DNA from: Maribacter aquivivus
Lineage (GTDB): Bacteria; Bacteroidota; Bacteroidia; Flavobacteriales; Flavobacteriaceae
DNA: 57,517 nt
Reading direction: 5' to 3'
Assembly (NCBI RefSeq): GCF_900142175.1
Contig: NZ_FQZX01000001.1
Span: forward strand, 2,373,825 to 2,431,341
Shown here: in pieces, positions 1-57,517 of the stretch
How the letters are laid out: the number at the start of each line of letters is the position of its first letter
Numbering within the stretch: the stretch's first letter is position 1
The notes under the pieces: generated by a model
Database searches by the model: none
What the model saw: only the letters and a program-made list of their open reading frames with translations
What the model was told of the DNA's origin: nothing
Translations under genes and position numbers: made by a program

Positions 1-243
1 GTCTCCCAACATTCTGTTGTTGGTTCTGGGTCTTGTGTTCCTGTTATCTCCCATGAACAAGTTGCATTATTGAAAGTTGCTGTCTCCCAACATTCTGTTA
101 TTGGTTCTGGGTCTTGAGTTCCTGATACTTCCCACGAGCATGTCGCATTATTAAAAGTTGCGGTCTCCCAACATTCTGTTGTTGGTTCTGGGTCTTGTAT
201 TCCTTGGTTTTCCCAAGTACAAGAGGTACTATTGAATTGATAG
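1..243 (-). repeat. 81-bp in-frame tandem repeat (Cys/Trp units)
   Basis: Three 81-bp units start at 1, 82 and 163. The first two are nearly identical and the third diverges in its second half. Each encodes 27 residues with the pattern ECWETATFNNATCSWE.., giving two Cys and two Trp per unit. More copies probably follow beyond the window edge. The array sits directly after the discoidin-like domain of the LRR protein. Confidence 0.9.
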
Positions 244-3200
244 TCATCCCAACAATTAACATTAGTTGGTTTATCAAGATCAATATAGGTTGCTCCTGAA
301 CAATTTTCACCATTGTTAATTGCAACAGCATCTATTTCATTCCAACCTGGCACCGCTGGGCTATCTAGTTCTATTCTTACTTCAGAAACATCAAATGTTG
401 TTTGTGGAAATTCAATTTTTAAAATTCTAGAACATGTAATATGAATAGGAGTTGCAGTATATACTGATTCCCATTGATCTGTGTTAGGATTTTTTACTAG
501 CACATTGTCTATTGCCCCTCCGTTGAATGTTTCAAAAATGTGTATCGCACTTATGGGAGCAGGATTATCAAATCGTAATTCTATCCATTCTCTTTGTGCA
601 TCTTGGGTTCTAGAAGCCCATGTACCTTGCAAATCTCCATAATCCGGATAAATATTGAATGCTCCTAAAGCTTGTTGTGCAGACCAAGAGTTTGTATTAA
701 ACTCCGTACTAAAACCTATTATCTCTGCAGCATAATTACATGCCTGCGATGCATTCTCTGTTGTTGTAAACTCGATTACAGTACAAGAAGTAGATTCAAC
801 AGTATTATTTATTGCAAAAACAGAAACGAAATAAGTTGTGTTTTCTAGTAAATCGTTTGTAGGTGTATAACTCAATACATTACCTAAAGTCTCATTCACT
901 ATATCTGTACCACCAGAACTTGTACCTACAGATACTCTATAACCAGTTGCTCCTGTTGTAGCATTCCATGTAATGGTCGGACTAATAGATACACCCGTTG
1001 CCGTATTAAATGGTGCATTTACTTCTGGGCAATTAGGGACCGTAGTTATTGTTTCGGTTTTAAATTCAACAACAGAACAAGAAGTGGATTCAACAGTATT
1101 ATTTATAGCAAAAACAGAAACAAAATAAGTTGTGTTTTCTAATAAATCGTTTGTAGGTGTATAACTTAATACATTACCTAAAATTTCATTCGCTATATCT
1201 GTACCACCAGAACTTGTACCTACAATTACTCTATAACCAGTTGCTCCTGTTGAAGCATTCCATGTAATCGTAGGGTTAATCGAAACATCTGTGGCTGTAT
1301 TTGTTGGCGAAGTTACAACTGGACACGAAGGAGTGATGACTGCACATTCTTTGCCAGCATCTGTAATTGTCCAACTATCATTGGTAATTATACTTTGTCT
1401 TTGTGTTTCCGATAGGCAATATTTACTATTACCACCGCTAAATACAACTCCTGAATTTAATGTTTGTGAACTCCAACTTATTAGTAATTTGTCATAATTA
1501 TCTGTTGAAAGTTTTACGTTATTAAACATATTAGTAGCACTAGTTAGACTATTGATATTCCAATTTTCTAAATTTTGATCAAACAAGTCTGCACTACTAA
1601 ACATTGAACTCATATCATCTACTGCAGAAACATTCCAACTACTTAAGTCATTATTAAAAGAGGTTGCATAACTGAACATCAATCTCATATCATCTACGGC
1701 AGAAACATCCCAATTGTTAATGTTTTGGTTAAAGGCAAGTGCCTGTCTAAACATACTATTCATTTTTTCAACCCTCGATGTACCAGTACCATTTGTCCAA
1801 TTTAATGTAGCACCACCATTGTTAAAACTGCTGGCACCATAAAACATTGAACTCATATCATCTACCAATGAAACATTCCAATTACTAATATCTTGATTAA
1901 ATGCTACTGCTCTTTCAAACATAGCATTCATTTTAGCAACTTTTGCAGTACCAGTGCCACTTGCCCAAGTTAATGAAGCACCGCCATTATTAAATTCGGA
2001 AGCCCTGTCGAACATATGTTGCATATTATCAACTAATGAAACATTCCAATTACTAATATTTTGGTTAAACTTTAATGCACCTCTAAACATGTAAGACATA
2101 TTGGTAACCTTTGCGGTACCAGTGCCATTTGTCCAAGTTAATGGCTCATTATTATTGTTATAAACTAAAGCACGACTAAACATAAAAGACATATCATCTA
2201 CATTAGAAACATTCCAACTACTTATATCTTTATTGAAACTTGAAGCAGAAGTGAACATAGAAGTCATATTTTTAACCGTGCTAACATCCCAATTATTAAT
2301 ATCTTGATTAAAAGAGGTACAGTTGGCAAACATAAGAGACATTTCTATAACATTAGAAAGATCAGGGCTATCTGTAGCTTGACCACCAAGATTAGAGCAA
2401 CCTCGAAAAGCAGCACCCATGTTTGTCCATATTAAATCACCCCATTGGTCAATCGATATAATTTTATCTTTATCTCCTAGGTTATTAAAATATATTCTTG
2501 GAAAATCTCCTCGTATTCTAATGGTATATGTGCCAGCTGTACCAAAATCGTGGGTTACATTTCCTGTTAATCCTAATTCATCGAAAGTGCCGTCATTATT
2601 CCAGTCTAAATCATAATTGTAACCTGTTCCTGTTGTTGGAATAGTAATTTCGGTATCACTAGATGTTCCTGTATTGTCTGTTTTCCAAGTGGTAATGAAT
2701 GATGAGGACAAAGCATCGCACTCGGCTTGAGTTTCCAGAAAGGTTAAAGTCGCATCAACACGGGTCCATTCAGTAGTGCTATATGTCTTGCTATCTACAA
2801 TTGCGCAAGTAAGTTTTGGGCAGTTATCAGCATAAAAGTCAACCTCATCCATTGCCGCATTATTACCATTTCTAAGATTTACACTTTCTATTAGCGGGCT
2901 ATTTTGAATACGTAATCGACTTAAACCTGTATTTTGAGAAAAGTCTAAGCTTGTATAATTGTTTTCGTAACATAATACGGTCTCCAATGAATTACCAGGC
3001 GCAACACTTAAGGTTTTCATGCTATTCTGATGACAACTTAAACTTTTAAGTGCGGTGTTTAGACTTACATCTAAATTTGCAATATTATTTACATGGCAAT
3101 TTAAAGTTTTTAAAGCAACATTGTTTTGTAAGTCTAAACTGGTTAGGTTGTTTACCTGACAATCTAATAATTCTAAAGCGGTATTGGCAGCAAGATCCAC

Positions 3201-4016
3201 TGCTATAAAATCGCAATTTCTAATATATAACTTTTTAAGTACCGTATTCTGAGAAAAATCCATCGCAGTAATTGCATTAGATTGTACGTCAATTGTTTCT
3301 AAAATGGGATTGTTGGTAACATCTAAATTTGTGATGCCAGTATACCCGCAACTTAGATAATCCAGTACAGGATTGTCGTCTAAATTGAGACTTGTTAATA
3401 AGGAATTACCTCCACAGGCTAACTCTTCAAGGAGCGGACATTGAGTTACATCAATAGAGGTGATATTGCAATTTTGAACTTCTAACTCTGCTAATAATGC
3501 ATTTTCTGTTACATCTATTGTTTCTAGGTTTGGGTTTCCAAAGGCTAATATGCTTTTTAATGCTGGGTTATTAGTGACAGCTATAGATAAAAGTTGGTTG
3601 TTGTAACAACCTAACACTTCAAGCATAACATTGCTACTAAAATCGAGAGTTGTTAAGCTATTGCCATAGCAGTTTACAGTTTTTAGTTGTGTATTACTAG
3701 ATAAATCAATCGTTGTTAGGTTATTATTTTGGCAGTACAAAGCTTGTAAAGCTGTAAAATCTTCAATACCTGTTAAATCATCTATGGCAGACGAAGGAAC
3801 ATTTAGAGATGTAATGCTATTTATATTTATAGTAGGTACAAAGCCATCTATAGGTGCTGTATCATAACCGTCATCAATTAATGCTTGTTCAAAATTTGGA
3901 TCAGGTATTGCCGTATTCTGACCATAGCAGATAGACGTGAAAATGATAATTAAAAAGGTGGAAAACAGTTTTGTAATTTGTTTCTTAGCGGCTATAATAG
4001 AGGCTATTTTAAACAT
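1..4016 (-). CDS. Giant LRR/BspA-type surface protein, 3' end outside window
   Basis: Open frame of at least 1338 codons with no stop, running off the left edge. ATG at 4016 is followed by a signal peptide (about residues 1-33, ending CYGQ). Next comes the IPDPNFEQAL motif common at the start of flavobacterial LRR proteins. Domains in order: short leucine-rich repeats with the L..L....N pattern (about 82-390); BspA/DUF285 repeats of the MF..A..FN.DI..W type (about 520-830); two Fn3-like domains (about 900-1080) that are near copies of each other; an F5/8-type-C (discoidin)-like domain (about 1085-1238); and tandem 27-residue Cys/Trp repeats (from about 1242). Likely a secreted adhesin or carbohydrate-binding surface protein, and a T9SS C-terminal signal is expected beyond the edge. 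It starts 11 bp after the 131-aa gene and is probably co-transcribed with it. Ligand unknown. Confidence 0.88.
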   Translation of the reverse strand, partial: MFKIASIIAAKKQITKLFSTFLIIIFTSICYGQNTAIPDPNFEQALIDDGYDTAPIDGFVPTININSITSLNVPSSAIDDLTGIEDFTALQALYCQNNNLTTIDLSSNTQLKTVNCYGNSLTTLDFSSNVMLEVLGCYNNQLLSIAVTNNPALKSILAFGNPNLETIDVTENALLAELEVQNCNITSIDVTQCPLLEELACGGNSLLTSLNLDDNPVLDYLSCGYTGITNLDVTNNPILETIDVQSNAITAMDFSQNTVLKKLYIRNCDFIAVDLAANTALELLDCQVNNLTSLDLQNNVALKTLNCHVNNIANLDVSLNTALKSLSCHQNSMKTLSVAPGNSLETVLCYENNYTSLDFSQNTGLSRLRIQNSPLIESVNLRNGNNAAMDEVDFYADNCPKLTCAIVDSKTYSTTEWTRVDATLTFLETQAECDALSSSFITTWKTDNTGTSSDTEITIPTTGTGYNYDLDWNNDGTFDELGLTGNVTHDFGTAGTYTIRIRGDFPRIYFNNLGDKDKIISIDQWGDLIWTNMGAAFRGCSNLGGQATDSPDLSNVIEMSLMFANCTSFNQDINNWDVSTVKNMTSMFTSASSFNKDISSWNVSNVDDMSFMFSRALVYNNNNEPLTWTNGTGTAKVTNMSYMFRGALKFNQNISNWNVSLVDNMQHMFDRASEFNNGGASLTWASGTGTAKVAKMNAMFERAVAFNQDISNWNVSLVDDMSSMFYGASSFNNGGATLNWTNGTGTSRVEKMNSMFRQALAFNQNINNWDVSAVDDMRLMFSYATSFNNDLSSWNVSAVDDMSSMFSSADLFDQNLENWNINSLTSATNMFNNVKLSTDNYDKLLISWSSQTLNSGVVFSGGNSKYCLSETQRQSIITNDSWTITDAGKECAVITPSCPVVTSPTNTATDVSINPTITWNASTGATGYRVIVGTSSGGTDIANEILGNVLSYTPTNDLLENTTYFVSVFAINNTVESTSCSVVEFKTETITTVPNCPEVNAPFNTATGVSISPTITWNATTGATGYRVSVGTSSGGTDIVNETLGNVLSYTPTNDLLENTTYFVSVFAINNTVESTSCTVIEFTTTENASQACNYAAEIIGFSTEFNTNSWSAQQALGAFNIYPDYGDLQGTWASRTQDAQREWIELRFDNPAPISAIHIFETFNGGAIDNVLVKNPNTDQWESVYTATPIHITCSRILKIEFPQTTFDVSEVRIELDSPAVPGWNEIDAVAINNGENCSGATYIDLDKPTNVNCWDDYQFNSTSCTWENQGIQDPEPTTECWETATFNNATCSWEVSGTQDPEPITECWETATFNNATCSWEITGTQDPEPTTECWE

Positions 4017-4027
4017 ATTGTAGGGTG

Positions 4028-4423
4028 TTATATTCTTTGGTTGATGAAAGCGGTGATTTCTCGCTGGTCTTTTACGGATATAGCGACAGAATCTAGAATT
4101 ATTTTTTTATCCGGATTCTTCAATTTAATGTATCCGTTTAAGGCACGACTGTCTAGATGTATTTTATTGATATTGACAAAAGGGTAGAAAGGTTGGTCAT
4201 TTAAGCCAAGTAGCGTAATGCCCTCGTCATTTAACTCAATTACCGGGGTAATTGGTTTTTTAGAAATACTTATGATTTTAGAAATAGCAAAACCAAAAAG
4301 CAAAAGTGCTTGCCATGCGAAATACTCGATTAATAGCCATCCAAAAATGAGAAGACCTATGCCCGTTGCCAATAGGAAATACCATATTAAAAGATTTTCT
4401 TTCTTGAAATAGATTTTGGTCAT
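4028..4423 (-). CDS. Small membrane protein with C-terminal PH-like region
   Basis: 131 aa, no recognised family name. Two hydrophobic segments (about residues 13-33 and 36-52) form an N-terminal hairpin. A soluble beta-rich C-terminal part follows (ELNDEGITLLG, then VNINKIHLDS) that resembles bacterial PH-like domains attached to short membrane hairpins. It lies immediately upstream of the LRR surface protein (11 bp gap), so the two probably share a transcript. A pair of LytTR-like half-sites lies 90-116 bp before its start codon. Function unknown; the PH-like reading is an inference from pattern only. Confidence 0.7.
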   Translation of the reverse strand: MTKIYFKKENLLIWYFLLATGIGLLIFGWLLIEYFAWQALLLFGFAISKIISISKKPITPVIELNDEGITLLGLNDQPFYPFVNINKIHLDSRALNGYIKLKNPDKKIILDSVAISVKDQREITAFINQRI

Positions 4424-4509
4424 TTTAGATTCTACGAAGCCAATACGCTTCTGTTGGTTTTTGAACCTAAATAACGAGAATTAGACTAGAAAAGTGCTAT
4501 AGTGTTAAC

Positions 4510-4542
4510 CCGATTGATAAGTGTCGTATCTTAATTGATATT
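4510..4542 (-). promoter_or_regulatory. Predicted LytTR direct-repeat site A
   Basis: Plus-strand half-sites ATTGAT at 4513-4518 and ATTGAT at 4534-4539, 21 bp apart, within 12-mers ccgattgataag and ttaattgatatt. They lie upstream of the 131-aa membrane protein and LRR gene. The spacing and RTTKRY core fit the LytTR consensus (two 9-bp direct repeats separated by 12 bp). Confidence 0.5.
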
Positions 4543-4557
4543 CGATACTTTTAGTAG

Positions 4558-5289
4558 CTATTCATTTAAGAGTATAGCCTTTATTTCAGCCTTTCGCCTT
4601 GCGGAAATAGCAACAATGTCATTATTTTTTAAACGGATAGTGTCGTTTTCAAGACTAAGGATATGTCTTTTATTGACTAGAAATGACTGATGAGTTCTTA
4701 TGAAAATATCTTCAGGTAAAAGTTCTTGATAATGTTTTAAGTTTTTTGAAACTAATATAGTCTCACTCTCGGTTACTATTTTAGTATACGACCCATCAGA
4801 TTGACAATAAAGAATATTATCGATTTCTAAAAGATGCATTTTTTTTGCTGTTTTTAGAGCTATTTTTTGAACACTAGATGCTCTGTTGTCTTTTAGATTT
4901 TTTAAAAGTGCTTTAGTCTCCTTCTCAACATACACCATAGATTCTACCCTCTCTAATGTATTTTTTAACTCATCTGGTGCAATGGGCTTTAGTATATAAT
5001 CTAAGGCATTGTACTTAAATGCTCGTATTGCAAATTCGTTGAATGCAGTAATAAAAACAAGTTTAAAATCTATTTGGGGAATTTGCTCTAACAAATTAAA
5101 ACTGCTACCATCTTCAAGCTTAATGTCTAGAAATACCAGGTCTGGTTTACAGTTAGTTAGCATAGTCTTGGCACTAGTAATTGAAGCAGCTTCACCTACT
5201 ACCACATATGTGCTAGATATTAACGAAAGCATTTTTTTAATTAATTCTCTAACGTTGACTTCATCATCTATAATTGCAATTTTAATCAT
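4558..5289 (-). CDS. LytTR-family response regulator
   Basis: 243 aa. The N-terminal receiver domain has the acidic pair D9/D10, the phospho-acceptor D55 (in LVFLDIKLED), a threonine in FITAF and the lysine in LKPI. The C-terminal LytTR DNA-binding domain (about 140-243) carries motifs such as LYCQSDGSYTKI and the late FLVNKRHI. Together these mark a LytR/AlgR-type transcription regulator. Its start overlaps the stop of the histidine kinase by 4 bp (ATGA), the usual layout of a cognate pair. LytTR proteins bind two direct repeats about 21 bp apart. Four such repeat pairs occur in this window, one upstream of its own apparent operon, so autoregulation is likely. Confidence 0.95.
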   Translation of the reverse strand: MIKIAIIDDEVNVRELIKKMLSLISSTYVVVGEAASITSAKTMLTNCKPDLVFLDIKLEDGSSFNLLEQIPQIDFKLVFITAFNEFAIRAFKYNALDYILKPIAPDELKNTLERVESMVYVEKETKALLKNLKDNRASSVQKIALKTAKKMHLLEIDNILYCQSDGSYTKIVTESETILVSKNLKHYQELLPEDIFIRTHQSFLVNKRHILSLENDTIRLKNNDIVAISARRKAEIKAILLNE

Positions 5290-6977
5290 TGGCGTAAGTC
5301 TAAAAAGATGGATACTTTTGTTCCTTTATTATTATCAATTGCTTGTATAGAAAACTTTTTTTCTTCTCCTAAGCCTCTAAGTTTTAGGCGTTTTAAAAAT
5401 ATGTCTATGGCATGTTCACGATTGTCACTTACTTTTTCTTTATTGTAACCAATACCGTTGTCTATAATTTCTATATGAGTATATTTTTCTTGTTCTGTAA
5501 TATTTATTTGAAGTAATCCCTTTTCATTTTTTTGTTTTAAACCATGCTCAATTGAATTTTCAATGAAAGGTTGTAATAACATTGGTGGTAATTTTATCAT
5601 AGAAACCTCAATGTCATCGGTCATATTTATTTCATACTCAAACTTATTTTCAAAGCGTAATTGTTGCGTTTCTATATAGTTCTTTAAAATGTCAAGATCT
5701 TCTTCTAATGTAATTTGTTTTTTATTTACAACATCAAAATTTTGTCTTACTAACTTGGCAAACCTTGTGAGATATGTACTTGACTTTATAGGATCTTCAT
5801 CAAAGAACGTTTTTTGAATTGCAGTAAGCGCATTAAATACAAAATGCGGGTTCATTTGTGTTCTTAGTATTTTTTGTTCTAGCTCTAGTTTTTGCTGTTT
5901 TAGCTCTAATCTTGAATTTCTGTTCTTTTGAAAAACATATAACCCAAGAGCAAGTAAAAAGCTCAAAATTGCACCTAAAATAATTTTGTTCTTTTTATTT
6001 AATTCTAATTCTTTTTTTAAGTTTTCTTGTTCAATGAATTGCTCGTTTTTTCTATTGATCAATTTCATTTTTTCTTCACTTTCATAAGAAGTCAGTAATT
6101 GAGTAACCGAGTCTTTCTTTCTAATGAAATTGGGTATACTTTTGAAATCTTCATCTTTTACGGCAGCTTCAATTAGCACTTCATAGATTTCTTGCTGAAT
6201 TACATAGTGCTCTGTCTGTTCTTCAATAGCTAGCGCCTTTTTGTAAATGGAAATACATTTCTTAGCATCATTTTGTATTAAATACACATAGCCTAAATTT
6301 CTTAGGGCATTGGTATTTAATCTATCAATATCACTATTAAGGGCAATTGCTTTTTCATAATAACAAATTGCTTGTTCATAATTTTCAGTTTGTTCTAGTA
6401 TAAAACCTAGATTGTTATATGAAGCTGACAGCGTCTCTTTATCATCTAAGGCTATTTGTAAATCAATGGCTTGTTTTACATGAGTTATAGACGAATCATA
6501 ATCTCCTGCTAAAAAAGATAGATGACCTAATGAGTTTAAGGTTTTAGCTTCTCCTTTCTTGTCGCCAATCTCACGAAAGAACTTATAAGCGTTATTAGTA
6601 TATATAGCAGCGGTATCTTGCTTTGAAAGCATAGCATAAGAATCGCCCAATAGCATATTTGTTTTAGCTAGGTATTCTTTATTAGCTTCTTTTTCGAATA
6701 AATAAAGCGCTTCATTTAAGCTACCTATAGCTTCAACGTCTTTTTCTAAGGTTGCAAGTAACCGTCCTTTTTCATGAAATAGTATTGCCCTTCTTTTATC
6801 TGAGAAATCTTCAAATTTAATGAGGCTGTCAATTTTTTGAAGCGATGGTCTTAAATTTTCATTTGATATGAAATCTAAAAATTCACTATCGGTTAGTCCG
6901 TTGCCTTTGGTATTTTTTTTGCAACAGGTAAATGAAACAATTACTATCAGTAGAATAAATAATTTGGTATGTTTCAT
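5286..6977 (-). CDS. TPR-containing LytS/YehU-type sensor histidine kinase
   Basis: 563 aa from the ATG at 6977. A TTG 33 bp further upstream is in frame but the ATG gives a clean signal sequence. MKHTKLFILLIVIVSFTCC looks like a lipoprotein or cleavable signal. About residues 40-290 are TPR repeats (LGDSYAML, LGHLSFLAGDYDSS, NNLGFILEQTENYEQA), expected in the periplasm. One membrane span follows at about 331-350, then a coiled coil, then the His_kinase domain with H378 in QMNPHFVFNAL and a HATPase with the N-box FIENSIEHG. The signal is unknown; this architecture in Bacteroidota senses through the TPR part. It forms an operon with the LytTR regulator downstream and probably with the SPFH gene upstream (61 bp gap). 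Confidence 0.93.
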   Translation of the reverse strand: MKHTKLFILLIVIVSFTCCKKNTKGNGLTDSEFLDFISNENLRPSLQKIDSLIKFEDFSDKRRAILFHEKGRLLATLEKDVEAIGSLNEALYLFEKEANKEYLAKTNMLLGDSYAMLSKQDTAAIYTNNAYKFFREIGDKKGEAKTLNSLGHLSFLAGDYDSSITHVKQAIDLQIALDDKETLSASYNNLGFILEQTENYEQAICYYEKAIALNSDIDRLNTNALRNLGYVYLIQNDAKKCISIYKKALAIEEQTEHYVIQQEIYEVLIEAAVKDEDFKSIPNFIRKKDSVTQLLTSYESEEKMKLINRKNEQFIEQENLKKELELNKKNKIILGAILSFLLALGLYVFQKNRNSRLELKQQKLELEQKILRTQMNPHFVFNALTAIQKTFFDEDPIKSSTYLTRFAKLVRQNFDVVNKKQITLEEDLDILKNYIETQQLRFENKFEYEINMTDDIEVSMIKLPPMLLQPFIENSIEHGLKQKNEKGLLQINITEQEKYTHIEIIDNGIGYNKEKVSDNREHAIDIFLKRLKLRGLGEEKKFSIQAIDNNKGTKVSIFLDLRQ

Positions 6978-7038
6978 TTTTATGAACTCAATGTATATTG
7001 ATTTATACAATTTTAGATTTTTTGAAGATATGCTATTA

Positions 7039-8028
7039 TTACATACTATCTAAAATTGCTTTTTTCTTATCTGTGTATTCACTATCTGAAATCAACTCCA
7101 TCTCAAAGAGTTCTTTTAGCTTTTTTAGTTTTATCATAGGACTATCGGTTGCTGGTTGTTGTTCTAAAGAGCCTTGGTTCATGGTTGAATTTCCTTGAGC
7201 GCCAGCATTCAAACCCATTAACATACCTGCTGCACCAGATTCATTGTTAGCGGCATCTCTCATTGCCGCTATTCGTTGCATTTCTGTGTATTCTACACCG
7301 GCAATTTTAGCAGCCAAAACTTCTGCTTGTACGTCTGATATTTTTGCAATTCGGGCTAAAGTATCTTTATCGAACTGAGAACCTTCTATTCTGAAATCTA
7401 AAACTTCAAAACCTAAATCAGTAAAAACAGATGCTGTTTTTTCTTTTGCCTCAACAGCTATAGTATTTAGGTTACTATCAACATCTACATAAGAGAACTT
7501 AGCATTTGCCAAATAATCTGTAATGGGTTGTGTTACCCTTGATATAAAGATTTCTTTTAAATGAGAATGGCAATATATTTCTTGACCAGCTATTACGTTT
7601 TCAAAAAACCATTGTGGTTTTGTTATTCTAATACTGTAATTACCAAATGCAGAAAGTAGTATTGGGAAAGTATAAATAGGGTCTGTGTAAGCAATAGGCA
7701 CTCTTGTACCCCAACGCATATTTAAAATATCTGCTTTGCGATAAAACCAAATACCCATTACATGTTCACTACCATCACGTAAAGAGAGAAACTTTTTTAC
7801 AGAAGTTAAAAAGGGAGTGTTGTCAGATTTTAGGTCGTACGTGCCTTCTTCAACTAAAACACTCTGTACCTTACCTTCATAGGTTAAAATGCAACCTTGA
7901 CCAGGTTGAAGTATTAGTTTTGATGCATTTTTAATTTCATCGCCACTTTCGGTAAACTTAATGAAAAGCTCTTTTTCATTTGGGTTTTCCCATTGTATTA
8001 CTGACCGATATTGGTTTGCTATATTCAT
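7039..8028 (-). CDS. SPFH/band-7 domain protein with C-terminal SHOCT
   Basis: 329 aa. The long SPFH-like region (about 20-250) resembles the family often annotated as virion-core-protein-like SPFH (Bacillus YdjI type). It includes a segment on external signals (GQGCILTYEGKVQSVLVEEG) and the helical EAKEKTASVFTDLGFEV region. A low-complexity linker rich in G, A, N and Q precedes a SHOCT motif at the end (MIKLKKLKELFEMELISDSEY). No membrane span is visible, so it probably associates peripherally with the membrane as a scaffold. It is followed by the histidine kinase and LytTR regulator in the same direction. A LytTR-like repeat pair lies 68-94 bp before its ATG. Family call good; role in envelope stress is inferred. 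Confidence 0.87.
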   Translation of the reverse strand: MNIANQYRSVIQWENPNEKELFIKFTESGDEIKNASKLILQPGQGCILTYEGKVQSVLVEEGTYDLKSDNTPFLTSVKKFLSLRDGSEHVMGIWFYRKADILNMRWGTRVPIAYTDPIYTFPILLSAFGNYSIRITKPQWFFENVIAGQEIYCHSHLKEIFISRVTQPITDYLANAKFSYVDVDSNLNTIAVEAKEKTASVFTDLGFEVLDFRIEGSQFDKDTLARIAKISDVQAEVLAAKIAGVEYTEMQRIAAMRDAANNESGAAGMLMGLNAGAQGNSTMNQGSLEQQPATDSPMIKLKKLKELFEMELISDSEYTDKKKAILDSM

Positions 8029-8092
8029 CTAAATTCTTGTTGTTAAAAAGGCTGTAAAGCAATAATAACCATAGTTTTTATGTTCTACAATT

Positions 8093-8125
8093 CTGATTGA
8101 TAAGCGTTAATATTTAGTTTGTAAA
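8093..8125 (-). promoter_or_regulatory. Predicted LytTR direct-repeat site B
   Basis: Half-sites ATTGAT at 8096-8101 (in ctgattgataag, nearly identical to site A) and GTTTGT at 8117-8122 (in ttagtttgtaaa), 21 bp apart. It is upstream of the SPFH-kinase-LytTR genes, at the same distance from the ATG (68-94 bp) as site C from its gene. Confidence 0.5.
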
Positions 8126-8219
8126 CACTACGAGATAGAAGGTTTTAAGATTTTTATATGCGTTTTATAGAGCGTGAACTCAACTATTTCTAAAAAAAGA
8201 GTTAGCAGCATTTTTAGCT

Positions 8220-8519
8220 TTATATTTCTATCGCATCGCTATTTAATTCTTTTGAGAGTACTTGAGGTTCCTTTTCTAATTGATTAATAGTATAGAATGC
8301 ACTTACCGCAGCTAAAATTAAAGCGGGTAACACTACTATGAAAATATCATTTTCTATATCAGCATCTGTAAACACAAAAATTGAAACTATTGTAGCTATC
8401 TCTACTCCAAACCAAGTAAGAACTAATCTCCAAATCCATTTACTAGGTTTTATATTTTTTTCTTCAGCTATTGTTCTAATTTTTTTAGTAAAATAACCAA
8501 TTGCGAGAATTTCTAACAT
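8220..8519 (-). CDS. Small membrane protein, function unknown
   Basis: 99 aa. A basic N-terminal part (KKIRTIAEEKNIKPSKWIWR) is followed by two hydrophobic segments at about residues 33-50 and 60-78, then a polar tail. The pattern resembles small two-span inner-membrane proteins that often adjoin PH-like or signalling genes in Flavobacteriia. It stands alone, with 190 bp to the SPFH gene downstream and a gene-poor stretch upstream. No catalytic motif is visible. Confidence 0.65.
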   Translation of the reverse strand: MLEILAIGYFTKKIRTIAEEKNIKPSKWIWRLVLTWFGVEIATIVSIFVFTDADIENDIFIVVLPALILAAVSAFYTINQLEKEPQVLSKELNSDAIEI

Positions 8520-8784
8520 AGATACTAATTTTAGGTTTGTGAATTAAATGGAAATATATAACCCTAAAATGCTATTTATATTTCTTTTACCTATAAACAA
8601 TTTATATGCGTAGTTATTTAATTTACAAGTGTAAAGAGGGAGTAGTTATAGCACCAATAAATTACAGAAAACGATGAAAATGACACCCTGGAGAAAGGGG
8701 GCTAGAATCCTTTTTTTATATAAAATAAATATGAGTTTTGCTATGTAAAGGTGAAGGGATAAGTTTAAAAAAGACCAATTTTTT

Positions 8785-8895
8785 TTAAAAAGTGCCACTG
8801 TGTTTTTTTGATTTCAATAGTCTAAATATTAAATACTGAATGATAAAAAATACAGGCAGAACAGCTACAGCCCCAAAAATAGAAAATAAAATCAT
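8785..8895 (-). CDS. 36-aa hydrophobic ORF after the ankyrin gene, possible displaced C-terminus
   Basis: Starts 5 bp after the stop of the ankyrin gene and encodes MILFSIFGAVAVLPVFFIIQ, a basic stretch and a stop. This is a single membrane span with a KSKKH tail. The same frame stays open upstream to about 8980, overlapping the end of the ankyrin gene and reading FYFLYLFYSVILLQDVKES before the ATG. It could be a real small membrane protein, or the true C-terminus of the ankyrin protein shifted by one frame. Only the reading frame supports it, so confidence is low. Confidence 0.35.
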   Translation of the reverse strand: MILFSIFGAVAVLPVFFIIQYLIFRLLKSKKHSGTF

Positions 8896-8900
8896 GATTT

Positions 8901-10514
8901 CTAATGCCGATTCCTTAACATCTTGTAGTAAAATAACACTGTAGAAAAGATATAGAAAATAGAAAGTGCGTCTAAAAAACTAACCGCAATACGAGCTAAA
9001 ACATTATTTATTTTTTTTCTAAATACGACGGAAAGAACAAGGCTTGTACTACTAAATAAAAACAAAATATAAGGAGTACTGCCTAGTAGCAGCGCTTCGG
9101 CTTTTCGCCCGTTTATGACAGATTTTAAACTTTCATTCGCTGTTTTACCGTTGTTGCTTTTTATAGAAGTATCTACACCTAGATTTTCAAAAAAAGTAAA
9201 TTGTTCTTGGTTGCCATTCTGAGCTGCATAGTGTAATATGGTAAAACCTTGTTCATCTTGAAAATCTAAATCTACAGGATACAATGAAATAAAATATTTG
9301 AAGGTTTTTTGCCCATCTTCACCAAATATAAACTTTGCAAGTTCTAGTAAGGTCTTTTTGTTTTTTATTGAATGTATATCCAAACCATTATCAACTAATA
9401 GCTGTATTGCAGATTCATTCTTTTTGGGGAATGTGTTTAAAGCATAAATAGCACTCGCATAAAAATGATTTAATTTATCTTTTTGAAGTAATGATTCATC
9501 TAATGTGAAAATATATTTCATTAAATCTATAGCATTACTATTTATTGCTACTCGTAAGCAATGCTCTAATTCAATATCGCCTTGTCTTGAAATATCATTG
9601 TTGGGTAAATAACCATGTTTAAGAACAGTTTGAAACTTTTTTAAAACTGTTTTTTTTGATGAATTATCAACTACAAGATTTAGATATTCTTCATTATTAA
9701 TGTCAACAACTTGGGCTAAAAGCGAATCTAGCGTTGTAAACTCTTCTAACCGAATTGATTTTATTATTTTTTTTGTTAAAAAAATATCGTCTGCGGTTTT
9801 ACCGTTAACATTTCTTATCGATATATCTACATCCAATTTTTTAAATATATGATAAATACTATCTGAGGCATTTCGCGCAGCTTGATGCAATATAGTTTCT
9901 CCGTTTGGGTGCGTATTATTTAAATTAATACCCATAGAGGCTAATTTCTTAAATGCAGTGATTGCTTCTTTTTCTTTATACCCTTTGTAACAATCTTTAG
10001 CAAATTTAAATACATACTGTTCTGTGCGATAGCTTTTTAGGTCTATACCTAAATCTATAAGAGTTTTTAATGCCGAAGGTTCTGTAAGAGGGTTTTCTTT
10101 AAGTTCGGTATAGGCTCTCTGAAAAATTTCAGTTTGGTTATCCTTATAATCATTCTTAATATTCCATTCTGGTTGGGTTGCTAAAAAGGAGATTACTTCT
10201 GTATTCTTACTAACTATAGCGGAATAAAAAGCACTCAAATACTCATATTCATCTTGTTTATAACCGCTTTTTAATAGAAGATTATAATTCTGTTTAACAT
10301 GTTCTATGTTCGAATTTAAGGTTGCTTTATATAGTAACTCTTCAGAATTGTTTAATGCGGCTCCTTCGTTTATTAAAGTGACAACTTGACTATGCGTACC
10401 ATTTTCTAAGGCTTCTGATAAATCATTAGACTTATTTTGCCCAATCATAATTTGACTCGCAAAAATTAATGCTATCAGAATATTTTTAAGTTGTCCTACT
10501 TTTTTAAAATTCAT
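8901..10514 (-). CDS. Secreted/membrane ankyrin-repeat protein
   Basis: 537 aa with a signal peptide ending near IMIGQNK. Recognisable ankyrin repeats include NGETILHQAARN followed by D.SIRN.NGKTADD (about 203-245) and QGFTILHYAAQNGN followed by D.SIK.NNGKTANES (about 423-465). More degenerate helical repeats lie between them. The C-terminus has two hydrophobic segments (about 478-496 and 507-527), so the repeats probably face the periplasm on a membrane anchor. It follows the 762-aa lipoprotein gene by 17 bp. Its last 20 or so residues may be out of frame (see the small ORF at 8785-8895). Ankyrin repeats imply protein binding; the partner is unknown. Confidence 0.85.
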   Translation of the reverse strand: MNFKKVGQLKNILIALIFASQIMIGQNKSNDLSEALENGTHSQVVTLINEGAALNNSEELLYKATLNSNIEHVKQNYNLLLKSGYKQDEYEYLSAFYSAIVSKNTEVISFLATQPEWNIKNDYKDNQTEIFQRAYTELKENPLTEPSALKTLIDLGIDLKSYRTEQYVFKFAKDCYKGYKEKEAITAFKKLASMGINLNNTHPNGETILHQAARNASDSIYHIFKKLDVDISIRNVNGKTADDIFLTKKIIKSIRLEEFTTLDSLLAQVVDINNEEYLNLVVDNSSKKTVLKKFQTVLKHGYLPNNDISRQGDIELEHCLRVAINSNAIDLMKYIFTLDESLLQKDKLNHFYASAIYALNTFPKKNESAIQLLVDNGLDIHSIKNKKTLLELAKFIFGEDGQKTFKYFISLYPVDLDFQDEQGFTILHYAAQNGNQEQFTFFENLGVDTSIKSNNGKTANESLKSVINGRKAEALLLGSTPYILFLFSSTSLVLSVVFRKKINNVLARIAVSFLDALSIFYIFSTVLFYYKMLRNRH

Positions 10515-10531
10515 TTTGTTTGATTAATGAA

Positions 10532-12820
10532 CTATTGCGCCGTATACAGCTTAAAATAACTACACTCACTAATAATCATATCATAGAAATCTGTAGATGA
10601 ATACTCTTCTTTTAACGTTTTGAAGCTTTTATATTGGGGTAAATTAAATGTGTAATATTCATTCTGTTTTACCTCAAAAGTTTCTGAAGCGCCTACGTTA
10701 TAAAAACGATTTAATTCGCACTTTGCCATTAAATATAAACACCGCGCATTTAGTTCCTTATCTGTAGAAAGGTCTATTGTATTTTGATAATAACCCATAG
10801 CTACAGTACTCATGTCAAAATAGTTTTTGTCATGTAGATATATGTTAGATAAATTATAGTTTTCTTTATTTTTAATTATCGCATCTGCTTCTTTAATTTG
10901 GTCATTGTACATGTAATTATAACTACCACCGTTTGTATTACTTGTTAATAAACCACGGTAATAACCAGTGTTAGATATATTGAAGTAATAATTGCCTAAT
11001 AAATAGTTGGCTAATTTTACTTTCCACTGCTTTTCATCATGCCTTAATCTCTCTAAAGCAATCAAATTTTCTGCTAATTGTTTTCTGTTGAATTTAGCTG
11101 TAATAAAAGGAAATGCTTTATACACCTGATCCACCATAACTTCACTTTCTAAACAGTCAAAGCATTCCATTATGTTGTTACTGAATATTAGTGCTGGTAT
11201 AGGTTTAGCACCTACATAGGTTTTGTTTTTATTAAAAAAAATTAACGCCATTTCTGGGTTCTTTTCGTATAAATAGAAAACACCTTTTTGATAGTTGATA
11301 TAATCTAAATAATTTACATTTTCACTAGTATTTACTTTAAGCAAATACTTCTCATAATCACTTTTATCAGGTTTTAGATAAAACCTCTCTAAATCGTCTA
11401 AAAGTACTAATGATTGAATTTTGTTTGTTTTTTCTATAGTATTATGAACTAGAAAAGCTTTTGCAATTTTGCCATTATCAAAATAGGTATGGGCAATTTT
11501 ATCTAAAATTAAGTACCGCCAATCGTTTTCATCATTCCATATACTATTGTCTTTTATTGGGTTGTTCAATAAGATTTTATTGATGTAGTTTTCATTTTCT
11601 GGGCTAATGGTTTTCCAACTAAAGACCTGGTAAACAATGCTCAATATTTTCTTTTGATCAGAGAATGTTTTGACTCCTTTTAATTTATTTTCAGCCGCAG
11701 TTATGTCTTTGTTTATAAACGAAAGGTATGAGCTTGATAATTTCCAAAAATCTTTATTTTTAATAGTAGCAGAAGTCATTTGTTGTTCAGCTATTTGTAA
11801 TAAATTTTCATGTTTTTTATTTGCTAAATAGGGGAGTTCCTTTTTATGCTCATAGCTATCTGTTGACCAAACTTCGCGCTCTACATTACTTAAAGCACGC
11901 ATAAAGAGAAGTTCTACTCGGGCATCATTTGCGTCTAGTTTAATGAATTTTTTAATGTTATTTACTTCATCTGAAAAATCTCGTAGACTACGAATTAGCA
12001 GTAAGTCTTTTTCATCTTCAATTCCTTTTGAATAATGAGACCCATCTACGTTTTTAAAAGTGCAAAAATTAAAACTATTATAAGACGATTTTTTTCTATC
12101 AATACTTTTGTTCAGCACTTTGGTAAAATAATATGCAGCAATGTCATAATTTCCTGAAGAGTAATGGCAACCTGCAACTTGGTCTAATATGTAAAAATAT
12201 ATTTCATTTTTAGGTACATTATTTTCAATCGTATTTTTAAAAAATACAATAGCATCACTATAATTTTTTGTGTAATGCAGTGCCCTAATTATTTGGTAAT
12301 AATATCTTGCTTTTAGTTGTTCGTCGCTTATTGTACCTATTAGCGTATTAGCTTCGGCAACCAATTCTTGAGCATCTAACGTCTCATATTCTGACCTTAA
12401 CAAAGCTGCATCATAGTCCCAAGTACTTACTGCGCTTCTATGAGAGAATACCTCACTACATTTTTGCGCAAACTCTAAATAGTTTTTGACATCTTTTTCT
12501 AAATTAGATTTTTTGTTTTTCCAATCAAAATCAGGATAATTATAAACCGCCTTTTCTATCTCTGAAGTAGTCCAGTTGGTAAGCATACTTTTCCAAAGTT
12601 GTACATTTCCTTTTGGGTAAACTTTTTTAGAGTTTTCATCATAGTAATAATGCTCTTCATAAAAATGGCTGTACTCATCGCGTAAAAAAGGATAAAATTC
12701 GTCTGCAGAAATATTAGTTTGTTTAAACAGATTATAAAAGCCACCATACCATTCTCCGCCACCACAAGCTAATAGTATAGAGGTGAAGAATAGCATAATA
12801 CATGTAAATAAGTTCTTCAT
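10532..12820 (-). CDS. Large lipoprotein with TPR-like helical repeats
   Basis: 762 aa. The lipobox LLACGGG puts the lipidated Cys at residue 19. The mature part starts with an aromatic-rich segment (EWYGGFYNLFKQ). It continues as helical repeats in the TPR style (YYYQIIRALHYTKNYSDA, VAGCHYSSGNYDIAAYYF) and ends with further tyrosine-rich helices. No enzyme motif was seen. The start overlaps the stop of the 340-aa lipoprotein by 4 bp (ATGA), so the two are translationally coupled and likely act together at the membrane. It probably shares a transcript with the ankyrin gene. I do not recognise a named family. Confidence 0.8.
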   Translation of the reverse strand: MKNLFTCIMLFFTSILLACGGGEWYGGFYNLFKQTNISADEFYPFLRDEYSHFYEEHYYYDENSKKVYPKGNVQLWKSMLTNWTTSEIEKAVYNYPDFDWKNKKSNLEKDVKNYLEFAQKCSEVFSHRSAVSTWDYDAALLRSEYETLDAQELVAEANTLIGTISDEQLKARYYYQIIRALHYTKNYSDAIVFFKNTIENNVPKNEIYFYILDQVAGCHYSSGNYDIAAYYFTKVLNKSIDRKKSSYNSFNFCTFKNVDGSHYSKGIEDEKDLLLIRSLRDFSDEVNNIKKFIKLDANDARVELLFMRALSNVEREVWSTDSYEHKKELPYLANKKHENLLQIAEQQMTSATIKNKDFWKLSSSYLSFINKDITAAENKLKGVKTFSDQKKILSIVYQVFSWKTISPENENYINKILLNNPIKDNSIWNDENDWRYLILDKIAHTYFDNGKIAKAFLVHNTIEKTNKIQSLVLLDDLERFYLKPDKSDYEKYLLKVNTSENVNYLDYINYQKGVFYLYEKNPEMALIFFNKNKTYVGAKPIPALIFSNNIMECFDCLESEVMVDQVYKAFPFITAKFNRKQLAENLIALERLRHDEKQWKVKLANYLLGNYYFNISNTGYYRGLLTSNTNGGSYNYMYNDQIKEADAIIKNKENYNLSNIYLHDKNYFDMSTVAMGYYQNTIDLSTDKELNARCLYLMAKCELNRFYNVGASETFEVKQNEYYTFNLPQYKSFKTLKEEYSSTDFYDMIISECSYFKLYTAQ

Positions 12821-13839
12821 AATTGGTTGATTATTTTCTTTAAATTCAAGCTGTTTAAAGCATTATCATCTAAATGATAAAAGATGATATCATCAATATT
12901 CAACCTGCTATTTTTTATTGTTTTGTAGGATGTTATGATCTCTTTTTCAGAAAGTTCTTCTAATTTTAAGTTATACCCTTTACTTAAGTAAAACCCTTTA
13001 TACAAGGTATCTTTTAGAATAGAAAAATTAGTCTCGTCTACTTTTTTAAAATGACTGTCATTCTCTAAAATAGCACGTTCTGTGTCTTTTATTATTTTAA
13101 TTTTATTTGAGGTGTTCGAAACTATCGTTTGAGAAAAAAGTGGTAACCCAAGACTTAGTTTTAAAGGGTAACTGGTATCTGAATTTATATATTTTTGAAC
13201 TATTCTGTTTTCTAAAATTGAATTCTCATTTCTACTTTTTAAGTCTCCAATATTGTATAGCATTAATGTTCCTGATTTTACTGGAGGAATGCCTGTTTGC
13301 TTTTGAAATTTTACTTGATGTAACCTAATAGTTGTAGATACTTCAAATTCATTATTCATTAGTTTTAAAAACTCAAAATAGGCATTCTTTGTAGTCTGTG
13401 TCCAATCACAATCTATTTGTATTGTGGTTAGTTTTTTTTGAAATTGCTTTTTGCTTATTTCATTTATTAATAGGGTAGTGCGCTCAGCTAAACCTTGAAT
13501 ATCAATTTCATCTTTAAATACATGATTTGTAATATATACCACGGGTACAATATCAAAATCATAATACGCCTTATCTACTTCTCTTAAAAGATATACTGGG
13601 TAAATACCATCATTTTGTGAATCATTTTCGTCTACCAAGTTAAGATCAAAATAATGTAAGTAGACCTTTTTGCTTTCTGCTAATGTTAATGCTTCTTTAT
13701 ATGCTTCGGTATATGTAGCTTTAGCTTTCCAATGGTAAAAAGAAATATTCTTGGCTTCATTGGTATAAGAACAACTATAGAAAAGTGCACTGAATATAAA
13801 TAAGAAGAATATGATTATAAAATGTCGTGTTTTTATCAC
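12817..13839 (-). CDS. Lipoprotein with glycosidase-like (DUF3142-type) barrel
   Basis: 340 aa. The signal peptide ends in LFYSCSY, giving a lipidated Cys. The mature part shows alternating strand/helix segments of a TIM-barrel kind: ISFYHWKAK, VYLHYFDL, IVPVVYITN, IQIDCDWTQTTKNAY, TLMLYNIGDL. The IQIDCDW..T...Y motif recalls the DUF3142 group of glycoside-hydrolase-like proteins. An Asp/Glu catalytic role is possible but cannot be assigned. It is coupled by a 4-bp overlap to the 762-aa lipoprotein. The substrate is unknown; the family call is an inference from motif pattern. Confidence 0.7.
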   Translation of the reverse strand: MIKTRHFIIIFFLFIFSALFYSCSYTNEAKNISFYHWKAKATYTEAYKEALTLAESKKVYLHYFDLNLVDENDSQNDGIYPVYLLREVDKAYYDFDIVPVVYITNHVFKDEIDIQGLAERTTLLINEISKKQFQKKLTTIQIDCDWTQTTKNAYFEFLKLMNNEFEVSTTIRLHQVKFQKQTGIPPVKSGTLMLYNIGDLKSRNENSILENRIVQKYINSDTSYPLKLSLGLPLFSQTIVSNTSNKIKIIKDTERAILENDSHFKKVDETNFSILKDTLYKGFYLSKGYNLKLEELSEKEIITSYKTIKNSRLNIDDIIFYHLDDNALNSLNLKKIINQL

Positions 13840-13928
13840 TTTAATTTGTTTTGCTAGTAGGTTTATTAAGTACTATTCTTCTCATTTTCAAAAGCCACTT
13901 CATGTTTATCTAGAGCACTAATTTTTCT

Positions 13929-15176
13929 CTATTCTTTTTTCCGGATAATTAATTCTAAATTATGACTAGAATTGCCGTATTCATAGTTTTTATCTTCCAT
14001 AACAAATGTTACACGTTCTATATCTTTAGGTTCTTCTAGTATTTGAAAGGAATCATAATCTGCATTTTTGATTATTCTATTTCTATAAAATATGTGTTTA
14101 TTGTCTTTAGAGTATTCATATTCAATTACTTGAAAAGAGTTTGCATTGGCATCTCTAATTAAATTACCTTCGTAATACACATGTTTTTTGTCTATTATAT
14201 AACGATCTTTACACGTATTACAATCTAATACTTTTGCTGTTTTTGAGTCTACCCCTTTTAATATTGTGCTATAGTTACCAGCTACATGATACATCTGATT
14301 TTTATCTTCAGCTAATTGAAAATTTATAAATTTAAAGCTTGGACCATGACTTCCAGGTATTAGCTTATTCTTTTGATACACTCCATTTTTATCTGCTGTA
14401 AATAATCTTTGTTCGTGATTAATTACCCTAAAAGTAGAAACGTCTCTTTTACTTATTTTATGCCCTCTATAAAATATGTTTAGACTGTCTTTAGCATACT
14501 TTTTAGACAATTCAACCAATGTTTTGGGATCAGCTCCTTTTACATTAAAAAGTTCTACTTCTTTTTTTAAATAATAAGTGGTACCAGAACGATAGGTATC
14601 ATGATACATTACCGAATCTTTTAACACTTCATAATTTACAAAACCTTTTTTTTGATTCTTAAGATATTTCAAGTCATCATCATTTGGAATACTATATTCT
14701 GTGCCATTTAGTATTTTTTTATTGTATTTTTCTAAGGTTATAGATTGCCACGAAAATTCACCAAACCACTTAAAGAAATACCTGTTGTCAATAAATTGAT
14801 CATATTTTGTTACAATAGAATCTTTGTATCTAGCTATAGTATCATTAGCAGCTTGTTGGTAGGGAACACTTTTCTTTTCAACATAGTTTATGTAGACAGT
14901 ATCTTCGCTAAAAAGAATATTCTTTGGCACTGCACTGCCTTTGTCTTGCCAGATTACTTCATTATCATTTATAGTAAATTGGTAGTTGTAACTATACGAA
15001 CTACTGTACTCGTGATTTGAAAAAATACCTTTACGTGAGTCTGTTTTTTCTGTTTTCTGAACTGCCAGAAGTTTGTTTTTTGCTAGTTGCTTACTGGTTA
15101 CATTGGTGTTTATTTCTGTTTTAGTGGTACAAGAAATAAATACGAGCAGTATTGTAATACTAAAATAATATTTCAT
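13929..15176 (-). CDS. DKNYY-family lipoprotein
   Basis: 415 aa. The N-terminal signal ends in VFISCTTK, indicating a lipoprotein. The C-terminal half consists of DKNYY repeats, each a short beta unit: DKNGVYQKNKLIPG, DKNQMYHVAG, DKKHVYYEGNLIRDANANSF, DNKHIFYRNRIIKNADYDSF. The N-terminal half has repeated Tyr-rich segments of similar but looser type. DKNYY proteins are common in Bacteroidota and have no established enzymatic role. Some sit next to toxin genes as candidate immunity proteins, but no toxin is seen here. It stands between the glycosidase-like pair and the sterol desaturase gene. Confidence 0.87.
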   Translation of the reverse strand: MKYYFSITILLVFISCTTKTEINTNVTSKQLAKNKLLAVQKTEKTDSRKGIFSNHEYSSSYSYNYQFTINDNEVIWQDKGSAVPKNILFSEDTVYINYVEKKSVPYQQAANDTIARYKDSIVTKYDQFIDNRYFFKWFGEFSWQSITLEKYNKKILNGTEYSIPNDDDLKYLKNQKKGFVNYEVLKDSVMYHDTYRSGTTYYLKKEVELFNVKGADPKTLVELSKKYAKDSLNIFYRGHKISKRDVSTFRVINHEQRLFTADKNGVYQKNKLIPGSHGPSFKFINFQLAEDKNQMYHVAGNYSTILKGVDSKTAKVLDCNTCKDRYIIDKKHVYYEGNLIRDANANSFQVIEYEYSKDNKHIFYRNRIIKNADYDSFQILEEPKDIERVTFVMEDKNYEYGNSSHNLELIIRKKE

Positions 15177-15185
15177 TTTTTTGAT

Positions 15186-15317
15186 TTAACTTATTCTAAC
15201 CACTTTACAGCTCTTCTTCAATTTCTGAGCAATTAATTTATTACCAGTTTTAAAATATTCTTCATAGGTTTTGGGTTGATTAAGTACTTGTTTTAGTTTT
15301 AAGGTATTAGCTTCTTG
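15186..15317 (-). other. In-frame 43-codon extension after the sterol desaturase stop
   Basis: Directly after the TAA at 15318-15320 the same frame encodes QEANTLKLKQVLNQPKTYEE and continues through TGNKLIAQKLKKSC to a TAA at 15186. Composition is protein-like (amphipathic, Lys-rich, no low complexity) and there is no alternative start codon nearby. It could be a former C-terminal tail cut off by a single nonsense change, a stop read through at low rate, or chance. Confidence 0.35.
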
Positions 15318-15977
15318 TTATTTAATTTTATGATAGGTGCCAAAAACCCTATCCCAAATAACGGTATAGAACCCAAAATTGCTATTTGCATGCTGGTGGT
15401 GTGTTTTATGAAAAACGTGGTTGCCAAATAATAACGGTTGCTTTATGTTATTGGTATTTAAGTGACCAATAACTCCCAAAGCCCAGTTAAGAACAATAAA
15501 TACCAAAAAGCTGTACACATTAAGCTGTATGAATAGAGCACAAGCGGTTAGAAGTAATCCGAAAAGTATAGATTCAGCAGGTGCCATTACATACAAACTG
15601 ATGGCGTTAAAGTATTCATGAGAATGATGCGTATCATGAAATTTTTTAAAAGGCCATATAAAGTGAGACACTAAATGAAGTAGATACATTACCAAATCGA
15701 AAGCGAAAAACAATAGTGCAAAATCAAGAAAAAAATTGTCAGTTGTAGTAAATTGAATATTTCCATTTTTAAATAAGAAATAGCCAGGTATAGCCACCAA
15801 AATATTTGCAGTTACAATAATAAAGCTATTAAAAACGTCATGCTTTGTAAGCTTTAGAGTTGTATGGTTATAGACTTTAGACCATGTATAACTTATTATA
15901 ATTGTACATAAATACATAAGAATGTTGGCGGCAATTAAGCCGCCCCAGAACATTTTTGTATTATCTAGTAAGTGCAT
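15318..15977 (-). CDS. Sterol desaturase/fatty acid hydroxylase family protein
   Basis: 219 aa, a membrane di-iron enzyme family. The histidine clusters are present: HLVSH at 101-105, HDTHH at 114-118, and HKTHHQH from 190, with an extra H172. Hydrophobic segments at about 10-30, 50-68, 83-105 and 130-168 fit membrane embedding. Such enzymes oxidise lipids (hydroxylation or desaturation) using O2; the substrate is not predictable. It starts 10 bp after the stop of the propeller gene, so the two are probably co-transcribed. The frame stays open for 43 more codons after the TAA (15186-15317) and looks protein-like, so the gene may be prematurely terminated. Confidence 0.88.
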   Translation of the reverse strand: MHLLDNTKMFWGGLIAANILMYLCTIIISYTWSKVYNHTTLKLTKHDVFNSFIIVTANILVAIPGYFLFKNGNIQFTTTDNFFLDFALLFFAFDLVMYLLHLVSHFIWPFKKFHDTHHSHEYFNAISLYVMAPAESILFGLLLTACALFIQLNVYSFLVFIVLNWALGVIGHLNTNNIKQPLLFGNHVFHKTHHQHANSNFGFYTVIWDRVFGTYHKIK

Positions 15978-15987
15978 TTTCTTTATT

Positions 15988-17346
15988 TTACCAAATCAAA
16001 GGCTCTATATCTTGCCAAATAACCCAACGGTTAGTTTCTTTTACATTCATATCTGTCACTAAGGTTTTGTCTCTTTCTGTTGCTGTTAAATCAAACTTTA
16101 TGACATAACCTGAAAAAGTGCCAATAACCAAACTCTTTTTATCAGCAGAATAGTCCATACTCATAATAGTGCCACCAACATGTAAATAAGCTTTGTCTTT
16201 TGGGTCTTTAGGATTAGAATACCAGATGTACCCGTTGTTTGCACCTAGCAAGTAACCATCTTTAAAAGGGAGGATAGAGAAAATCCAAGCATTATCGTTC
16301 ATAAGATCAAAACGTTCATCAAAATCTTGATACCACGAAGTGTTTGCTTCAATAGGTAGATGTTTTAAGTCCATACCAATTACACCACTTTGTTGATAAT
16401 GACATGAACCCAAGGCAATGTGATTTAAAGTGTCATGAAAAGCTACGGTATGTGGGTATTCTGAACGTGCCTGAACTTTACCTGTTTTTTGAAAATGACC
16501 ATCTTTTTCTTCTAAAATAAAATGTTCACTTGATTGAAAACCAGTAGCTATTTTAGTGTTGTCTGGAGATAAAGCAGCGTGGAAGTAATCTAAGTTTACT
16601 TCAAAAGTTTCACCTTCATCATATTCTTCATAGAAACTCTCTACAAAATGAGGAAGCATTTCTTGTGTTGGAAAAATGCATTCACTACCATGATCACCAA
16701 CTATAAAAATACCGTTGGTAGTAGTTAGTAAAACTCGTTTGCCATCATTAAATACAGTAGCGCTAAGAACAATAAGACCTTCTTTTTTAAAATTTGCAAC
16801 CTTTATATGCTCTGTTGCTTTTCCATATCCTTTTGGGTATTTGAAAATATGTATTGGTTCAGCATCCCAATCATTATATATCTGAACTTCTTTTTTAGTA
16901 ATCTTAACTGCATATTCTTTATTCGCAGAAATTCCTATAGCACGTATACCTTTTTGCTTGGTTACTTTATCGTCTTCTAATAAATATACGTTACCGTCTT
17001 TTAAATAAATATTACCATCTGCACGAACTACAATTCTATCATCTTTTAGAACAATCAGTTGATTTATACTTCTAGAGATTCCATCATAAAATTGTTGGAA
17101 TGGTTCATACGCCGGCGGAAATAATTCACGTAATTTTTTATGCTCACCATTCTTATTCAGCTCTATGGCTTTATGGTAAACTACCTCTGCCATGTCTGCT
17201 CTGGTTTCATTTGGTTCTTCAGGACCATCACCACCTTTGTAAATAGCATCTAAAAATGCATTTAGCTGATTTTTAAATTGTTCACCCTCTTTAGTCCATC
17301 TTTCTGATAAAACTGTTGTAGCATCTTTTTTGCTAAATAATCCCAT
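15988..17346 (-). CDS. Cytoplasmic beta-propeller-like (WD40/PD40-type) protein
   Basis: 452 aa with no signal peptide. The N-terminal helical part (about 1-95, with LSERWTKEGEQFKNQLNAFL) is followed by repeated beta units: IVVRADGNIYLKDGNVYLL, GIRAIGISANKEYAVKITK, HAALSPDNTKIATGF, SMDYSADKKSLVIGTFSGYV. This is typical of a WD40-like propeller that senses or scaffolds. No catalytic residues are visible. A perfect 12-bp direct repeat pair 21 bp apart (site C) lies 68-94 bp upstream. The sterol desaturase follows after 10 bp. It is one of the few genes in this run without an export signal. Function unknown. Confidence 0.75.
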   Translation of the reverse strand: MGLFSKKDATTVLSERWTKEGEQFKNQLNAFLDAIYKGGDGPEEPNETRADMAEVVYHKAIELNKNGEHKKLRELFPPAYEPFQQFYDGISRSINQLIVLKDDRIVVRADGNIYLKDGNVYLLEDDKVTKQKGIRAIGISANKEYAVKITKKEVQIYNDWDAEPIHIFKYPKGYGKATEHIKVANFKKEGLIVLSATVFNDGKRVLLTTTNGIFIVGDHGSECIFPTQEMLPHFVESFYEEYDEGETFEVNLDYFHAALSPDNTKIATGFQSSEHFILEEKDGHFQKTGKVQARSEYPHTVAFHDTLNHIALGSCHYQQSGVIGMDLKHLPIEANTSWYQDFDERFDLMNDNAWIFSILPFKDGYLLGANNGYIWYSNPKDPKDKAYLHVGGTIMSMDYSADKKSLVIGTFSGYVIKFDLTATERDKTLVTDMNVKETNRWVIWQDIEPLIW

Positions 17347-17410
17347 AATTTCTTCTTTGTTGTAGTTAATTGAACTTCTAAGAAAAAGGATTATTGTTAA
17401 GTATATCTCA

Positions 17411-17443
17411 CTAATTTGTATTCGTATCTATCTAATTTGTATT
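17411..17443 (-). promoter_or_regulatory. Predicted LytTR direct-repeat site C
   Basis: Two identical 12-mers ctaatttgtatt at 17411-17422 and 17432-17443, exactly 21 bp apart, with core ATTTGT. This is the clearest of the four repeat pairs and lies upstream of the propeller/sterol desaturase unit. The intervening bases begin CGTATC, similar to the CGATAC spacing of sites A and D. Confidence 0.6.
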
Positions 17444-17517
17444 TGCTATTTTTTAGTATGAAAATTTAGTTTTAAGGACTATAAATCAATGCATTTACAA
17501 TTAATCATTGATTTAAA

Positions 17518-20256
17518 TTATGGTCTTGAAACAAGTTCTAAAACTTCTTCTTTGGTCAGACTTGTTTCCCACTCTAAACGTTCTCCTTTGTTGTATTTAA
17601 AATAGGTATAAGTGTTACTGTTATTATCATAACGTATTTGAACACCGTCGTAAAAATCTCTATTTAAGATTATTCCTGTTGCTACATGCTTATCATCTAT
17701 ATAAGAATGCATGGTCACTTCACCGTCAACAAACAGCTTTTCTGGATTAAGAAAGTCTTTGTACGTAAACTTCTTAATATGTTTTAAACTAGGGGATGCC
17801 TTTAATAGAATTCCTTCTTTTTTTAAGCTGATTACTAATTGAGAATCTACCAATGAATAATTAACATCATAACTAGCTTCATTGTAATTAATGTTGATAG
17901 CGGTAATTTTATTATCGTGAAATTCTATTATGCCGGCAGATACATCTACGTTAGAATATACTTCAACTCTTGCTTTCGTTTGTTCTTCATTTAAATAGGT
18001 GGCTCTGAACATCACCAAATCTGAATCTTTTTCAGTAACGATAAAACCGGTATCAGAATAGATAACCGTATTTCGTATTTTTTGATTTAGATCATCTTTG
18101 GTGATTATGGTTTTTAATAGCTTTCCGTTTTGGTATTCGTGAAAATGCAACCTATCTTCTGTATGCTCCATAAATCTACCTTCATGGGGTTTACCAGATT
18201 TATATTGCATAGAATCTACAACTGCAAGGGTTTCATAGTCATTAAAACCTACATACTGTGTACCTGAAATTATTCCATTTTCATAGTGGGTAAATGAGGC
18301 TAGAACAGATTCAAATTTGAAAAAGTCACCACTAAAAGGTTTGCCGTCTTTGTAATTTCCTTTTGCAATTTCTCCTTTTGGATTTTTTAGGCGTGGCCAA
18401 GATTCTGATATAATAATACCTTTGTCATATACAGCTTCTCTCTCTATTACTTCTTCTTGCCCAGTTTCTGTTATTTCTCTTTCAAGGCCTTGTTTTAGTT
18501 CTTTATTATAGATTGTGAACGTATGGTCATTTATAACTGTACCCTTAATAGGTTTCCCTTTTTTATAGATACAAGTGGTTTTCTTTTTTAAATCTTTTTC
18601 GTAGAACTCAATTAATCCGTGGCGTTCATTGTTTTTATAAGAACCACTAATGCTCAAATCTCTATTTTCTTCATCTTGCTCTATAAAAACACCTTCTTTT
18701 ATTCCGTTTTTATAAGTAGTCATTTCACCACTATAAGATATGTAATGAACACCATTATATGGTAGTTCATTCTTAAAGGTAACGGCATAAGTTTTGCCAT
18801 CTGCAATTATTGTTTGTGCACTAACAATTCCGTCTGTATAAGTGGTGTCACCAGTAAAAACAATGGTGTCATTTTCGTAATCAAACTCGAAATTTTCTCT
18901 TTTAACTGTAATTCCTTTTTCAAAGTGCGTTATCGTATAAGTGTCACAAACTTGACCTGTATAGGGCTCTCCCTTTTTATACATACACTTGCAGATTTCT
19001 CCGTCTAGGCGTTTACTTTTTACCATACCGGTAAGTAGGTCATTCTCATATTCTTGTTGCTCTAAAATCTCACCAACGCTGTTATATTGAGCAAATATGC
19101 CATGTTTTTCACCATTTTTAAAAGAAGAAAAAAGCATATTATACGGATCATAGAAAGTTCCGTTCCAAGGTTTATGGTCTTTGTAGATTCCTTTTGCCAA
19201 TTCTTTTCCATCCTTTAAATAATATGCGCTTTCACCGTTTTTGTCATAATTCTGAATATGTTCATATGATTTCACCTGCTCCAAATTATCGGAATAATAC
19301 AAAGTTTGCTTGCCTTCTAATCTTCCTTCTTTGTAGCTAGAAATACTGTTAACATAATTATCTATAAACTGACCATTCCAATGTTCACCATCTTTATTTA
19401 TACCTCTGGTCACTTCTATTTTTTTTCGAGAGTATCCTATTTCCTCACCTTCTAATTTTCCGTTGGCATATGTTTTTAAACTGGCATAGCTAAAAACGGT
19501 ACCGCTGTGCGGTTTGCCATTCTTGTAATCAGCTTTTGAAAGTAGGTTTTCTTTAGCATCGAATACAGCATACTCACCATGCATTTCTCCATTTTTGAAA
19601 TGCATGTAATCTTCTATACTTTTTGCATCATCTTCCTTATTTATAAAAAAAGAGGCTAACATTCCTTCTTTAATACTGCCATTTACATAACGATTTTCAC
19701 CTATTTCTTTTCCTTTTTTATCATAATATCTAGTGATACTAATACTATCGTTTTGTTGTGTTTTTTTCTGGGCAATTTGATTGGAGTTTTCATAAAACAT
19801 TTGTTGTCCAATACGATTGCCTTCTTTGTAAATAGGAATAAACCCATTAAAACAACAAGGATGAATAAAAGTGCCTTCCCAGCCATGACCATTTTTATAT
19901 TCCCCTTTTGCTCTTAAAAATCCGTTTTGGGAATACACGATAGATTCTCCGTTAAGTATGCCATTAGAGTAATATCTACTTTCAGAAAGCTGACCATTTT
20001 TATGATACCATCTAATTTTTTCCTCTAGAGTTTCATCTTCAATGTTAGACCAATAACCATCCATTTGAATATTGCCGCCAATGAAATAGTCTTTCACATG
20101 ATATAAATTCCCTTCTTTTTCTAGCGGAAGCGGTCTAAAAAAGGATGCATTTTCTTTTTCAGTTCTATGCCAATCTGCGTCAAAATAGAGTGTGTCTTTC
20201 TGTGCGGATATTTGGACTGTAGCAACTAAAAAGAGTAGGGGAAGTATGTTTTTCAT
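17518..20256 (-). CDS. Giant secreted MORN-repeat protein, copy 1
   Basis: 912 aa with a signal peptide ending near VQISAQK. From about residue 70 nearly the whole protein is MORN-2 variant repeats of the Y.NG...G form (YSNGILNGESIVYSQNG, YKNGHGWEGTF, YKNGKPHSGTVF). Two short Cys-containing units also appear (GEICKCMYKKGEPYTGQVCD). The last 170 residues depart from the repeat into a beta-rich tail. It is a tandem paralog of the 949-aa gene immediately upstream (5 bp gap), sharing the N-terminal QKDTLYF, FFR..PLEKEG and GYWSN blocks. MORN variants in Bacteroidota are often annotated as YwqK-like antitoxins, but length and export suggest a surface or periplasmic scaffold. Function unknown. Confidence 0.83.
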   Translation of the reverse strand: MKNILPLLFLVATVQISAQKDTLYFDADWHRTEKENASFFRPLPLEKEGNLYHVKDYFIGGNIQMDGYWSNIEDETLEEKIRWYHKNGQLSESRYYSNGILNGESIVYSQNGFLRAKGEYKNGHGWEGTFIHPCCFNGFIPIYKEGNRIGQQMFYENSNQIAQKKTQQNDSISITRYYDKKGKEIGENRYVNGSIKEGMLASFFINKEDDAKSIEDYMHFKNGEMHGEYAVFDAKENLLSKADYKNGKPHSGTVFSYASLKTYANGKLEGEEIGYSRKKIEVTRGINKDGEHWNGQFIDNYVNSISSYKEGRLEGKQTLYYSDNLEQVKSYEHIQNYDKNGESAYYLKDGKELAKGIYKDHKPWNGTFYDPYNMLFSSFKNGEKHGIFAQYNSVGEILEQQEYENDLLTGMVKSKRLDGEICKCMYKKGEPYTGQVCDTYTITHFEKGITVKRENFEFDYENDTIVFTGDTTYTDGIVSAQTIIADGKTYAVTFKNELPYNGVHYISYSGEMTTYKNGIKEGVFIEQDEENRDLSISGSYKNNERHGLIEFYEKDLKKKTTCIYKKGKPIKGTVINDHTFTIYNKELKQGLEREITETGQEEVIEREAVYDKGIIISESWPRLKNPKGEIAKGNYKDGKPFSGDFFKFESVLASFTHYENGIISGTQYVGFNDYETLAVVDSMQYKSGKPHEGRFMEHTEDRLHFHEYQNGKLLKTIITKDDLNQKIRNTVIYSDTGFIVTEKDSDLVMFRATYLNEEQTKARVEVYSNVDVSAGIIEFHDNKITAININYNEASYDVNYSLVDSQLVISLKKEGILLKASPSLKHIKKFTYKDFLNPEKLFVDGEVTMHSYIDDKHVATGIILNRDFYDGVQIRYDNNSNTYTYFKYNKGERLEWETSLTKEEVLELVSRP

Positions 20257-20261
20257 TATAG

Positions 20262-23111
20262 TTATTGCTTGGTGTTAATTAGTTGTACTAATTGCTGCTT
20301 GGTTATGTTTTTTTGATCTTCAACCAATTCGCCTTTCTTATACAAGTTATAGTTATAGCTGCCATTTTTATTTATGTTAGTTGTAACGCCGTTGTACTCC
20401 CTACCTTCTTTGTACATACATGTAGCAATAGGTGTTTCTTCTCCATCGAAATAAAAACTTGCCGGACCATCACCAAAATAAAATAATCGAAGCCAATCTT
20501 GAACATCACTAGGTTTTATAGTAGTCATAGGTTTAAGAGTGCTTTCAAACTTTATAATCATATTTTCTAAGTCAAAAACTAGCGCTATTTTATTTAGGGC
20601 AATACTTTCTATGGTAACGTTTGTGTCATATTCCTTAAATGAAAATGAAGCATTAGAAATACCTTTCTCTGAGAATGAAAATCTGCCCATTTCATTTCCA
20701 TTACCGGTAATAATTGCGGTTCCTTCACTAGGGTCGTTATCTGTATAAATTACTTCGGTAGAATAGCTTGTTATGTCTCTAGAAGGTCTTTCCTTAGAGG
20801 TTTTATAGCCTTTGTCAGTATACCTAACTATAGCATCTGGTTTTTTGCTTAGTCCCCATGTATAAATATTAGTCTGTACTAAATTTCCATTTTCATAATG
20901 ATGCTCTAGGGTATCGCTATTGTATACTTCAAGTAGATTGCCCTGAAATGGTTTTCCGTCTTTATAGCTTACACTATCTAGTACCACCCGCATATTAGAA
21001 CCCATGGTAGTAAAATATTCCATGCCTGATTTTTGACCATTTTCATAATGACTTACAGATTGATAGCTACTTTTCGTTTCTGTATCTGGTAGGTTAATAG
21101 CTAGTGTGGTTAAAAAATCTCCCGAAAAAGGCATGTTGTTTTTATAGGTGCCTTTGAGGCTAACTTTATCTTTAAAAGGGAGGAAAATTGTTTTAATTAA
21201 AATTTTTCCATTTTTATATTGAGTAACCTCTTCTATTGAATTTTTGTTAAAATTAACCACAGTTTCATCCCCATTTTTCTTACCTTTTTTATAGTGCGTA
21301 AGTGTGTATTTCTCAGGGAAATAGTTCTTGTCAATTTTTTCTAATATGGCAAAACTACCTTCAAACGGACCGTCTGTTTTATAGACACCTTCAGCAATTA
21401 ATTCCTCGTTACAATAGAATTTTCCTTGTTGAAGTTTATTGTCTTTGTACTCATAGATAGCCTTAAATTTCTGAGCAATATATTCCTCTTTTAATTGTGC
21501 GCCTTCGTTATAGGTTTTTCTCGTATAACTGGTTCCGCCAGAATATTCATAAAATACGCCCGTAAAAGGTTTGTTGTTTTGGTACTGTCCTTCGGCAATT
21601 AATTTACTTTCTTCAAAATATTGAATTTGACCATGTAACTTACCTTCTTTATAGTTTCTGCTAATACTATCAAAAGGTGAATTATAAGCTCCATAAGCAC
21701 GCATAGGAGTTTCTAATCCGTTTTTAAGTCCGTTTTTATAGGATACAATGGTGTCTTTGTAAATTGCAGTACCATCAATTGGTTTTCCATTTTGGTACGT
21801 ACAGAATGTACTGGCCTTACTTTGTAAATTCTCGAATTCTATTTTTCCGTCATAAACGCCTTGGTTATAATTACCAGATGCGATATAATCCTTGTACTTC
21901 TTATTAATTTGAAAAGGACCTTCTTTTGTGCCATTTTTAAAAGTGGTTAAGCTACCCGATATACGATTATAATCTTGACCAGAATATGCCTTGCCATTTT
22001 TATAAATTAACTCGTATGCTTCTCCGTTTAGGTTGACGAGTTTTTTAGTTTTCTCTTTCTCTTTAAAAAACTGAATTTCTATTTTTTCATCTTGATTTTC
22101 AGAATTGTAGGAGGTTAACGTTACTAATTGACCATCTACATACTTATAAACATCATAACCTTTACATTCCTCTCCATTAAAAGGTTCTTGCTCTTTATAC
22201 TCACACTCACATGCCTTATTCTCAAAAAGCCCTGTACTCATTACCCTGCCAGAAACCTTTCCATTAACATATTCACGTACTGAAATTATTTTACCTTGAT
22301 CATTAAAAGTGGTGAGCGGACCATAAAAGCCTCCATCTTTATAAGTGGCGATTTTGCGCGTATATTCATTGTAAAATGAACCATTATAGGACATTCCCGC
22401 TTTATTGATGCCTCTTGCTTTTTCTTTTCCATCTTCATAATAAGAAACTTCTTCGCCTTCTTTTATGCCATTAACAACAGCATAAGATTGCTTTTTCTGC
22501 GTGAAATTTAAATCGTAGTAAGAAGTTGTAATGCCATCATTTCTGCCATTCTTATAGGTGGTTTTTTCTGTTTGGGTATTGGTGAATTCACCATTAAATC
22601 GTTTTCCGTTCTTATTAATTCCTGTGGTGGCTATTGTGCCATTATCTGCATAGCTAATTTCTTCGCCATTCAATACACCATTGGTATAGGTTTGTAGCAA
22701 ACGGTAAACAATAAAACTACCTGAGTAAGGCTCATTGTTCTTATAAGTGCCTTTAGAGCTAACAAGCCCCCCTTCCTTATAAATGGTATTTGCACCTTCT
22801 AAAACGCCATTTTTGTATTCTGATTCTATAGATTTTGTTCCGTCTTCAAAATACCAAGTAACTTTGCCGTGTAGGGTCTCATTTTCTAAGTTAGACCAGT
22901 ACCCTTGCATCTGCAGATTGCCACTTATATAATAGTCTTCTACTTTATATAAATCACCTTCTTTCTCTAATGGGACCAGTCTAAAAAAAGCAGCATTGTT
23001 TTTATCTGTTTGATTCCACTTCGAATTAAAATAAAGAGTGTCTTTTTGGGCACATAATTTAGAAGCTACTAAGAGCAAAAGCAGTAAGAGTACTATTTTA
23101 TAGTTTCTCAT
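20262..23111 (-). CDS. Giant secreted MORN-repeat protein, copy 2
   Basis: 949 aa. The signal peptide (LLLLLLVASKLCAQK) leads into the same N-terminal block as its neighbour (QKDTLYFNSKW, PLEKEGDLYKVEDYYISGN, MQGYWSNLE). Long MORN-2 repeats follow (YKNGVLEGANTIYKEGG, YKNNEPYSGSF, YADNGTIATTG) with a Cys pair unit (NKACECEYKEQEPFNGEECK) matching that of copy 1. The two genes are 5 bp apart and clearly arose by tandem duplication, now strongly diverged. Shared Cys units and tails suggest they could form related or paired structures. No enzymatic motif. Probably one transcript with copy 1; its own upstream region (73 bp) shows no clear promoter. Confidence 0.83.
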   Translation of the reverse strand: MRNYKIVLLLLLLLVASKLCAQKDTLYFNSKWNQTDKNNAAFFRLVPLEKEGDLYKVEDYYISGNLQMQGYWSNLENETLHGKVTWYFEDGTKSIESEYKNGVLEGANTIYKEGGLVSSKGTYKNNEPYSGSFIVYRLLQTYTNGVLNGEEISYADNGTIATTGINKNGKRFNGEFTNTQTEKTTYKNGRNDGITTSYYDLNFTQKKQSYAVVNGIKEGEEVSYYEDGKEKARGINKAGMSYNGSFYNEYTRKIATYKDGGFYGPLTTFNDQGKIISVREYVNGKVSGRVMSTGLFENKACECEYKEQEPFNGEECKGYDVYKYVDGQLVTLTSYNSENQDEKIEIQFFKEKEKTKKLVNLNGEAYELIYKNGKAYSGQDYNRISGSLTTFKNGTKEGPFQINKKYKDYIASGNYNQGVYDGKIEFENLQSKASTFCTYQNGKPIDGTAIYKDTIVSYKNGLKNGLETPMRAYGAYNSPFDSISRNYKEGKLHGQIQYFEESKLIAEGQYQNNKPFTGVFYEYSGGTSYTRKTYNEGAQLKEEYIAQKFKAIYEYKDNKLQQGKFYCNEELIAEGVYKTDGPFEGSFAILEKIDKNYFPEKYTLTHYKKGKKNGDETVVNFNKNSIEEVTQYKNGKILIKTIFLPFKDKVSLKGTYKNNMPFSGDFLTTLAINLPDTETKSSYQSVSHYENGQKSGMEYFTTMGSNMRVVLDSVSYKDGKPFQGNLLEVYNSDTLEHHYENGNLVQTNIYTWGLSKKPDAIVRYTDKGYKTSKERPSRDITSYSTEVIYTDNDPSEGTAIITGNGNEMGRFSFSEKGISNASFSFKEYDTNVTIESIALNKIALVFDLENMIIKFESTLKPMTTIKPSDVQDWLRLFYFGDGPASFYFDGEETPIATCMYKEGREYNGVTTNINKNGSYNYNLYKKGELVEDQKNITKQQLVQLINTKQ

Positions 23112-23184
23112 TTTTATTTTTTATTTCTTGATGTTTTAGATTCGATTAAGGCTTGGTTTTTAAACAAAAAAGATCTGTTTACTT

Positions 23185-24825
23185 TTAGCAAGTCTTATAT
23201 GCTTTTTTGATGAAATCAATAACCATTGGGCTTCCAACACAATCGCCGTAAGCTTCTAAATAGACATCAGATGGATTATTACTAATTAACCAATCACCAG
23301 TTTCATTATGTTTTCTTAGAATGCCTTCATCTAAAATATCTCCTTTTTCTGCTGTCATAGATGGGTTGTCTTCTGATAATATTTTAATGGAATTCCCTTT
23401 AATTACAACACGTACTTTTTCACTCATGGTTTGTTCTTGATACTCTGCATAAGATATGTCATAAATGTATTCTCCATCAGCAGGAATTTCTTCATGCTTT
23501 ACCTCTAACTCATTTACTATATCGTTTAGACCATCTTCAAATTGCTGTCTTTGTCCTTTGAATGCATTTGGAGCTACATCCGTTTTTTGCACTGGTCTTC
23601 TGAGCCTATCTTGTTGCTTCTCTCTAGATGAAATAGGCTGGTGTTCTTTTAGGTGTATTGCTGTTTTATACAAATTGTCTCTATCTAAAATCAAAATATC
23701 ACCGTCCATAGCCTGAATTCCATATGACTCACCAGAAAATAGCACCTCTTCATTTTCTGATGTCAAGAAAGGTTTAATCGTGGCATCTTCTATATTAAAT
23801 TCATAAACAAAGGTATCTCTGTAATAATCTGAAGATATACTTGTTGTAATTAATGCAGATTTTTGGGTAAAAAGAATATCGGAAATGTTGGCTTTATGTC
23901 CGTCACCGTCTTGCGGCATGTCAATTTTACGCCATTCTTTTCCACCATTCTCTGTATAGAATAAATCGCCTCCTAGACCGCCTATTAAGCCAGTATTTTG
24001 GTTTAAGAATGCAATAGAGTTGAGGTTTACATAATCTTCACCGTCTGTCTCAAACAGTAGTTGCCAAATTAAACCGCCATTAGTACTTTTATAGCTTCTA
24101 CCAGAAAAAGTTACTACGATTATTTCCTTTTCTGAAAACGCAATAAAGTCTGAAATTCCTTCTGTTTCTTTTTCTAAGCCTTTGTGTTCAATAGTAGCCC
24201 AAGTTTTACCTGCATCTACGGTTTTTAGAATGACAGCAAAACTTTCGTCTTCTCCATTGATATATCCATAACCGGTAATAAAACCAACTTGCTCGTTAAC
24301 AAAGCGTATTTTGTAATATTTGTTAAAGAAATAACCTCTTTTTTCATAGAGATCTTTTGTATTAAATACACTCCATTTTTCTCCTAAATCTGGTGTGCTA
24401 AAAATATATTCGCTATCACCTATAACAAAGATGTTGTCACCTGAAAATGCTGCAGAATAAAACGGATTACCGAATCTAGAAAAACGATTTTCTAACCACG
24501 TTTTACCGCAATCTTTGGTAATTCTTGTTATTAATCCTGCGCCACCAACGATTACCCCAATATCTTTGTTTTTAAAAGACATACCATTATACATATGAAA
24601 CCCTGTTTCTTCTATATGATGTAAAACAGAAACATTTTGGTTGGTTGAAGCATTTAAAAAGCTTGTTCCTTTTTGGGTAATGGTATCTTTAGTTACAAAC
24701 TCATTGTCTAGAACTAATTCTACCTTGTTAAAGCCAGTAAGTGGTTTTTCTTCTTGATTGTTTTGCCCTTTACAAGAGTGTAGAACAACTAGTAATGTAA
24801 GCATTAGGAACTGTACTATTTTCAT
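23185..24825 (-). CDS. Ycf48/BNR-type beta-propeller lipoprotein
   Basis: 546 aa. The lipobox LHSCKG is followed by a propeller of BNR/Ycf48-like units, each with a hallmark such as TKDCGKTWLENRF, TPDLGEKWSVF, TVDAGKTWATI, STNGGLIWQLL, TENGGKEWRKI. This fold occurs in photosystem II assembly factor Ycf48 and in many secreted Bacteroidota proteins that are not photosynthetic. From about residue 385 a separate C-terminal region begins (QRQQFEDGLNDIVNELEVKH, then SEKVRVVIKGNSIKIL) with two Cys near the end. The envelope role is unknown. The upstream 111 bp contains an inverted repeat TATAACC/GGTTATA without a T-tract. Confidence 0.85.
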   Translation of the reverse strand: MKIVQFLMLTLLVVLHSCKGQNNQEEKPLTGFNKVELVLDNEFVTKDTITQKGTSFLNASTNQNVSVLHHIEETGFHMYNGMSFKNKDIGVIVGGAGLITRITKDCGKTWLENRFSRFGNPFYSAAFSGDNIFVIGDSEYIFSTPDLGEKWSVFNTKDLYEKRGYFFNKYYKIRFVNEQVGFITGYGYINGEDESFAVILKTVDAGKTWATIEHKGLEKETEGISDFIAFSEKEIIVVTFSGRSYKSTNGGLIWQLLFETDGEDYVNLNSIAFLNQNTGLIGGLGGDLFYTENGGKEWRKIDMPQDGDGHKANISDILFTQKSALITTSISSDYYRDTFVYEFNIEDATIKPFLTSENEEVLFSGESYGIQAMDGDILILDRDNLYKTAIHLKEHQPISSREKQQDRLRRPVQKTDVAPNAFKGQRQQFEDGLNDIVNELEVKHEEIPADGEYIYDISYAEYQEQTMSEKVRVVIKGNSIKILSEDNPSMTAEKGDILDEGILRKHNETGDWLISNNPSDVYLEAYGDCVGSPMVIDFIKKAYKTC

Positions 24826-24936
24826 ATTATTTTTTATTTATAAAACAACAGTTAGCGGTATAACCTAATTTTTTTGTTCGGTTATAATTATAGAAAAAAA
24901 CTGAATTAGTATGGTTATATGAGGTTCTCATAGCAC

Positions 24937-26913
24937 TTATTCTTCTTTTTTCATCATCAATTGAACTAATGCGACTAAGGCTGCACCCATAAGACCTACA
25001 ATCATAAACGGAAAGAATAAAATATCCACGATTTTTTTAAAAACAGATTTATTATTTTTTTTCTTTCTTTTAATAACCTTGACTCCAAGGTCATCTAAAG
25101 CATCTTCGGCTTCCTCACATTTTGTTTCGTAAAATTCCCAATCATCTATATCTTGTAAGTAGTCTACCGTTTTTTGAAATGCTTTGGCAGCTTTATCCTT
25201 TTGGTCTGTGGCATTGTAGCAAAGACCTAAATAATAAGCTACTAAACCTACTTCTTTAGGTTCTTGTTCTTGTATTATTTCCTGTTCAAGAAACCATTCC
25301 ATTTCTGGTATATATTTATCATATGCTTTTTCTTCTGTTACAGCATATTCATAAAATATTTTCCCTGAAAATATTACATAATGGGCAGCATCTTTAGCCC
25401 CTTGTCCTATCTTGTTATAAAGTTTTTTTGCCTTAAAATAATTTGCTTCTGCATTTTCCAGGTCTTTTAAACCAACATAACATTTTACTAAGCGTAAAAA
25501 GTATTTTTGTCTCTCGTTTATACTTAACTCTTTGCCATATTGCTTAAAAACTGTTTGTGTACTTTCTATTGATTTTTGATAATTTTCACCTTCAAAATAA
25601 TCATAAGATGCATTTTCAATATTTTCCATAAATGGACTCATTTGAAAACCTTCTATGTGAATACTTCCCGCTTTGTCATACAGCAGTTCTTTCTCTTTGT
25701 CATATTTAAGAGTCTCAGCATAATTACCCAATGCATTTGCATAATTATTACATAGCATGGCAAATAAATGGGGTTGGTTGTTGAGGGTGTCTCCTTTACC
25801 AAATAGCAGGTAATCTTTATATTGTTGATAGCCTACTTCGCCATACTGTATTGCTATTTGGGCTATTTTTTTCTTCTTCTTGTTTTTTTTGGTTTTATTG
25901 TATAGAATAGAAAAAGTGGATAATGTATTGTACATATGTACAGAAGGACCGGAAAATTTAAAAGGAAGACTTAAAAAATCATTATTAGATTTTTTTGCCG
26001 CTTTTTTAACTCTATCTAAGTCGGTATAAGCAGTATGGTTTTCGCAATTAAAAAGAAGTTTAAAAGCTTCATATGCCTTTACATAGTTTTTTGTATCAAA
26101 GTAATGTGTATTTGCAATAGCAGTTACTAATAATGCATTGTTTGGATAAATTTCTAACCACTTTTCAACTTCTGGATAATACTTTTCGTAAAAATCTAGT
26201 TTATCCGTTATTTTAAAATGATTTTTTTCATTTCTAATAATATTAAATAATAAGCCCAGTAATTGTGGATGCTTATCTAGCTTTTTAGCATCGTACATTT
26301 CTTTTAGTTTGATGCCGTATTGCAATCGATAACCATCTTCGCTATCAAAAGACCAAGTGTAATGTGTTAGTAGAATTTCTTCTGCAATCTTATAATTTTC
26401 TTTTTCTAAATGTTTTAAGCCTACAAAGCCATTGTTATAAAAAAACGGATATTTTTTATAAGCTTTATACCATAGGTCTAAGGCAACATCTGTTTGCTTA
26501 TTATTATGCTTTAAAAGTGCTAATTTATCTAGTAACTCACTTTCTTTTTCATCCTTTATATAACGTTTCTTATAAAGAGTTTGTATTTCTACCAATTGCT
26601 CCTCAATAACTTCAGCTGCTTTATCTGGCATTGAAAGCGAATCATTATAGACCCAGAAAAGCCAATCATAACCAACCATTTTATCTTGTTTAAAGTGGTC
26701 GTTTTCTATTATAAAAGTTGCGTCCTCTATAATTTGAGATGTGTTTTCAAAAATATCAGTATTTAAACGCATACGCAGCGTTAGCATATCAATATCAAAA
26801 GGGTTTTGTTTTAATATTTCTTTGATAATTGCCAAAGCCTCAAAACCTAGTTCTTGCTGATTAGCATCTTGGTTATCTAACTTATCTAGTATGTTCTCTA
26901 ATTCCTTATTCAT
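24937..26913 (-). CDS. TPR protein with C-terminal membrane anchor
   Basis: 658 aa with no signal peptide. It is built of helical repeats with TPR features (ANTHYFDTKNYVKAYEAF, LVKCYVGLKDLENAEANYF, LAYYLGLCYNATDQKDKAAKAFQ, motifs approximate). Then come a Lys-rich run (KRKKKNN), a hydrophobic segment at about 632-652 (FPFMIVGLMGAALVALVQL) and a final KKEE. A cytoplasmic TPR domain attached to the inner membrane by its C-terminus is the best reading. It is 23 bp downstream of the discoidin-like gene in the transcript order, so co-expression is likely. It probably binds protein partners; none is identifiable. Confidence 0.8.
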   Translation of the reverse strand: MNKELENILDKLDNQDANQQELGFEALAIIKEILKQNPFDIDMLTLRMRLNTDIFENTSQIIEDATFIIENDHFKQDKMVGYDWLFWVYNDSLSMPDKAAEVIEEQLVEIQTLYKKRYIKDEKESELLDKLALLKHNNKQTDVALDLWYKAYKKYPFFYNNGFVGLKHLEKENYKIAEEILLTHYTWSFDSEDGYRLQYGIKLKEMYDAKKLDKHPQLLGLLFNIIRNEKNHFKITDKLDFYEKYYPEVEKWLEIYPNNALLVTAIANTHYFDTKNYVKAYEAFKLLFNCENHTAYTDLDRVKKAAKKSNNDFLSLPFKFSGPSVHMYNTLSTFSILYNKTKKNKKKKKIAQIAIQYGEVGYQQYKDYLLFGKGDTLNNQPHLFAMLCNNYANALGNYAETLKYDKEKELLYDKAGSIHIEGFQMSPFMENIENASYDYFEGENYQKSIESTQTVFKQYGKELSINERQKYFLRLVKCYVGLKDLENAEANYFKAKKLYNKIGQGAKDAAHYVIFSGKIFYEYAVTEEKAYDKYIPEMEWFLEQEIIQEQEPKEVGLVAYYLGLCYNATDQKDKAAKAFQKTVDYLQDIDDWEFYETKCEEAEDALDDLGVKVIKRKKKNNKSVFKKIVDILFFPFMIVGLMGAALVALVQLMMKKEE

Positions 26914-26936
26914 ATGCTACTAATTAATCTCATATA

Positions 26937-27791
26937 TTAATACACATCTAATCCCGAAAAATATATTTCTGTTATAGCGGTATCATCGTATTTATCACCT
27001 TTGTAAACACTTATGATTTCAAACCTTATTGTATCTCCTGATTCTATTTCTTTATTATAAGATTTGAATGTGTTACCATTCTCATCTTTGTATTTATACC
27101 AACTTGTACCATCGTCATTATAGCCGCGGTATGTTATTTCAAAACCTATTGTTGGTATTTCATAAACCTGCTCTGCATACACATCTCTAAGATTTAAAAT
27201 GGCAAATTCTGTATCGTTTACACATACTTTTAATTGCCTTACTCGGGAGTTATTTTTCCAGGTAGTCTTGTCTTTGATATATCCATTTGCAATCTTAATA
27301 GTTGTAATACGTGGATGCTGCGCAGGGAAGCTAAACTCAACATATTCACCAATTCCATCTCCTTCAACACCCTCAACCCATGCTGTGGCATAACTCAAGT
27401 CACTTATACTAGAGTAGTCGTATAAATTGCCATTTTGCGGTTGTAAAGCAGATGATACTTTGCAGAACGCAGTAGTATCATCTAAATGGCTTATGTTATA
27501 TCCTTCATCTGTCCAATCATCGCCGCAAACAATACTCCACATGTTTTCACATGCTTCACTGTAACCTAACGCTCCACATTTGCTTGTCAATTTATTTCTT
27601 TCGTCTTCATCATAATTGTTCCAAACGGTCATATCTGTGAATAATGATTCACATGTAGACCATAATTCTTTTTTATCTTCAAAATTATATGCTGTTTCTA
27701 TTCTAGGCTCAAGAGTAGGTGGCTCTTGAGTAAATACTGATAATTGAACGATAAAGTATATCGAGAAGAAAAGTAGTATGGTTCTTTTCAT
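26937..27791 (-). CDS. Secreted protein with NADase-type glycan-binding/discoidin-like domain
   Basis: 284 aa with a signal peptide (MKRTILLFFSIYFIVQLSV). A Cys-rich middle part (ELWSTCESLFTD, TSKCGALGYSEACENMW, IVCGDDW) is followed from about residue 112 by a beta-sandwich-like region. That region holds the ATAWVEGVEGDGIGEYVEF, ITTIKIANGYIKD and VRQLKVCVN motifs typical of the discoidin-like domain annotated as NADase-type glycan-binding. Expected to bind sugars or surfaces outside the cytoplasm. It shares the transcript direction and short spacing with the TPR anchor protein. No catalytic NADase region is present. Confidence 0.75.
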   Translation of the reverse strand: MKRTILLFFSIYFIVQLSVFTQEPPTLEPRIETAYNFEDKKELWSTCESLFTDMTVWNNYDEDERNKLTSKCGALGYSEACENMWSIVCGDDWTDEGYNISHLDDTTAFCKVSSALQPQNGNLYDYSSISDLSYATAWVEGVEGDGIGEYVEFSFPAQHPRITTIKIANGYIKDKTTWKNNSRVRQLKVCVNDTEFAILNLRDVYAEQVYEIPTIGFEITYRGYNDDGTSWYKYKDENGNTFKSYNKEIESGDTIRFEIISVYKGDKYDDTAITEIYFSGLDVY

Positions 27792-27839
27792 TACTAATTG
27801 GTTTTTAGAATGGTTTATTAATAAATAGGGGTTTCTACT

Positions 27840-28670
27840 TTAATATTCTTCCTTTATTTCTCCATTTTTTAATAGGTGTAAAAGAGGTTTTGAATCTTCT
27901 TTTTTAAGGTCGATTTTATAAAACTCATTACCGCGGTTTATAGTGGTGTCAGGGAAAATGCCACCTTTAGTAATGTACTTTGTTATAGCTTCTTTATCAG
28001 ACTCATGTAAAGGCTCTTGTAATCTTTTTTTGCCATCACTAATAATGATGTCTCCTTCTAATACCAATGGAGTTTTAGCCAAGCGTTTTCTCATATAATA
28101 AAATCGATTATTATCCATAATAAATTCATTATAGCCTTCAGAAACTTCTCCTGAATATAGTTCTACCGTATTAAAAGCGGGAGTTTCACGTAACTGGCTA
28201 GCGGTTAGGTTAACCTTTATATCTTTTATGGTTTTACTCTTAAACTTAATTGAAACTTCTTCAAAACTACCTGTGACTTCTGGGTTTGTGACCCACTCTT
28301 GATCTACCTTGAAAAATACTTTTTCTCTGTGATGTTCAGGACTTATGTAATTAATGGATATGGAGTCTTTTAACTGGTTATTATGCCTTGCATATAAAAT
28401 ATAAGGTTGTACTAACTCTTTGTTTGGCTGTAATTTTATTTCATTGCCCTCTATGCTATAGGTGCCATAAACTTCTAAATCTACACTCCCAAAAATGGCA
28501 TAGTAATGAAATAGATTATTGTCTAATAGGTATAGTTTAGTCGGCATTTCCATCTGGGACAAATCATAAAAACCTTCTAAAGTTTTGGAGTTATTTATTG
28601 AATTTTCTTGTGATTGCTGCCCAACCATTATTTGAAGACATAAGAAGTATATAACTAGTACGTATTTCAT
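27840..28670 (-). CDS. Secreted protein of unknown function
   Basis: 276 aa with a signal peptide ending near IMVGQQS. The mature protein is beta-rich with no recognisable motif. A pattern of short aromatic strands (LFHYYAIFGSVDLEVYGTY) is followed by a C-terminal region with an EAITKYITKGGIFPD segment. It lies between the discoidin-like gene and a terminator-like hairpin at 28743-28762, so it may be the first gene of the downstream transcription unit. I do not recognise a family. Confidence 0.65.
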   Translation of the reverse strand: MKYVLVIYFLCLQIMVGQQSQENSINNSKTLEGFYDLSQMEMPTKLYLLDNNLFHYYAIFGSVDLEVYGTYSIEGNEIKLQPNKELVQPYILYARHNNQLKDSISINYISPEHHREKVFFKVDQEWVTNPEVTGSFEEVSIKFKSKTIKDIKVNLTASQLRETPAFNTVELYSGEVSEGYNEFIMDNNRFYYMRKRLAKTPLVLEGDIIISDGKKRLQEPLHESDKEAITKYITKGGIFPDTTINRGNEFYKIDLKKEDSKPLLHLLKNGEIKEEY

Positions 28671-28742
28671 GTATTTGCAATAATTGGATTTGCGGTTCTA
28701 ATTTGATGGTGTTAAAAGTGCCATGTACCTATAACAAATAAA

Positions 28743-28762
28743 GCTGAATAAAATTATTCAGC
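28743..28762 (-). terminator. Hairpin terminator after the zinc-ribbon operon
   Basis: Arms GCTGAATAA and TTATTCAGC (9 bp, perfect) with a 2-nt loop. On the minus strand it is followed by TTTATTTGTT. It lies 40 bp beyond the stop of the 184-aa gene and upstream of the 276-aa gene, as expected for an intrinsic terminator of the zinc-ribbon operon. Confidence 0.65.
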
Positions 28763-28801
28763 CTTATTCTTACTTATAGTAAATAGATAGTGTGTAATCT
28801 C

Positions 28802-29356
28802 TTAAAAATCAATATCATCGCTTAAGTTAGCGCTCTGGTCTTGGTACATCTCATTAAAGTGTGCTTCCCACTTTTCAGTTAGTCTTCCTTGTTTTTTCAT
28901 AAGTTTCTGAATTTTACCAGAATTAGGATCTTCTTGCATGGCTTTTTGAATTCGCCCGCCCCAGTGCATACCTAATTGAGAAAATTGGGTAATAGAAATG
29001 CCATATTCTTTTTGAAAATCTATATCAATACCTACATCTTGAGCTATAGCAAAATGCCTTTCCATTTTAATATGATCGCTCCACTTAGGATATTTTGCCA
29101 GAGCTACCTCAGGACCTTCTGCTCCGCCTTCAGCATTGGCAAACTTACCTTGTTTTGGATTCATAAAAACTTCACCAAAAAACTTCATATCGTCATGACT
29201 TAATTCTGCCATTTTACCATTCCATTGGTTTTTAGTGTCTTCCCATACTGGCAACTCTATACCTAGAATTTCACAAATTTTTTCGGTAGGCATACCTGCT
29301 GCCATATTTGCTGATGCACAGGCATAGTCTCTAAAAGTTACTCCGTTAATTTCCAT
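28802..29356 (-). CDS. DUF6620-like cytoplasmic protein
   Basis: 184 aa, no signal or membrane segment. It starts MEINGVTFRDYACASANMA and has Trp/Gly-rich helical segments (GIELPVWEDTKNQW, LGMHWGGRIQKAM) that resemble the uncharacterised DUF6620 family. It is the last gene of a three-gene unit with the two zinc-ribbon proteins (12 bp gap to the preceding gene) and is followed by a terminator-like hairpin. This links it to the predicted LytTR site D regulon. Molecular function unknown; the family name is a recollection from sequence resemblance. Confidence 0.65.
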   Translation of the reverse strand: MEINGVTFRDYACASANMAAGMPTEKICEILGIELPVWEDTKNQWNGKMAELSHDDMKFFGEVFMNPKQGKFANAEGGAEGPEVALAKYPKWSDHIKMERHFAIAQDVGIDIDFQKEYGISITQFSQLGMHWGGRIQKAMQEDPNSGKIQKLMKKQGRLTEKWEAHFNEMYQDQSANLSDDIDF

Positions 29357-29368
29357 ATTTGGTTGGTT

Positions 29369-30226
29369 TTAATTGTTATATAGATCGCTCCTCTTTTTAT
29401 TGTCATAGAAATAGAGGTTCATTTTTACACTTACATCGTGTTTAATGTTCTCTTGGTATTCTGGTAAGTAGGAGGCTCTTTCTGTAAAATAATTTGTCCA
29501 GAAAGTATTTTCTTTAATTTCCCAATTATCATAGGCTTTTGCTAAAGGTGTTTTATCATCACCCTTGTTTAAACTGCGAAAACTTTGGCAATGTTTATGA
29601 GCTGCATTTTTTTCATCCCACTCTTTCAATACTTTGTGTTTAGCTATGTTATCTACCACCCAACGTATTTCGGTGATTTTGTCACTAGGTACAAAGGTGT
29701 TTACCGTATTACAATAGCCACAGCCTACATAATGTGATCTAAAAATGTCTTTTTTAACCTCTAGTTTACCACTGCATTGCGAACAATGAAAATCTTCATT
29801 TAATAATTGAATAGCATGGTTGTAAAATTCTTGAGCAATTTTGCCTTCGAGTTCAATCTCAAACCGCTCTATTCTAGTGCTAAATGAATACGATAATTCT
29901 GTTCCTTTTTGGTCTTGGTCAATAATATCCCACCGTTCAACATAATCTAACATTTGTGGTTGTACTTTATCATCAAACGTTTGCTCTATTTTGTCCCCTA
30001 AAGCCTCTAACTGAGATTTGATTCCGCTCCATGCAGTCATATTTGCAGACATGTCATAGTTGTTTGCTTCTAAATTGTCTATTACAGCTTCTTCTGCATG
30101 TACTAAAGACTCGTTGAAACGTGTTTCCATTTTTGCTAGAAATGTATCCCACTTCTCAACCAAGGCATGGTATTCTGGCTGGTTTTTTCTTTCTTCTTTA
30201 CTATCTTTCTTAGAAAATCCAAACAT
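29369..30226 (-). CDS. Zinc-ribbon-containing cytoplasmic protein
   Basis: 285 aa. The N-terminal helical, acidic part (about 1-140) precedes a treble-clef/zinc-ribbon pattern of CSQC and CGYC about 20 residues apart (about residues 148-175). A further helical part follows (about 180-285). Four Cys in two CxxC pairs should bind one zinc. The ATG overlaps the stop of the 66-aa zinc-ribbon gene in TAATG, so they are translationally coupled and may form one complex. There is no export signal. Possibly an adaptor. No named family recognised. Confidence 0.75.
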   Translation of the reverse strand: MFGFSKKDSKEERKNQPEYHALVEKWDTFLAKMETRFNESLVHAEEAVIDNLEANNYDMSANMTAWSGIKSQLEALGDKIEQTFDDKVQPQMLDYVERWDIIDQDQKGTELSYSFSTRIERFEIELEGKIAQEFYNHAIQLLNEDFHCSQCSGKLEVKKDIFRSHYVGCGYCNTVNTFVPSDKITEIRWVVDNIAKHKVLKEWDEKNAAHKHCQSFRSLNKGDDKTPLAKAYDNWEIKENTFWTNYFTERASYLPEYQENIKHDVSVKMNLYFYDNKKRSDLYNN

Positions 30227-30426
30227 TATATATCGGTTTTAATCTCGTTGTCAATATCCATAAACTTAAAGTCGCAATAATCACAAGTAGTTAAATTGGT
30301 GTCTTTAGGTCTTGCGGCGCCACAATTTTCACACTTTCTAGAACTGGTTTCAGAAGTTGTATTCGTTCCCCAATCTTTCTGGGTTTCGTTGGCGTTTTTT
30401 ACTATTTTTTTAAAAGGATTTGACAT
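30226..30426 (-). CDS. Small zinc-ribbon protein
   Basis: 66 aa. An N-terminal Lys/Asn-rich segment precedes CENC, then CDYC 16 residues later, a compact zinc-ribbon of the kind fused to or paired with membrane-stress proteins. It is the first gene of the operon 30426-28802 and overlaps the next gene by one base (TAATG). Site D and an inverted repeat lie in its upstream region. In Bacillus the ydjF-ydjG-ydjH-ydjI cluster links a PspA, a zinc-ribbon and an SPFH protein. The same protein types recur here under one predicted regulator, but this parallel is only an inference. Confidence 0.75.
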   Translation of the reverse strand: MSNPFKKIVKNANETQKDWGTNTTSETSSRKCENCGAARPKDTNLTTCDYCDFKFMDIDNEIKTDI

Positions 30427-30427
30427 A

Positions 30428-30470
30428 TCGGTATAAATATATCGTATAGTTATACCTGATATTATACCGA
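30428..30470 (-). promoter_or_regulatory. Inverted repeat upstream of the zinc-ribbon operon
   Basis: Arms TCGGTATAA (30428-30436) and TTATACCGA (30462-30470), perfect 9 bp, separated by 25 bp. It lies just before the ATG at 30426 and overlaps the edge of site D. Could be an operator or a leader hairpin. Confidence 0.4.
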
Positions 30471-30500
30471 GTTGACAAACGTGGTAGTTTAGTTTGTATT
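30467..30500 (-). promoter_or_regulatory. Predicted LytTR direct-repeat site D
   Basis: Half-sites GTTGAC at 30471-30476 and GTTTGT at 30492-30497, 21 bp apart, 45-71 bp before the ATG of the 66-aa zinc-ribbon gene. The distal unit ttagtttgtatt matches sites B and C; the proximal one is weaker. Confidence 0.42.
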
Positions 30501-30591
30501 CGATACTTTTAAGTGCAATAAGTAGTGCACTAGAAGTGTTTTACCAATATTTAGACTGGTATTTTTTATGTGTGATTTAAGTACTTTTATT

Positions 30592-31323
30592 CTAGTAGTA
30601 TTTTCCTTCTTCACATTTATTTCTATTCCAATGCTGTTTTAGAAAAGCGTTAAAGCTTGGTTTTTGTTCTAAATTGGAGCTAGCTTCATATTTGCCGCCA
30701 TACGCATTTTCATTACCGCACATAAGCATGGTTTCTCCTCTAAAGGCGTATTTCGTATTTTCTTCGAACATGATGATTTTCATGATGCCGGGATCCATTC
30801 CTCCACGGCACATTAATACATAGGGTATAGCTATTTCAGTAATACCGTCTTGGTCCAAATCTGTAACTGTAGTTGCTTTTGGTATAAAGCCAATAAACCA
30901 ATCTACCCCATAACACTCTATATAATCGTATACCCGCCACTTCTTTTTATACTCTTGTTCAGTATTACTTTTTGTAAACAAATAGGCATAGAGTTCAGCT
31001 TTGTCCTGAAGCATATAATCTGTACTATCTTTTTCATAGTCCAACCAAGTAAAGTTCCCTGTTACCGTTTGTATTAGAATATTCTCACCCGTAGCATCTG
31101 TCCATTTTAGGGCTTCAACAACGGTGCCTTTAAAATCTAATGATTTTGGAATTTCATTATAGTTTATGCTATCAATTTTTATTTCTTTGCTAGAATTCTC
31201 TCTATCCCAAATGCCCAACCAAACATCGGGTTCTAATGCTCTAAATTTTTCTATGTTTTCTTTACTTTGTGCAAAGGAGAAGCTGGTTACTATTAGGATT
31301 AAGAGTGTTGTAAAGGTTTTCAT
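30592..31323 (-). CDS. Secreted protein resembling the M949_RS01915 family
   Basis: 243 aa with a signal peptide (LLILIVTSFSFAQS). A calcium-like motif is followed by a short region (DLDQDGITEIAIPYVLMCRGG) with the DxDxDG pattern seen in the flavobacterial family often annotated as M949_RS01915, named from a Riemerella gene linked to surface polysaccharide phenotype. Cys residues are spread through the second half (CYG, MCRGG, MCGNE, KCEE). It stands alone 166 bp downstream of the zinc-ribbon operon start. The biochemical role is unproven, and the family assignment rests on remembered resemblance. Confidence 0.6.
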   Translation of the reverse strand: MKTFTTLLILIVTSFSFAQSKENIEKFRALEPDVWLGIWDRENSSKEIKIDSINYNEIPKSLDFKGTVVEALKWTDATGENILIQTVTGNFTWLDYEKDSTDYMLQDKAELYAYLFTKSNTEQEYKKKWRVYDYIECYGVDWFIGFIPKATTVTDLDQDGITEIAIPYVLMCRGGMDPGIMKIIMFEENTKYAFRGETMLMCGNENAYGGKYEASSNLEQKPSFNAFLKQHWNRNKCEEGKYY

Positions 31324-31459
31324 TTTTTCTGTTAAAAGGAGATTGTGTTTTGTTGGTTGAGCAGGGTAAAAAGCTGTATAGTTTAAGTTGCAAAGAGCTA
31401 GTTAAATTATTACTTCTTTTTAATATAGCTAATATTTGTTTCGAGTTTCTTTTACTTCT

Positions 31460-32545
31460 CTATTCCATTCTATTTAATTCGGTAGCTCCTGCTATTGCAC
31501 CAATCGATTCAAAGACTTCATCTTGGTCTTGAGTATCTGTCCAGCCCATTTTTGATAATTCTGAACGTACTTGATGTTCTGTTTTTTCTTTCACGAAATG
31601 ATAATAGGCGAAATCAACAACCTCTGGTGGTATTCTTTCCAATTGATAGGCCGTTAAGCCTGAAGCAAGCCTTAAGACACCAATGAAATATGTAATTACT
31701 AATTGTACAATCCAACTTATTAATAAACCGATCCAACCTGTATTTGTGTTTTTTATCGTTAAACCAGCATTAAACCTGACTTGTAAAAATTCCCAAAAGC
31801 TAAATGATTGAAAGTTGTTTTCGTTTAAGATTATTTGGTATTGAAAATATTGATTTGATACATAGGTGATCACTATCATTGCTATAAGTAAATAATGTAA
31901 ATGATCATAAAAAGTATAATTACTTAATTTGATGAGTTGGGTAAGTACATAACCTAGAATAATTGCAACGACAACTTCAAAAACCCCAATAATGTATATT
32001 CCTTTTACAGAAAGAAATGCTACAATAGCACCTACTATAAGCGCTGTAATTAAACCGCCAACAACCGGAATCCAAATCTGAGGTTTTTTTCGGCTTTTTG
32101 GTTTTGGTAAATTTTCTGGAATTATGTAGTCATCCCAATTATTTGCTTTTTCAATTTCCTTTTCAAGTTCAGCTAAAGTTTCATGATCAAATTCGTTTTC
32201 TGTTTGTTGAAATGCATGAATGAATAATTTAACCCTTTTAGAGTTTCTACCATTGTCCCAAATTTCGTTGCCGAGAGAGATACTTTTAACAGTTAATTTG
32301 CCATTTTCAAAAGAAACATTGATTTTTTCGGTCCATCTGTTCCAATCTCCTTTTCTTTTTGCTTCAGCATTTCTTTCATCATGGTAAACAATATCCCAAC
32401 CTAATTTTTCAAAAGTTTTATTTACAATAGGTATAATCACTGTTTTGTTTAAACCAGTTTTTATTTCCTCTTCAAATTTTGGAGTCCAATTAACGCTATG
32501 CTTTTTCTTGATAGACGCCTCGTATTGTTTAAGATCTTCGTTCAT
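31460..32545 (-). CDS. Four-span membrane protein with soluble N-terminal domain
   Basis: 361 aa. The N-terminal soluble part (about 1-150) contains LEKLGW-type and NAEAKRKGDWNRWTEKINVSF motifs and ends in the basic stretch PKPKSRKKPQIW. Hydrophobic segments follow at about 155-178, 183-203, 216-236 and 270-292. A cytoplasmic-type tail has FAYYHFVKEKTEHQVRSELSKMGW. No signal peptide. The paired soluble ends suggest a membrane-bound sensor or scaffold, but nothing specific is identifiable. It precedes the 219-aa lipoprotein by 28 bp on the opposite side of transcription order. Confidence 0.65.
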   Translation of the reverse strand: MNEDLKQYEASIKKKHSVNWTPKFEEEIKTGLNKTVIIPIVNKTFEKLGWDIVYHDERNAEAKRKGDWNRWTEKINVSFENGKLTVKSISLGNEIWDNGRNSKRVKLFIHAFQQTENEFDHETLAELEKEIEKANNWDDYIIPENLPKPKSRKKPQIWIPVVGGLITALIVGAIVAFLSVKGIYIIGVFEVVVAIILGYVLTQLIKLSNYTFYDHLHYLLIAMIVITYVSNQYFQYQIILNENNFQSFSFWEFLQVRFNAGLTIKNTNTGWIGLLISWIVQLVITYFIGVLRLASGLTAYQLERIPPEVVDFAYYHFVKEKTEHQVRSELSKMGWTDTQDQDEVFESIGAIAGATELNRME

Positions 32546-32573
32546 TTGATTGGCAGTATTGTATTCGTACTTT

Positions 32574-33233
32574 TTATTCGGTAATTATTTTGCTGTAAAT
32601 ATTCCCTTTCCAGTATAACTGATTATCTGTTTCTAAAATATTTATAAACTTAAAATCAAACACAGCTTTTATAATTCCGCTTTCATATAGTGCTTCGTCT
32701 ATTTTAATAGTTCCGCTTTTTAAAGGGAAAGTATTAATCCCTAAATCTCTTATACTGTTGAAATAGACAGAAGCAGTACAAGAGTCGTTTTTTAGTTCTA
32801 TAATTAAATTGCTGTGTGTAGAAACGTTGCTTTGAGATTCTCCTTTTATAGTTCCATTCTTTAGTTTCTTGAACTCAATATAATTTGTACCTGAATATTC
32901 ATACATTCTATTTTCTGACTTTAATGAATGGTATACGTGAGTAGTATCTATTATCTTATAAAATGCTTGTAACGAATCTTTGTAAATTTTACCGGTATTA
33001 TCTTTCATTCTGTCAATTGCTACAGGGCAACTGCCGTCGCAGCTTAATTGACCATGACTGTTTTTATAAACTCCTTCTTTATAACTCCAATTTTCTTTAA
33101 AAGAAAAGTCTCCTTTTAATTCTGACGTCCATTCAATATTGATGGTATTATTAGAATCAATTTCCTTTTCAATTGTTTTGCAAGAGAGTGCTGTTAAAAG
33201 AAGTAATAGTATGATAGAGAGTTTGTTTTTCAT
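32574..33233 (-). CDS. Lipoprotein of unknown function
   Basis: 219 aa. The signal ends in LLTALSCKT, giving a lipidated Cys. The mature part is beta-rich with a short Cys pair (GQLSCDGSCP) at about residues 61-70 and strands such as MYEYSGTNYIEFKKL and TIKGESQSN. It resembles small lipocalin- or META-like envelope lipoproteins only in general shape. It is followed by the four-span protein and preceded by two small membrane proteins, all in one direction with short gaps. Confidence 0.65.
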   Translation of the reverse strand: MKNKLSIILLLLLTALSCKTIEKEIDSNNTINIEWTSELKGDFSFKENWSYKEGVYKNSHGQLSCDGSCPVAIDRMKDNTGKIYKDSLQAFYKIIDTTHVYHSLKSENRMYEYSGTNYIEFKKLKNGTIKGESQSNVSTHSNLIIELKNDSCTASVYFNSIRDLGINTFPLKSGTIKIDEALYESGIIKAVFDFKFINILETDNQLYWKGNIYSKIITE

Positions 33234-33241
33234 TTTAGTTT

Positions 33242-33652
33242 TTACTTATTCTGTTTAATCATTAAATATGTTACTCTTCCTGAATACATTAGAAAAGGTA
33301 TGCCAGAACAGAATGAAATTATAAATAGGGATTCATAAAACCAATCACCAATTGTTAGTACTCCAAATGAAATTAAGAGTAGTATTATCCCTTGTATAAC
33401 TAATATATTTTTGATTAGAATTGACTTTGAAAAAAGACTTACTATCAATACTATTTTTCCAATCATCGATATTGAGCCAGTTATTAAAAATCGACTTTCA
33501 TATTCGTTGGTTAAGTTTAGTTCAAATCCATTCTTTATTATAGACGGAATACTTACTAAGTCCAACATGAGCATTATTCCCATACCATGTCCAGCAGCAA
33601 TGACGATTATAGAATGAAATATTATAGTTAATATTTTAGCTTTTTTTACCAA
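33242..33652 (-). CDS. Small membrane protein (TTG start)
   Basis: 136 aa with four hydrophobic segments (about 8-28, 50-75, 79-97 and 105-125). The frame starts at TTG 33652 because no ATG lies before residue 24, and the first hydrophobic segment needs this start. The gap to the downstream lipoprotein gene is 8 bp. No family recognised; no charged catalytic motif is visible. Confidence 0.55.
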   Translation of the reverse strand: MVKKAKILTIIFHSIIVIAAGHGMGIMLMLDLVSIPSIIKNGFELNLTNEYESRFLITGSISMIGKIVLIVSLFSKSILIKNILVIQGIILLLISFGVLTIGDWFYESLFIISFCSGIPFLMYSGRVTYLMIKQNK

Positions 33653-33669
33653 TCAAAAATAATTTTAAT

Positions 33670-33933
33670 TTAAATGTTGCGCTTTCTCAATAACGCTTGC
33701 AATTCATCATTTTTAGTAGAGTTGCTAACTATTCGATAAATAAAATAGATAGGAAATATTAACGGAATAAGAACTGTATAATTTTTCCCGTAAATTGAAG
33801 AAACAATTCCGATAGCTATTATGCTAGCAAGAAACCCAATTACAAATGCATTAATAATTTTAGACTTTTTTAGTTTCTTTTTTTCAACTTTTAATTCTTC
33901 ATCTGTTAGTTCAGATAGATTCTTTTTATTCAT
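33670..33933 (-). CDS. Small two-span membrane protein
   Basis: 87 aa. A highly charged N-terminus (ELTDEELKVEKKKLKKSK) precedes two hydrophobic segments (about 30-47 and 54-70). A polar tail follows. The ATG overlaps the stop of the upstream 215-aa gene by one base (TAATG), so they are translationally coupled and probably function together. Function unknown. Confidence 0.6.
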   Translation of the reverse strand: MNKKNLSELTDEELKVEKKKLKKSKIINAFVIGFLASIIAIGIVSSIYGKNYTVLIPLIFPIYFIYRIVSNSTKNDELQALLRKRNI

Positions 33934-34580
33934 TACTGGTGTGTTTGACTATTGTTAATTGCAGTATTTTCATCTTTGTAAAGTTTATTGACTTTTGGTT
34001 GAATAATCCACACGCCAATAAAATAAAACCATAAGAGAAAAAACTCTCCGGCAAAATCTCCAAAGTCTACTTTCCTTTTAAATTCGGCAGTTTTAATTGT
34101 TTTGGCCACAAAATACATGGAGTAAAATATACAGAACATGGAGAATAAATGGAGCAGTACAATAATGTACAAAGGCCAACCGATAAGTGAGAAACTATTA
34201 ATTTCAGTTCCAGAAAATAGTCCGGCCATTAAAAGCATTATAGATATGATATAGATAAGGGGTATGAAGAATAAAATTTTAAATTTTTCAACCTTCATTT
34301 TAATTTCTGAAGGAATATTTTTTTGAAGTCCGATTGCGATAGACCAAAACCAATCGAAAAACATGATGACATATAAAATCATTATATACGGGAAGAAGTC
34401 AAAATAAAAGATGTTGTCGTTTAGAACTTCAGTTACACCAGTTCCACTTTCTGAAATCGGACTCGGATGTGTTTGTGGTCCAAATAACTGAGACACAATA
34501 AATAGTTGGTAAATTAACGGAATACCCAACATTAAAATGAATAGTTGCCAATGTTTTGCTTTTAGATAGAAGTTAATCAT
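33933..34580 (-). CDS. Membrane protein with several spans
   Basis: 215 aa, no signal peptide. Hydrophobic segments at about 12-32, 60-80, 97-120, 131-155 and 176-195. Aromatic-rich loops (FDFFPYIMILYVIMFFDWFW) and a C-terminal polar tail. I recognise no family. It is the first gene of a short run of membrane genes (34580 to 33242), directly downstream of the HD phosphohydrolase (18 bp). Confidence 0.6.
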   Translation of the reverse strand: MINFYLKAKHWQLFILMLGIPLIYQLFIVSQLFGPQTHPSPISESGTGVTEVLNDNIFYFDFFPYIMILYVIMFFDWFWSIAIGLQKNIPSEIKMKVEKFKILFFIPLIYIISIMLLMAGLFSGTEINSFSLIGWPLYIIVLLHLFSMFCIFYSMYFVAKTIKTAEFKRKVDFGDFAGEFFLLWFYFIGVWIIQPKVNKLYKDENTAINNSQTHQ

Positions 34581-34598
34581 ATGTTCTTTTTACATTTA

Positions 34599-35213
34599 TT
34601 ATTGCGATTGCAATTCCCGTTGTAAGTTCTGTTTAGCTTGTGTTTCAAACTTGTTATAAAAAAAGTCAGTTTTAAATATTCTGTCCATCGACAAAAAATG
34701 ATTTAGAACTTTTTTACGCCCAGGATTATAAATGAATGCGGGATAGATAGCATATTCCTTTCTAACATTTTTGTAGTATAGATCGTATGTTTCCCAACTT
34801 TGACCTAATACAGAAAGGTCGGCATCTGTAAAATAGTTAGTATCGCTGTCGATTGATTTATGGTGCGATTTGGTAGTTGAAATTTGTTTTTTGCATTGAT
34901 TAATAATGTCGCTAGAAACAGAAATCTCTTTCATACGTTTTTCCGCGAGTTCAGCACTTTTTTCTTCGTTGTCTGATTTTGTAGAATTGTAAATTATGTC
35001 GTGGTAATAGAGTGTGAATAAAATCGTTTCCCAGTTCTTTATTTCTCCCTTTACAATAGTTAGCTGAGATAATAAATTGTCAAGATGTTGTAATGTATGA
35101 TAATGTCTTTTTTTGCCAGAGTAGTTTTTCTCTATTTCTGTCCATAGAACATTTATCAAACGCTCATCGCCTGTATATTTTAGCAGAAGTGCTGTGAATG
35201 TTTCTTTTAGCAT
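34599..35213 (-). CDS. HD-superfamily metal-dependent phosphohydrolase
   Basis: 204 aa, a common length for the predicted metal-dependent HD phosphohydrolase family. HYHTLQHLDNLL (about 37-48) and YYHDIIYN (about 68-75) supply the His-Asp metal ligands. Also conserved is the later H-containing region TTKSHHKSI and DADLSVLGQSW. A cytoplasmic enzyme on phosphate-containing substrates, possibly nucleotides. It begins 15 bp after the first copy of a direct repeat that flanks the AlbA_2 gene. Activity and substrate are not established for this family. Confidence 0.85.
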   Translation of the reverse strand: MLKETFTALLLKYTGDERLINVLWTEIEKNYSGKKRHYHTLQHLDNLLSQLTIVKGEIKNWETILFTLYYHDIIYNSTKSDNEEKSAELAEKRMKEISVSSDIINQCKKQISTTKSHHKSIDSDTNYFTDADLSVLGQSWETYDLYYKNVRKEYAIYPAFIYNPGRKKVLNHFLSMDRIFKTDFFYNKFETQAKQNLQRELQSQ

Positions 35214-35228
35214 GAGAGTTCTTTAATA

Positions 35229-35277
35229 ACAACCAACACAAAAACATGTGCAGCGGTATTATCACCAAAGAAAGATA
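35229..35277. repeat. Direct repeat copy 1 (left of the AlbA_2 gene)
   Basis: Shares about 80% identity with 37037-37086 (ACAACC-AACAC.., ACATGTGC, GGTATTAT, AAAGAAAGATA blocks). It lies between the HD phosphohydrolase start and the AlbA_2 gene stop. A 7-bp perfect hairpin CCAAATC/GATTTGG at 35294-35311 follows. Confidence 0.55.
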
Positions 35278-35476
35278 CAATTTTCAATTAAAGCCAAATC
35301 AAAAGATTTGGTGGACTTTATAAAAACACACTAAACTTTGACTTAAACACCAAAACCCGTATTGATTTTAGCCATTGTTGGTAGTAGTTATTTATTTTGT
35401 CAAATAAGATGTGTTTGTTTATCAGATAGTTGATGGTTTTTAGTTTTGTAACTATCAAATAACCATCAAATAAGAA

Positions 35477-36928
35477 TTATGCCCAAAAAGGTATGTATTT
35501 TTTATACTTTCTTGAGTTACTTTCTGGATCATCTTCTTTTATAACATTTTCTTTTAGTGCTTCTTTAATTATTCTTGATGCAATTGCGGCATTCTTACTT
35601 TCTATCATAAACCTATCTCGTAAAGATTGATTGGTCATTTTATCATTAGAGACATATTTTAAACAACAATGCTGATAACAAGCTCTTATTTTGTCTTTTT
35701 TATCCATTTGATTTAGAGTCTTGTAGGAGTACATTATAACTTTTGTGTGCTTTTCTTGAATTAAAATATCAGGAGCTGGTAATTGATACATTTCATTATA
35801 GAAAATTACTTTATCAATTCCGCTTCCTTTCTCTTCACAAATACCTAACCTCCTCATTAAATCTGCGAGCGCGTCATTTCTTGATTGATATTCATCAATA
35901 AAGCGTTCAGGTGTAATAAGAGGTATTCCTGGATTAGTAATTTCAATCCTATCAGAAAATATTTCAACCATTGGAAAACCTTTTTCTTCAAAATCTTGAT
36001 GAATTATAGCATTTGCCAATAATTCACGAACTGCAATTTCAGGGTACATTCTTTTATCATCTCTAAATGCTTTTCCTATTTCTTCATTAGCTGGCAATTG
36101 GCTATTTACCCAGTCTATTAATCCTTGATACCCTGAAACGTAACCTTTTCCTCCAATCTGTTCTCTAACAGTTTCAATTTTGTTTTTATGTTTATAAACA
36201 ATAACTCTAATTGCTTTTCTTTTTAAGTCAGGAAAATCTTCTAGATTTTTAGCAAATAGTATTGCGCCTAAATTTGTAATGGAAAATTTAGGTGCTTTTT
36301 TTATGATTAATTTTTCTGAAATAAACTTATCAATAACTCCTTGTCTATTTGAAGGGTATGGTAGTTTTAATAAATCAAAATACGATTGAGTATCTAAAAG
36401 AGAAACAACAGTGTCAGCATCGATATTCTCTTTAGCTAATTGAAGTTCAAATTTGATATTATCTTTTCGATTCCAAATTTTTGATTCCTTTTCAGGAAAT
36501 TCTTTAAGTAACCTGGTGTAACTACCTATTCTAATATATGCTTGATTAGTAAATTTAACAGGTCTATTTACTGCTGCAGGAATTACATACATACTAATAT
36601 TTATACCTTTTGAATATTCAAATTCATAAGTTTTAAAATCAATTTTAGGGTCTAACCTTTGAATTAACCAATTTTCTAATTCTTCTTTTCCTTTAGTAGC
36701 TGATTTAACTTTAAAAGTAGTTCCTTTGATGTTATGCGTCTTATCTTCAACTCCAAAAATTAGAAAGCCATATTGTTTCTTACTAAGGCAGGCTCCATTA
36801 GCTAAAGCTGATATTCTTTCTCCTATTTCTTCGTTGGAATGAAAGTTTAGTTTAAACTCAAGCCATTCTGTTTCTTGAGAGTAACTTACTAGTTCTTTAA
36901 TAAGTGATTTTAGTTCAATTTCTGTCAT
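35477..36928 (-). CDS. AlbA_2/Schlafen-type ATP-binding protein with HATPase-like C-terminus
   Basis: 483 aa. The N-terminal AlbA_2 (Schlafen AlbA) domain shows ETEWLEFKLNF, the E-x-K motif of this fold, and ALANGACLSKKQYGFLIFGVED. The middle has the HATPase_c_4-like motif ELLANAIIHQDFEEKGF then RIEITNPG, typical of proteins annotated as ATP-dependent RecG-like helicase or transcriptional regulator. A helix-turn-helix-like region near the end (NQSLRDRFMIESKNAAIASR) could bind DNA. These proteins are common in accessory islands. Two diverged direct repeats lie on both sides, hinting at insertion by a mobile or site-specific event. Exact function unknown. Confidence 0.85.
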   Translation of the reverse strand: MTEIELKSLIKELVSYSQETEWLEFKLNFHSNEEIGERISALANGACLSKKQYGFLIFGVEDKTHNIKGTTFKVKSATKGKEELENWLIQRLDPKIDFKTYEFEYSKGINISMYVIPAAVNRPVKFTNQAYIRIGSYTRLLKEFPEKESKIWNRKDNIKFELQLAKENIDADTVVSLLDTQSYFDLLKLPYPSNRQGVIDKFISEKLIIKKAPKFSITNLGAILFAKNLEDFPDLKRKAIRVIVYKHKNKIETVREQIGGKGYVSGYQGLIDWVNSQLPANEEIGKAFRDDKRMYPEIAVRELLANAIIHQDFEEKGFPMVEIFSDRIEITNPGIPLITPERFIDEYQSRNDALADLMRRLGICEEKGSGIDKVIFYNEMYQLPAPDILIQEKHTKVIMYSYKTLNQMDKKDKIRACYQHCCLKYVSNDKMTNQSLRDRFMIESKNAAIASRIIKEALKENVIKEDDPESNSRKYKKYIPFWA

Positions 36929-37036
36929 TCGTCAAATAAGAATCAAATAAAAACATCCTGATTATTAGGTGTTTATTGTTTTTAATGGTAAATATACATT
37001 ATTCTATCAAATAAGATTATGAGGTTTATTTTAATT

Positions 37037-37086
37037 ACTACCTAACACATAAATATGTGCAATAGGTATTATAATAAAGAAAGATA
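37037..37086. repeat. Direct repeat copy 2 (right of the AlbA_2 gene)
   Basis: Related to 35229-35277 in the same orientation, with matching ATATGTGC, GGTATTAT and AAAGAAAGATA blocks. It lies just upstream of the AlbA_2 gene start and downstream of the MscS gene stop. It may mark the right edge of the inserted segment. Confidence 0.55.
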
Positions 37087-37160
37087 AACCATTCTTTTGA
37101 AATTCAATTGCCATGGGCTTTTGAAAAGATTTTATCCAATATTATATCACCATAAAAAAA

Positions 37161-38411
37161 TTAATTTTCACCGGAAATTGAAGGTACAGGTATTTCATAC
37201 ACCTGTAATTGAAAATAGGGTAGGGCAGCTAGTAGATGGTCAAAGATGTCTGCCATTACGTACTCGTAATTCTCCCAACGTTTGTCAGAGCTAAAGGCAT
37301 ATACCTCTAAAGGTATACCTTGTGGTGTTGGTGCTAATTGGCGAACCATTAAGGTCATACCTTTATTTACAGCAGAATGACTTTGCAGATAGTCGTTTAC
37401 ATATTTTCTGAACACACCAATATTGGTCAAATTTCTGCCATTTATAGCAAGCTCTTTGTCAATATTATTTGCTGTATTGTACGTATTGATCTGTTCTGAT
37501 CGTGTATTTAAATACGGTTGAATTAATTGTATTTTTTGAAATTCTTCGATATCTGCATCCGACAGAAAACGAATGCTTTTTTGACTAATGATCAGGGCAC
37601 GTTTTATACGCCTTCCTCCAGATTCTTGCATTCCGCGCCAATTTTTAAAAGAATCTGATATCAACGCATAGGTAGGTATGGTGGTAATCGTATTATCAAA
37701 ATTTTGGACTTTTACAGTTGCAAGAGTTATTTCGACCACATTACCATCGGCACCAAATTTGTCAAAACTGATCCAATCACCAATACGAACCATATCATTG
37801 ATACTCACTTGAATACTTGCGACCAGACCAAGAATAGAATCTTTAAATATTAATAGTATTACGGCTGAACCTGCACCAAGGGCGGTAAAGAACTTCCAAA
37901 CCTGTATTTCTGTTATAATGGCGAATATGGTAAAAATACCCACTACCCAAGCGAAGATCATGAATACCTGTATGTAACTATCCATAGGTTTATCTCTAAA
38001 CCTTGATTTGGTCTTTAAATAATCATTTATACTTCTAAATATATTTTTTACTAGGTAAAGGGCAAGAATTACAAATAGTACATTTAAAAATTTTAAGACC
38101 ATTTGTGCGGCATAATCAAAACCAATAAAACCAAAGGGCACAAGTTCTACCAACATGCTCAACGGTATAATATGGGCAACATACCTTGGTACTCTATTAG
38201 CTACTAGAAAATTATCAAAATTAGTTTTAGATTTTCGTGCTAGTTTTAGCGATACTGACCGCAGTACTTTCCAAATTATAAGATCTAAGAAATAAGCAAC
38301 TACTAGTGCAATAACTAATAAAATGGCAAGGTTTAAATACGATGCCGCAGTTTCGCTTAGTCCGCTTTCTACAAGGTAGTTATATAGTAATCTGTGAAAA
38401 TCGTCGTTCAT
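37161..38411 (-). CDS. Mechanosensitive ion channel (MscS family)
   Basis: 416 aa. Five hydrophobic segments (about 23-45, 70-92, 100-118, 150-172, 175-197) end in the glycine/alanine-rich pore helix ALGAGSAVILLIFKDSILGL. The beta domain follows with MVRIGDWISFDKFGADGNVVEI and TTIPTYALISDSFKNWRGM, hallmarks of YbdG-type MscS-like channels. It opens under membrane tension to release solutes on osmotic downshift. A TACCTTTG -7 box lies just upstream (38435-38442) and gives a short leader. It stands next to the universal stress gene in a stress-related block. Confidence 0.93.
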   Translation of the reverse strand: MNDDFHRLLYNYLVESGLSETAASYLNLAILLVIALVVAYFLDLIIWKVLRSVSLKLARKSKTNFDNFLVANRVPRYVAHIIPLSMLVELVPFGFIGFDYAAQMVLKFLNVLFVILALYLVKNIFRSINDYLKTKSRFRDKPMDSYIQVFMIFAWVVGIFTIFAIITEIQVWKFFTALGAGSAVILLIFKDSILGLVASIQVSINDMVRIGDWISFDKFGADGNVVEITLATVKVQNFDNTITTIPTYALISDSFKNWRGMQESGGRRIKRALIISQKSIRFLSDADIEEFQKIQLIQPYLNTRSEQINTYNTANNIDKELAINGRNLTNIGVFRKYVNDYLQSHSAVNKGMTLMVRQLAPTPQGIPLEVYAFSSDKRWENYEYVMADIFDHLLAALPYFQLQVYEIPVPSISGEN

Positions 38412-38434
38412 AGTCCTTGATCATTTTTGCGGTA

Positions 38435-38442
38435 CAAAGGTA
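38435..38442 (-). promoter_or_regulatory. -7 promoter box TACCTTTG of the MscS gene
   Basis: Minus-strand TACCTTTG fits the Bacteroidota -7 consensus TAnnTTTG. It is 24-31 bp before the ATG, which gives a leader of about 17 nt. The -33 region is not clear. Confidence 0.5.
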
Positions 38443-38485
38443 CGATATGCAATAACCAGAAACGACGAATGTGAGCTTAAAAAAC

Positions 38486-39334
38486 CTATTTGGCATGCAG
38501 TGCCAATACTGGTACATTTGCGTAGTAACCCAACTTACTCAATGATAATTTGCCAAATCCAAGACGTTCCCAAAAAGAAGGTTTTTTATCTACATAACTG
38601 ATCATATTAGAGGCTCTAATCTCAACAAAGCAACTTAAGGCAATTGCCATTTTTACATTACGTAACGTGTTAAACTTGTATTCTACGCCTTTGAGCTGAC
38701 TACGAATAAATACTTTATTTCGTTTTTGAGAGAAGCTCAGTTTATTAGGTTGTGTTAGACTCAATACCTGTATGTTGGCATTGCTTAATTTGGCAATTTC
38801 AACCAAATATTTAATTTCAGATGATTTAATTTTAGTGTTGAAATTAGTAGTGAGTACAATTTCTTTTGGGTGATTGAAATCTACTTTTGCAGGCACTACT
38901 AAAATGGGGCATTTTCTAATTTGTTTTAAAATGTCGAGAGTTTGTCTGCCGTACGATTCTCCTTTCTTGTTAGTAATGCCTTTTGCACCCATAACAATCA
39001 TTTTAAAATGAAGTTTTTCATTGAGGTTTTTTACAGCATCTAATAGCAAGGTAGATTCTGATACTACATGAAATTCGTGATTTTCATTATTCTTAAATCT
39101 GGATAACTGTATCAATATATCACCCAAACCTTGTCTTGATCTTAATTCAGACAATTTATTAAAAGCTTCATCGGGATCTAATAAGGTTAAATTATCTAAG
39201 CCATGGGTTTCTTTAGAATAGGCATGCAAAATGTAAAAAGTACACTTTTTATTTTCAAAGAGTTTTATGGCATACTTTATAGCGTTCCATGAGTTCTTTG
39301 AGAAATCTGTTGGTAATAGTATTCTATTTTCCAT
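38486..39334 (-). CDS. Universal stress protein with two UspA-like domains
   Basis: 282 aa, the length of a tandem UspA protein. The first domain starts ILLPTDFSKNSWNAIKYA and carries the nucleotide-binding pattern MGAKGITNKKGESYG (about 116-130), followed by CPILVVPAK. The second domain starts at about residue 160 (EIVLTTNFNTKIKSSEI), is more degenerate, and lacks the full glycine signature. A cytoplasmic stress protein that binds nucleotides, seen in starvation and low-oxygen responses. Adjoined by a four-helix-like gene and a Gre-like gene upstream. Confidence 0.9.
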   Translation of the reverse strand: MENRILLPTDFSKNSWNAIKYAIKLFENKKCTFYILHAYSKETHGLDNLTLLDPDEAFNKLSELRSRQGLGDILIQLSRFKNNENHEFHVVSESTLLLDAVKNLNEKLHFKMIVMGAKGITNKKGESYGRQTLDILKQIRKCPILVVPAKVDFNHPKEIVLTTNFNTKIKSSEIKYLVEIAKLSNANIQVLSLTQPNKLSFSQKRNKVFIRSQLKGVEYKFNTLRNVKMAIALSCFVEIRASNMISYVDKKPSFWERLGFGKLSLSKLGYYANVPVLALHAK

Positions 39335-39393
39335 GACGGGATGTTTTAGGTGGTTTGGTTAGGTTTGGTATGTAATGGTAGTTTCTAATTCAC

Positions 39394-39786
39394 TTAACTT
39401 CTTGCATTTATGAGTATTTGAGATAATATTTTTATTTTCAGACTTCTGTAATTTTCAATTAGCGATAGGTAAGCATCTCTCTTCTTTTCATGATGGTTTA
39501 GATAATAGGCATCGCATGCTATAGTGTCACATTCTATAGATTTGCTTACAGCATTATCATAACGGTATAGCGCCGCCAGCATCAATGCATTTTCTCTGCG
39601 TATGCCATGTAGCTCTTGGTACAATTTCGAGCTATGTATCATGCTGTCTTCAATGTCTAAATAGAATTCGATTTCCTTATTTAAAAACTCTAGCTCATCT
39701 GTCCAATTATTAATTTCTAATCGATCTTTTTTCATCATGATTCTTTTGTCTGATTCATGCGGATAAAAATGTTTAGATGCGATCAT
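39394..39786 (-). CDS. Helical protein of unknown function next to a Gre-like gene
   Basis: 130 aa, no signal. All predicted helix: ELEFLNKEIEFYLDIEDSMI, RRENALMLAALYRYDNAVS, YRSLKIKILSQIL. His and Cys residues in the middle (ECDTIACDAYYLNHHEKK) could bind metal. The ATG overlaps the stop of the GreA/B-like gene upstream by 4 bp (ATGA), so the two are coupled. The fold could be a small four-helix bundle. Function unknown. Confidence 0.7.
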   Translation of the reverse strand: MIASKHFYPHESDKRIMMKKDRLEINNWTDELEFLNKEIEFYLDIEDSMIHSSKLYQELHGIRRENALMLAALYRYDNAVSKSIECDTIACDAYYLNHHEKKRDAYLSLIENYRSLKIKILSQILINARS

Positions 39787-40202
39787 AGTACCATATTTAT
39801 GTTCATATACTCATTCTCTTGTTCTACTTTTTCTATGGTTAATTTTTGTTCTCCGGATGGAAATTCCCACACAATGGCATCACCTTCGCTGTACCCAATA
39901 ACCGCAGCACCCATTGGGGTAAGTATAGATATTTTATCATTTTTAATATCACTGTCAGTAGGCATCACCAACTTAAATTTCTTATGCCAACCATTTTCAG
40001 ATACGATAGTGACCGTGGTGTTAAACCGAATAACATCTTCATACATTTCTGATGCATCGCAGATGATAGCAGTCTCTAATTCACCAACCAGTTTTTGTAC
40101 AGATTTACGTAATGTATCATCTTTATAGTAGCCTGATAGGTTCATGAACCTTTTAAGCACCACGTATTCTTTTTTCTCTATAACCAGATTGCCGTACTTC
40201 AT
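39783..40202 (-). CDS. GreA/GreB-like C-terminal domain protein (copy 1)
   Basis: 139 aa. The N-terminal helical segment (YVVLKRFMNLSGYYKDDTL) replaces the usual coiled coil. The C-terminal part shows the GreA/B or Rnk-type FKBP-like fold (ISILTPMGAAVIGYSEGDAI followed by VWEFPSGEQKLTIEKVEQ). It probably binds RNA polymerase at the secondary channel, but without the long coiled coil it may act as a regulator rather than a cleavage factor. It forms a two-gene unit with the 130-aa helical gene. A second homolog (43015-43461) lies nearby and is preceded by a sigma-54 promoter. Confidence 0.82.
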   Translation of the reverse strand: MKYGNLVIEKKEYVVLKRFMNLSGYYKDDTLRKSVQKLVGELETAIICDASEMYEDVIRFNTTVTIVSENGWHKKFKLVMPTDSDIKNDKISILTPMGAAVIGYSEGDAIVWEFPSGEQKLTIEKVEQENEYMNINMVL

Positions 40203-40371
40203 TTTCTAATTCTTTTATTGAGATATGAGTTTTTAAGTATAGTTCATTACCATTTTAAGCGCAGCTGATAACATTGGCTAGTTTGTAAATAATTTCGACC
40301 GCGCCTATTGTGGCAGTATGCAGTACATACTTTTAAAAATCACTATCATTGTTTAAATACTGTATTATTTA

Positions 40372-41661
40372 TCAAGGGAAAATACCACGTTGTACATATG
40401 CTTCTTCTAATCGCTCAATGGCAATTATAAATGCTGCCGTACGCATATCTACTTTTCTCTTTTTAGATGTTTCTAGAACAGTGGTAAAAGACTCTTTCAT
40501 TTTCTTTTCTAATTTCACCATCACTTCATCTAAAGTCCATATTTCGCCATTACGGTTCTGTAACCATTCAAAATAACTACCGATCACTCCGCCAGAATTA
40601 CAAAGGATATCAGGTATAATATCGATACCTTTTTTCAATAGAATTTCTTCGGCATCTACATCGGTTGGTCCGTTAGCACCTTCGGCAATTAAATACGCTT
40701 TTATCTTATTGGCATTTTTAGGTGTAATCTGGTTGCCTAATGCTGCTGGTATACAAATATCACAGTCTAGCGAAAAGAAATCTTTACTATCTATTGTTCT
40801 TGCCTTTGCATAGCCTAGTATACTGCCCTTATTACCTTTAGAATAATCTAATAATTGATCTACATCTATACCTTCTTCATTTGCGATACTACCATAGGCA
40901 TCTTGTACAGCTGTTAAAATAGCACCTTCCTTCACTAAGAAATAGGCTGCCCAATACCCAACATTACCAAAACCTTGTACTATAAATTTTTTGTCCTTTA
41001 AATCTACATTATGACTTTCTGCCCAAAACTTAATGGTTAGAAATACGCCGAAACCAGTAGCTCTGTCTCTACCTTTTGAGCCACCGGCACCTACAGGTTT
41101 ACCCGTAACTACGTGCATGTTGGTAGACCTCTCTGCAGGCGATTTGGTAGACATATATGTGTCAAGAATCCATGCCATCGTCTGCGGATTGGTATTTACA
41201 TCAGGAGCAGGAATATCTAACTCCGGACCAATATTATCGCCCAGTGCATACGTAAACCTTCTAGTAATACGCTCTAACTCAGAATTAGAATATTTGTTAG
41301 GGTCTAATTGAATACCACCTTTTGCACCACCATAGGGTAAACCTGCTAAAGAGGTTTTCCAAGTCATCCACATTGCTAATGCTTTTGCAGCATCAATATC
41401 AACGGTAGGGTGGTAGCGTAGTCCGCCCTTATATGGTCCCAGCGCATTGTTATGCTGAACACGGTAGCCAGTAAAAATTTCAACCTCACCATTATCCATC
41501 CGCACAGGAAAATGAACAACTATTTCATTATTGGTCACCTCTAATATTTTTCTAATATTGGTGTTTAGATCAATAATGTCTGCGGCATTATCAAATTGTC
41601 GCATTACGTTTTCAAGCATACCTTGTTTAGGTGCTTTTTTAGATGCTACTTTTGCTATCAT
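40372..41661 (-). CDS. Glutamate dehydrogenase (Glu/Leu/Phe/Val dehydrogenase family)
   Basis: 429 aa, the usual length of hexameric NAD-type enzymes. The N-terminal substrate domain contains the catalytic lysine region WKTSLAGLPYGGAKGGI (about 102-118) and DNIGPELDIPAPDVNT. The Rossmann domain starts near IVQGFGNVGYWAAYFL (G-F-G-N-V-G fingerprint). Converts glutamate to 2-oxoglutarate plus ammonia (reversible), linking carbon and nitrogen metabolism. It is 5 bp downstream of the Cys-rich 66-aa gene. Coenzyme preference cannot be decided without modelling. Confidence 0.95.
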   Translation of the reverse strand: MIAKVASKKAPKQGMLENVMRQFDNAADIIDLNTNIRKILEVTNNEIVVHFPVRMDNGEVEIFTGYRVQHNNALGPYKGGLRYHPTVDIDAAKALAMWMTWKTSLAGLPYGGAKGGIQLDPNKYSNSELERITRRFTYALGDNIGPELDIPAPDVNTNPQTMAWILDTYMSTKSPAERSTNMHVVTGKPVGAGGSKGRDRATGFGVFLTIKFWAESHNVDLKDKKFIVQGFGNVGYWAAYFLVKEGAILTAVQDAYGSIANEEGIDVDQLLDYSKGNKGSILGYAKARTIDSKDFFSLDCDICIPAALGNQITPKNANKIKAYLIAEGANGPTDVDAEEILLKKGIDIIPDILCNSGGVIGSYFEWLQNRNGEIWTLDEVMVKLEKKMKESFTTVLETSKKRKVDMRTAAFIIAIERLEEAYVQRGIFP

Positions 41662-41666
41662 TATAT

Positions 41667-41867
41667 TTAGTTTAAGACTAATTCTCTATTTAATTCACTA
41701 CTAGACATTTCATTAGATATTACCAATACGGGTTCGTTGGTGCTATCTAAAAAATGAAAATATTCGCTACACGCATAAATGCTATTCTTATCTTTTGTTA
41801 AAGAACAGTAAGCGGCGTGGGTACAAGTTGAGCATATGCTCCGCATATAATTTTTCATCGAGCTCAT
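41667..41867 (-). CDS. Cys-rich small protein, probable metal binder
   Basis: 66 aa. Four Cys at residues 12, 15, 21 and 33 (C-x2-C-x5-C-x11-C) in the first half, then a plain tail (SELNRELVLN). Similar short Cys proteins sit near stress and redox genes in Bacteroidota; Zn or Fe-S binding is plausible. It lies between the 4HB sensor and glutamate dehydrogenase with a 5 bp gap, so it is probably expressed with the latter. Confidence 0.65.
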   Translation of the reverse strand: MSSMKNYMRSICSTCTHAAYCSLTKDKNSIYACSEYFHFLDSTNEPVLVISNEMSSSELNRELVLN

Positions 41868-41890
41868 ATTAAGATGTATTTAATTGTCCC

Positions 41891-42547
41891 TTAATCAAGG
41901 ACGGGTTGTTTCGTTTTTAAGGGATAAAAAATCAATGCCAATAGGGCTAGACCAATAAGTATTAAAAAGCCAAGTGATAGTTTAGACATGAGTAAGTTGC
42001 TTTCTAAAGCTTTATTAGATAGCTGCGTCATTTGCTTACTTTCTTCTAATTGTATTGTTGCCAGTACATCTAATTTATTATCTATTTCCTTTAGTGTTTG
42101 TAGTGATAGAATGGTAACCCCATTGATAAGATTATCTTGAGATTCCAATACCTTGTTTTCAAATATTTTTAGCTTTTGAAATTGTGTGCTCAATTGGTTA
42201 AGTGCACTATACTCTTTTGCAGTTAGTTCTGTAAGCGCAAATTGAGAAAGTAATTTTTCTGCTTTTTCATTTTCAGTTGCTACTGGGGTAAAATTATCTT
42301 CAGTAATGAACCGAAGCCTCTTTGAATGAAAAATATTGTTCAGTTGATATATGTAACCTTGAACTTTAACCCTGTCTTCATACACAGAGTTTACCGTGTT
42401 CTGTAGGGTAGAAAAATGTCTATGGTATAATCTATTAGAACCCAAAACCAATAAAAATGCGATGACCAATATAAAGCCAGTATGCAATCTTTGCGGTGTT
42501 TTAAGTTTTGTGAACATGGGTTTTGTTTTGTGATTATACTGTAGCAT
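41891..42547 (-). CDS. MCP four-helix-bundle sensor without signalling domain
   Basis: 218 aa. Transmembrane segments at about 22-42 and 190-210 enclose a periplasmic four-helix bundle (4HB_MCP type, FSTLQNTVNSVYEDRVKVQGY and ELTAKEYSALNQL). The C-terminal tail is short and no HAMP, kinase or methyl-accepting domain follows, so it can only signal through a partner. A second start at 42517 (MFTKLKTPQRL) is equally possible. Likely a small-molecule sensor; ligand unknown. Confidence 0.72.
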   Translation of the reverse strand: MLQYNHKTKPMFTKLKTPQRLHTGFILVIAFLLVLGSNRLYHRHFSTLQNTVNSVYEDRVKVQGYIYQLNNIFHSKRLRFITEDNFTPVATENEKAEKLLSQFALTELTAKEYSALNQLSTQFQKLKIFENKVLESQDNLINGVTILSLQTLKEIDNKLDVLATIQLEESKQMTQLSNKALESNLLMSKLSLGFLILIGLALLALIFYPLKTKQPVLD

Positions 42548-42559
42548 TTTTTGTTAGGA

Positions 42560-42618
42560 AATCCACTTGGTTGACTCTTAATAAATCAGCCAACTTATTT
42601 ATAGAGACCAAGTGGATT
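42560..42618. promoter_or_regulatory. 12-bp inverted repeat between the 119-aa gene and the 4HB sensor
   Basis: Perfect arms AATCCACTTGGT (42560-42571) and ACCAAGTGGATT (42607-42618), 35-nt spacer, no T-tract on either side. Better read as an operator or RNA structure than an intrinsic terminator. Confidence 0.4.
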
Positions 42619-42637
42619 ATCAATCAACTAAAAAAAA

Positions 42638-42997
42638 TTATAGAGCTTGTAATTCGCCAGAGGTAATGGCATCTTTATAGTCTGCTGTAACTACAGTATG
42701 ACTGTTAAAGAAACGACCACCGTCATTGCGTTTTATTTTAATTTGTGTTGTACCGTCTTTCAACTCCTTAACGGCAGTTACTACAACTTCTTCGCCGTGA
42801 GCCCGCCTATAATTGGCTATGCCACCGCGTTTAATAATGAAGTTTTCTCTAGGGAAATCTATGTGTTTGTATTTATTCGTTACAGGTTTTCCTATTTCAA
42901 AAACATCGCCAACGTTAACCTCGGTTTGGCTAGTGTCGTTGCTTTGTGCGTTTAATAGACTTACTGAAAATAATAAGGTAATTGCGTATTTTAACAT
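42638..42997 (-). CDS. Small secreted protein, function unknown
   Basis: 119 aa with a signal peptide (LLFSVSLLNAQS). The mature part is beta-rich (VFEIGKPVTNKYKHIDF, VTAVKELKDGTTQIKIKR). It follows the second Gre-like gene by 17 bp and so is likely part of the sigma-54-driven transcript. No family recognised. Confidence 0.65.
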   Translation of the reverse strand: MLKYAITLLFSVSLLNAQSNDTSQTEVNVGDVFEIGKPVTNKYKHIDFPRENFIIKRGGIANYRRAHGEEVVVTAVKELKDGTTQIKIKRNDGGRFFNSHTVVTADYKDAITSGELQAL

Positions 42998-43014
42998 AAC
43001 TGAATAATTTAGAA

Positions 43015-43461
43015 TTAATGAATTTTAACTTTTTTGGTTTCAATTACTTCGGTAGTGTTTTTGTTGGCTGAGTTTGGTTGGGTAACTTTTGTGATTACTA
43101 AAGACACACGGTCACCAGGTAATCCATAAGAAATTCTATCTCCAACGGCACGCCCTATTACCAACGCACCTAAACTGCTGATGACAGAAATTTTATTTTG
43201 TTTTATATCTATTTCATTTGGCGATACTATTTGAAAAGTTTGACGAATGCCAGAAGCGCCGCTAACTTTTATAATAGAGTTTATAGTAATAATGTCGAAC
43301 GGAATATCTTCTGCCTTTAAACGCATGGCTATAGTCATATGCTGACTTAGAATTTCTAACACATTTTTGTGTGCATAGTCTTCAAAGGTTACATTCTCTT
43401 CTTGATATTTTTTAATCATCAAAAATTCACTTTCCTCAAAAACTAAACTGCCGTATTTCAT
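43015..43461 (-). CDS. GreA/GreB-like C-terminal domain protein (copy 2)
   Basis: 148 aa, same architecture as 39783-40202. Shared features: MKYGsLVfEe at the start, a helical N-terminal segment (KYQEENVTFEDYAHKNVLEI), and the FKBP-like C-terminal part (KISVISSLGALVIGRAVGDRI). Its upstream DNA has a sigma-54 promoter (43552-43568) and three GGAAATATT motifs, so it is a likely target of the NtrC-type system next door. Probably binds RNA polymerase under the inducing condition. Confidence 0.82.
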   Translation of the reverse strand: MKYGSLVFEESEFLMIKKYQEENVTFEDYAHKNVLEILSQHMTIAMRLKAEDIPFDIITINSIIKVSGASGIRQTFQIVSPNEIDIKQNKISVISSLGALVIGRAVGDRISYGLPGDRVSLVITKVTQPNSANKNTTEVIETKKVKIH

Positions 43462-43551
43462 TTGTTACTATTTAAAATTCTACATCTTACGTCTACTACT
43501 TTTAATCTTTTGGTATAGATTTTTAGTGGTTTACGTAATCGAGTTCTAAAT

Positions 43552-43568
43552 AGCAATTGATATGCCTA
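43552..43568 (-). promoter_or_regulatory. Predicted sigma-54 promoter of the Gre-like operon
   Basis: Minus strand reads TAGGCATATCAATTGCT: GGCA then six bases then TTGC, exactly the sigma-54 (-24/-12) spacing with good element matches. Transcription would start about 80 bp before the ATG at 43461. Confidence 0.72.
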
Positions 43569-43642
43569 GAAAATATCAAATGCGTGCCAAGACATGTAAA
43601 GTATTGGAAATCAGTATTAAATAATAACTTAGAATTTTAAAA

Positions 43643-43692
43643 GGAAATATTTAACTGGGGAAATATTTCTCGGCCGGGGAAATATTACCCGG
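43643..43692 (-). promoter_or_regulatory. Enhancer-like motif cluster upstream of the sigma-54 promoter
   Basis: Three GGAAATATT motifs centred near 43648, 43664 and 43683. The second contains the palindrome GAAATATTTC, the third reads GGGAAATATTACCC, and the first matches only as a half. They lie 75-140 bp upstream of the -12 element, where NtrC-type activators bind, and just past the stop of the regulator gene. Confidence 0.6.
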
Positions 43693-43694
43693 TA

Positions 43695-45020
43695 CTATTT
43701 CAGTTTTTCACGCAAGGTTTTGCGGTCTATTTGAAGAATTTCGGCTGCTTTGGTTTTGTTACCATCTGTATGATTCAAAACACGCTGAACATATTCTTTC
43801 TCTATATCACGAAGCGGACGCAGCTCATTATCAGAAAAATCAATTTGATACTTTAAAAAATCTGGCAAGTCTTTCACTTCAATACTACCATCGGCCATAA
43901 TTACTGCACGCTGTATTACATTTTCAAGCTCTCTAATGTTACCGGGCCAGTTGTAGCGTTGAAGAATTTGTAAAGCCTCAGGAGAAATACGTAACAATCG
44001 ATCTTTAAATTCAATGCCATATTTACGTAGAAATTTTTCTGTTAATAGTGCAATGTCAGATTTACGTTCGCGTAGGGGAGGAACATTGATTTCTACCACG
44101 GTTAATCTATAATACAGATCTTCTCTAAAAGTATTGTTCCTAATTTCTTCTCTTAAATTGGCATTGGTAGCCGCAATAATTCTAATATCTACTTTCTCAA
44201 TTTTTTGAGAGCCTACTCTAGTAATTTCTTTTTCTTGAAGCGCGCGCAGTAATTTGGTCTGCACGGCTAATGAGGCTGTGCCAATTTCATCTAAAAATAA
44301 GGTGCCTCCTTTTGCTGCTTGAAAGAAACCATTTCTATTTTCATTTGCTCCTGTAAAGGCTCCTTTAATATATCCGAAAAGCTCTGCTTCTTGAAGATTT
44401 TCTGGTATTGCAGCGCAGTTGACCGCAATGAAAGGTTCTCGAGAAAACTTGCCCGAATAGTGAATAGCCCTTGCTACTAACTCTTTACCTGTACCACTTT
44501 CGCCAGTAACTATAACAGTTGCTTTGTTATCTTTTACGCGTTCAATAATATTGGTGACCTTTTTAAATGCTTCAGATTCGCCAACCATATCAGCATAGAT
44601 ATTTGGCTTTTGATTTACGGCTTTTGGTACTAATTTTTTACGTGATGTATTTTGCTTTAGCGCTTTTTCTACCGCTTCTTTAAGTTCTAATTTGGTGAAG
44701 GGTTTGGTCAAATAATCTGTGGCTCCAGATTTTATAACTTCTAAAGTACCTTCAACAGAGGGGTAACCGGTAACCACAAGTTTCGGAATTTCAGGATAAT
44801 GCTCATTTGCGAATTTCAATAATTGGAGTCCGTCTATTTCGGGCATTTGTATATCGGTAATGAGCAGGTCAATGAACGTATCCTTTAATATAAACAATGC
44901 TTCTTTTACAGAAACTGCTTTATAAGTATGATAATCCATAGATTGTAGATGCCTTTGTAAAAGCTCTAGAATATCTATGTCATCATCAACTATAAGAATG
45001 TTCTCTTTGCGCAGATCCAT
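43695..45020 (-). CDS. NtrC-family sigma-54 response regulator
   Basis: 441 aa from the ATG at 45020 (a TTG one codon earlier is less likely). Receiver domain at 1-115 with the D pair DDDID, phospho-Asp in LLITDIQMPEIDG and LTKPFTK. AAA+ domain about 145-370 with Walker A GESGTGKE, the sigma-54 loop ELFGYIKGAFTGAN, Walker B GGTLFLDEIG and the R-finger region. The Fis-type HTH at the end (GNKTKAAEILQIDRKTLREKL) binds DNA. It activates sigma-54 RNA polymerase. Its stop lies directly beside the motif cluster of the Gre-like gene, and it starts 3 bp after its kinase. Confidence 0.96.
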   Translation of the reverse strand: MDLRKENILIVDDDIDILELLQRHLQSMDYHTYKAVSVKEALFILKDTFIDLLITDIQMPEIDGLQLLKFANEHYPEIPKLVVTGYPSVEGTLEVIKSGATDYLTKPFTKLELKEAVEKALKQNTSRKKLVPKAVNQKPNIYADMVGESEAFKKVTNIIERVKDNKATVIVTGESGTGKELVARAIHYSGKFSREPFIAVNCAAIPENLQEAELFGYIKGAFTGANENRNGFFQAAKGGTLFLDEIGTASLAVQTKLLRALQEKEITRVGSQKIEKVDIRIIAATNANLREEIRNNTFREDLYYRLTVVEINVPPLRERKSDIALLTEKFLRKYGIEFKDRLLRISPEALQILQRYNWPGNIRELENVIQRAVIMADGSIEVKDLPDFLKYQIDFSDNELRPLRDIEKEYVQRVLNHTDGNKTKAAEILQIDRKTLREKLK

Positions 45021-45023
45021 CAA

Positions 45024-46112
45024 TTACAATTTAGGAAAATCAACGGTAAATATAGTCCCTTTCGGTGTATTACTTTTGTGCTCAATTTTGCCTTTGTGGC
45101 TGGTGATAATTCCGTGAACAACACTGAGTCCTAAACCAGAACCTTCGCCAATAGGTTTGGTAGTAAAAAAAGGCTCAAATACTTTATCTTCTAATTCTTG
45201 AGGTATGCCATTACCTTCATCAGAAATTTCAATACTTATATGACTTTCGGTTTCTAAAACATGTACGGTAATAGTGCTACCCTTGGGAGAATAGTAAATG
45301 GCATTCATTATTAAATTAAATAATACCTGAGTCAGCTGTACTGTATCTACCCTAAGTTCAATATTTTCATTATCAAAAGCTTTAGTTAGTTTTAAATTCT
45401 TAGACCGTAAAGAAGGTTCAAGTAGTTTTATAACACTGGTAACAATAGGTATAAGCTGTACCCTTTTCATTTCTTGTGGCATTTCACAAGCAAAGAACAT
45501 TAGTTTTTTAACAATCTCTCGACTAAAAATGGCACTGTCCATTATTTTTTCGAGGTCTCTAACGGTCTCTTTGTCAGTAATCTTATCTGTTAATAATTCA
45601 GCAAAACCAAGAATATTGGCAAGGGGAGTGTTTAATTCATGAGCAATGCCTGCGGTAATTTCGCCAAGAATATGCAAGCGGTCTGTACGTTCCATCTTTC
45701 TTCGGGTAATGGCTTCGCTATCACGAATCTGTTTACGTTCAATAAGATTACCAATATCTAAAGCTACGTTATTTAGTAAGGTCTGTTCTTCAACTAAAAA
45801 ATCGTCAAGGGTATATTTATTTGAAGGGTAGCCTACCATTACCTCCCCCTCAACCTTGTTAAAAACTTTAATTTTAGACACCAAAGTGACCATGTCGTGT
45901 TTATAATCATCGGTCTGTACATGAAAATCGCCAGTTTTTAGAAAGACCTCCGTAACATTTTCAAATTGCCAAGCTCTTTTTAGACAATAAGCAATAGCTT
46001 CAAGAGAGGCATCTAATTGATCATAATCAGAATTGACTATAATAGAAGTAACCTCATAAAGACAGGTAAGTTCCTTTACACGTTCTCTTAATTTATCTTC
46101 TGCTGTGTTCAT
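45024..46112 (-). CDS. GAF-type sensor histidine kinase (NtrB-like)
   Basis: 362 aa, cytoplasmic (no span seen). The N-terminal half (about 1-130) looks GAF-like (VTEVFLKTGDFHVQTDDY). HisKA H-box GEITAGIAHELNTPLANIL at about 155-173. HATPase N-box FNLIMNAIYYSPKG, the G1/G2 boxes DEGNGIP and GEGSGLGLSV. Three bases separate its stop from the NtrC-type partner. The signal is unknown; GAF domains bind small ligands or redox cofactors. Confidence 0.94.
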   Translation of the reverse strand: MNTAEDKLRERVKELTCLYEVTSIIVNSDYDQLDASLEAIAYCLKRAWQFENVTEVFLKTGDFHVQTDDYKHDMVTLVSKIKVFNKVEGEVMVGYPSNKYTLDDFLVEEQTLLNNVALDIGNLIERKQIRDSEAITRRKMERTDRLHILGEITAGIAHELNTPLANILGFAELLTDKITDKETVRDLEKIMDSAIFSREIVKKLMFFACEMPQEMKRVQLIPIVTSVIKLLEPSLRSKNLKLTKAFDNENIELRVDTVQLTQVLFNLIMNAIYYSPKGSTITVHVLETESHISIEISDEGNGIPQELEDKVFEPFFTTKPIGEGSGLGLSVVHGIITSHKGKIEHKSNTPKGTIFTVDFPKL

Positions 46113-46730
46113 ACCAAAAACGTATTATATATGTATATAAAGGTCAACAATAATTAACTGAAATTGAAAATAATATTAATAATCGTTAGCATTTTGTATA
46201 ATTAATGTTTGAATTATCTGCTTCAGTTTTGTTAAATTTTCAATCAAGATGTGCATGCTTTTTAGATAAAAATCATATTTAAATTTGTAGGAAATTATTT
46301 TTTGTAAACGAGATTTGCCTCAGAAATTTTATAAGCAAATTTTGTAGGAATTTTTTTGGTTCACTAATTTAAGCTCCGCCTGAACTTTACACTTGCTTAC
46401 AAAGGTTTTGATGATTGTAAAATCACATTTTTATCTCTTGTGACCCCTATTTTTGTTGACTTTTTACTAAAAAGACTCTTTTTTAGAACATTCCTAAAAT
46501 CAAATTTTTCTTGTGAACTCCCTTTTAGTAGGCTTTTATCGATAAAATGCATAAAATTTAAAAATTTTGACATACAGTTTTAACCAATTCTCATACAGCT
46601 AAAGCTATTTCACAACAAATAATGTATCATGGTTTAACCTTCGATTAACTTTGTGATTATAACAAATATTTTGTAGTCCAATCGTGTAAAAATTGATAGA
46701 CTCTCATAATATTGATACTAACCCCCCGAT
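46113..46730. other. Long intergenic region before the giant adhesin gene
   Basis: About 620 bp of AT-rich DNA between the divergent kinase and adhesin genes. Apart from the -7 box at 46646-46653 I see no gene or RNA motif in it. It carries promoters for both directions. Confidence 0.5.
46646..46653 (+). promoter_or_regulatory. -7 promoter box TAACTTTG of the giant adhesin operon
   Basis: TAACTTTG matches the Bacteroidota -7 consensus TAnnTTTG. It would give a leader of about 220 nt before the ATG at 46880. The -33 element is weak. Confidence 0.42.
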
Positions 46731-46877
46731 ATGATATTTTCTTTAAAATCTTGTTTTCTTACAAGTTTAGTGATGCTTTTATTCGAAATAAAAGAAATGG
46801 AGCCCATAAAATGTAATGGCGTCTTAAAAAACTTAAGCCAACTATTTTCTGTAAAAGAAATCATATCAAAAATATAA
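46731..46877 (+). CDS. Possible 48-aa leader ORF
   Basis: Opens with MIFSLKSCFLTSLVMLLFEI and ends two bases before the ATG of the giant gene, all inside the predicted leader. No homolog recognised. It could be a leader peptide or chance. Listed with low confidence because it is the only open frame of this size in the leader. Confidence 0.25.
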   Translation: MIFSLKSCFLTSLVMLLFEIKEMEPIKCNGVLKNLSQLFSVKEIISKI

Positions 46878-46879
46878 AT

Positions 46880-49800
46880 ATGACTATCGTGAATTTTAAA
46901 TTAAAGAAAACCATATTCAGTTTTGTTTTTATACTATTTGCAATAATTGAATCTTACGCCCAACTAAGCGACATCCATTACTTGCCACCTTTAAGACAAA
47001 GAGCTACTGATATGGATGATCAAGCAGTTTATTTATCTACACCAGAAGCAACGCCTTTTAATGTTAATATCTATCAGGGAACATCAACAACTCCTACTAC
47101 GGTAAGTGTTTCAAATACTGCTCCTTATGTATATGTTTTGCCAAATGGTAATAACGATATAACTATGGTTAATGCGGCTAATGTTGGCTTTGTGCTAAGT
47201 TCTAGCGGACTTCGATTTGAAGCACCAAATGGAGAAAAGTTTTATGTAAATTATAGAGGTAGAAATGGAGCGCAAGGTGCTTCGTTAACTTCTAAAGGTA
47301 GAGCCGCAAGAGGAAAGCATTTTAAATGGGGTGGCGTACCCTTAATACGAAATAGAAATATTCATAATGCTACTTTGGGTATTATGGCAACAGAAGACAA
47401 TACAACAGTTACTATCTCTGATTATAACCCAGATACCAAATTTAGATTAGGAGGTAATGTTCAAGGTCTAACTGATGATATTATTACAGTTTCGCTAAAT
47501 AAAGGGCAAAGTTATGTAGTAGAAAGTAGAGGTGATTTAGGAGATGCCAATAAAGATGGTTGGTTAGGTGCCGATATTTTATCTGATCAAGATATCGTTA
47601 TTAGTAATGGTAATATCTTGGTTGGTGTAGTAGAAAGTTCCAATGCACAAGATGCAGGTATAGATCAACCGGTTGCTATTGAATCTCTAGGGCGTGAATA
47701 TGTTTTTATCAGAGGCGGTGGTAGTGATCGGTTAGAATTTCCAATTATAATAGGTACGGCTAATGGTACGGATATTTTTGTAAATGGTGCCACAACACCA
47801 ATAGCGACAATTAATGAAGGGGAGTATTTTTTAATACCGGGCTCCAATTATTCTGGTTCTACACCTGGCAGTAATCTTACAGTTACTACTTCGAATAATG
47901 TATATGCTTACCAATCATTGGCCGGTAGTAGCAGTGTTGCTACTACAGGTTTAAATTTTATAGCACCTGTAAATTGTTTGTTACCAAATGAATTAAATAA
48001 TATTGCTCAAATAGAGGATTTAGTAGGTGTTGATATTGACGGAGGTTTAACTATTCTTGCATCAAATACAACCTTAGATAGTAATATTATTGTAACAGAT
48101 GGTACAGGAGTGGTTACCCTACCTGCATCTCAACAAGCAACAGGTTTACCTTGGAAAAGTTTTTATGTACCCGGTGTTACAGGTAATGTTTCTGTAGAAT
48201 CTACAGGGCCAATAGCCGTAGGCGTTGTTGGACTAAGTGGCGCTTTGGGTATTGGTGGTTATTTTTCTGGTTTTGATACTGTGCCAGTAGTGGATTATAC
48301 TATCTCTGGTGACGGGTGTGTAGGAAGTGATATTACCTTAACTAATTCTTTTGATACGTACCAATGGTATAGAAATGGTGAATTAATTCCAGGAGCAAAT
48401 ACCGCAACCTATACTCCAACTGCTATTGGTGATTATTTTGTAGAAGTGTCTTCAGGTGGTTGTTTTTATGATTCCAATGTCATCAACATATATTATTGTA
48501 ATCCAGATATTGCAGTAACAAAAACAGCAGATAAGTTTACTTACTCCGAAGATGAGTCCGTTACTTTTACCATAACCGTAGAAAGTTTAGGCGTTTTTGA
48601 TGTTACCAATGTGGTAATTAATGATGTTTTACCAACTGGTTTAACGCTATCAAGTGCAACCCCTTCTTCTGGCTTTTGGTCTTCTCCAAACTGGAACATA
48701 GGTACTATGACAGGTGGGGAAAAACAAACCTTAACTATTGTAGCTACCCCAGTTGCTATTGCATCACCAACAAGAGAAATTACGGTTACAAATACGGTCT
48801 CAAACACACAAGATCAAGTAGATTCTAATGAAACAGCAGATGATTTAGAAGAAACAATTACAATAGAAAATAGCGATGATGATGGCGATGGTGATCCAGA
48901 TAGTACAGATCCAGACCCTAATGATGCTTGTACATACAGTGCGAACCAAGTAGTTGCCAATGTTGACCCAAATTGGAATGCGTTAGATTGCGATGGTGAC
49001 GGTGAAAATAATGGAACAGAGATAGCAAACGGTACAGATCCTGCAGATCCTTGTTCGGTAACTACACCAACCGATCGTGAAAGTACAGATGAAAATTATG
49101 CGGTTTGGGCAGCAGCAGATTGCGACGATGACGGAAATTTAAACGATACCGACCCTAATCCTTTTGCGCCAACGGCAACAGATGATTTTACCACAGCAAG
49201 TGTAACTATTGCTAAAACCTTTAATGTTTTAAATAATGACGATTTTTTAGTTGGTAGTACAATTACTGACCTAGGTACAGGTACCGCTTCAGGTACTGTA
49301 GTAATTAATAATGCAACAGGCGAGATTACATATACGGCGCCTATAAGTGAGAATTTTTCAACTGTTTCTATAGATTATAGAGTTTGTAATGGTTCGATAT
49401 GTGCCACAGCAATATTTTATGTAGAAATTCCTGCTTGTATAGATTCTGATGGCGATAATGTTTGTGATGCAGCAGAAAGTGCAGCGACTATTAATGACCC
49501 TTGTCAACCATCAAGTGACCCATATTGGCAACCACAAGGGACTAATGATTGTGATAATGACGGACTTACAAACGATGAAGAAGCATCTGCAGGTACAGAT
49601 CCTAATGATGCCGATAGTGATGGTGATGGTATAAATGATGGTACCGAAGTTAATACGGATGGTACAAATCCACTAGATGATTGTGAATCCAACGGAGGTA
49701 CACCATTAAGTAATAGTGATTGTGATAATGACGGACTAACAGAAGCAGAGGAAGCTACCGCAGGAACAGACCCTACAAATCCGGATTCAGATGGAGACGG

Positions 49801-52800
49801 AGTAAAAGATGGTTGGGAAATAACTGTAGATGGTACTGACCCTCTAGATTTATGTAGTTATAAAATTGATAGTGCAACAGAAACACCAAGTGCAGCTTGG
49901 AATGCAGCAGATTGCGATGGTGACGGAGTTAACAATGGTACAGAGGTTACCAATGGAACAGATTCTTTAGACCCATGTGACCCTTCGCAAACAGCAGGTT
50001 ATACTAGTTATGATTCAAATAACGTTCTTTGGTCAGCAGCAGACTGTGATAGTGACGGAGTTGACAATGGTACAGAAGATACGAATGGTACAGACCCTTA
50101 TAATACAGATACTGATGGTGATGGTATTCCAGATAATATAGATTCAGCCCCATTAGACCCATGTTCTCCAACACAAGCAGCTGGTTATACAGGTTATGAT
50201 GCTTCTAATGCTATTTGGGCAGCAGCAGATTGTGATAATGACGGTGTTACTAATGGTACCGAAGTTACTAATGGAACTGACCCATATAGTAATGATACGG
50301 ATGGCGATGGTGTTCCAGATAATACAGATACAGCTCCACTTGACCCTTGTAGTCCTACACAAGCAGCTGGTTATACAGGTTATGATGCTACTAATGCCAT
50401 TTGGGCAAATGCGGATTGTGATAGTGATGGTGTCGACAATGGTATAGAAGTTACTAATGGAACTGACCCTTACAATACTGATACCGATGGTGATGGTGTT
50501 TCGGATAATACAGATAATGATGCCCTAAATCCATGTGACCCTGCACAAGACGAGGGGTATACAGGTTATGATGCTACTAATGCGATTTGGCAAGCAGCAG
50601 ATTGTGATGGAGACGGAATTGATAATGGTACAGAAAATACCAACGGAACTGACCCATATGGCACAGATACCGATGGAGACGGAGTTCCTGATAATACAGA
50701 TAATGACCCACTAGACCCTTGTGACCCTGTACAGGCAGAAGGTTACACAAATTATGATGCTAACAATTCGATTTGGCAAGCAGGTGACTGTGATGGCGAC
50801 GGAATTGATAATGGAACGGAAGAAACTAATGGTACAGATCCTTATGATACCGATACCGATGGTGATGGTGTTCCAGATAATACGGATAATGACCCACTAG
50901 ACCCTTGCGACCCTGCACAAACAGCTGGGTACGATAGTTATGACGCTAGTAATGCTATTTGGGCAGCAGCAGATTGTGATGGAGATGGAATTGCTAATGG
51001 TACAGAAGAAACCAATGGAACGGATCCTTATGATACCGATACTGATGGTGATGGTGTTCCTGATGATATAGATACTGACGCTCTTAATCCATGCGACCCA
51101 TCTCAAGATACTGGTTACACAGGTTATGATGCTAGTAATGCTATTTGGGCAGCAGCAGATTGTGATGGTGACGGAGTAGATAATACTACAGAAGTTACCA
51201 ATGGTACAGACCCTTATAATACTGATACGGACGGTGATGGAGTTCCTGATAATACAGATAATGACCCACTTGATCCATGTGACCCTACACAAACAGCAGG
51301 CTATACGGGTTATGATGCTACTAATGCCATATGGCAAGCAGCAGATTGTGATGGTGATGGTAATATTAACGATACCGATCCAAACCCTTTTGCACCTACA
51401 GCAGATGATGATTATACCACAGCAACTGTATTAGTAGCAAAGACAATTAATGTTTTATTTAATGATGACTTTTTGCCTGGCAGTACAATTACAGACCTAG
51501 GTACAGGTACTGCAGTAGGAACAATAGTTATTGACCAAGTTACAGGTGAAATTACCTATACACCAACGAATGCGGAAAACAACACTACAGTAACTATAGT
51601 GTACCAAGTTTGCAATGGTACAGTTTGTGACGATGCAATTTTATCTGTAGAAACACCTGAATGTGTTGATAGTGATGGTGATAATGTATGTGATGCAGCA
51701 GAAACTGCAGCAACTATTAATGACCCATGTGAACCAAGTACACATGTAGATTGGAGACCTCAGGGAACTAATGATTGTGATGGTGACGGACTTGATAATG
51801 ATGCGGAAGCAGCAGCAGGTACTGATCCAGCAAATCCAGATTCAGATGGTGATGGTATTAATGACGGAACAGAAGTCAATACAGATGGTACAAGTCCAAT
51901 AGATGATTGTGAATCTGTTGGCGGTACTCCTTTAGGAACAAGCGATTGTGATAATGATGGCTTAACTACAGATGAAGAAACCGCAGCAGGTACAAATCCT
52001 ACAAATCCAGATTCCGATGGAGATGGAGTAACAGATGGTACAGAGGTTAAAACAGATTTTACAGATCCTAACGATTTATGTGAGTATGTAATTACTAGTG
52101 CAACAGTAGCACCAAGTTCAGCTTGGAATACAGCAGATTGTGATGGAGATGGTGTAGATAATCAAACCGAATTAACAAATGGCACAGATAGTTTAGATCC
52201 ATGTGACCCTACGCAAGCAGCAGGTTACACAGGTTATGATGCAGCTAATGGTACTTGGCAAGCAGCAGATTGTGATGGGGATGGTGTAACTAATGGTGAT
52301 GAAGATACTAATGGTACAGATCCATACAACACAGATACCGATGGTGATGGTATTCCAGATGATTCCGACAATAATGCTTTAGACCCATGTGATCCGGTTC
52401 AAGCAGCCGGTTATACAGGTTATGACGCTTCCAATACAATTTGGGCAAATGCAGATTGTGATAATGATGGTGTACTTAATGATGATGAAGATTCCGATGG
52501 TACAGATCCATATAATACTGATACCGATGGTGATGGAGTGCCTGATGATACAGACGCTGCTCCTTTAGATCCTTGTGACCCAGTTCAGGCAGCTGGTTAT
52601 ACAGGATACGATGCTAGCAACGCTATTTGGGCAGCAGCAGATTGTGATGGTGATAATATTACGAATGCCGCAGAAGATAATAATGGAACAGATCCATATA
52701 ATAATGATACCGATGGTGATGGTGTTCCTGATGATACAGATGATAACCCATTTGATCCATGTGATCCTGCTCAAGTAGCTGGTTACACAGGTTATAATGC

Positions 52801-55333
52801 TAGTGATGCCATTTGGCAAGCAGCAGATTGTGACGGTGATGGAGCAAGTAATGGTGTAGAAGCCGCTAATGGTACCGACCCGTATAATACCGATACAGAT
52901 GGTGATGGCGTTCCTGACAATGCAGATGAAGAAGGAACTAATCCTTGTACACCAATACAAAATCCAGGTTATACTGGTTACGATCCAAGTAATACTATGT
53001 GGTCATCAGCCGATTGTGATGGTGATGGAATTACAAATGGAATGGAAGTTACCAACGGTACAGATCCTTATAATACAGATACTGATGGAGACGGGGTTCC
53101 AGACAATACAGACTCAGATGCTTTAGATCCTTGTAGTCCAGCTCAAGCAGCCGGTTATACAGGTTATGACGCTTCCAATACAATTTGGGCAAATGCAGAT
53201 TGTGATAATGATGGTGTACTTAATGGTGATGAAGATGCCAACGGTACCGATCCATACAATACAGATACCGATGGTGATGGTATTCCAGACAATATAGATT
53301 TAGATGCTTTAGATCCATGTAGTCCAACACAAGCAGCAGGCTATACAGGTTATGATGCAACTAATGCTATTTGGGCAGCAGCCGATTGCGATGGTGATAA
53401 TGTGACAAATGGTACAGAAGATACCAATGGTACAGACCCTTATAATGAAGATACCGATGGCGACGGAGTTCCAGATGATACGGATGCTGACGCATTAAAT
53501 CCTTGTGATCCAATACAAACAGCAGGTTATGCAGGATATGATGCAACCAATACAATTTGGACTGCGGCTGACTGTGATGGTGATGGTGTTGATAATGGAA
53601 CTGAAGATACGAATGGTACAGATCCATACAATACAGATACCGATGGTGATGGCGTTCCAGATGATACAGACGATGATGCATTAAATCCGTGCGACCCAGT
53701 ACAAGCGGCCGGTTACACAGGTTATGATGCTACTAATGCTATTTGGGCAGCAGCAGATTGTGATGGCGATAATGTTACCAATGGTGATGAAGACACCAAC
53801 GGCACAGATCCATATAATGAAGATACCGATGGCGACGGAGTTCCAGATGATACGGATGATGACGCATTAAATCCTTGTGACCCAGTTCAAGCAGCTGGCT
53901 ACACAGGATATGACGCTTCCAATACAATTTGGGCAAGTGCCGATTGTGATAATGATGGAGTAACGAATGGTGATGAAGATACTAATGGTACAGATCCGTA
54001 CAATACAGATACCGATGGTGATGGTGTTCCCGATGATACAGATGATGATGCATTAAATCCTTGTGACCCAGTACAAGTGGCTGGTTACGTAGGTTATGAT
54101 GCTAGTAATGCTATTTGGGCAGGAGCCGATTGTGATGGTGATGGAATTGATAATGGTACTGAAGTGACTAACGGTACTAATCCTTATAATCCCGATACGG
54201 ATGGTGATGGCGTTCCAGATGATACGGATGCTGACGCATTAAATCCGTGCGACCCAGTACAAGAAGCAGGTTATACAGCTTATGATGCAACTAATACTAT
54301 TTGGGCAGCAGCCGATTGCGATGATGATGGTGTCTCTAATAGTGAGGAAGTTACCAACGGTACTGATCCATATAATGCGGATACTGATGGTGACGGCATT
54401 TCAGATGCTACAGATTCAGATGCTTTAGACCCTTGTAGTCCATCACAAGAAATAGGCTATTCGGAATATGATGCTACCAATGCAATTTGGGCAACAGCCG
54501 ATTGCGATGGTGATGGAATTGATAATGGTACTGAAGTGACTAACGGTACTGACCCTTACAATACCGATACGGATGGCGATGGTGTTTCTGATAGTCAAGA
54601 ATTTGAAGACGGTACTGACCCATTAAACGATTGTGATTCTAATGGAGGTGCTCCTTTAGGTACATCAGATTGTGATGAAGATGGTTTAACTACAGATGAA
54701 GAAGTATCGTTAGGTACAGATCCAAATATAGCAGATACCGATGGTGATGGTATTTTAGATGGGCAAGAGGTATTAGATAATACCAACCCATTAGATGATT
54801 GTGATCATGATGGTGGTACTGCTTTACCAGAAAGTGATTGTGATGGTGACGGATTAACCACTGCTGTTGAAGATGCATTAGGTACGGATTCTAATAATGC
54901 AGATACTGATGGAGATACTATTCCTGATGGTCAAGAGGTTGAAGAGGGCACAGACCCTTTAGATCCATGTGATTCAATTGGTGGAGCGCCAAGTTTATCA
55001 GCTGGTTGTAATGCAGAAGTTGTTGAGACAGGTATTGCAGTTTCTAATGAAGTAATCACCCCAGATAATGATGGAACTAATGATTTCTTTAGGATTGAAA
55101 ACATTGAATCCTTTCCTAATAATACGGTTCAGATTTACAACCGTTGGGGAGTAGTTGTATACGAAAAGTCAGGTTATGATAATAGTACTAATGTATTTAC
55201 CGGTATATCTAGTGGTCGAGCAACTATTAATACCGATTCGGAGTTACCAGTAGGTGTATACTTTTATGTTATACGATTCACAAACAACGGAGATAATTTA
55301 AACAAGTCCGGATATTTATACATCAACAGATAA
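46880..55333 (+). CDS. Giant T9SS-secreted adhesin with thrombospondin type 3 repeats
   Basis: 2817 aa. A signal peptide ending near IIESYAQ is followed by an IgGFc-binding-like region (about 130-460, with GIMATEDNTTVTISDY). Next are an Ig-like domain (about 475-555), a DUF11 domain (about 556-660), thrombospondin type 3 DxDxDG repeats, and two cadherin-like domains (about 761-854 and 1499-1596). There are 21 copies of a 62-residue unit. A gliding-motility-type (CHU_C) T9SS type-B sorting domain closes the protein (NDFFRIENIESFPNNTVQIY, VYFYVIRF). The many Asp residues should bind calcium and rigidify the stalk. PorP/SprF and OmpA genes follow 27 bp later, the usual T9SS-B partner arrangement. 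It likely anchors on the surface or in matrix. Function as an adhesin is inferred. Confidence 0.95.
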   Translation: MTIVNFKLKKTIFSFVFILFAIIESYAQLSDIHYLPPLRQRATDMDDQAVYLSTPEATPFNVNIYQGTSTTPTTVSVSNTAPYVYVLPNGNNDITMVNAANVGFVLSSSGLRFEAPNGEKFYVNYRGRNGAQGASLTSKGRAARGKHFKWGGVPLIRNRNIHNATLGIMATEDNTTVTISDYNPDTKFRLGGNVQGLTDDIITVSLNKGQSYVVESRGDLGDANKDGWLGADILSDQDIVISNGNILVGVVESSNAQDAGIDQPVAIESLGREYVFIRGGGSDRLEFPIIIGTANGTDIFVNGATTPIATINEGEYFLIPGSNYSGSTPGSNLTVTTSNNVYAYQSLAGSSSVATTGLNFIAPVNCLLPNELNNIAQIEDLVGVDIDGGLTILASNTTLDSNIIVTDGTGVVTLPASQQATGLPWKSFYVPGVTGNVSVESTGPIAVGVVGLSGALGIGGYFSGFDTVPVVDYTISGDGCVGSDITLTNSFDTYQWYRNGELIPGANTATYTPTAIGDYFVEVSSGGCFYDSNVINIYYCNPDIAVTKTADKFTYSEDESVTFTITVESLGVFDVTNVVINDVLPTGLTLSSATPSSGFWSSPNWNIGTMTGGEKQTLTIVATPVAIASPTREITVTNTVSNTQDQVDSNETADDLEETITIENSDDDGDGDPDSTDPDPNDACTYSANQVVANVDPNWNALDCDGDGENNGTEIANGTDPADPCSVTTPTDRESTDENYAVWAAADCDDDGNLNDTDPNPFAPTATDDFTTASVTIAKTFNVLNNDDFLVGSTITDLGTGTASGTVVINNATGEITYTAPISENFSTVSIDYRVCNGSICATAIFYVEIPACIDSDGDNVCDAAESAATINDPCQPSSDPYWQPQGTNDCDNDGLTNDEEASAGTDPNDADSDGDGINDGTEVNTDGTNPLDDCESNGGTPLSNSDCDNDGLTEAEEATAGTDPTNPDSDGDGVKDGWEITVDGTDPLDLCSYKIDSATETPSAAWNAADCDGDGVNNGTEVTNGTDSLDPCDPSQTAGYTSYDSNNVLWSAADCDSDGVDNGTEDTNGTDPYNTDTDGDGIPDNIDSAPLDPCSPTQAAGYTGYDASNAIWAAADCDNDGVTNGTEVTNGTDPYSNDTDGDGVPDNTDTAPLDPCSPTQAAGYTGYDATNAIWANADCDSDGVDNGIEVTNGTDPYNTDTDGDGVSDNTDNDALNPCDPAQDEGYTGYDATNAIWQAADCDGDGIDNGTENTNGTDPYGTDTDGDGVPDNTDNDPLDPCDPVQAEGYTNYDANNSIWQAGDCDGDGIDNGTEETNGTDPYDTDTDGDGVPDNTDNDPLDPCDPAQTAGYDSYDASNAIWAAADCDGDGIANGTEETNGTDPYDTDTDGDGVPDDIDTDALNPCDPSQDTGYTGYDASNAIWAAADCDGDGVDNTTEVTNGTDPYNTDTDGDGVPDNTDNDPLDPCDPTQTAGYTGYDATNAIWQAADCDGDGNINDTDPNPFAPTADDDYTTATVLVAKTINVLFNDDFLPGSTITDLGTGTAVGTIVIDQVTGEITYTPTNAENNTTVTIVYQVCNGTVCDDAILSVETPECVDSDGDNVCDAAETAATINDPCEPSTHVDWRPQGTNDCDGDGLDNDAEAAAGTDPANPDSDGDGINDGTEVNTDGTSPIDDCESVGGTPLGTSDCDNDGLTTDEETAAGTNPTNPDSDGDGVTDGTEVKTDFTDPNDLCEYVITSATVAPSSAWNTADCDGDGVDNQTELTNGTDSLDPCDPTQAAGYTGYDAANGTWQAADCDGDGVTNGDEDTNGTDPYNTDTDGDGIPDDSDNNALDPCDPVQAAGYTGYDASNTIWANADCDNDGVLNDDEDSDGTDPYNTDTDGDGVPDDTDAAPLDPCDPVQAAGYTGYDASNAIWAAADCDGDNITNAAEDNNGTDPYNNDTDGDGVPDDTDDNPFDPCDPAQVAGYTGYNASDAIWQAADCDGDGASNGVEAANGTDPYNTDTDGDGVPDNADEEGTNPCTPIQNPGYTGYDPSNTMWSSADCDGDGITNGMEVTNGTDPYNTDTDGDGVPDNTDSDALDPCSPAQAAGYTGYDASNTIWANADCDNDGVLNGDEDANGTDPYNTDTDGDGIPDNIDLDALDPCSPTQAAGYTGYDATNAIWAAADCDGDNVTNGTEDTNGTDPYNEDTDGDGVPDDTDADALNPCDPIQTAGYAGYDATNTIWTAADCDGDGVDNGTEDTNGTDPYNTDTDGDGVPDDTDDDALNPCDPVQAAGYTGYDATNAIWAAADCDGDNVTNGDEDTNGTDPYNEDTDGDGVPDDTDDDALNPCDPVQAAGYTGYDASNTIWASADCDNDGVTNGDEDTNGTDPYNTDTDGDGVPDDTDDDALNPCDPVQVAGYVGYDASNAIWAGADCDGDGIDNGTEVTNGTNPYNPDTDGDGVPDDTDADALNPCDPVQEAGYTAYDATNTIWAAADCDDDGVSNSEEVTNGTDPYNADTDGDGISDATDSDALDPCSPSQEIGYSEYDATNAIWATADCDGDGIDNGTEVTNGTDPYNTDTDGDGVSDSQEFEDGTDPLNDCDSNGGAPLGTSDCDEDGLTTDEEVSLGTDPNIADTDGDGILDGQEVLDNTNPLDDCDHDGGTALPESDCDGDGLTTAVEDALGTDSNNADTDGDTIPDGQEVEEGTDPLDPCDSIGGAPSLSAGCNAEVVETGIAVSNEVITPDNDGTNDFFRIENIESFPNNTVQIYNRWGVVVYEKSGYDNSTNVFTGISSGRATINTDSELPVGVYFYVIRFTNNGDNLNKSGYLYINR
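49970..51360 (+). repeat. Tandem 186-bp repeat block 1 (8 copies)
   Basis: Units of 186 bp start DPCDP and contain GYTGYDA.NAIW.AADCDGDG and TDPYNTDTDGDGVPD. Period confirmed by identical AGGTTATGAT at 50191 and 50377. The last unit is cut short by the second cadherin-like domain. Confidence 0.92.
52196..54613 (+). repeat. Tandem 186-bp repeat block 2 (13 copies)
   Basis: Same unit as block 1, 13 copies, ending in GTDPYNTDTDGDGVSDSQEF. Its flanks (a cadherin-like domain with APTADDDYTTAT, then PSSAWN.ADCDGDG) mirror the flanks of block 1, so the whole segment was duplicated before the copy numbers changed. Confidence 0.9.
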
Positions 55334-55359
55334 AAAAATCCCCCAAAAAAGATAAAGAG

Positions 55360-56292
55360 ATGAGAAGATTAATTTTCACAATTTTACTAATACTTACAGT
55401 CGTACTATGCGGCTACGCCCAACAAGATGCGCAGTACACACAGTACATGTACAATACGATATCGGTGAACCCAGCGTATGCGGGTTCCCGAGGGGTATTG
55501 AGCATAGCGGCACTGCACCGTTCGCAGTGGGTGGGGCTTGACGGCGCACCTACGACGCAGACGCTTAACTTCCATACGCCGGTATCGGACCATGTAGGCC
55601 TTGGGCTATCGGTGGTGAACGACGAGATCGGTAACGGAACCAACCAGGATACCTATATCGATGCGGCGTTCAGCTATACGGTGAACACCTCTGAAGAAGG
55701 CAAGCTGTCGTTCGGACTAAAAGCGGGCGGACACCTGTTCAACGTCGACTTTACGAAACTAAGAAACTACGGTGCGGAGACCAACCTACCGAACATAGAC
55801 AACAAGTTCTCGCCGAACTTCGGAGCGGGCATCTATTACCATACGGACCAGTTCTATGCAGGACTATCGGTACCGAACTTTTTACAGACCGAGCATTTCG
55901 ACAGTTCGGATACGAACAGTTCCAGCCTTATCGCACAGGAACGTATGAACTTCTATTTGATCACGGGCTATGTGTTCGATCTGAAGAACAACGTAAAGTT
56001 CAAGCCTGCGGCACTGATAAAAGCAGTAAAGGGAGCACCGTTACAAGTTGACCTAAGTGCGAACTTCCTTTTCAACGACAAGTTCTCTTTGGGAGCGGCG
56101 TACAGATGGGACGCGGCATTGAGCGCACTGTTCGGTTTTCAACTGAACGACCAGTTGATGCTGGGTCTTGCCTATGACAAGGAAACGACCGACCTGGGAG
56201 CTACACGGTTCAACGACGGTTCTTTCGAGATCATGCTGAGATATGAGTTCTTGAACAAGTACAAACGAGTGATCACCCCAAGATTCTTTTAA
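55360..56292 (+). CDS. PorP/SprF-family T9SS outer membrane protein
   Basis: 310 aa. The signal peptide ends in CGYAQQ. Family motifs: QYTQYMYNTISVNPAYAGSR, HRSQWVGLDGAPTTQTLNFH and the C-terminal LMLRYEF-type strand. Such beta-barrels pair with T9SS-B substrates and anchor or retain them at the outer membrane. It starts 27 bp after the giant gene and 11 bp before the OmpA gene. Codons are strikingly G/C-ending (GCG, TTC, AAC, CTG) compared with the AT-rich giant gene; highly expressed Flavobacteriia genes often show this. Confidence 0.95.
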   Translation: MRRLIFTILLILTVVLCGYAQQDAQYTQYMYNTISVNPAYAGSRGVLSIAALHRSQWVGLDGAPTTQTLNFHTPVSDHVGLGLSVVNDEIGNGTNQDTYIDAAFSYTVNTSEEGKLSFGLKAGGHLFNVDFTKLRNYGAETNLPNIDNKFSPNFGAGIYYHTDQFYAGLSVPNFLQTEHFDSSDTNSSSLIAQERMNFYLITGYVFDLKNNVKFKPAALIKAVKGAPLQVDLSANFLFNDKFSLGAAYRWDAALSALFGFQLNDQLMLGLAYDKETTDLGATRFNDGSFEIMLRYEFLNKYKRVITPRFF

Positions 56293-56303
56293 TAAAAAAC
56301 GAC

Positions 56304-57517
56304 ATGAAAAAAACAGGATATATTTTTTGTGGCTTGGCGGTAATGGCTATGATGGCGAACGCACAGGACAAGAAGATCAAAAAAGCGGATACAAAATTCA
56401 CGAACTATGGCTATGCCTCTGCGATACAATCGTACGAGCAATTGGTAAAGGACGGGTATACCGAAGAAGAGGTGTACAAGAATTTAGGTAACGCAAACTA
56501 TTTAAACGCAAACTATGAAGAGGCATCTAGCTGGTACGGCAAGCTGTTCGCACTGAAACAGGCGGATATCGACCCGGAATATATGTACCGCTACGCACAG
56601 ACCTTAAAATCTTTGGAAAACTATACGGAATCCGACACTTGGATGAACAAGTTCAAGAACGCAAGATCGAACGATCAACGCGGATTACTATATAGCGATA
56701 ACCAAGATTATTTGGAACAGATCGAGGAACGCTCTGGCAGGTACGAACTGAAGAACATAGGCCTGAACTCGAAGGTATCTGATTTTGCACCCTCGTTCTA
56801 TGAAGACGGGTTGGTGTTCTCCACGGCACGTGACAGCGGACTGTTAACGAAGAACATCCATAGATGGAACAACGGTTCTTTCTTGAACCTGTACAAAGCT
56901 GAACAGGACGACCAAGGAAATTTCACCAATGTAGACAAGCTCAGCAAAAGATTGAACAAGAAGACCCATGAATCGTCAACGGCATTTACCAAGGACGGAA
57001 GTACGATGTACTTTACACGTAACAATTCCGACGAAGGCAAGTTCGAAAGGGACGAGGAAGGAGTGAGCAGATTAAAAATATACAGGGCCACCAAAGAAAA
57101 CGGCGAATGGAACGAAATCGAAGAACTGCCCTTCAACGGGGACAGCTACTCGGTAGCACACCCGACACTGAACAACGACGAGACGAAATTATACTTCGCC
57201 TCGGACATGCCCGGCACGAAAGGGGAATCGGATATCTACGTTGTGGATATCAATAAGGACGGTACTTTTAGTACACCACTGAACCTGGGAGAACGAATCA
57301 ATACCGAGGCAAGGGAGACCTTTCCGTTCGTGACCAAGAGCGATAAATTATATTTTTCGTCGGATGGGCATCCGGGACTAGGGGGACTTGATGTCTTCGC
57401 AACGGACCTGAAGAACGAAAGGGGAGAGATCTACAATGTAGGACGCCCTTTGAACGGCGAGGAAGACGACTTCTCGTACATTATCAACGAAGAGACGAAG
57501 AAAGGCTTTTTCGCATC
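56304..57517 (+). CDS. OmpA-family protein with TPR and PD40 repeats, 3' end outside window
   Basis: At least 404 codons from the ATG at 56304, running off the right edge. Signal peptide MKKTGYIFCGLAVMAMMANA, TPR-like part (about 30-130, KNLGNANYLNANYEEASSWY), then WD40-like PD40 repeats (SVAHPTLNNDETKLYFASDM, TFPFVTKSDKLYFSSDGHPG). The peptidoglycan-binding OmpA domain is expected after the window edge. It shares the G/C-ending codon bias of the PorP/SprF gene. This trio (adhesin, PorP/SprF, OmpA) is the classic layout for T9SS-B secretion and cell-wall tethering. Confidence 0.93.
   Translation, partial: MKKTGYIFCGLAVMAMMANAQDKKIKKADTKFTNYGYASAIQSYEQLVKDGYTEEEVYKNLGNANYLNANYEEASSWYGKLFALKQADIDPEYMYRYAQTLKSLENYTESDTWMNKFKNARSNDQRGLLYSDNQDYLEQIEERSGRYELKNIGLNSKVSDFAPSFYEDGLVFSTARDSGLLTKNIHRWNNGSFLNLYKAEQDDQGNFTNVDKLSKRLNKKTHESSTAFTKDGSTMYFTRNNSDEGKFERDEEGVSRLKIYRATKENGEWNEIEELPFNGDSYSVAHPTLNNDETKLYFASDMPGTKGESDIYVVDINKDGTFSTPLNLGERINTEARETFPFVTKSDKLYFSSDGHPGLGGLDVFATDLKNERGEIYNVGRPLNGEEDDFSYIINEETKKGFFA

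Follow-up and report, generated by a model that had tools for sequence, protein, structure and literature searches.

Paired half-sites in 21-bp phase point to a probable LytTR two-component regulon in a membrane-associated and surface gene block of Maribacter aquivivus

Introduction

The promoters of the LytTR Regulatory System (LRS), described for HdrR and BrsR of S. mutans and for others, carry a pair of 9-bp direct repeats separated by 12 bp (21-bp phase), located 4–11 bp upstream of the -35 region, and are autoregulatory (PMC6193735). For Bacteroides thetaiotaomicron and B. ovatus, LRS-like repeats, TCCGGTATTCA and ACCGGAAATCA separated by 11 bp, were proposed in silico upstream of a TATCTTTG promoter (PMC6193735, Table 3). 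This pair of operons was the nearest precedent found; in the literature as judged by titles and openings of abstracts, no LytTR regulon that comprises several units and has a defined box was found for the Bacteroidota.

The window investigated here, i.e. the whole analysed stretch of 57,517 nucleotides from Maribacter aquivivus, had been proposed to contain a LytTR regulon recognizable from 21-bp paired half-sites upstream of four units (the original prediction). From its sequence and its relatives, the window probably encodes a self-contained LytTR two-component regulon, in which five boxes would serve five units, including the regulator's own operon.

Results

Position and structure of the boxes

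All four sites of the original prediction (A to D) were found where claimed, each with an exact RTTKRY-N15-RTTKRY match in the orientation of the gene downstream. Their number had, however, to be raised to five, as a further box, B2, had been overlooked.

4512..4544, minus strand: site A box, in the interval from the LytTR stop codon to the following gene; RTTKRY-N15-RTTKRY at 4513–4539
8095..8127, minus strand: site B box, before the SPFH-kinase-LytTR operon; RTTKRY-N15-RTTKRY at 8096–8122
8599..8631, minus strand: site B2, the fifth box, before the 99-aa gene at 8220–8519; 27-bp match at 8600–8626
17413..17445, minus strand: site C box, before the propeller-like/hydroxylase unit; RTTKRY-N15-RTTKRY at 17414–17440
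17392..17424, minus strand: weaker pair, in which the second half-site of site C is combined with a third, another 21 bp on; pair score 14.8
30470..30502, minus strand: site D box, before the zinc-ribbon unit; RTTKRY-N15-RTTKRY at 30471–30497

Each of the sites A, B, B2, C and D holds two half-sites of 12 bp, CRNWTRYMAAY and one further base, in 21-bp phase. RTTKRY covers only the downstream half of the half-site; the upstream part (ACRCTTAT-like) resembles published LytTR repeats. At site C the predicted perfect 12-bp repeat was present, AATACAAATTAG occurring twice, 21 bp apart. The 27-bp match is followed by a start codon after 89 bp at site A (start 4423), after 67 bp at sites B (start 8028) and C (start 17346), and after 44 bp at site D, where a 66-aa zinc-ribbon ORF (30426–30226) follows and the larger zinc-ribbon gene starts at 244 bp.

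Frequency of the pattern

RTTKRY-N15-RTTKRY had been suggested as a pattern for scanning the genome. It has no discriminating power, since its seven matches in the window were at chance level (6.33 expected, SD 2.61; at least seven in 46 of 100 shuffles), and a genome scan with it was rejected as uninformative. Five of the seven matches (A to D and B2) share additional positions. A 27-bp pattern made from these five sites was found, with at most one mismatch, at six places in the genome, five of them in the window, and the reversed-pattern control gave one; the sixth place (C3:71471) lies inside a 302-aa ORF and was discounted. With two mismatches, 42 places were obtained versus 14 for the control, and 22 of the 25 examined beyond the five sites were inside ORFs. 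All five matches of the box profile in the source genome were the five window sites. Thus the loose pattern is as frequent as expected by chance in AT-rich DNA, but the sharpened box is infrequent there. As the 27-bp pattern was derived from the sites themselves, independent testing relies on conservation, spacing and the element downstream.

Regulator operon and downstream units

The operon behind site B encodes the following proteins:

4558..5289, minus strand: LytTR response regulator (Pfam), proposed binder of the boxes
5286..7010, minus strand: TPR histidine kinase, the regulator's partner; PF06580, 69 bits
7039..8028, minus strand: SPFH protein, first gene of unit B; PF13421 (Band_7_1), 91.4 bits

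The predicted regulator of LytTR type was confirmed by a receiver domain (PF00072, 69.6 bits) and a LytTR DNA-binding domain (PF04397, 71.5 bits), both above cut-off, and its gene adjoins that of the PF06580-type kinase. Eighteen LytTR matches were found in the source genome. In the SPFH protein a SHOCT domain scored below its Pfam cut-off; SPFH-like proteins with 24–28% identity were set aside as a different family.

Downstream of the remaining boxes lie:

3..4016, minus strand: LRR/DUF285 surface protein, second gene of unit A, extending past the window edge
4028..4423, minus strand: 131 aa, with long hydrophobic segments; first gene of unit A
8220..8519, minus strand: 99-aa hydrophobic protein, downstream of site B2
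8901..17346, minus strand: unit C, with propeller-like, fatty-acid hydroxylase, DKNYY, two unnamed and ankyrin proteins
17518..30226, minus strand: unit D, with 285-aa zinc-ribbon, DUF6620, unnamed, NADase_transloc, 658-aa, BNR and two long unnamed proteins (949 and 912 aa)
30226..30426, minus strand: 66-aa zinc-ribbon-like ORF with four cysteines, first gene of unit D

A zinc-ribbon unit does follow site D, as had been claimed, but its first gene is the short 66-aa ORF. The AlphaFold model of the 285-aa zinc-ribbon protein (29369–30226) had a pLDDT of 86.9 and no PDB match at E≤0.001; the 131-aa protein gave a poor model (pLDDT 59.5). The Pfam score of the propeller-like protein was below cut-off. 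The only PADLOC matches were weak ones, to stretches of ankyrin, TPR and receiver type, and Rfam gave none. PspA is absent from the cluster, the single PF04012 match of the genome being located on contig C2. A block of about 30 kilobases of membrane-associated and surface genes appears to be under the control of one promoter box in five copies.

Conservation within the genus

An SPFH ortholog was present in 3 of 36 genomes of the genus. The box matched 6, 10 and 6 times in these three and 0–3 times in the other 33, so that box clusters occurred only in the genomes having the SPFH-kinase-LytTR operon. Site A was found at the equivalent place in G223 and G232 and in loci L116 and L137, and site B was kept in G223 and G232. 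A profile match stood directly before the SPFH gene in L114, L115, L120, L121 and L137, and one short gene further upstream in L116 and L119. Site B2 was kept in G232 and was weak before the equivalent gene in G223; site C was kept in G232 and represented by three near-identical copies in G223. The 27-bp core of site D was identical in G221, G223 and G232, where the 378-bp stretch from beyond the site to the next gene showed 84–87% identity. The 21-bp pairs are thus kept at orthologous positions, as an ortholog comparison had been expected to show. G221 retained site D and its operon, but no ortholog of SPFH, kinase or LytTR was detected in it at the thresholds used. An exact match in G215 was discounted as chance because it falls within an opposite-strand ORF.

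Recurrence beside LytTR genes in other Bacteroidota

Profile R1 was trained on 22 boxes found by a matrix of the five window sites, the source loci including kinase-bearing ones. Applied to the window and 43 loci, it gave 30 matches at E≤0.01, all 30 outside ORFs by midpoint and ahead of a same-strand ORF; 14 were not training rows, one of these being a copy of a training row.

Spacing was investigated downstream of the LytTR stop codon in 29 loci. The mean score of half-site pairs was +11.2 at 21 bp and negative at the other 24 spacings, giving a sole peak at 21 bp; pairs at 20 bp were read by eye in L226, L189 and L192. In 21 of the 29 loci the pair exceeded all 100 shuffles, a count that overstates independent events since near relatives (L189–L192, L231–L233 and L174/L175) are among them. 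The test left out the window, the training loci L118, L137 and L162, a close relative (L113), a fragment (L237) and the copies L193, L194, L225, L241, L244, L245–L247, L250, L251, L253 and L255, and it included L116, L117 and L133, whose other stretches supplied training boxes. The motif TAnnTTTG (at least 5/6), counted without a shuffle control, was near the expected offset in 22 of the 29.

Of 26 LytTRs labelled box-linked by the analyst, 25 fell into one clade (97/82), which also holds the window regulator. L133 is outside this clade, and its genome has a member elsewhere (L248). Blind profile matches immediately followed LytTR genes in G420 and G423 and also in G542, which belongs to another family; in G258 and G607 they were upstream of kinases. 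Behind the 17 other LytTR genes of the source genome no pair scored above 8.6; one of them, L048, had a nominally unusual pair at this value (2 of 200 shuffles).

The presence of kinase and box agreed less closely by genome. No kinase at E≤1e-50 was found in 8 of 14 genomes with a profile match (E≤0.001), most notably G348 (37.6 bits). Conversely, 13 of 19 kinase-bearing genomes (E≤1e-50) had no match, partly because the boxes of a sister clade differ. Family-wide, matches were associated with the kinase (p 1.2e-5, 397 genomes), a value that leans on four training genomes; without these the counts were 2/15 versus 8/378 (p 0.05), so that co-occurrence outside the training genomes is borderline. 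As the R1 training set includes kinase-bearing loci, the R1 Fisher tests are not independent. With a matrix from the window alone, applied to loci of at least 10 kb, intergenic matches occurred in 6 of 8 loci with a kinase-LytTR pair versus 3 of 26 without (p 0.0014). The kinase tables score L121 as without kinase, despite one that extends to its contig end, and L133 as having the pair, despite a LytTR outside the clade.

The identical site D core of G221, without the window regulator, the matches in genomes without recognized kinase and the 18 LytTR matches of the source genome would also fit a box read by a different regulator common in these genomes, i.e. another LytTR paralog or an unrelated factor. 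Such a reader is unlikely: in several families, LytTR genes of one clade are directly followed by boxes, the 17 others here are not, and box clusters accompany the kinase-LytTR pair in the genus.

Promoter element downstream of the boxes

Within the window, clear -7 elements were detected only at sites B and D:

8060..8067, minus strand: -7 element TATTATTG, 5/6 match, 28 bp after box B
30434..30441, minus strand: -7 element TATATTTA, 5/6 match, 29 bp after box D

Sites A, B2 and C showed poor elements (4/6) at the expected place. Of 17 boxes from beyond the closest relatives, 13 were followed by TAnnTTTG (at least 5/6) at 28–31 bp, versus a mean of 0.85 and a maximum of 6 in 500 shuffles; the 17 included L120:5261, which profile R1 excluded. 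On the basis of these 13 boxes, the repeats are immediately upstream of a core promoter.

The box position by itself is no proof of activation, and the LytTR regulator AgrA is described as a repressor of bsaA too, from a site just downstream of the promoter (PMC4227749). A regulator bound upstream of the promoters that keeps the cluster silent in the absence of a signal is nevertheless improbable, since the box ends 28–29 bp upstream of the -7 element, does not overlap it and occupies the place of activator repeats in the LytTR promoters as published. The sign of control would thus be activation, not repression.

The chance level of the loose pattern and the three site C copies in G223 might suggest AT-rich coincidences or duplicated promoter DNA of no regulatory meaning. 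This is very improbable: the 21-bp phase and the distance to the -7 element are fixed in diverged sequences when compared with shuffles, and no profile match was inside an ORF, in contrast to most of the weaker pattern places of the genome itself.

Discussion

The box, its conservation and spacing, the promoter element and the recurrence beside one LytTR clade were computed directly. The sites are real, and their reading as one LytTR regulon, as originally predicted, is well supported by comparative genomics, i.e. by ortholog conservation, the rarity of the sharpened box and co-occurrence with the kinase-LytTR pair in the genus. We infer that the boxes are bound by the LytTR protein 4558–5289. 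In the mechanism proposed for this regulon, the TPR histidine kinase (5286–7010) would phosphorylate the response regulator, two protomers of which would occupy the two direct CRNWTRYMAAY half-sites, 21 bp or two helical turns apart. Immediately downstream of the bound boxes would come the -33 region of promoters of the sigma-A type, with TAnnTTTG starting 28–29 bp after the box, and the regulator would recruit RNA polymerase. The surface protein of unit A, the small hydrophobic protein behind B2, the propeller-like/hydroxylase unit C and the zinc-ribbon unit D would be switched on jointly, and box B would drive the SPFH-kinase-regulator operon itself as a positive feedback.

The output might be an envelope or membrane-stress response built on the SPFH protein, an assignment that we regard as slightly short of even. 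More tentatively still, a Bacteroidota TPR-kinase/LytTR clade may use a portable promoter module (two half-sites of 12 bp, 28 bp and TAnnTTTG), copied before incoming genes, so that a growing island of 30–56 kb, with genes for SPFH, zinc-ribbon, chaperone-like and surface proteins, would form one PspA-independent envelope-defence regulon with a single switch. A box at a fixed promoter distance would allow sequence-based target prediction for the whole regulator clade, and it would link an uncharacterized SPFH/zinc-ribbon gene set of a marine bacterium, Maribacter, which is not known as a pathogen, to a single switch.

Among known systems, AgrA differs from the window system in signal, sequence and target genes. 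At P2 and P3 of S. aureus it resembles the system as a LytTR regulator on direct repeats directly upstream of promoters (PMC4227749). The pspA-ydjGHI operon of Bacillus subtilis likewise unites an SPFH protein, YdjI, with a zinc-ribbon partner in envelope stress, but is described as under sigma-W control (PMC8581546, PMC11237479); the Band-7/SPFH protein is shared with the window (PF13421, 91.4 bits), whereas the PspA of that operon is absent from the window cluster. The Bacteroides LRS-like repeats are also direct repeats upstream of a promoter, but have a 22-bp phase and a membrane-bound LytTR with an NfeD/DUF2154 partner, and that account presents one operon in each of two species and no multi-unit regulon (PMC6193735). 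The published LRS promoters match the window boxes in geometry, and their repeats, such as ACCACTTAT/ACCGCTTAT, are similar to the ACRCTTAT part of the window half-site (PMC6193735). As described, the LRS regulator pairs with a membrane protein, whereas the window regulator has a receiver domain and an adjacent TPR histidine kinase, its half-site is extended by CAAY and its promoter is of the TAnnTTTG type.

The box in the window and in its genome

The window forms the final 57.5 kb of contig C1 in a genome of 4.58 Mb, and the genes of the proposed regulon all lie on the minus strand. Sites A, B, C and D, read in the original prediction as RTTKRY-N15-RTTKRY, all match that pattern exactly. As a distinctive signal, however, the pattern failed: it occurs seven times in the window (A to D and three more), against 6.33 matches expected in shuffled sequence. 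Alignment of the four sites with a fifth that had been missed (B2, match at 8600), in gene orientation, gave the 27-bp pattern RYMAAYTARNNNNNNACGNWTRYMAAY. It was found genome-wide at four exact places and at two with one mismatch, five of these six being sites A to D and B2; the sixth lies within an ORF and was rejected. At two mismatches, 42 places were obtained versus 14 for the reversed control, and 22 of the 25 examined besides the five sites fall within ORFs. Between 4,424 and 30,592, five of the eight intergenic gaps of at least 100 bp carry a box (hand count, the short 66-aa ORF included).

Genes of the five units preceded by a box (minus strand)
Unit A: 131-aa hydrophobic protein; LRR/DUF285 surface protein
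Unit B: SPFH protein (Band_7_1), 7039-8028; TPR histidine kinase, 5286-7010; LytTR regulator, 4558-5289
B2: 99-aa hydrophobic protein
Unit C: propeller-like protein (under the Pfam cut-off); fatty-acid hydroxylase; DKNYY protein; ankyrin protein
Unit D: 66-aa four-cysteine ORF, 30226-30426; 285-aa zinc-ribbon protein; DUF6620 protein; NADase_transloc protein; BNR protein; long unnamed proteins

Other genes of the window
46880-55333, plus strand: 2817-aa protein with IgGFc_binding, 14 TSP3 repeat stretches and a CHU_C type IX secretion signal
35477-36928, minus strand: Schlafen/AlbA_2 protein with a C-terminal RecG-like ATPase domain

A start similar to that of the 66-aa ORF (NPFK) could also be read behind the box in three related loci (L116, L118 and L124).

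Half-site and promoter element

The RTTKRY core was retained, but only as the downstream half of a longer half-site than had been claimed. Comparison of 33 boxes, drawn from the window's genome and its relatives, showed the half-site to be 12 bp long (CRNWTRYMAAY and one further base) and to recur every 21 bp. Conservation extended beyond the 27-bp search pattern, to a C five bases before the core (16/17) and a T one base before it (17/17).

In Flavobacterium psychrophilum, PMC9723704 places the element TAnnTTTG at -12 to -5. At least five of its six letters were present 28-31 bp after the box in 13 of the 17 boxes that remain once the closest relatives in the genus are excluded (shuffle mean 0.85) and in 18 of all 33 (shuffle mean 1.72); the maximum among 500 shuffles was 6 for both sets. 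Within the window the element is good at B and D (5/6) and poor at A, B2 and C (4/6). If the F. psychrophilum promoter map is valid here, the box core would lie at about -67 to -41, near the location of the LytTR repeats described in PMC6193735.

Conservation within the genus

An SPFH ortholog (E≤1e-50) was present in three of 36 genus genomes. When up to one mismatch was allowed, the box pattern matched 6, 10 and 6 times in these, compared with 0-3 times in the other 33, and the same three carried a LytTR ortholog of 88-90% identity, the remaining matches at E≤1e-45 being 38% identical. The expectation that the pairs are kept in orthologs was borne out in G232, which has A, B, B2, C and D at equivalent gene positions. 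The locus of G223 is larger, with nine of ten box matches within about 56 kb and several extra genes each with its own box. Three near-identical copies of site C were observed there (L161, C1:2216000-2235999) at 2207, 5165 and 7318, namely after a homolog of the 912-aa gene, after a 66-aa fragment of that homolog and before a propeller-like gene; promoter and cargo together were duplicated locally.

No single observation speaks more strongly against a simple scheme with one regulator than G221, in which the zinc-ribbon operon is present with an identical 27-bp site D core, while SPFH, kinase and regulator orthologs were not found at the thresholds used. Recent loss of the regulator, or another reader of site D, would explain this genome.

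Occurrence beyond the genus

An SPFH-alignment search across genome contigs yielded 43 loci. A matrix built only from the five window sites gave, among loci 10 kb or longer, intergenic matches in 6/8 with a kinase-LytTR pair versus 3/26 without (p = 0.0014). R1, a sequence-only profile of 22 boxes including the -7 region, gave 30 matches at E≤0.01 across the 43 loci plus the window; 14 were not training rows, one of these being a copy of a training row. None of the 30 lay, by midpoint, inside an ORF of at least 90 aa, and all were upstream of a same-strand ORF. With this profile, partly trained on the same loci, the comparison was 7/8 versus 2/26 (p = 5e-5), and 7/8 versus 5/35 over all 43 loci (p = 1.7e-4).

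The genome-wide R1 searches used strict filters, by which weak matches were lost. Among 397 family genomes, an R1 match (E≤0.001) occurred in 14, a homolog of the kinase (E≤1e-50) in 19 and both in six (p = 1.2e-5); four of the six had supplied training sites, and without them the figures were 2/15 versus 8/378 (p = 0.05). In the two remaining, G420 and G423, the matches lie immediately behind LytTR genes, and a further match in G258, at a location outside the training set, is upstream of the kinase. Five of 395 class genomes besides this one had a match; that of G542, of a different family, lies immediately behind a LytTR gene adjoining a kinase, and that of G607 immediately before a gene weakly similar to the kinase.

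No kinase at E≤1e-50 was found in eight of the 14 matching family genomes, among them G348 (37.6 bits), G181 and G123; in at least two of these eight (G154, G351) the match falls within a long ORF. Box-like promoters of one other genus, at L198/L252 (G348:C7:84091) and L202 (G123), precede an unnamed gene of 334 aa and a gene for a multihaem cytochrome, and no kinase or LytTR homolog was seen in the 20 kb surrounding the G348 site. At L256 (G414:C244), positions 1-500 contain the tail of a kinase that shares 62% identity with the one in the window, then a weak box (17.4 bits); no LytTR gene was seen within the 3 kb read.

The DNA behind the LytTR gene

The region after the LytTR stop codon was scored in 29 loci, in stretches outside the training set. 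The best half-site pair scored +11.2 on average at a spacing of 21 bp; at each of the 24 other spacings between 12 and 36 the mean was negative. At 21 loci the observed score was reached by none of 100 shuffles, and three more showed, by eye, a pair at 20 bp. The five loci that failed were four with distant kinases and L249, where the box stands before the kinase instead. TAnnTTTG (at least 5/6) was found near the expected offset in 22/29 loci, a count made without shuffle control. None of 17 other LytTR genes in the window's own genome was followed by a pair above 8.6, and R1 reached at most 10 bits there; one of the 17, L048, had a nominally unusual pair (2/200 shuffles).

The LytTR tree covered 46 proteins; of the 26 labelled by the analyst as box-linked, 25 formed one clade (97/82), which contained none of 16 paralogs from the window's own genome. 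The exception, from L133, lies outside the clade, and its genome has a clade member elsewhere. In a sister clade, the gene downstream of the box encodes a 136-aa protein without similarity to its counterpart in the window, suggesting that the switch predates its SPFH cargo.

Proposed regulation and comparison with known systems

In the best account, the kinase would act on the LytTR regulator, which is predicted to bind the box and activate the five units; as its own operon is among these, positive feedback would result.

The neighbourhood of related SPFH genes holds, in L137, a trypsin-SHOCT protein plus a TY-Chap-like protein that falls narrowly short of its cut-off and, in L118, a WGR protein. 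The SPFH protein and zinc ribbons of the window recall pspA-ydjGHI of Bacillus subtilis, an envelope-stress operon under sigma-W according to PMC8581546 and PMC11237479. Unlike in that operon, PspA is not in the window's cluster and has one match elsewhere in the genome. By this analogy, we infer that the output of the regulon may be directed at envelope stress.

No comparable Bacteroidota regulon was found in the literature by title and abstract opening, a survey that covered few subscription papers and leaves absence unproven. Judged by its testable features, the system is of the LytTR two-component type. Its novelty lies in the extended half-site, the promoter grammar with TAnnTTTG and the connection of most units in a growing island to a single box.
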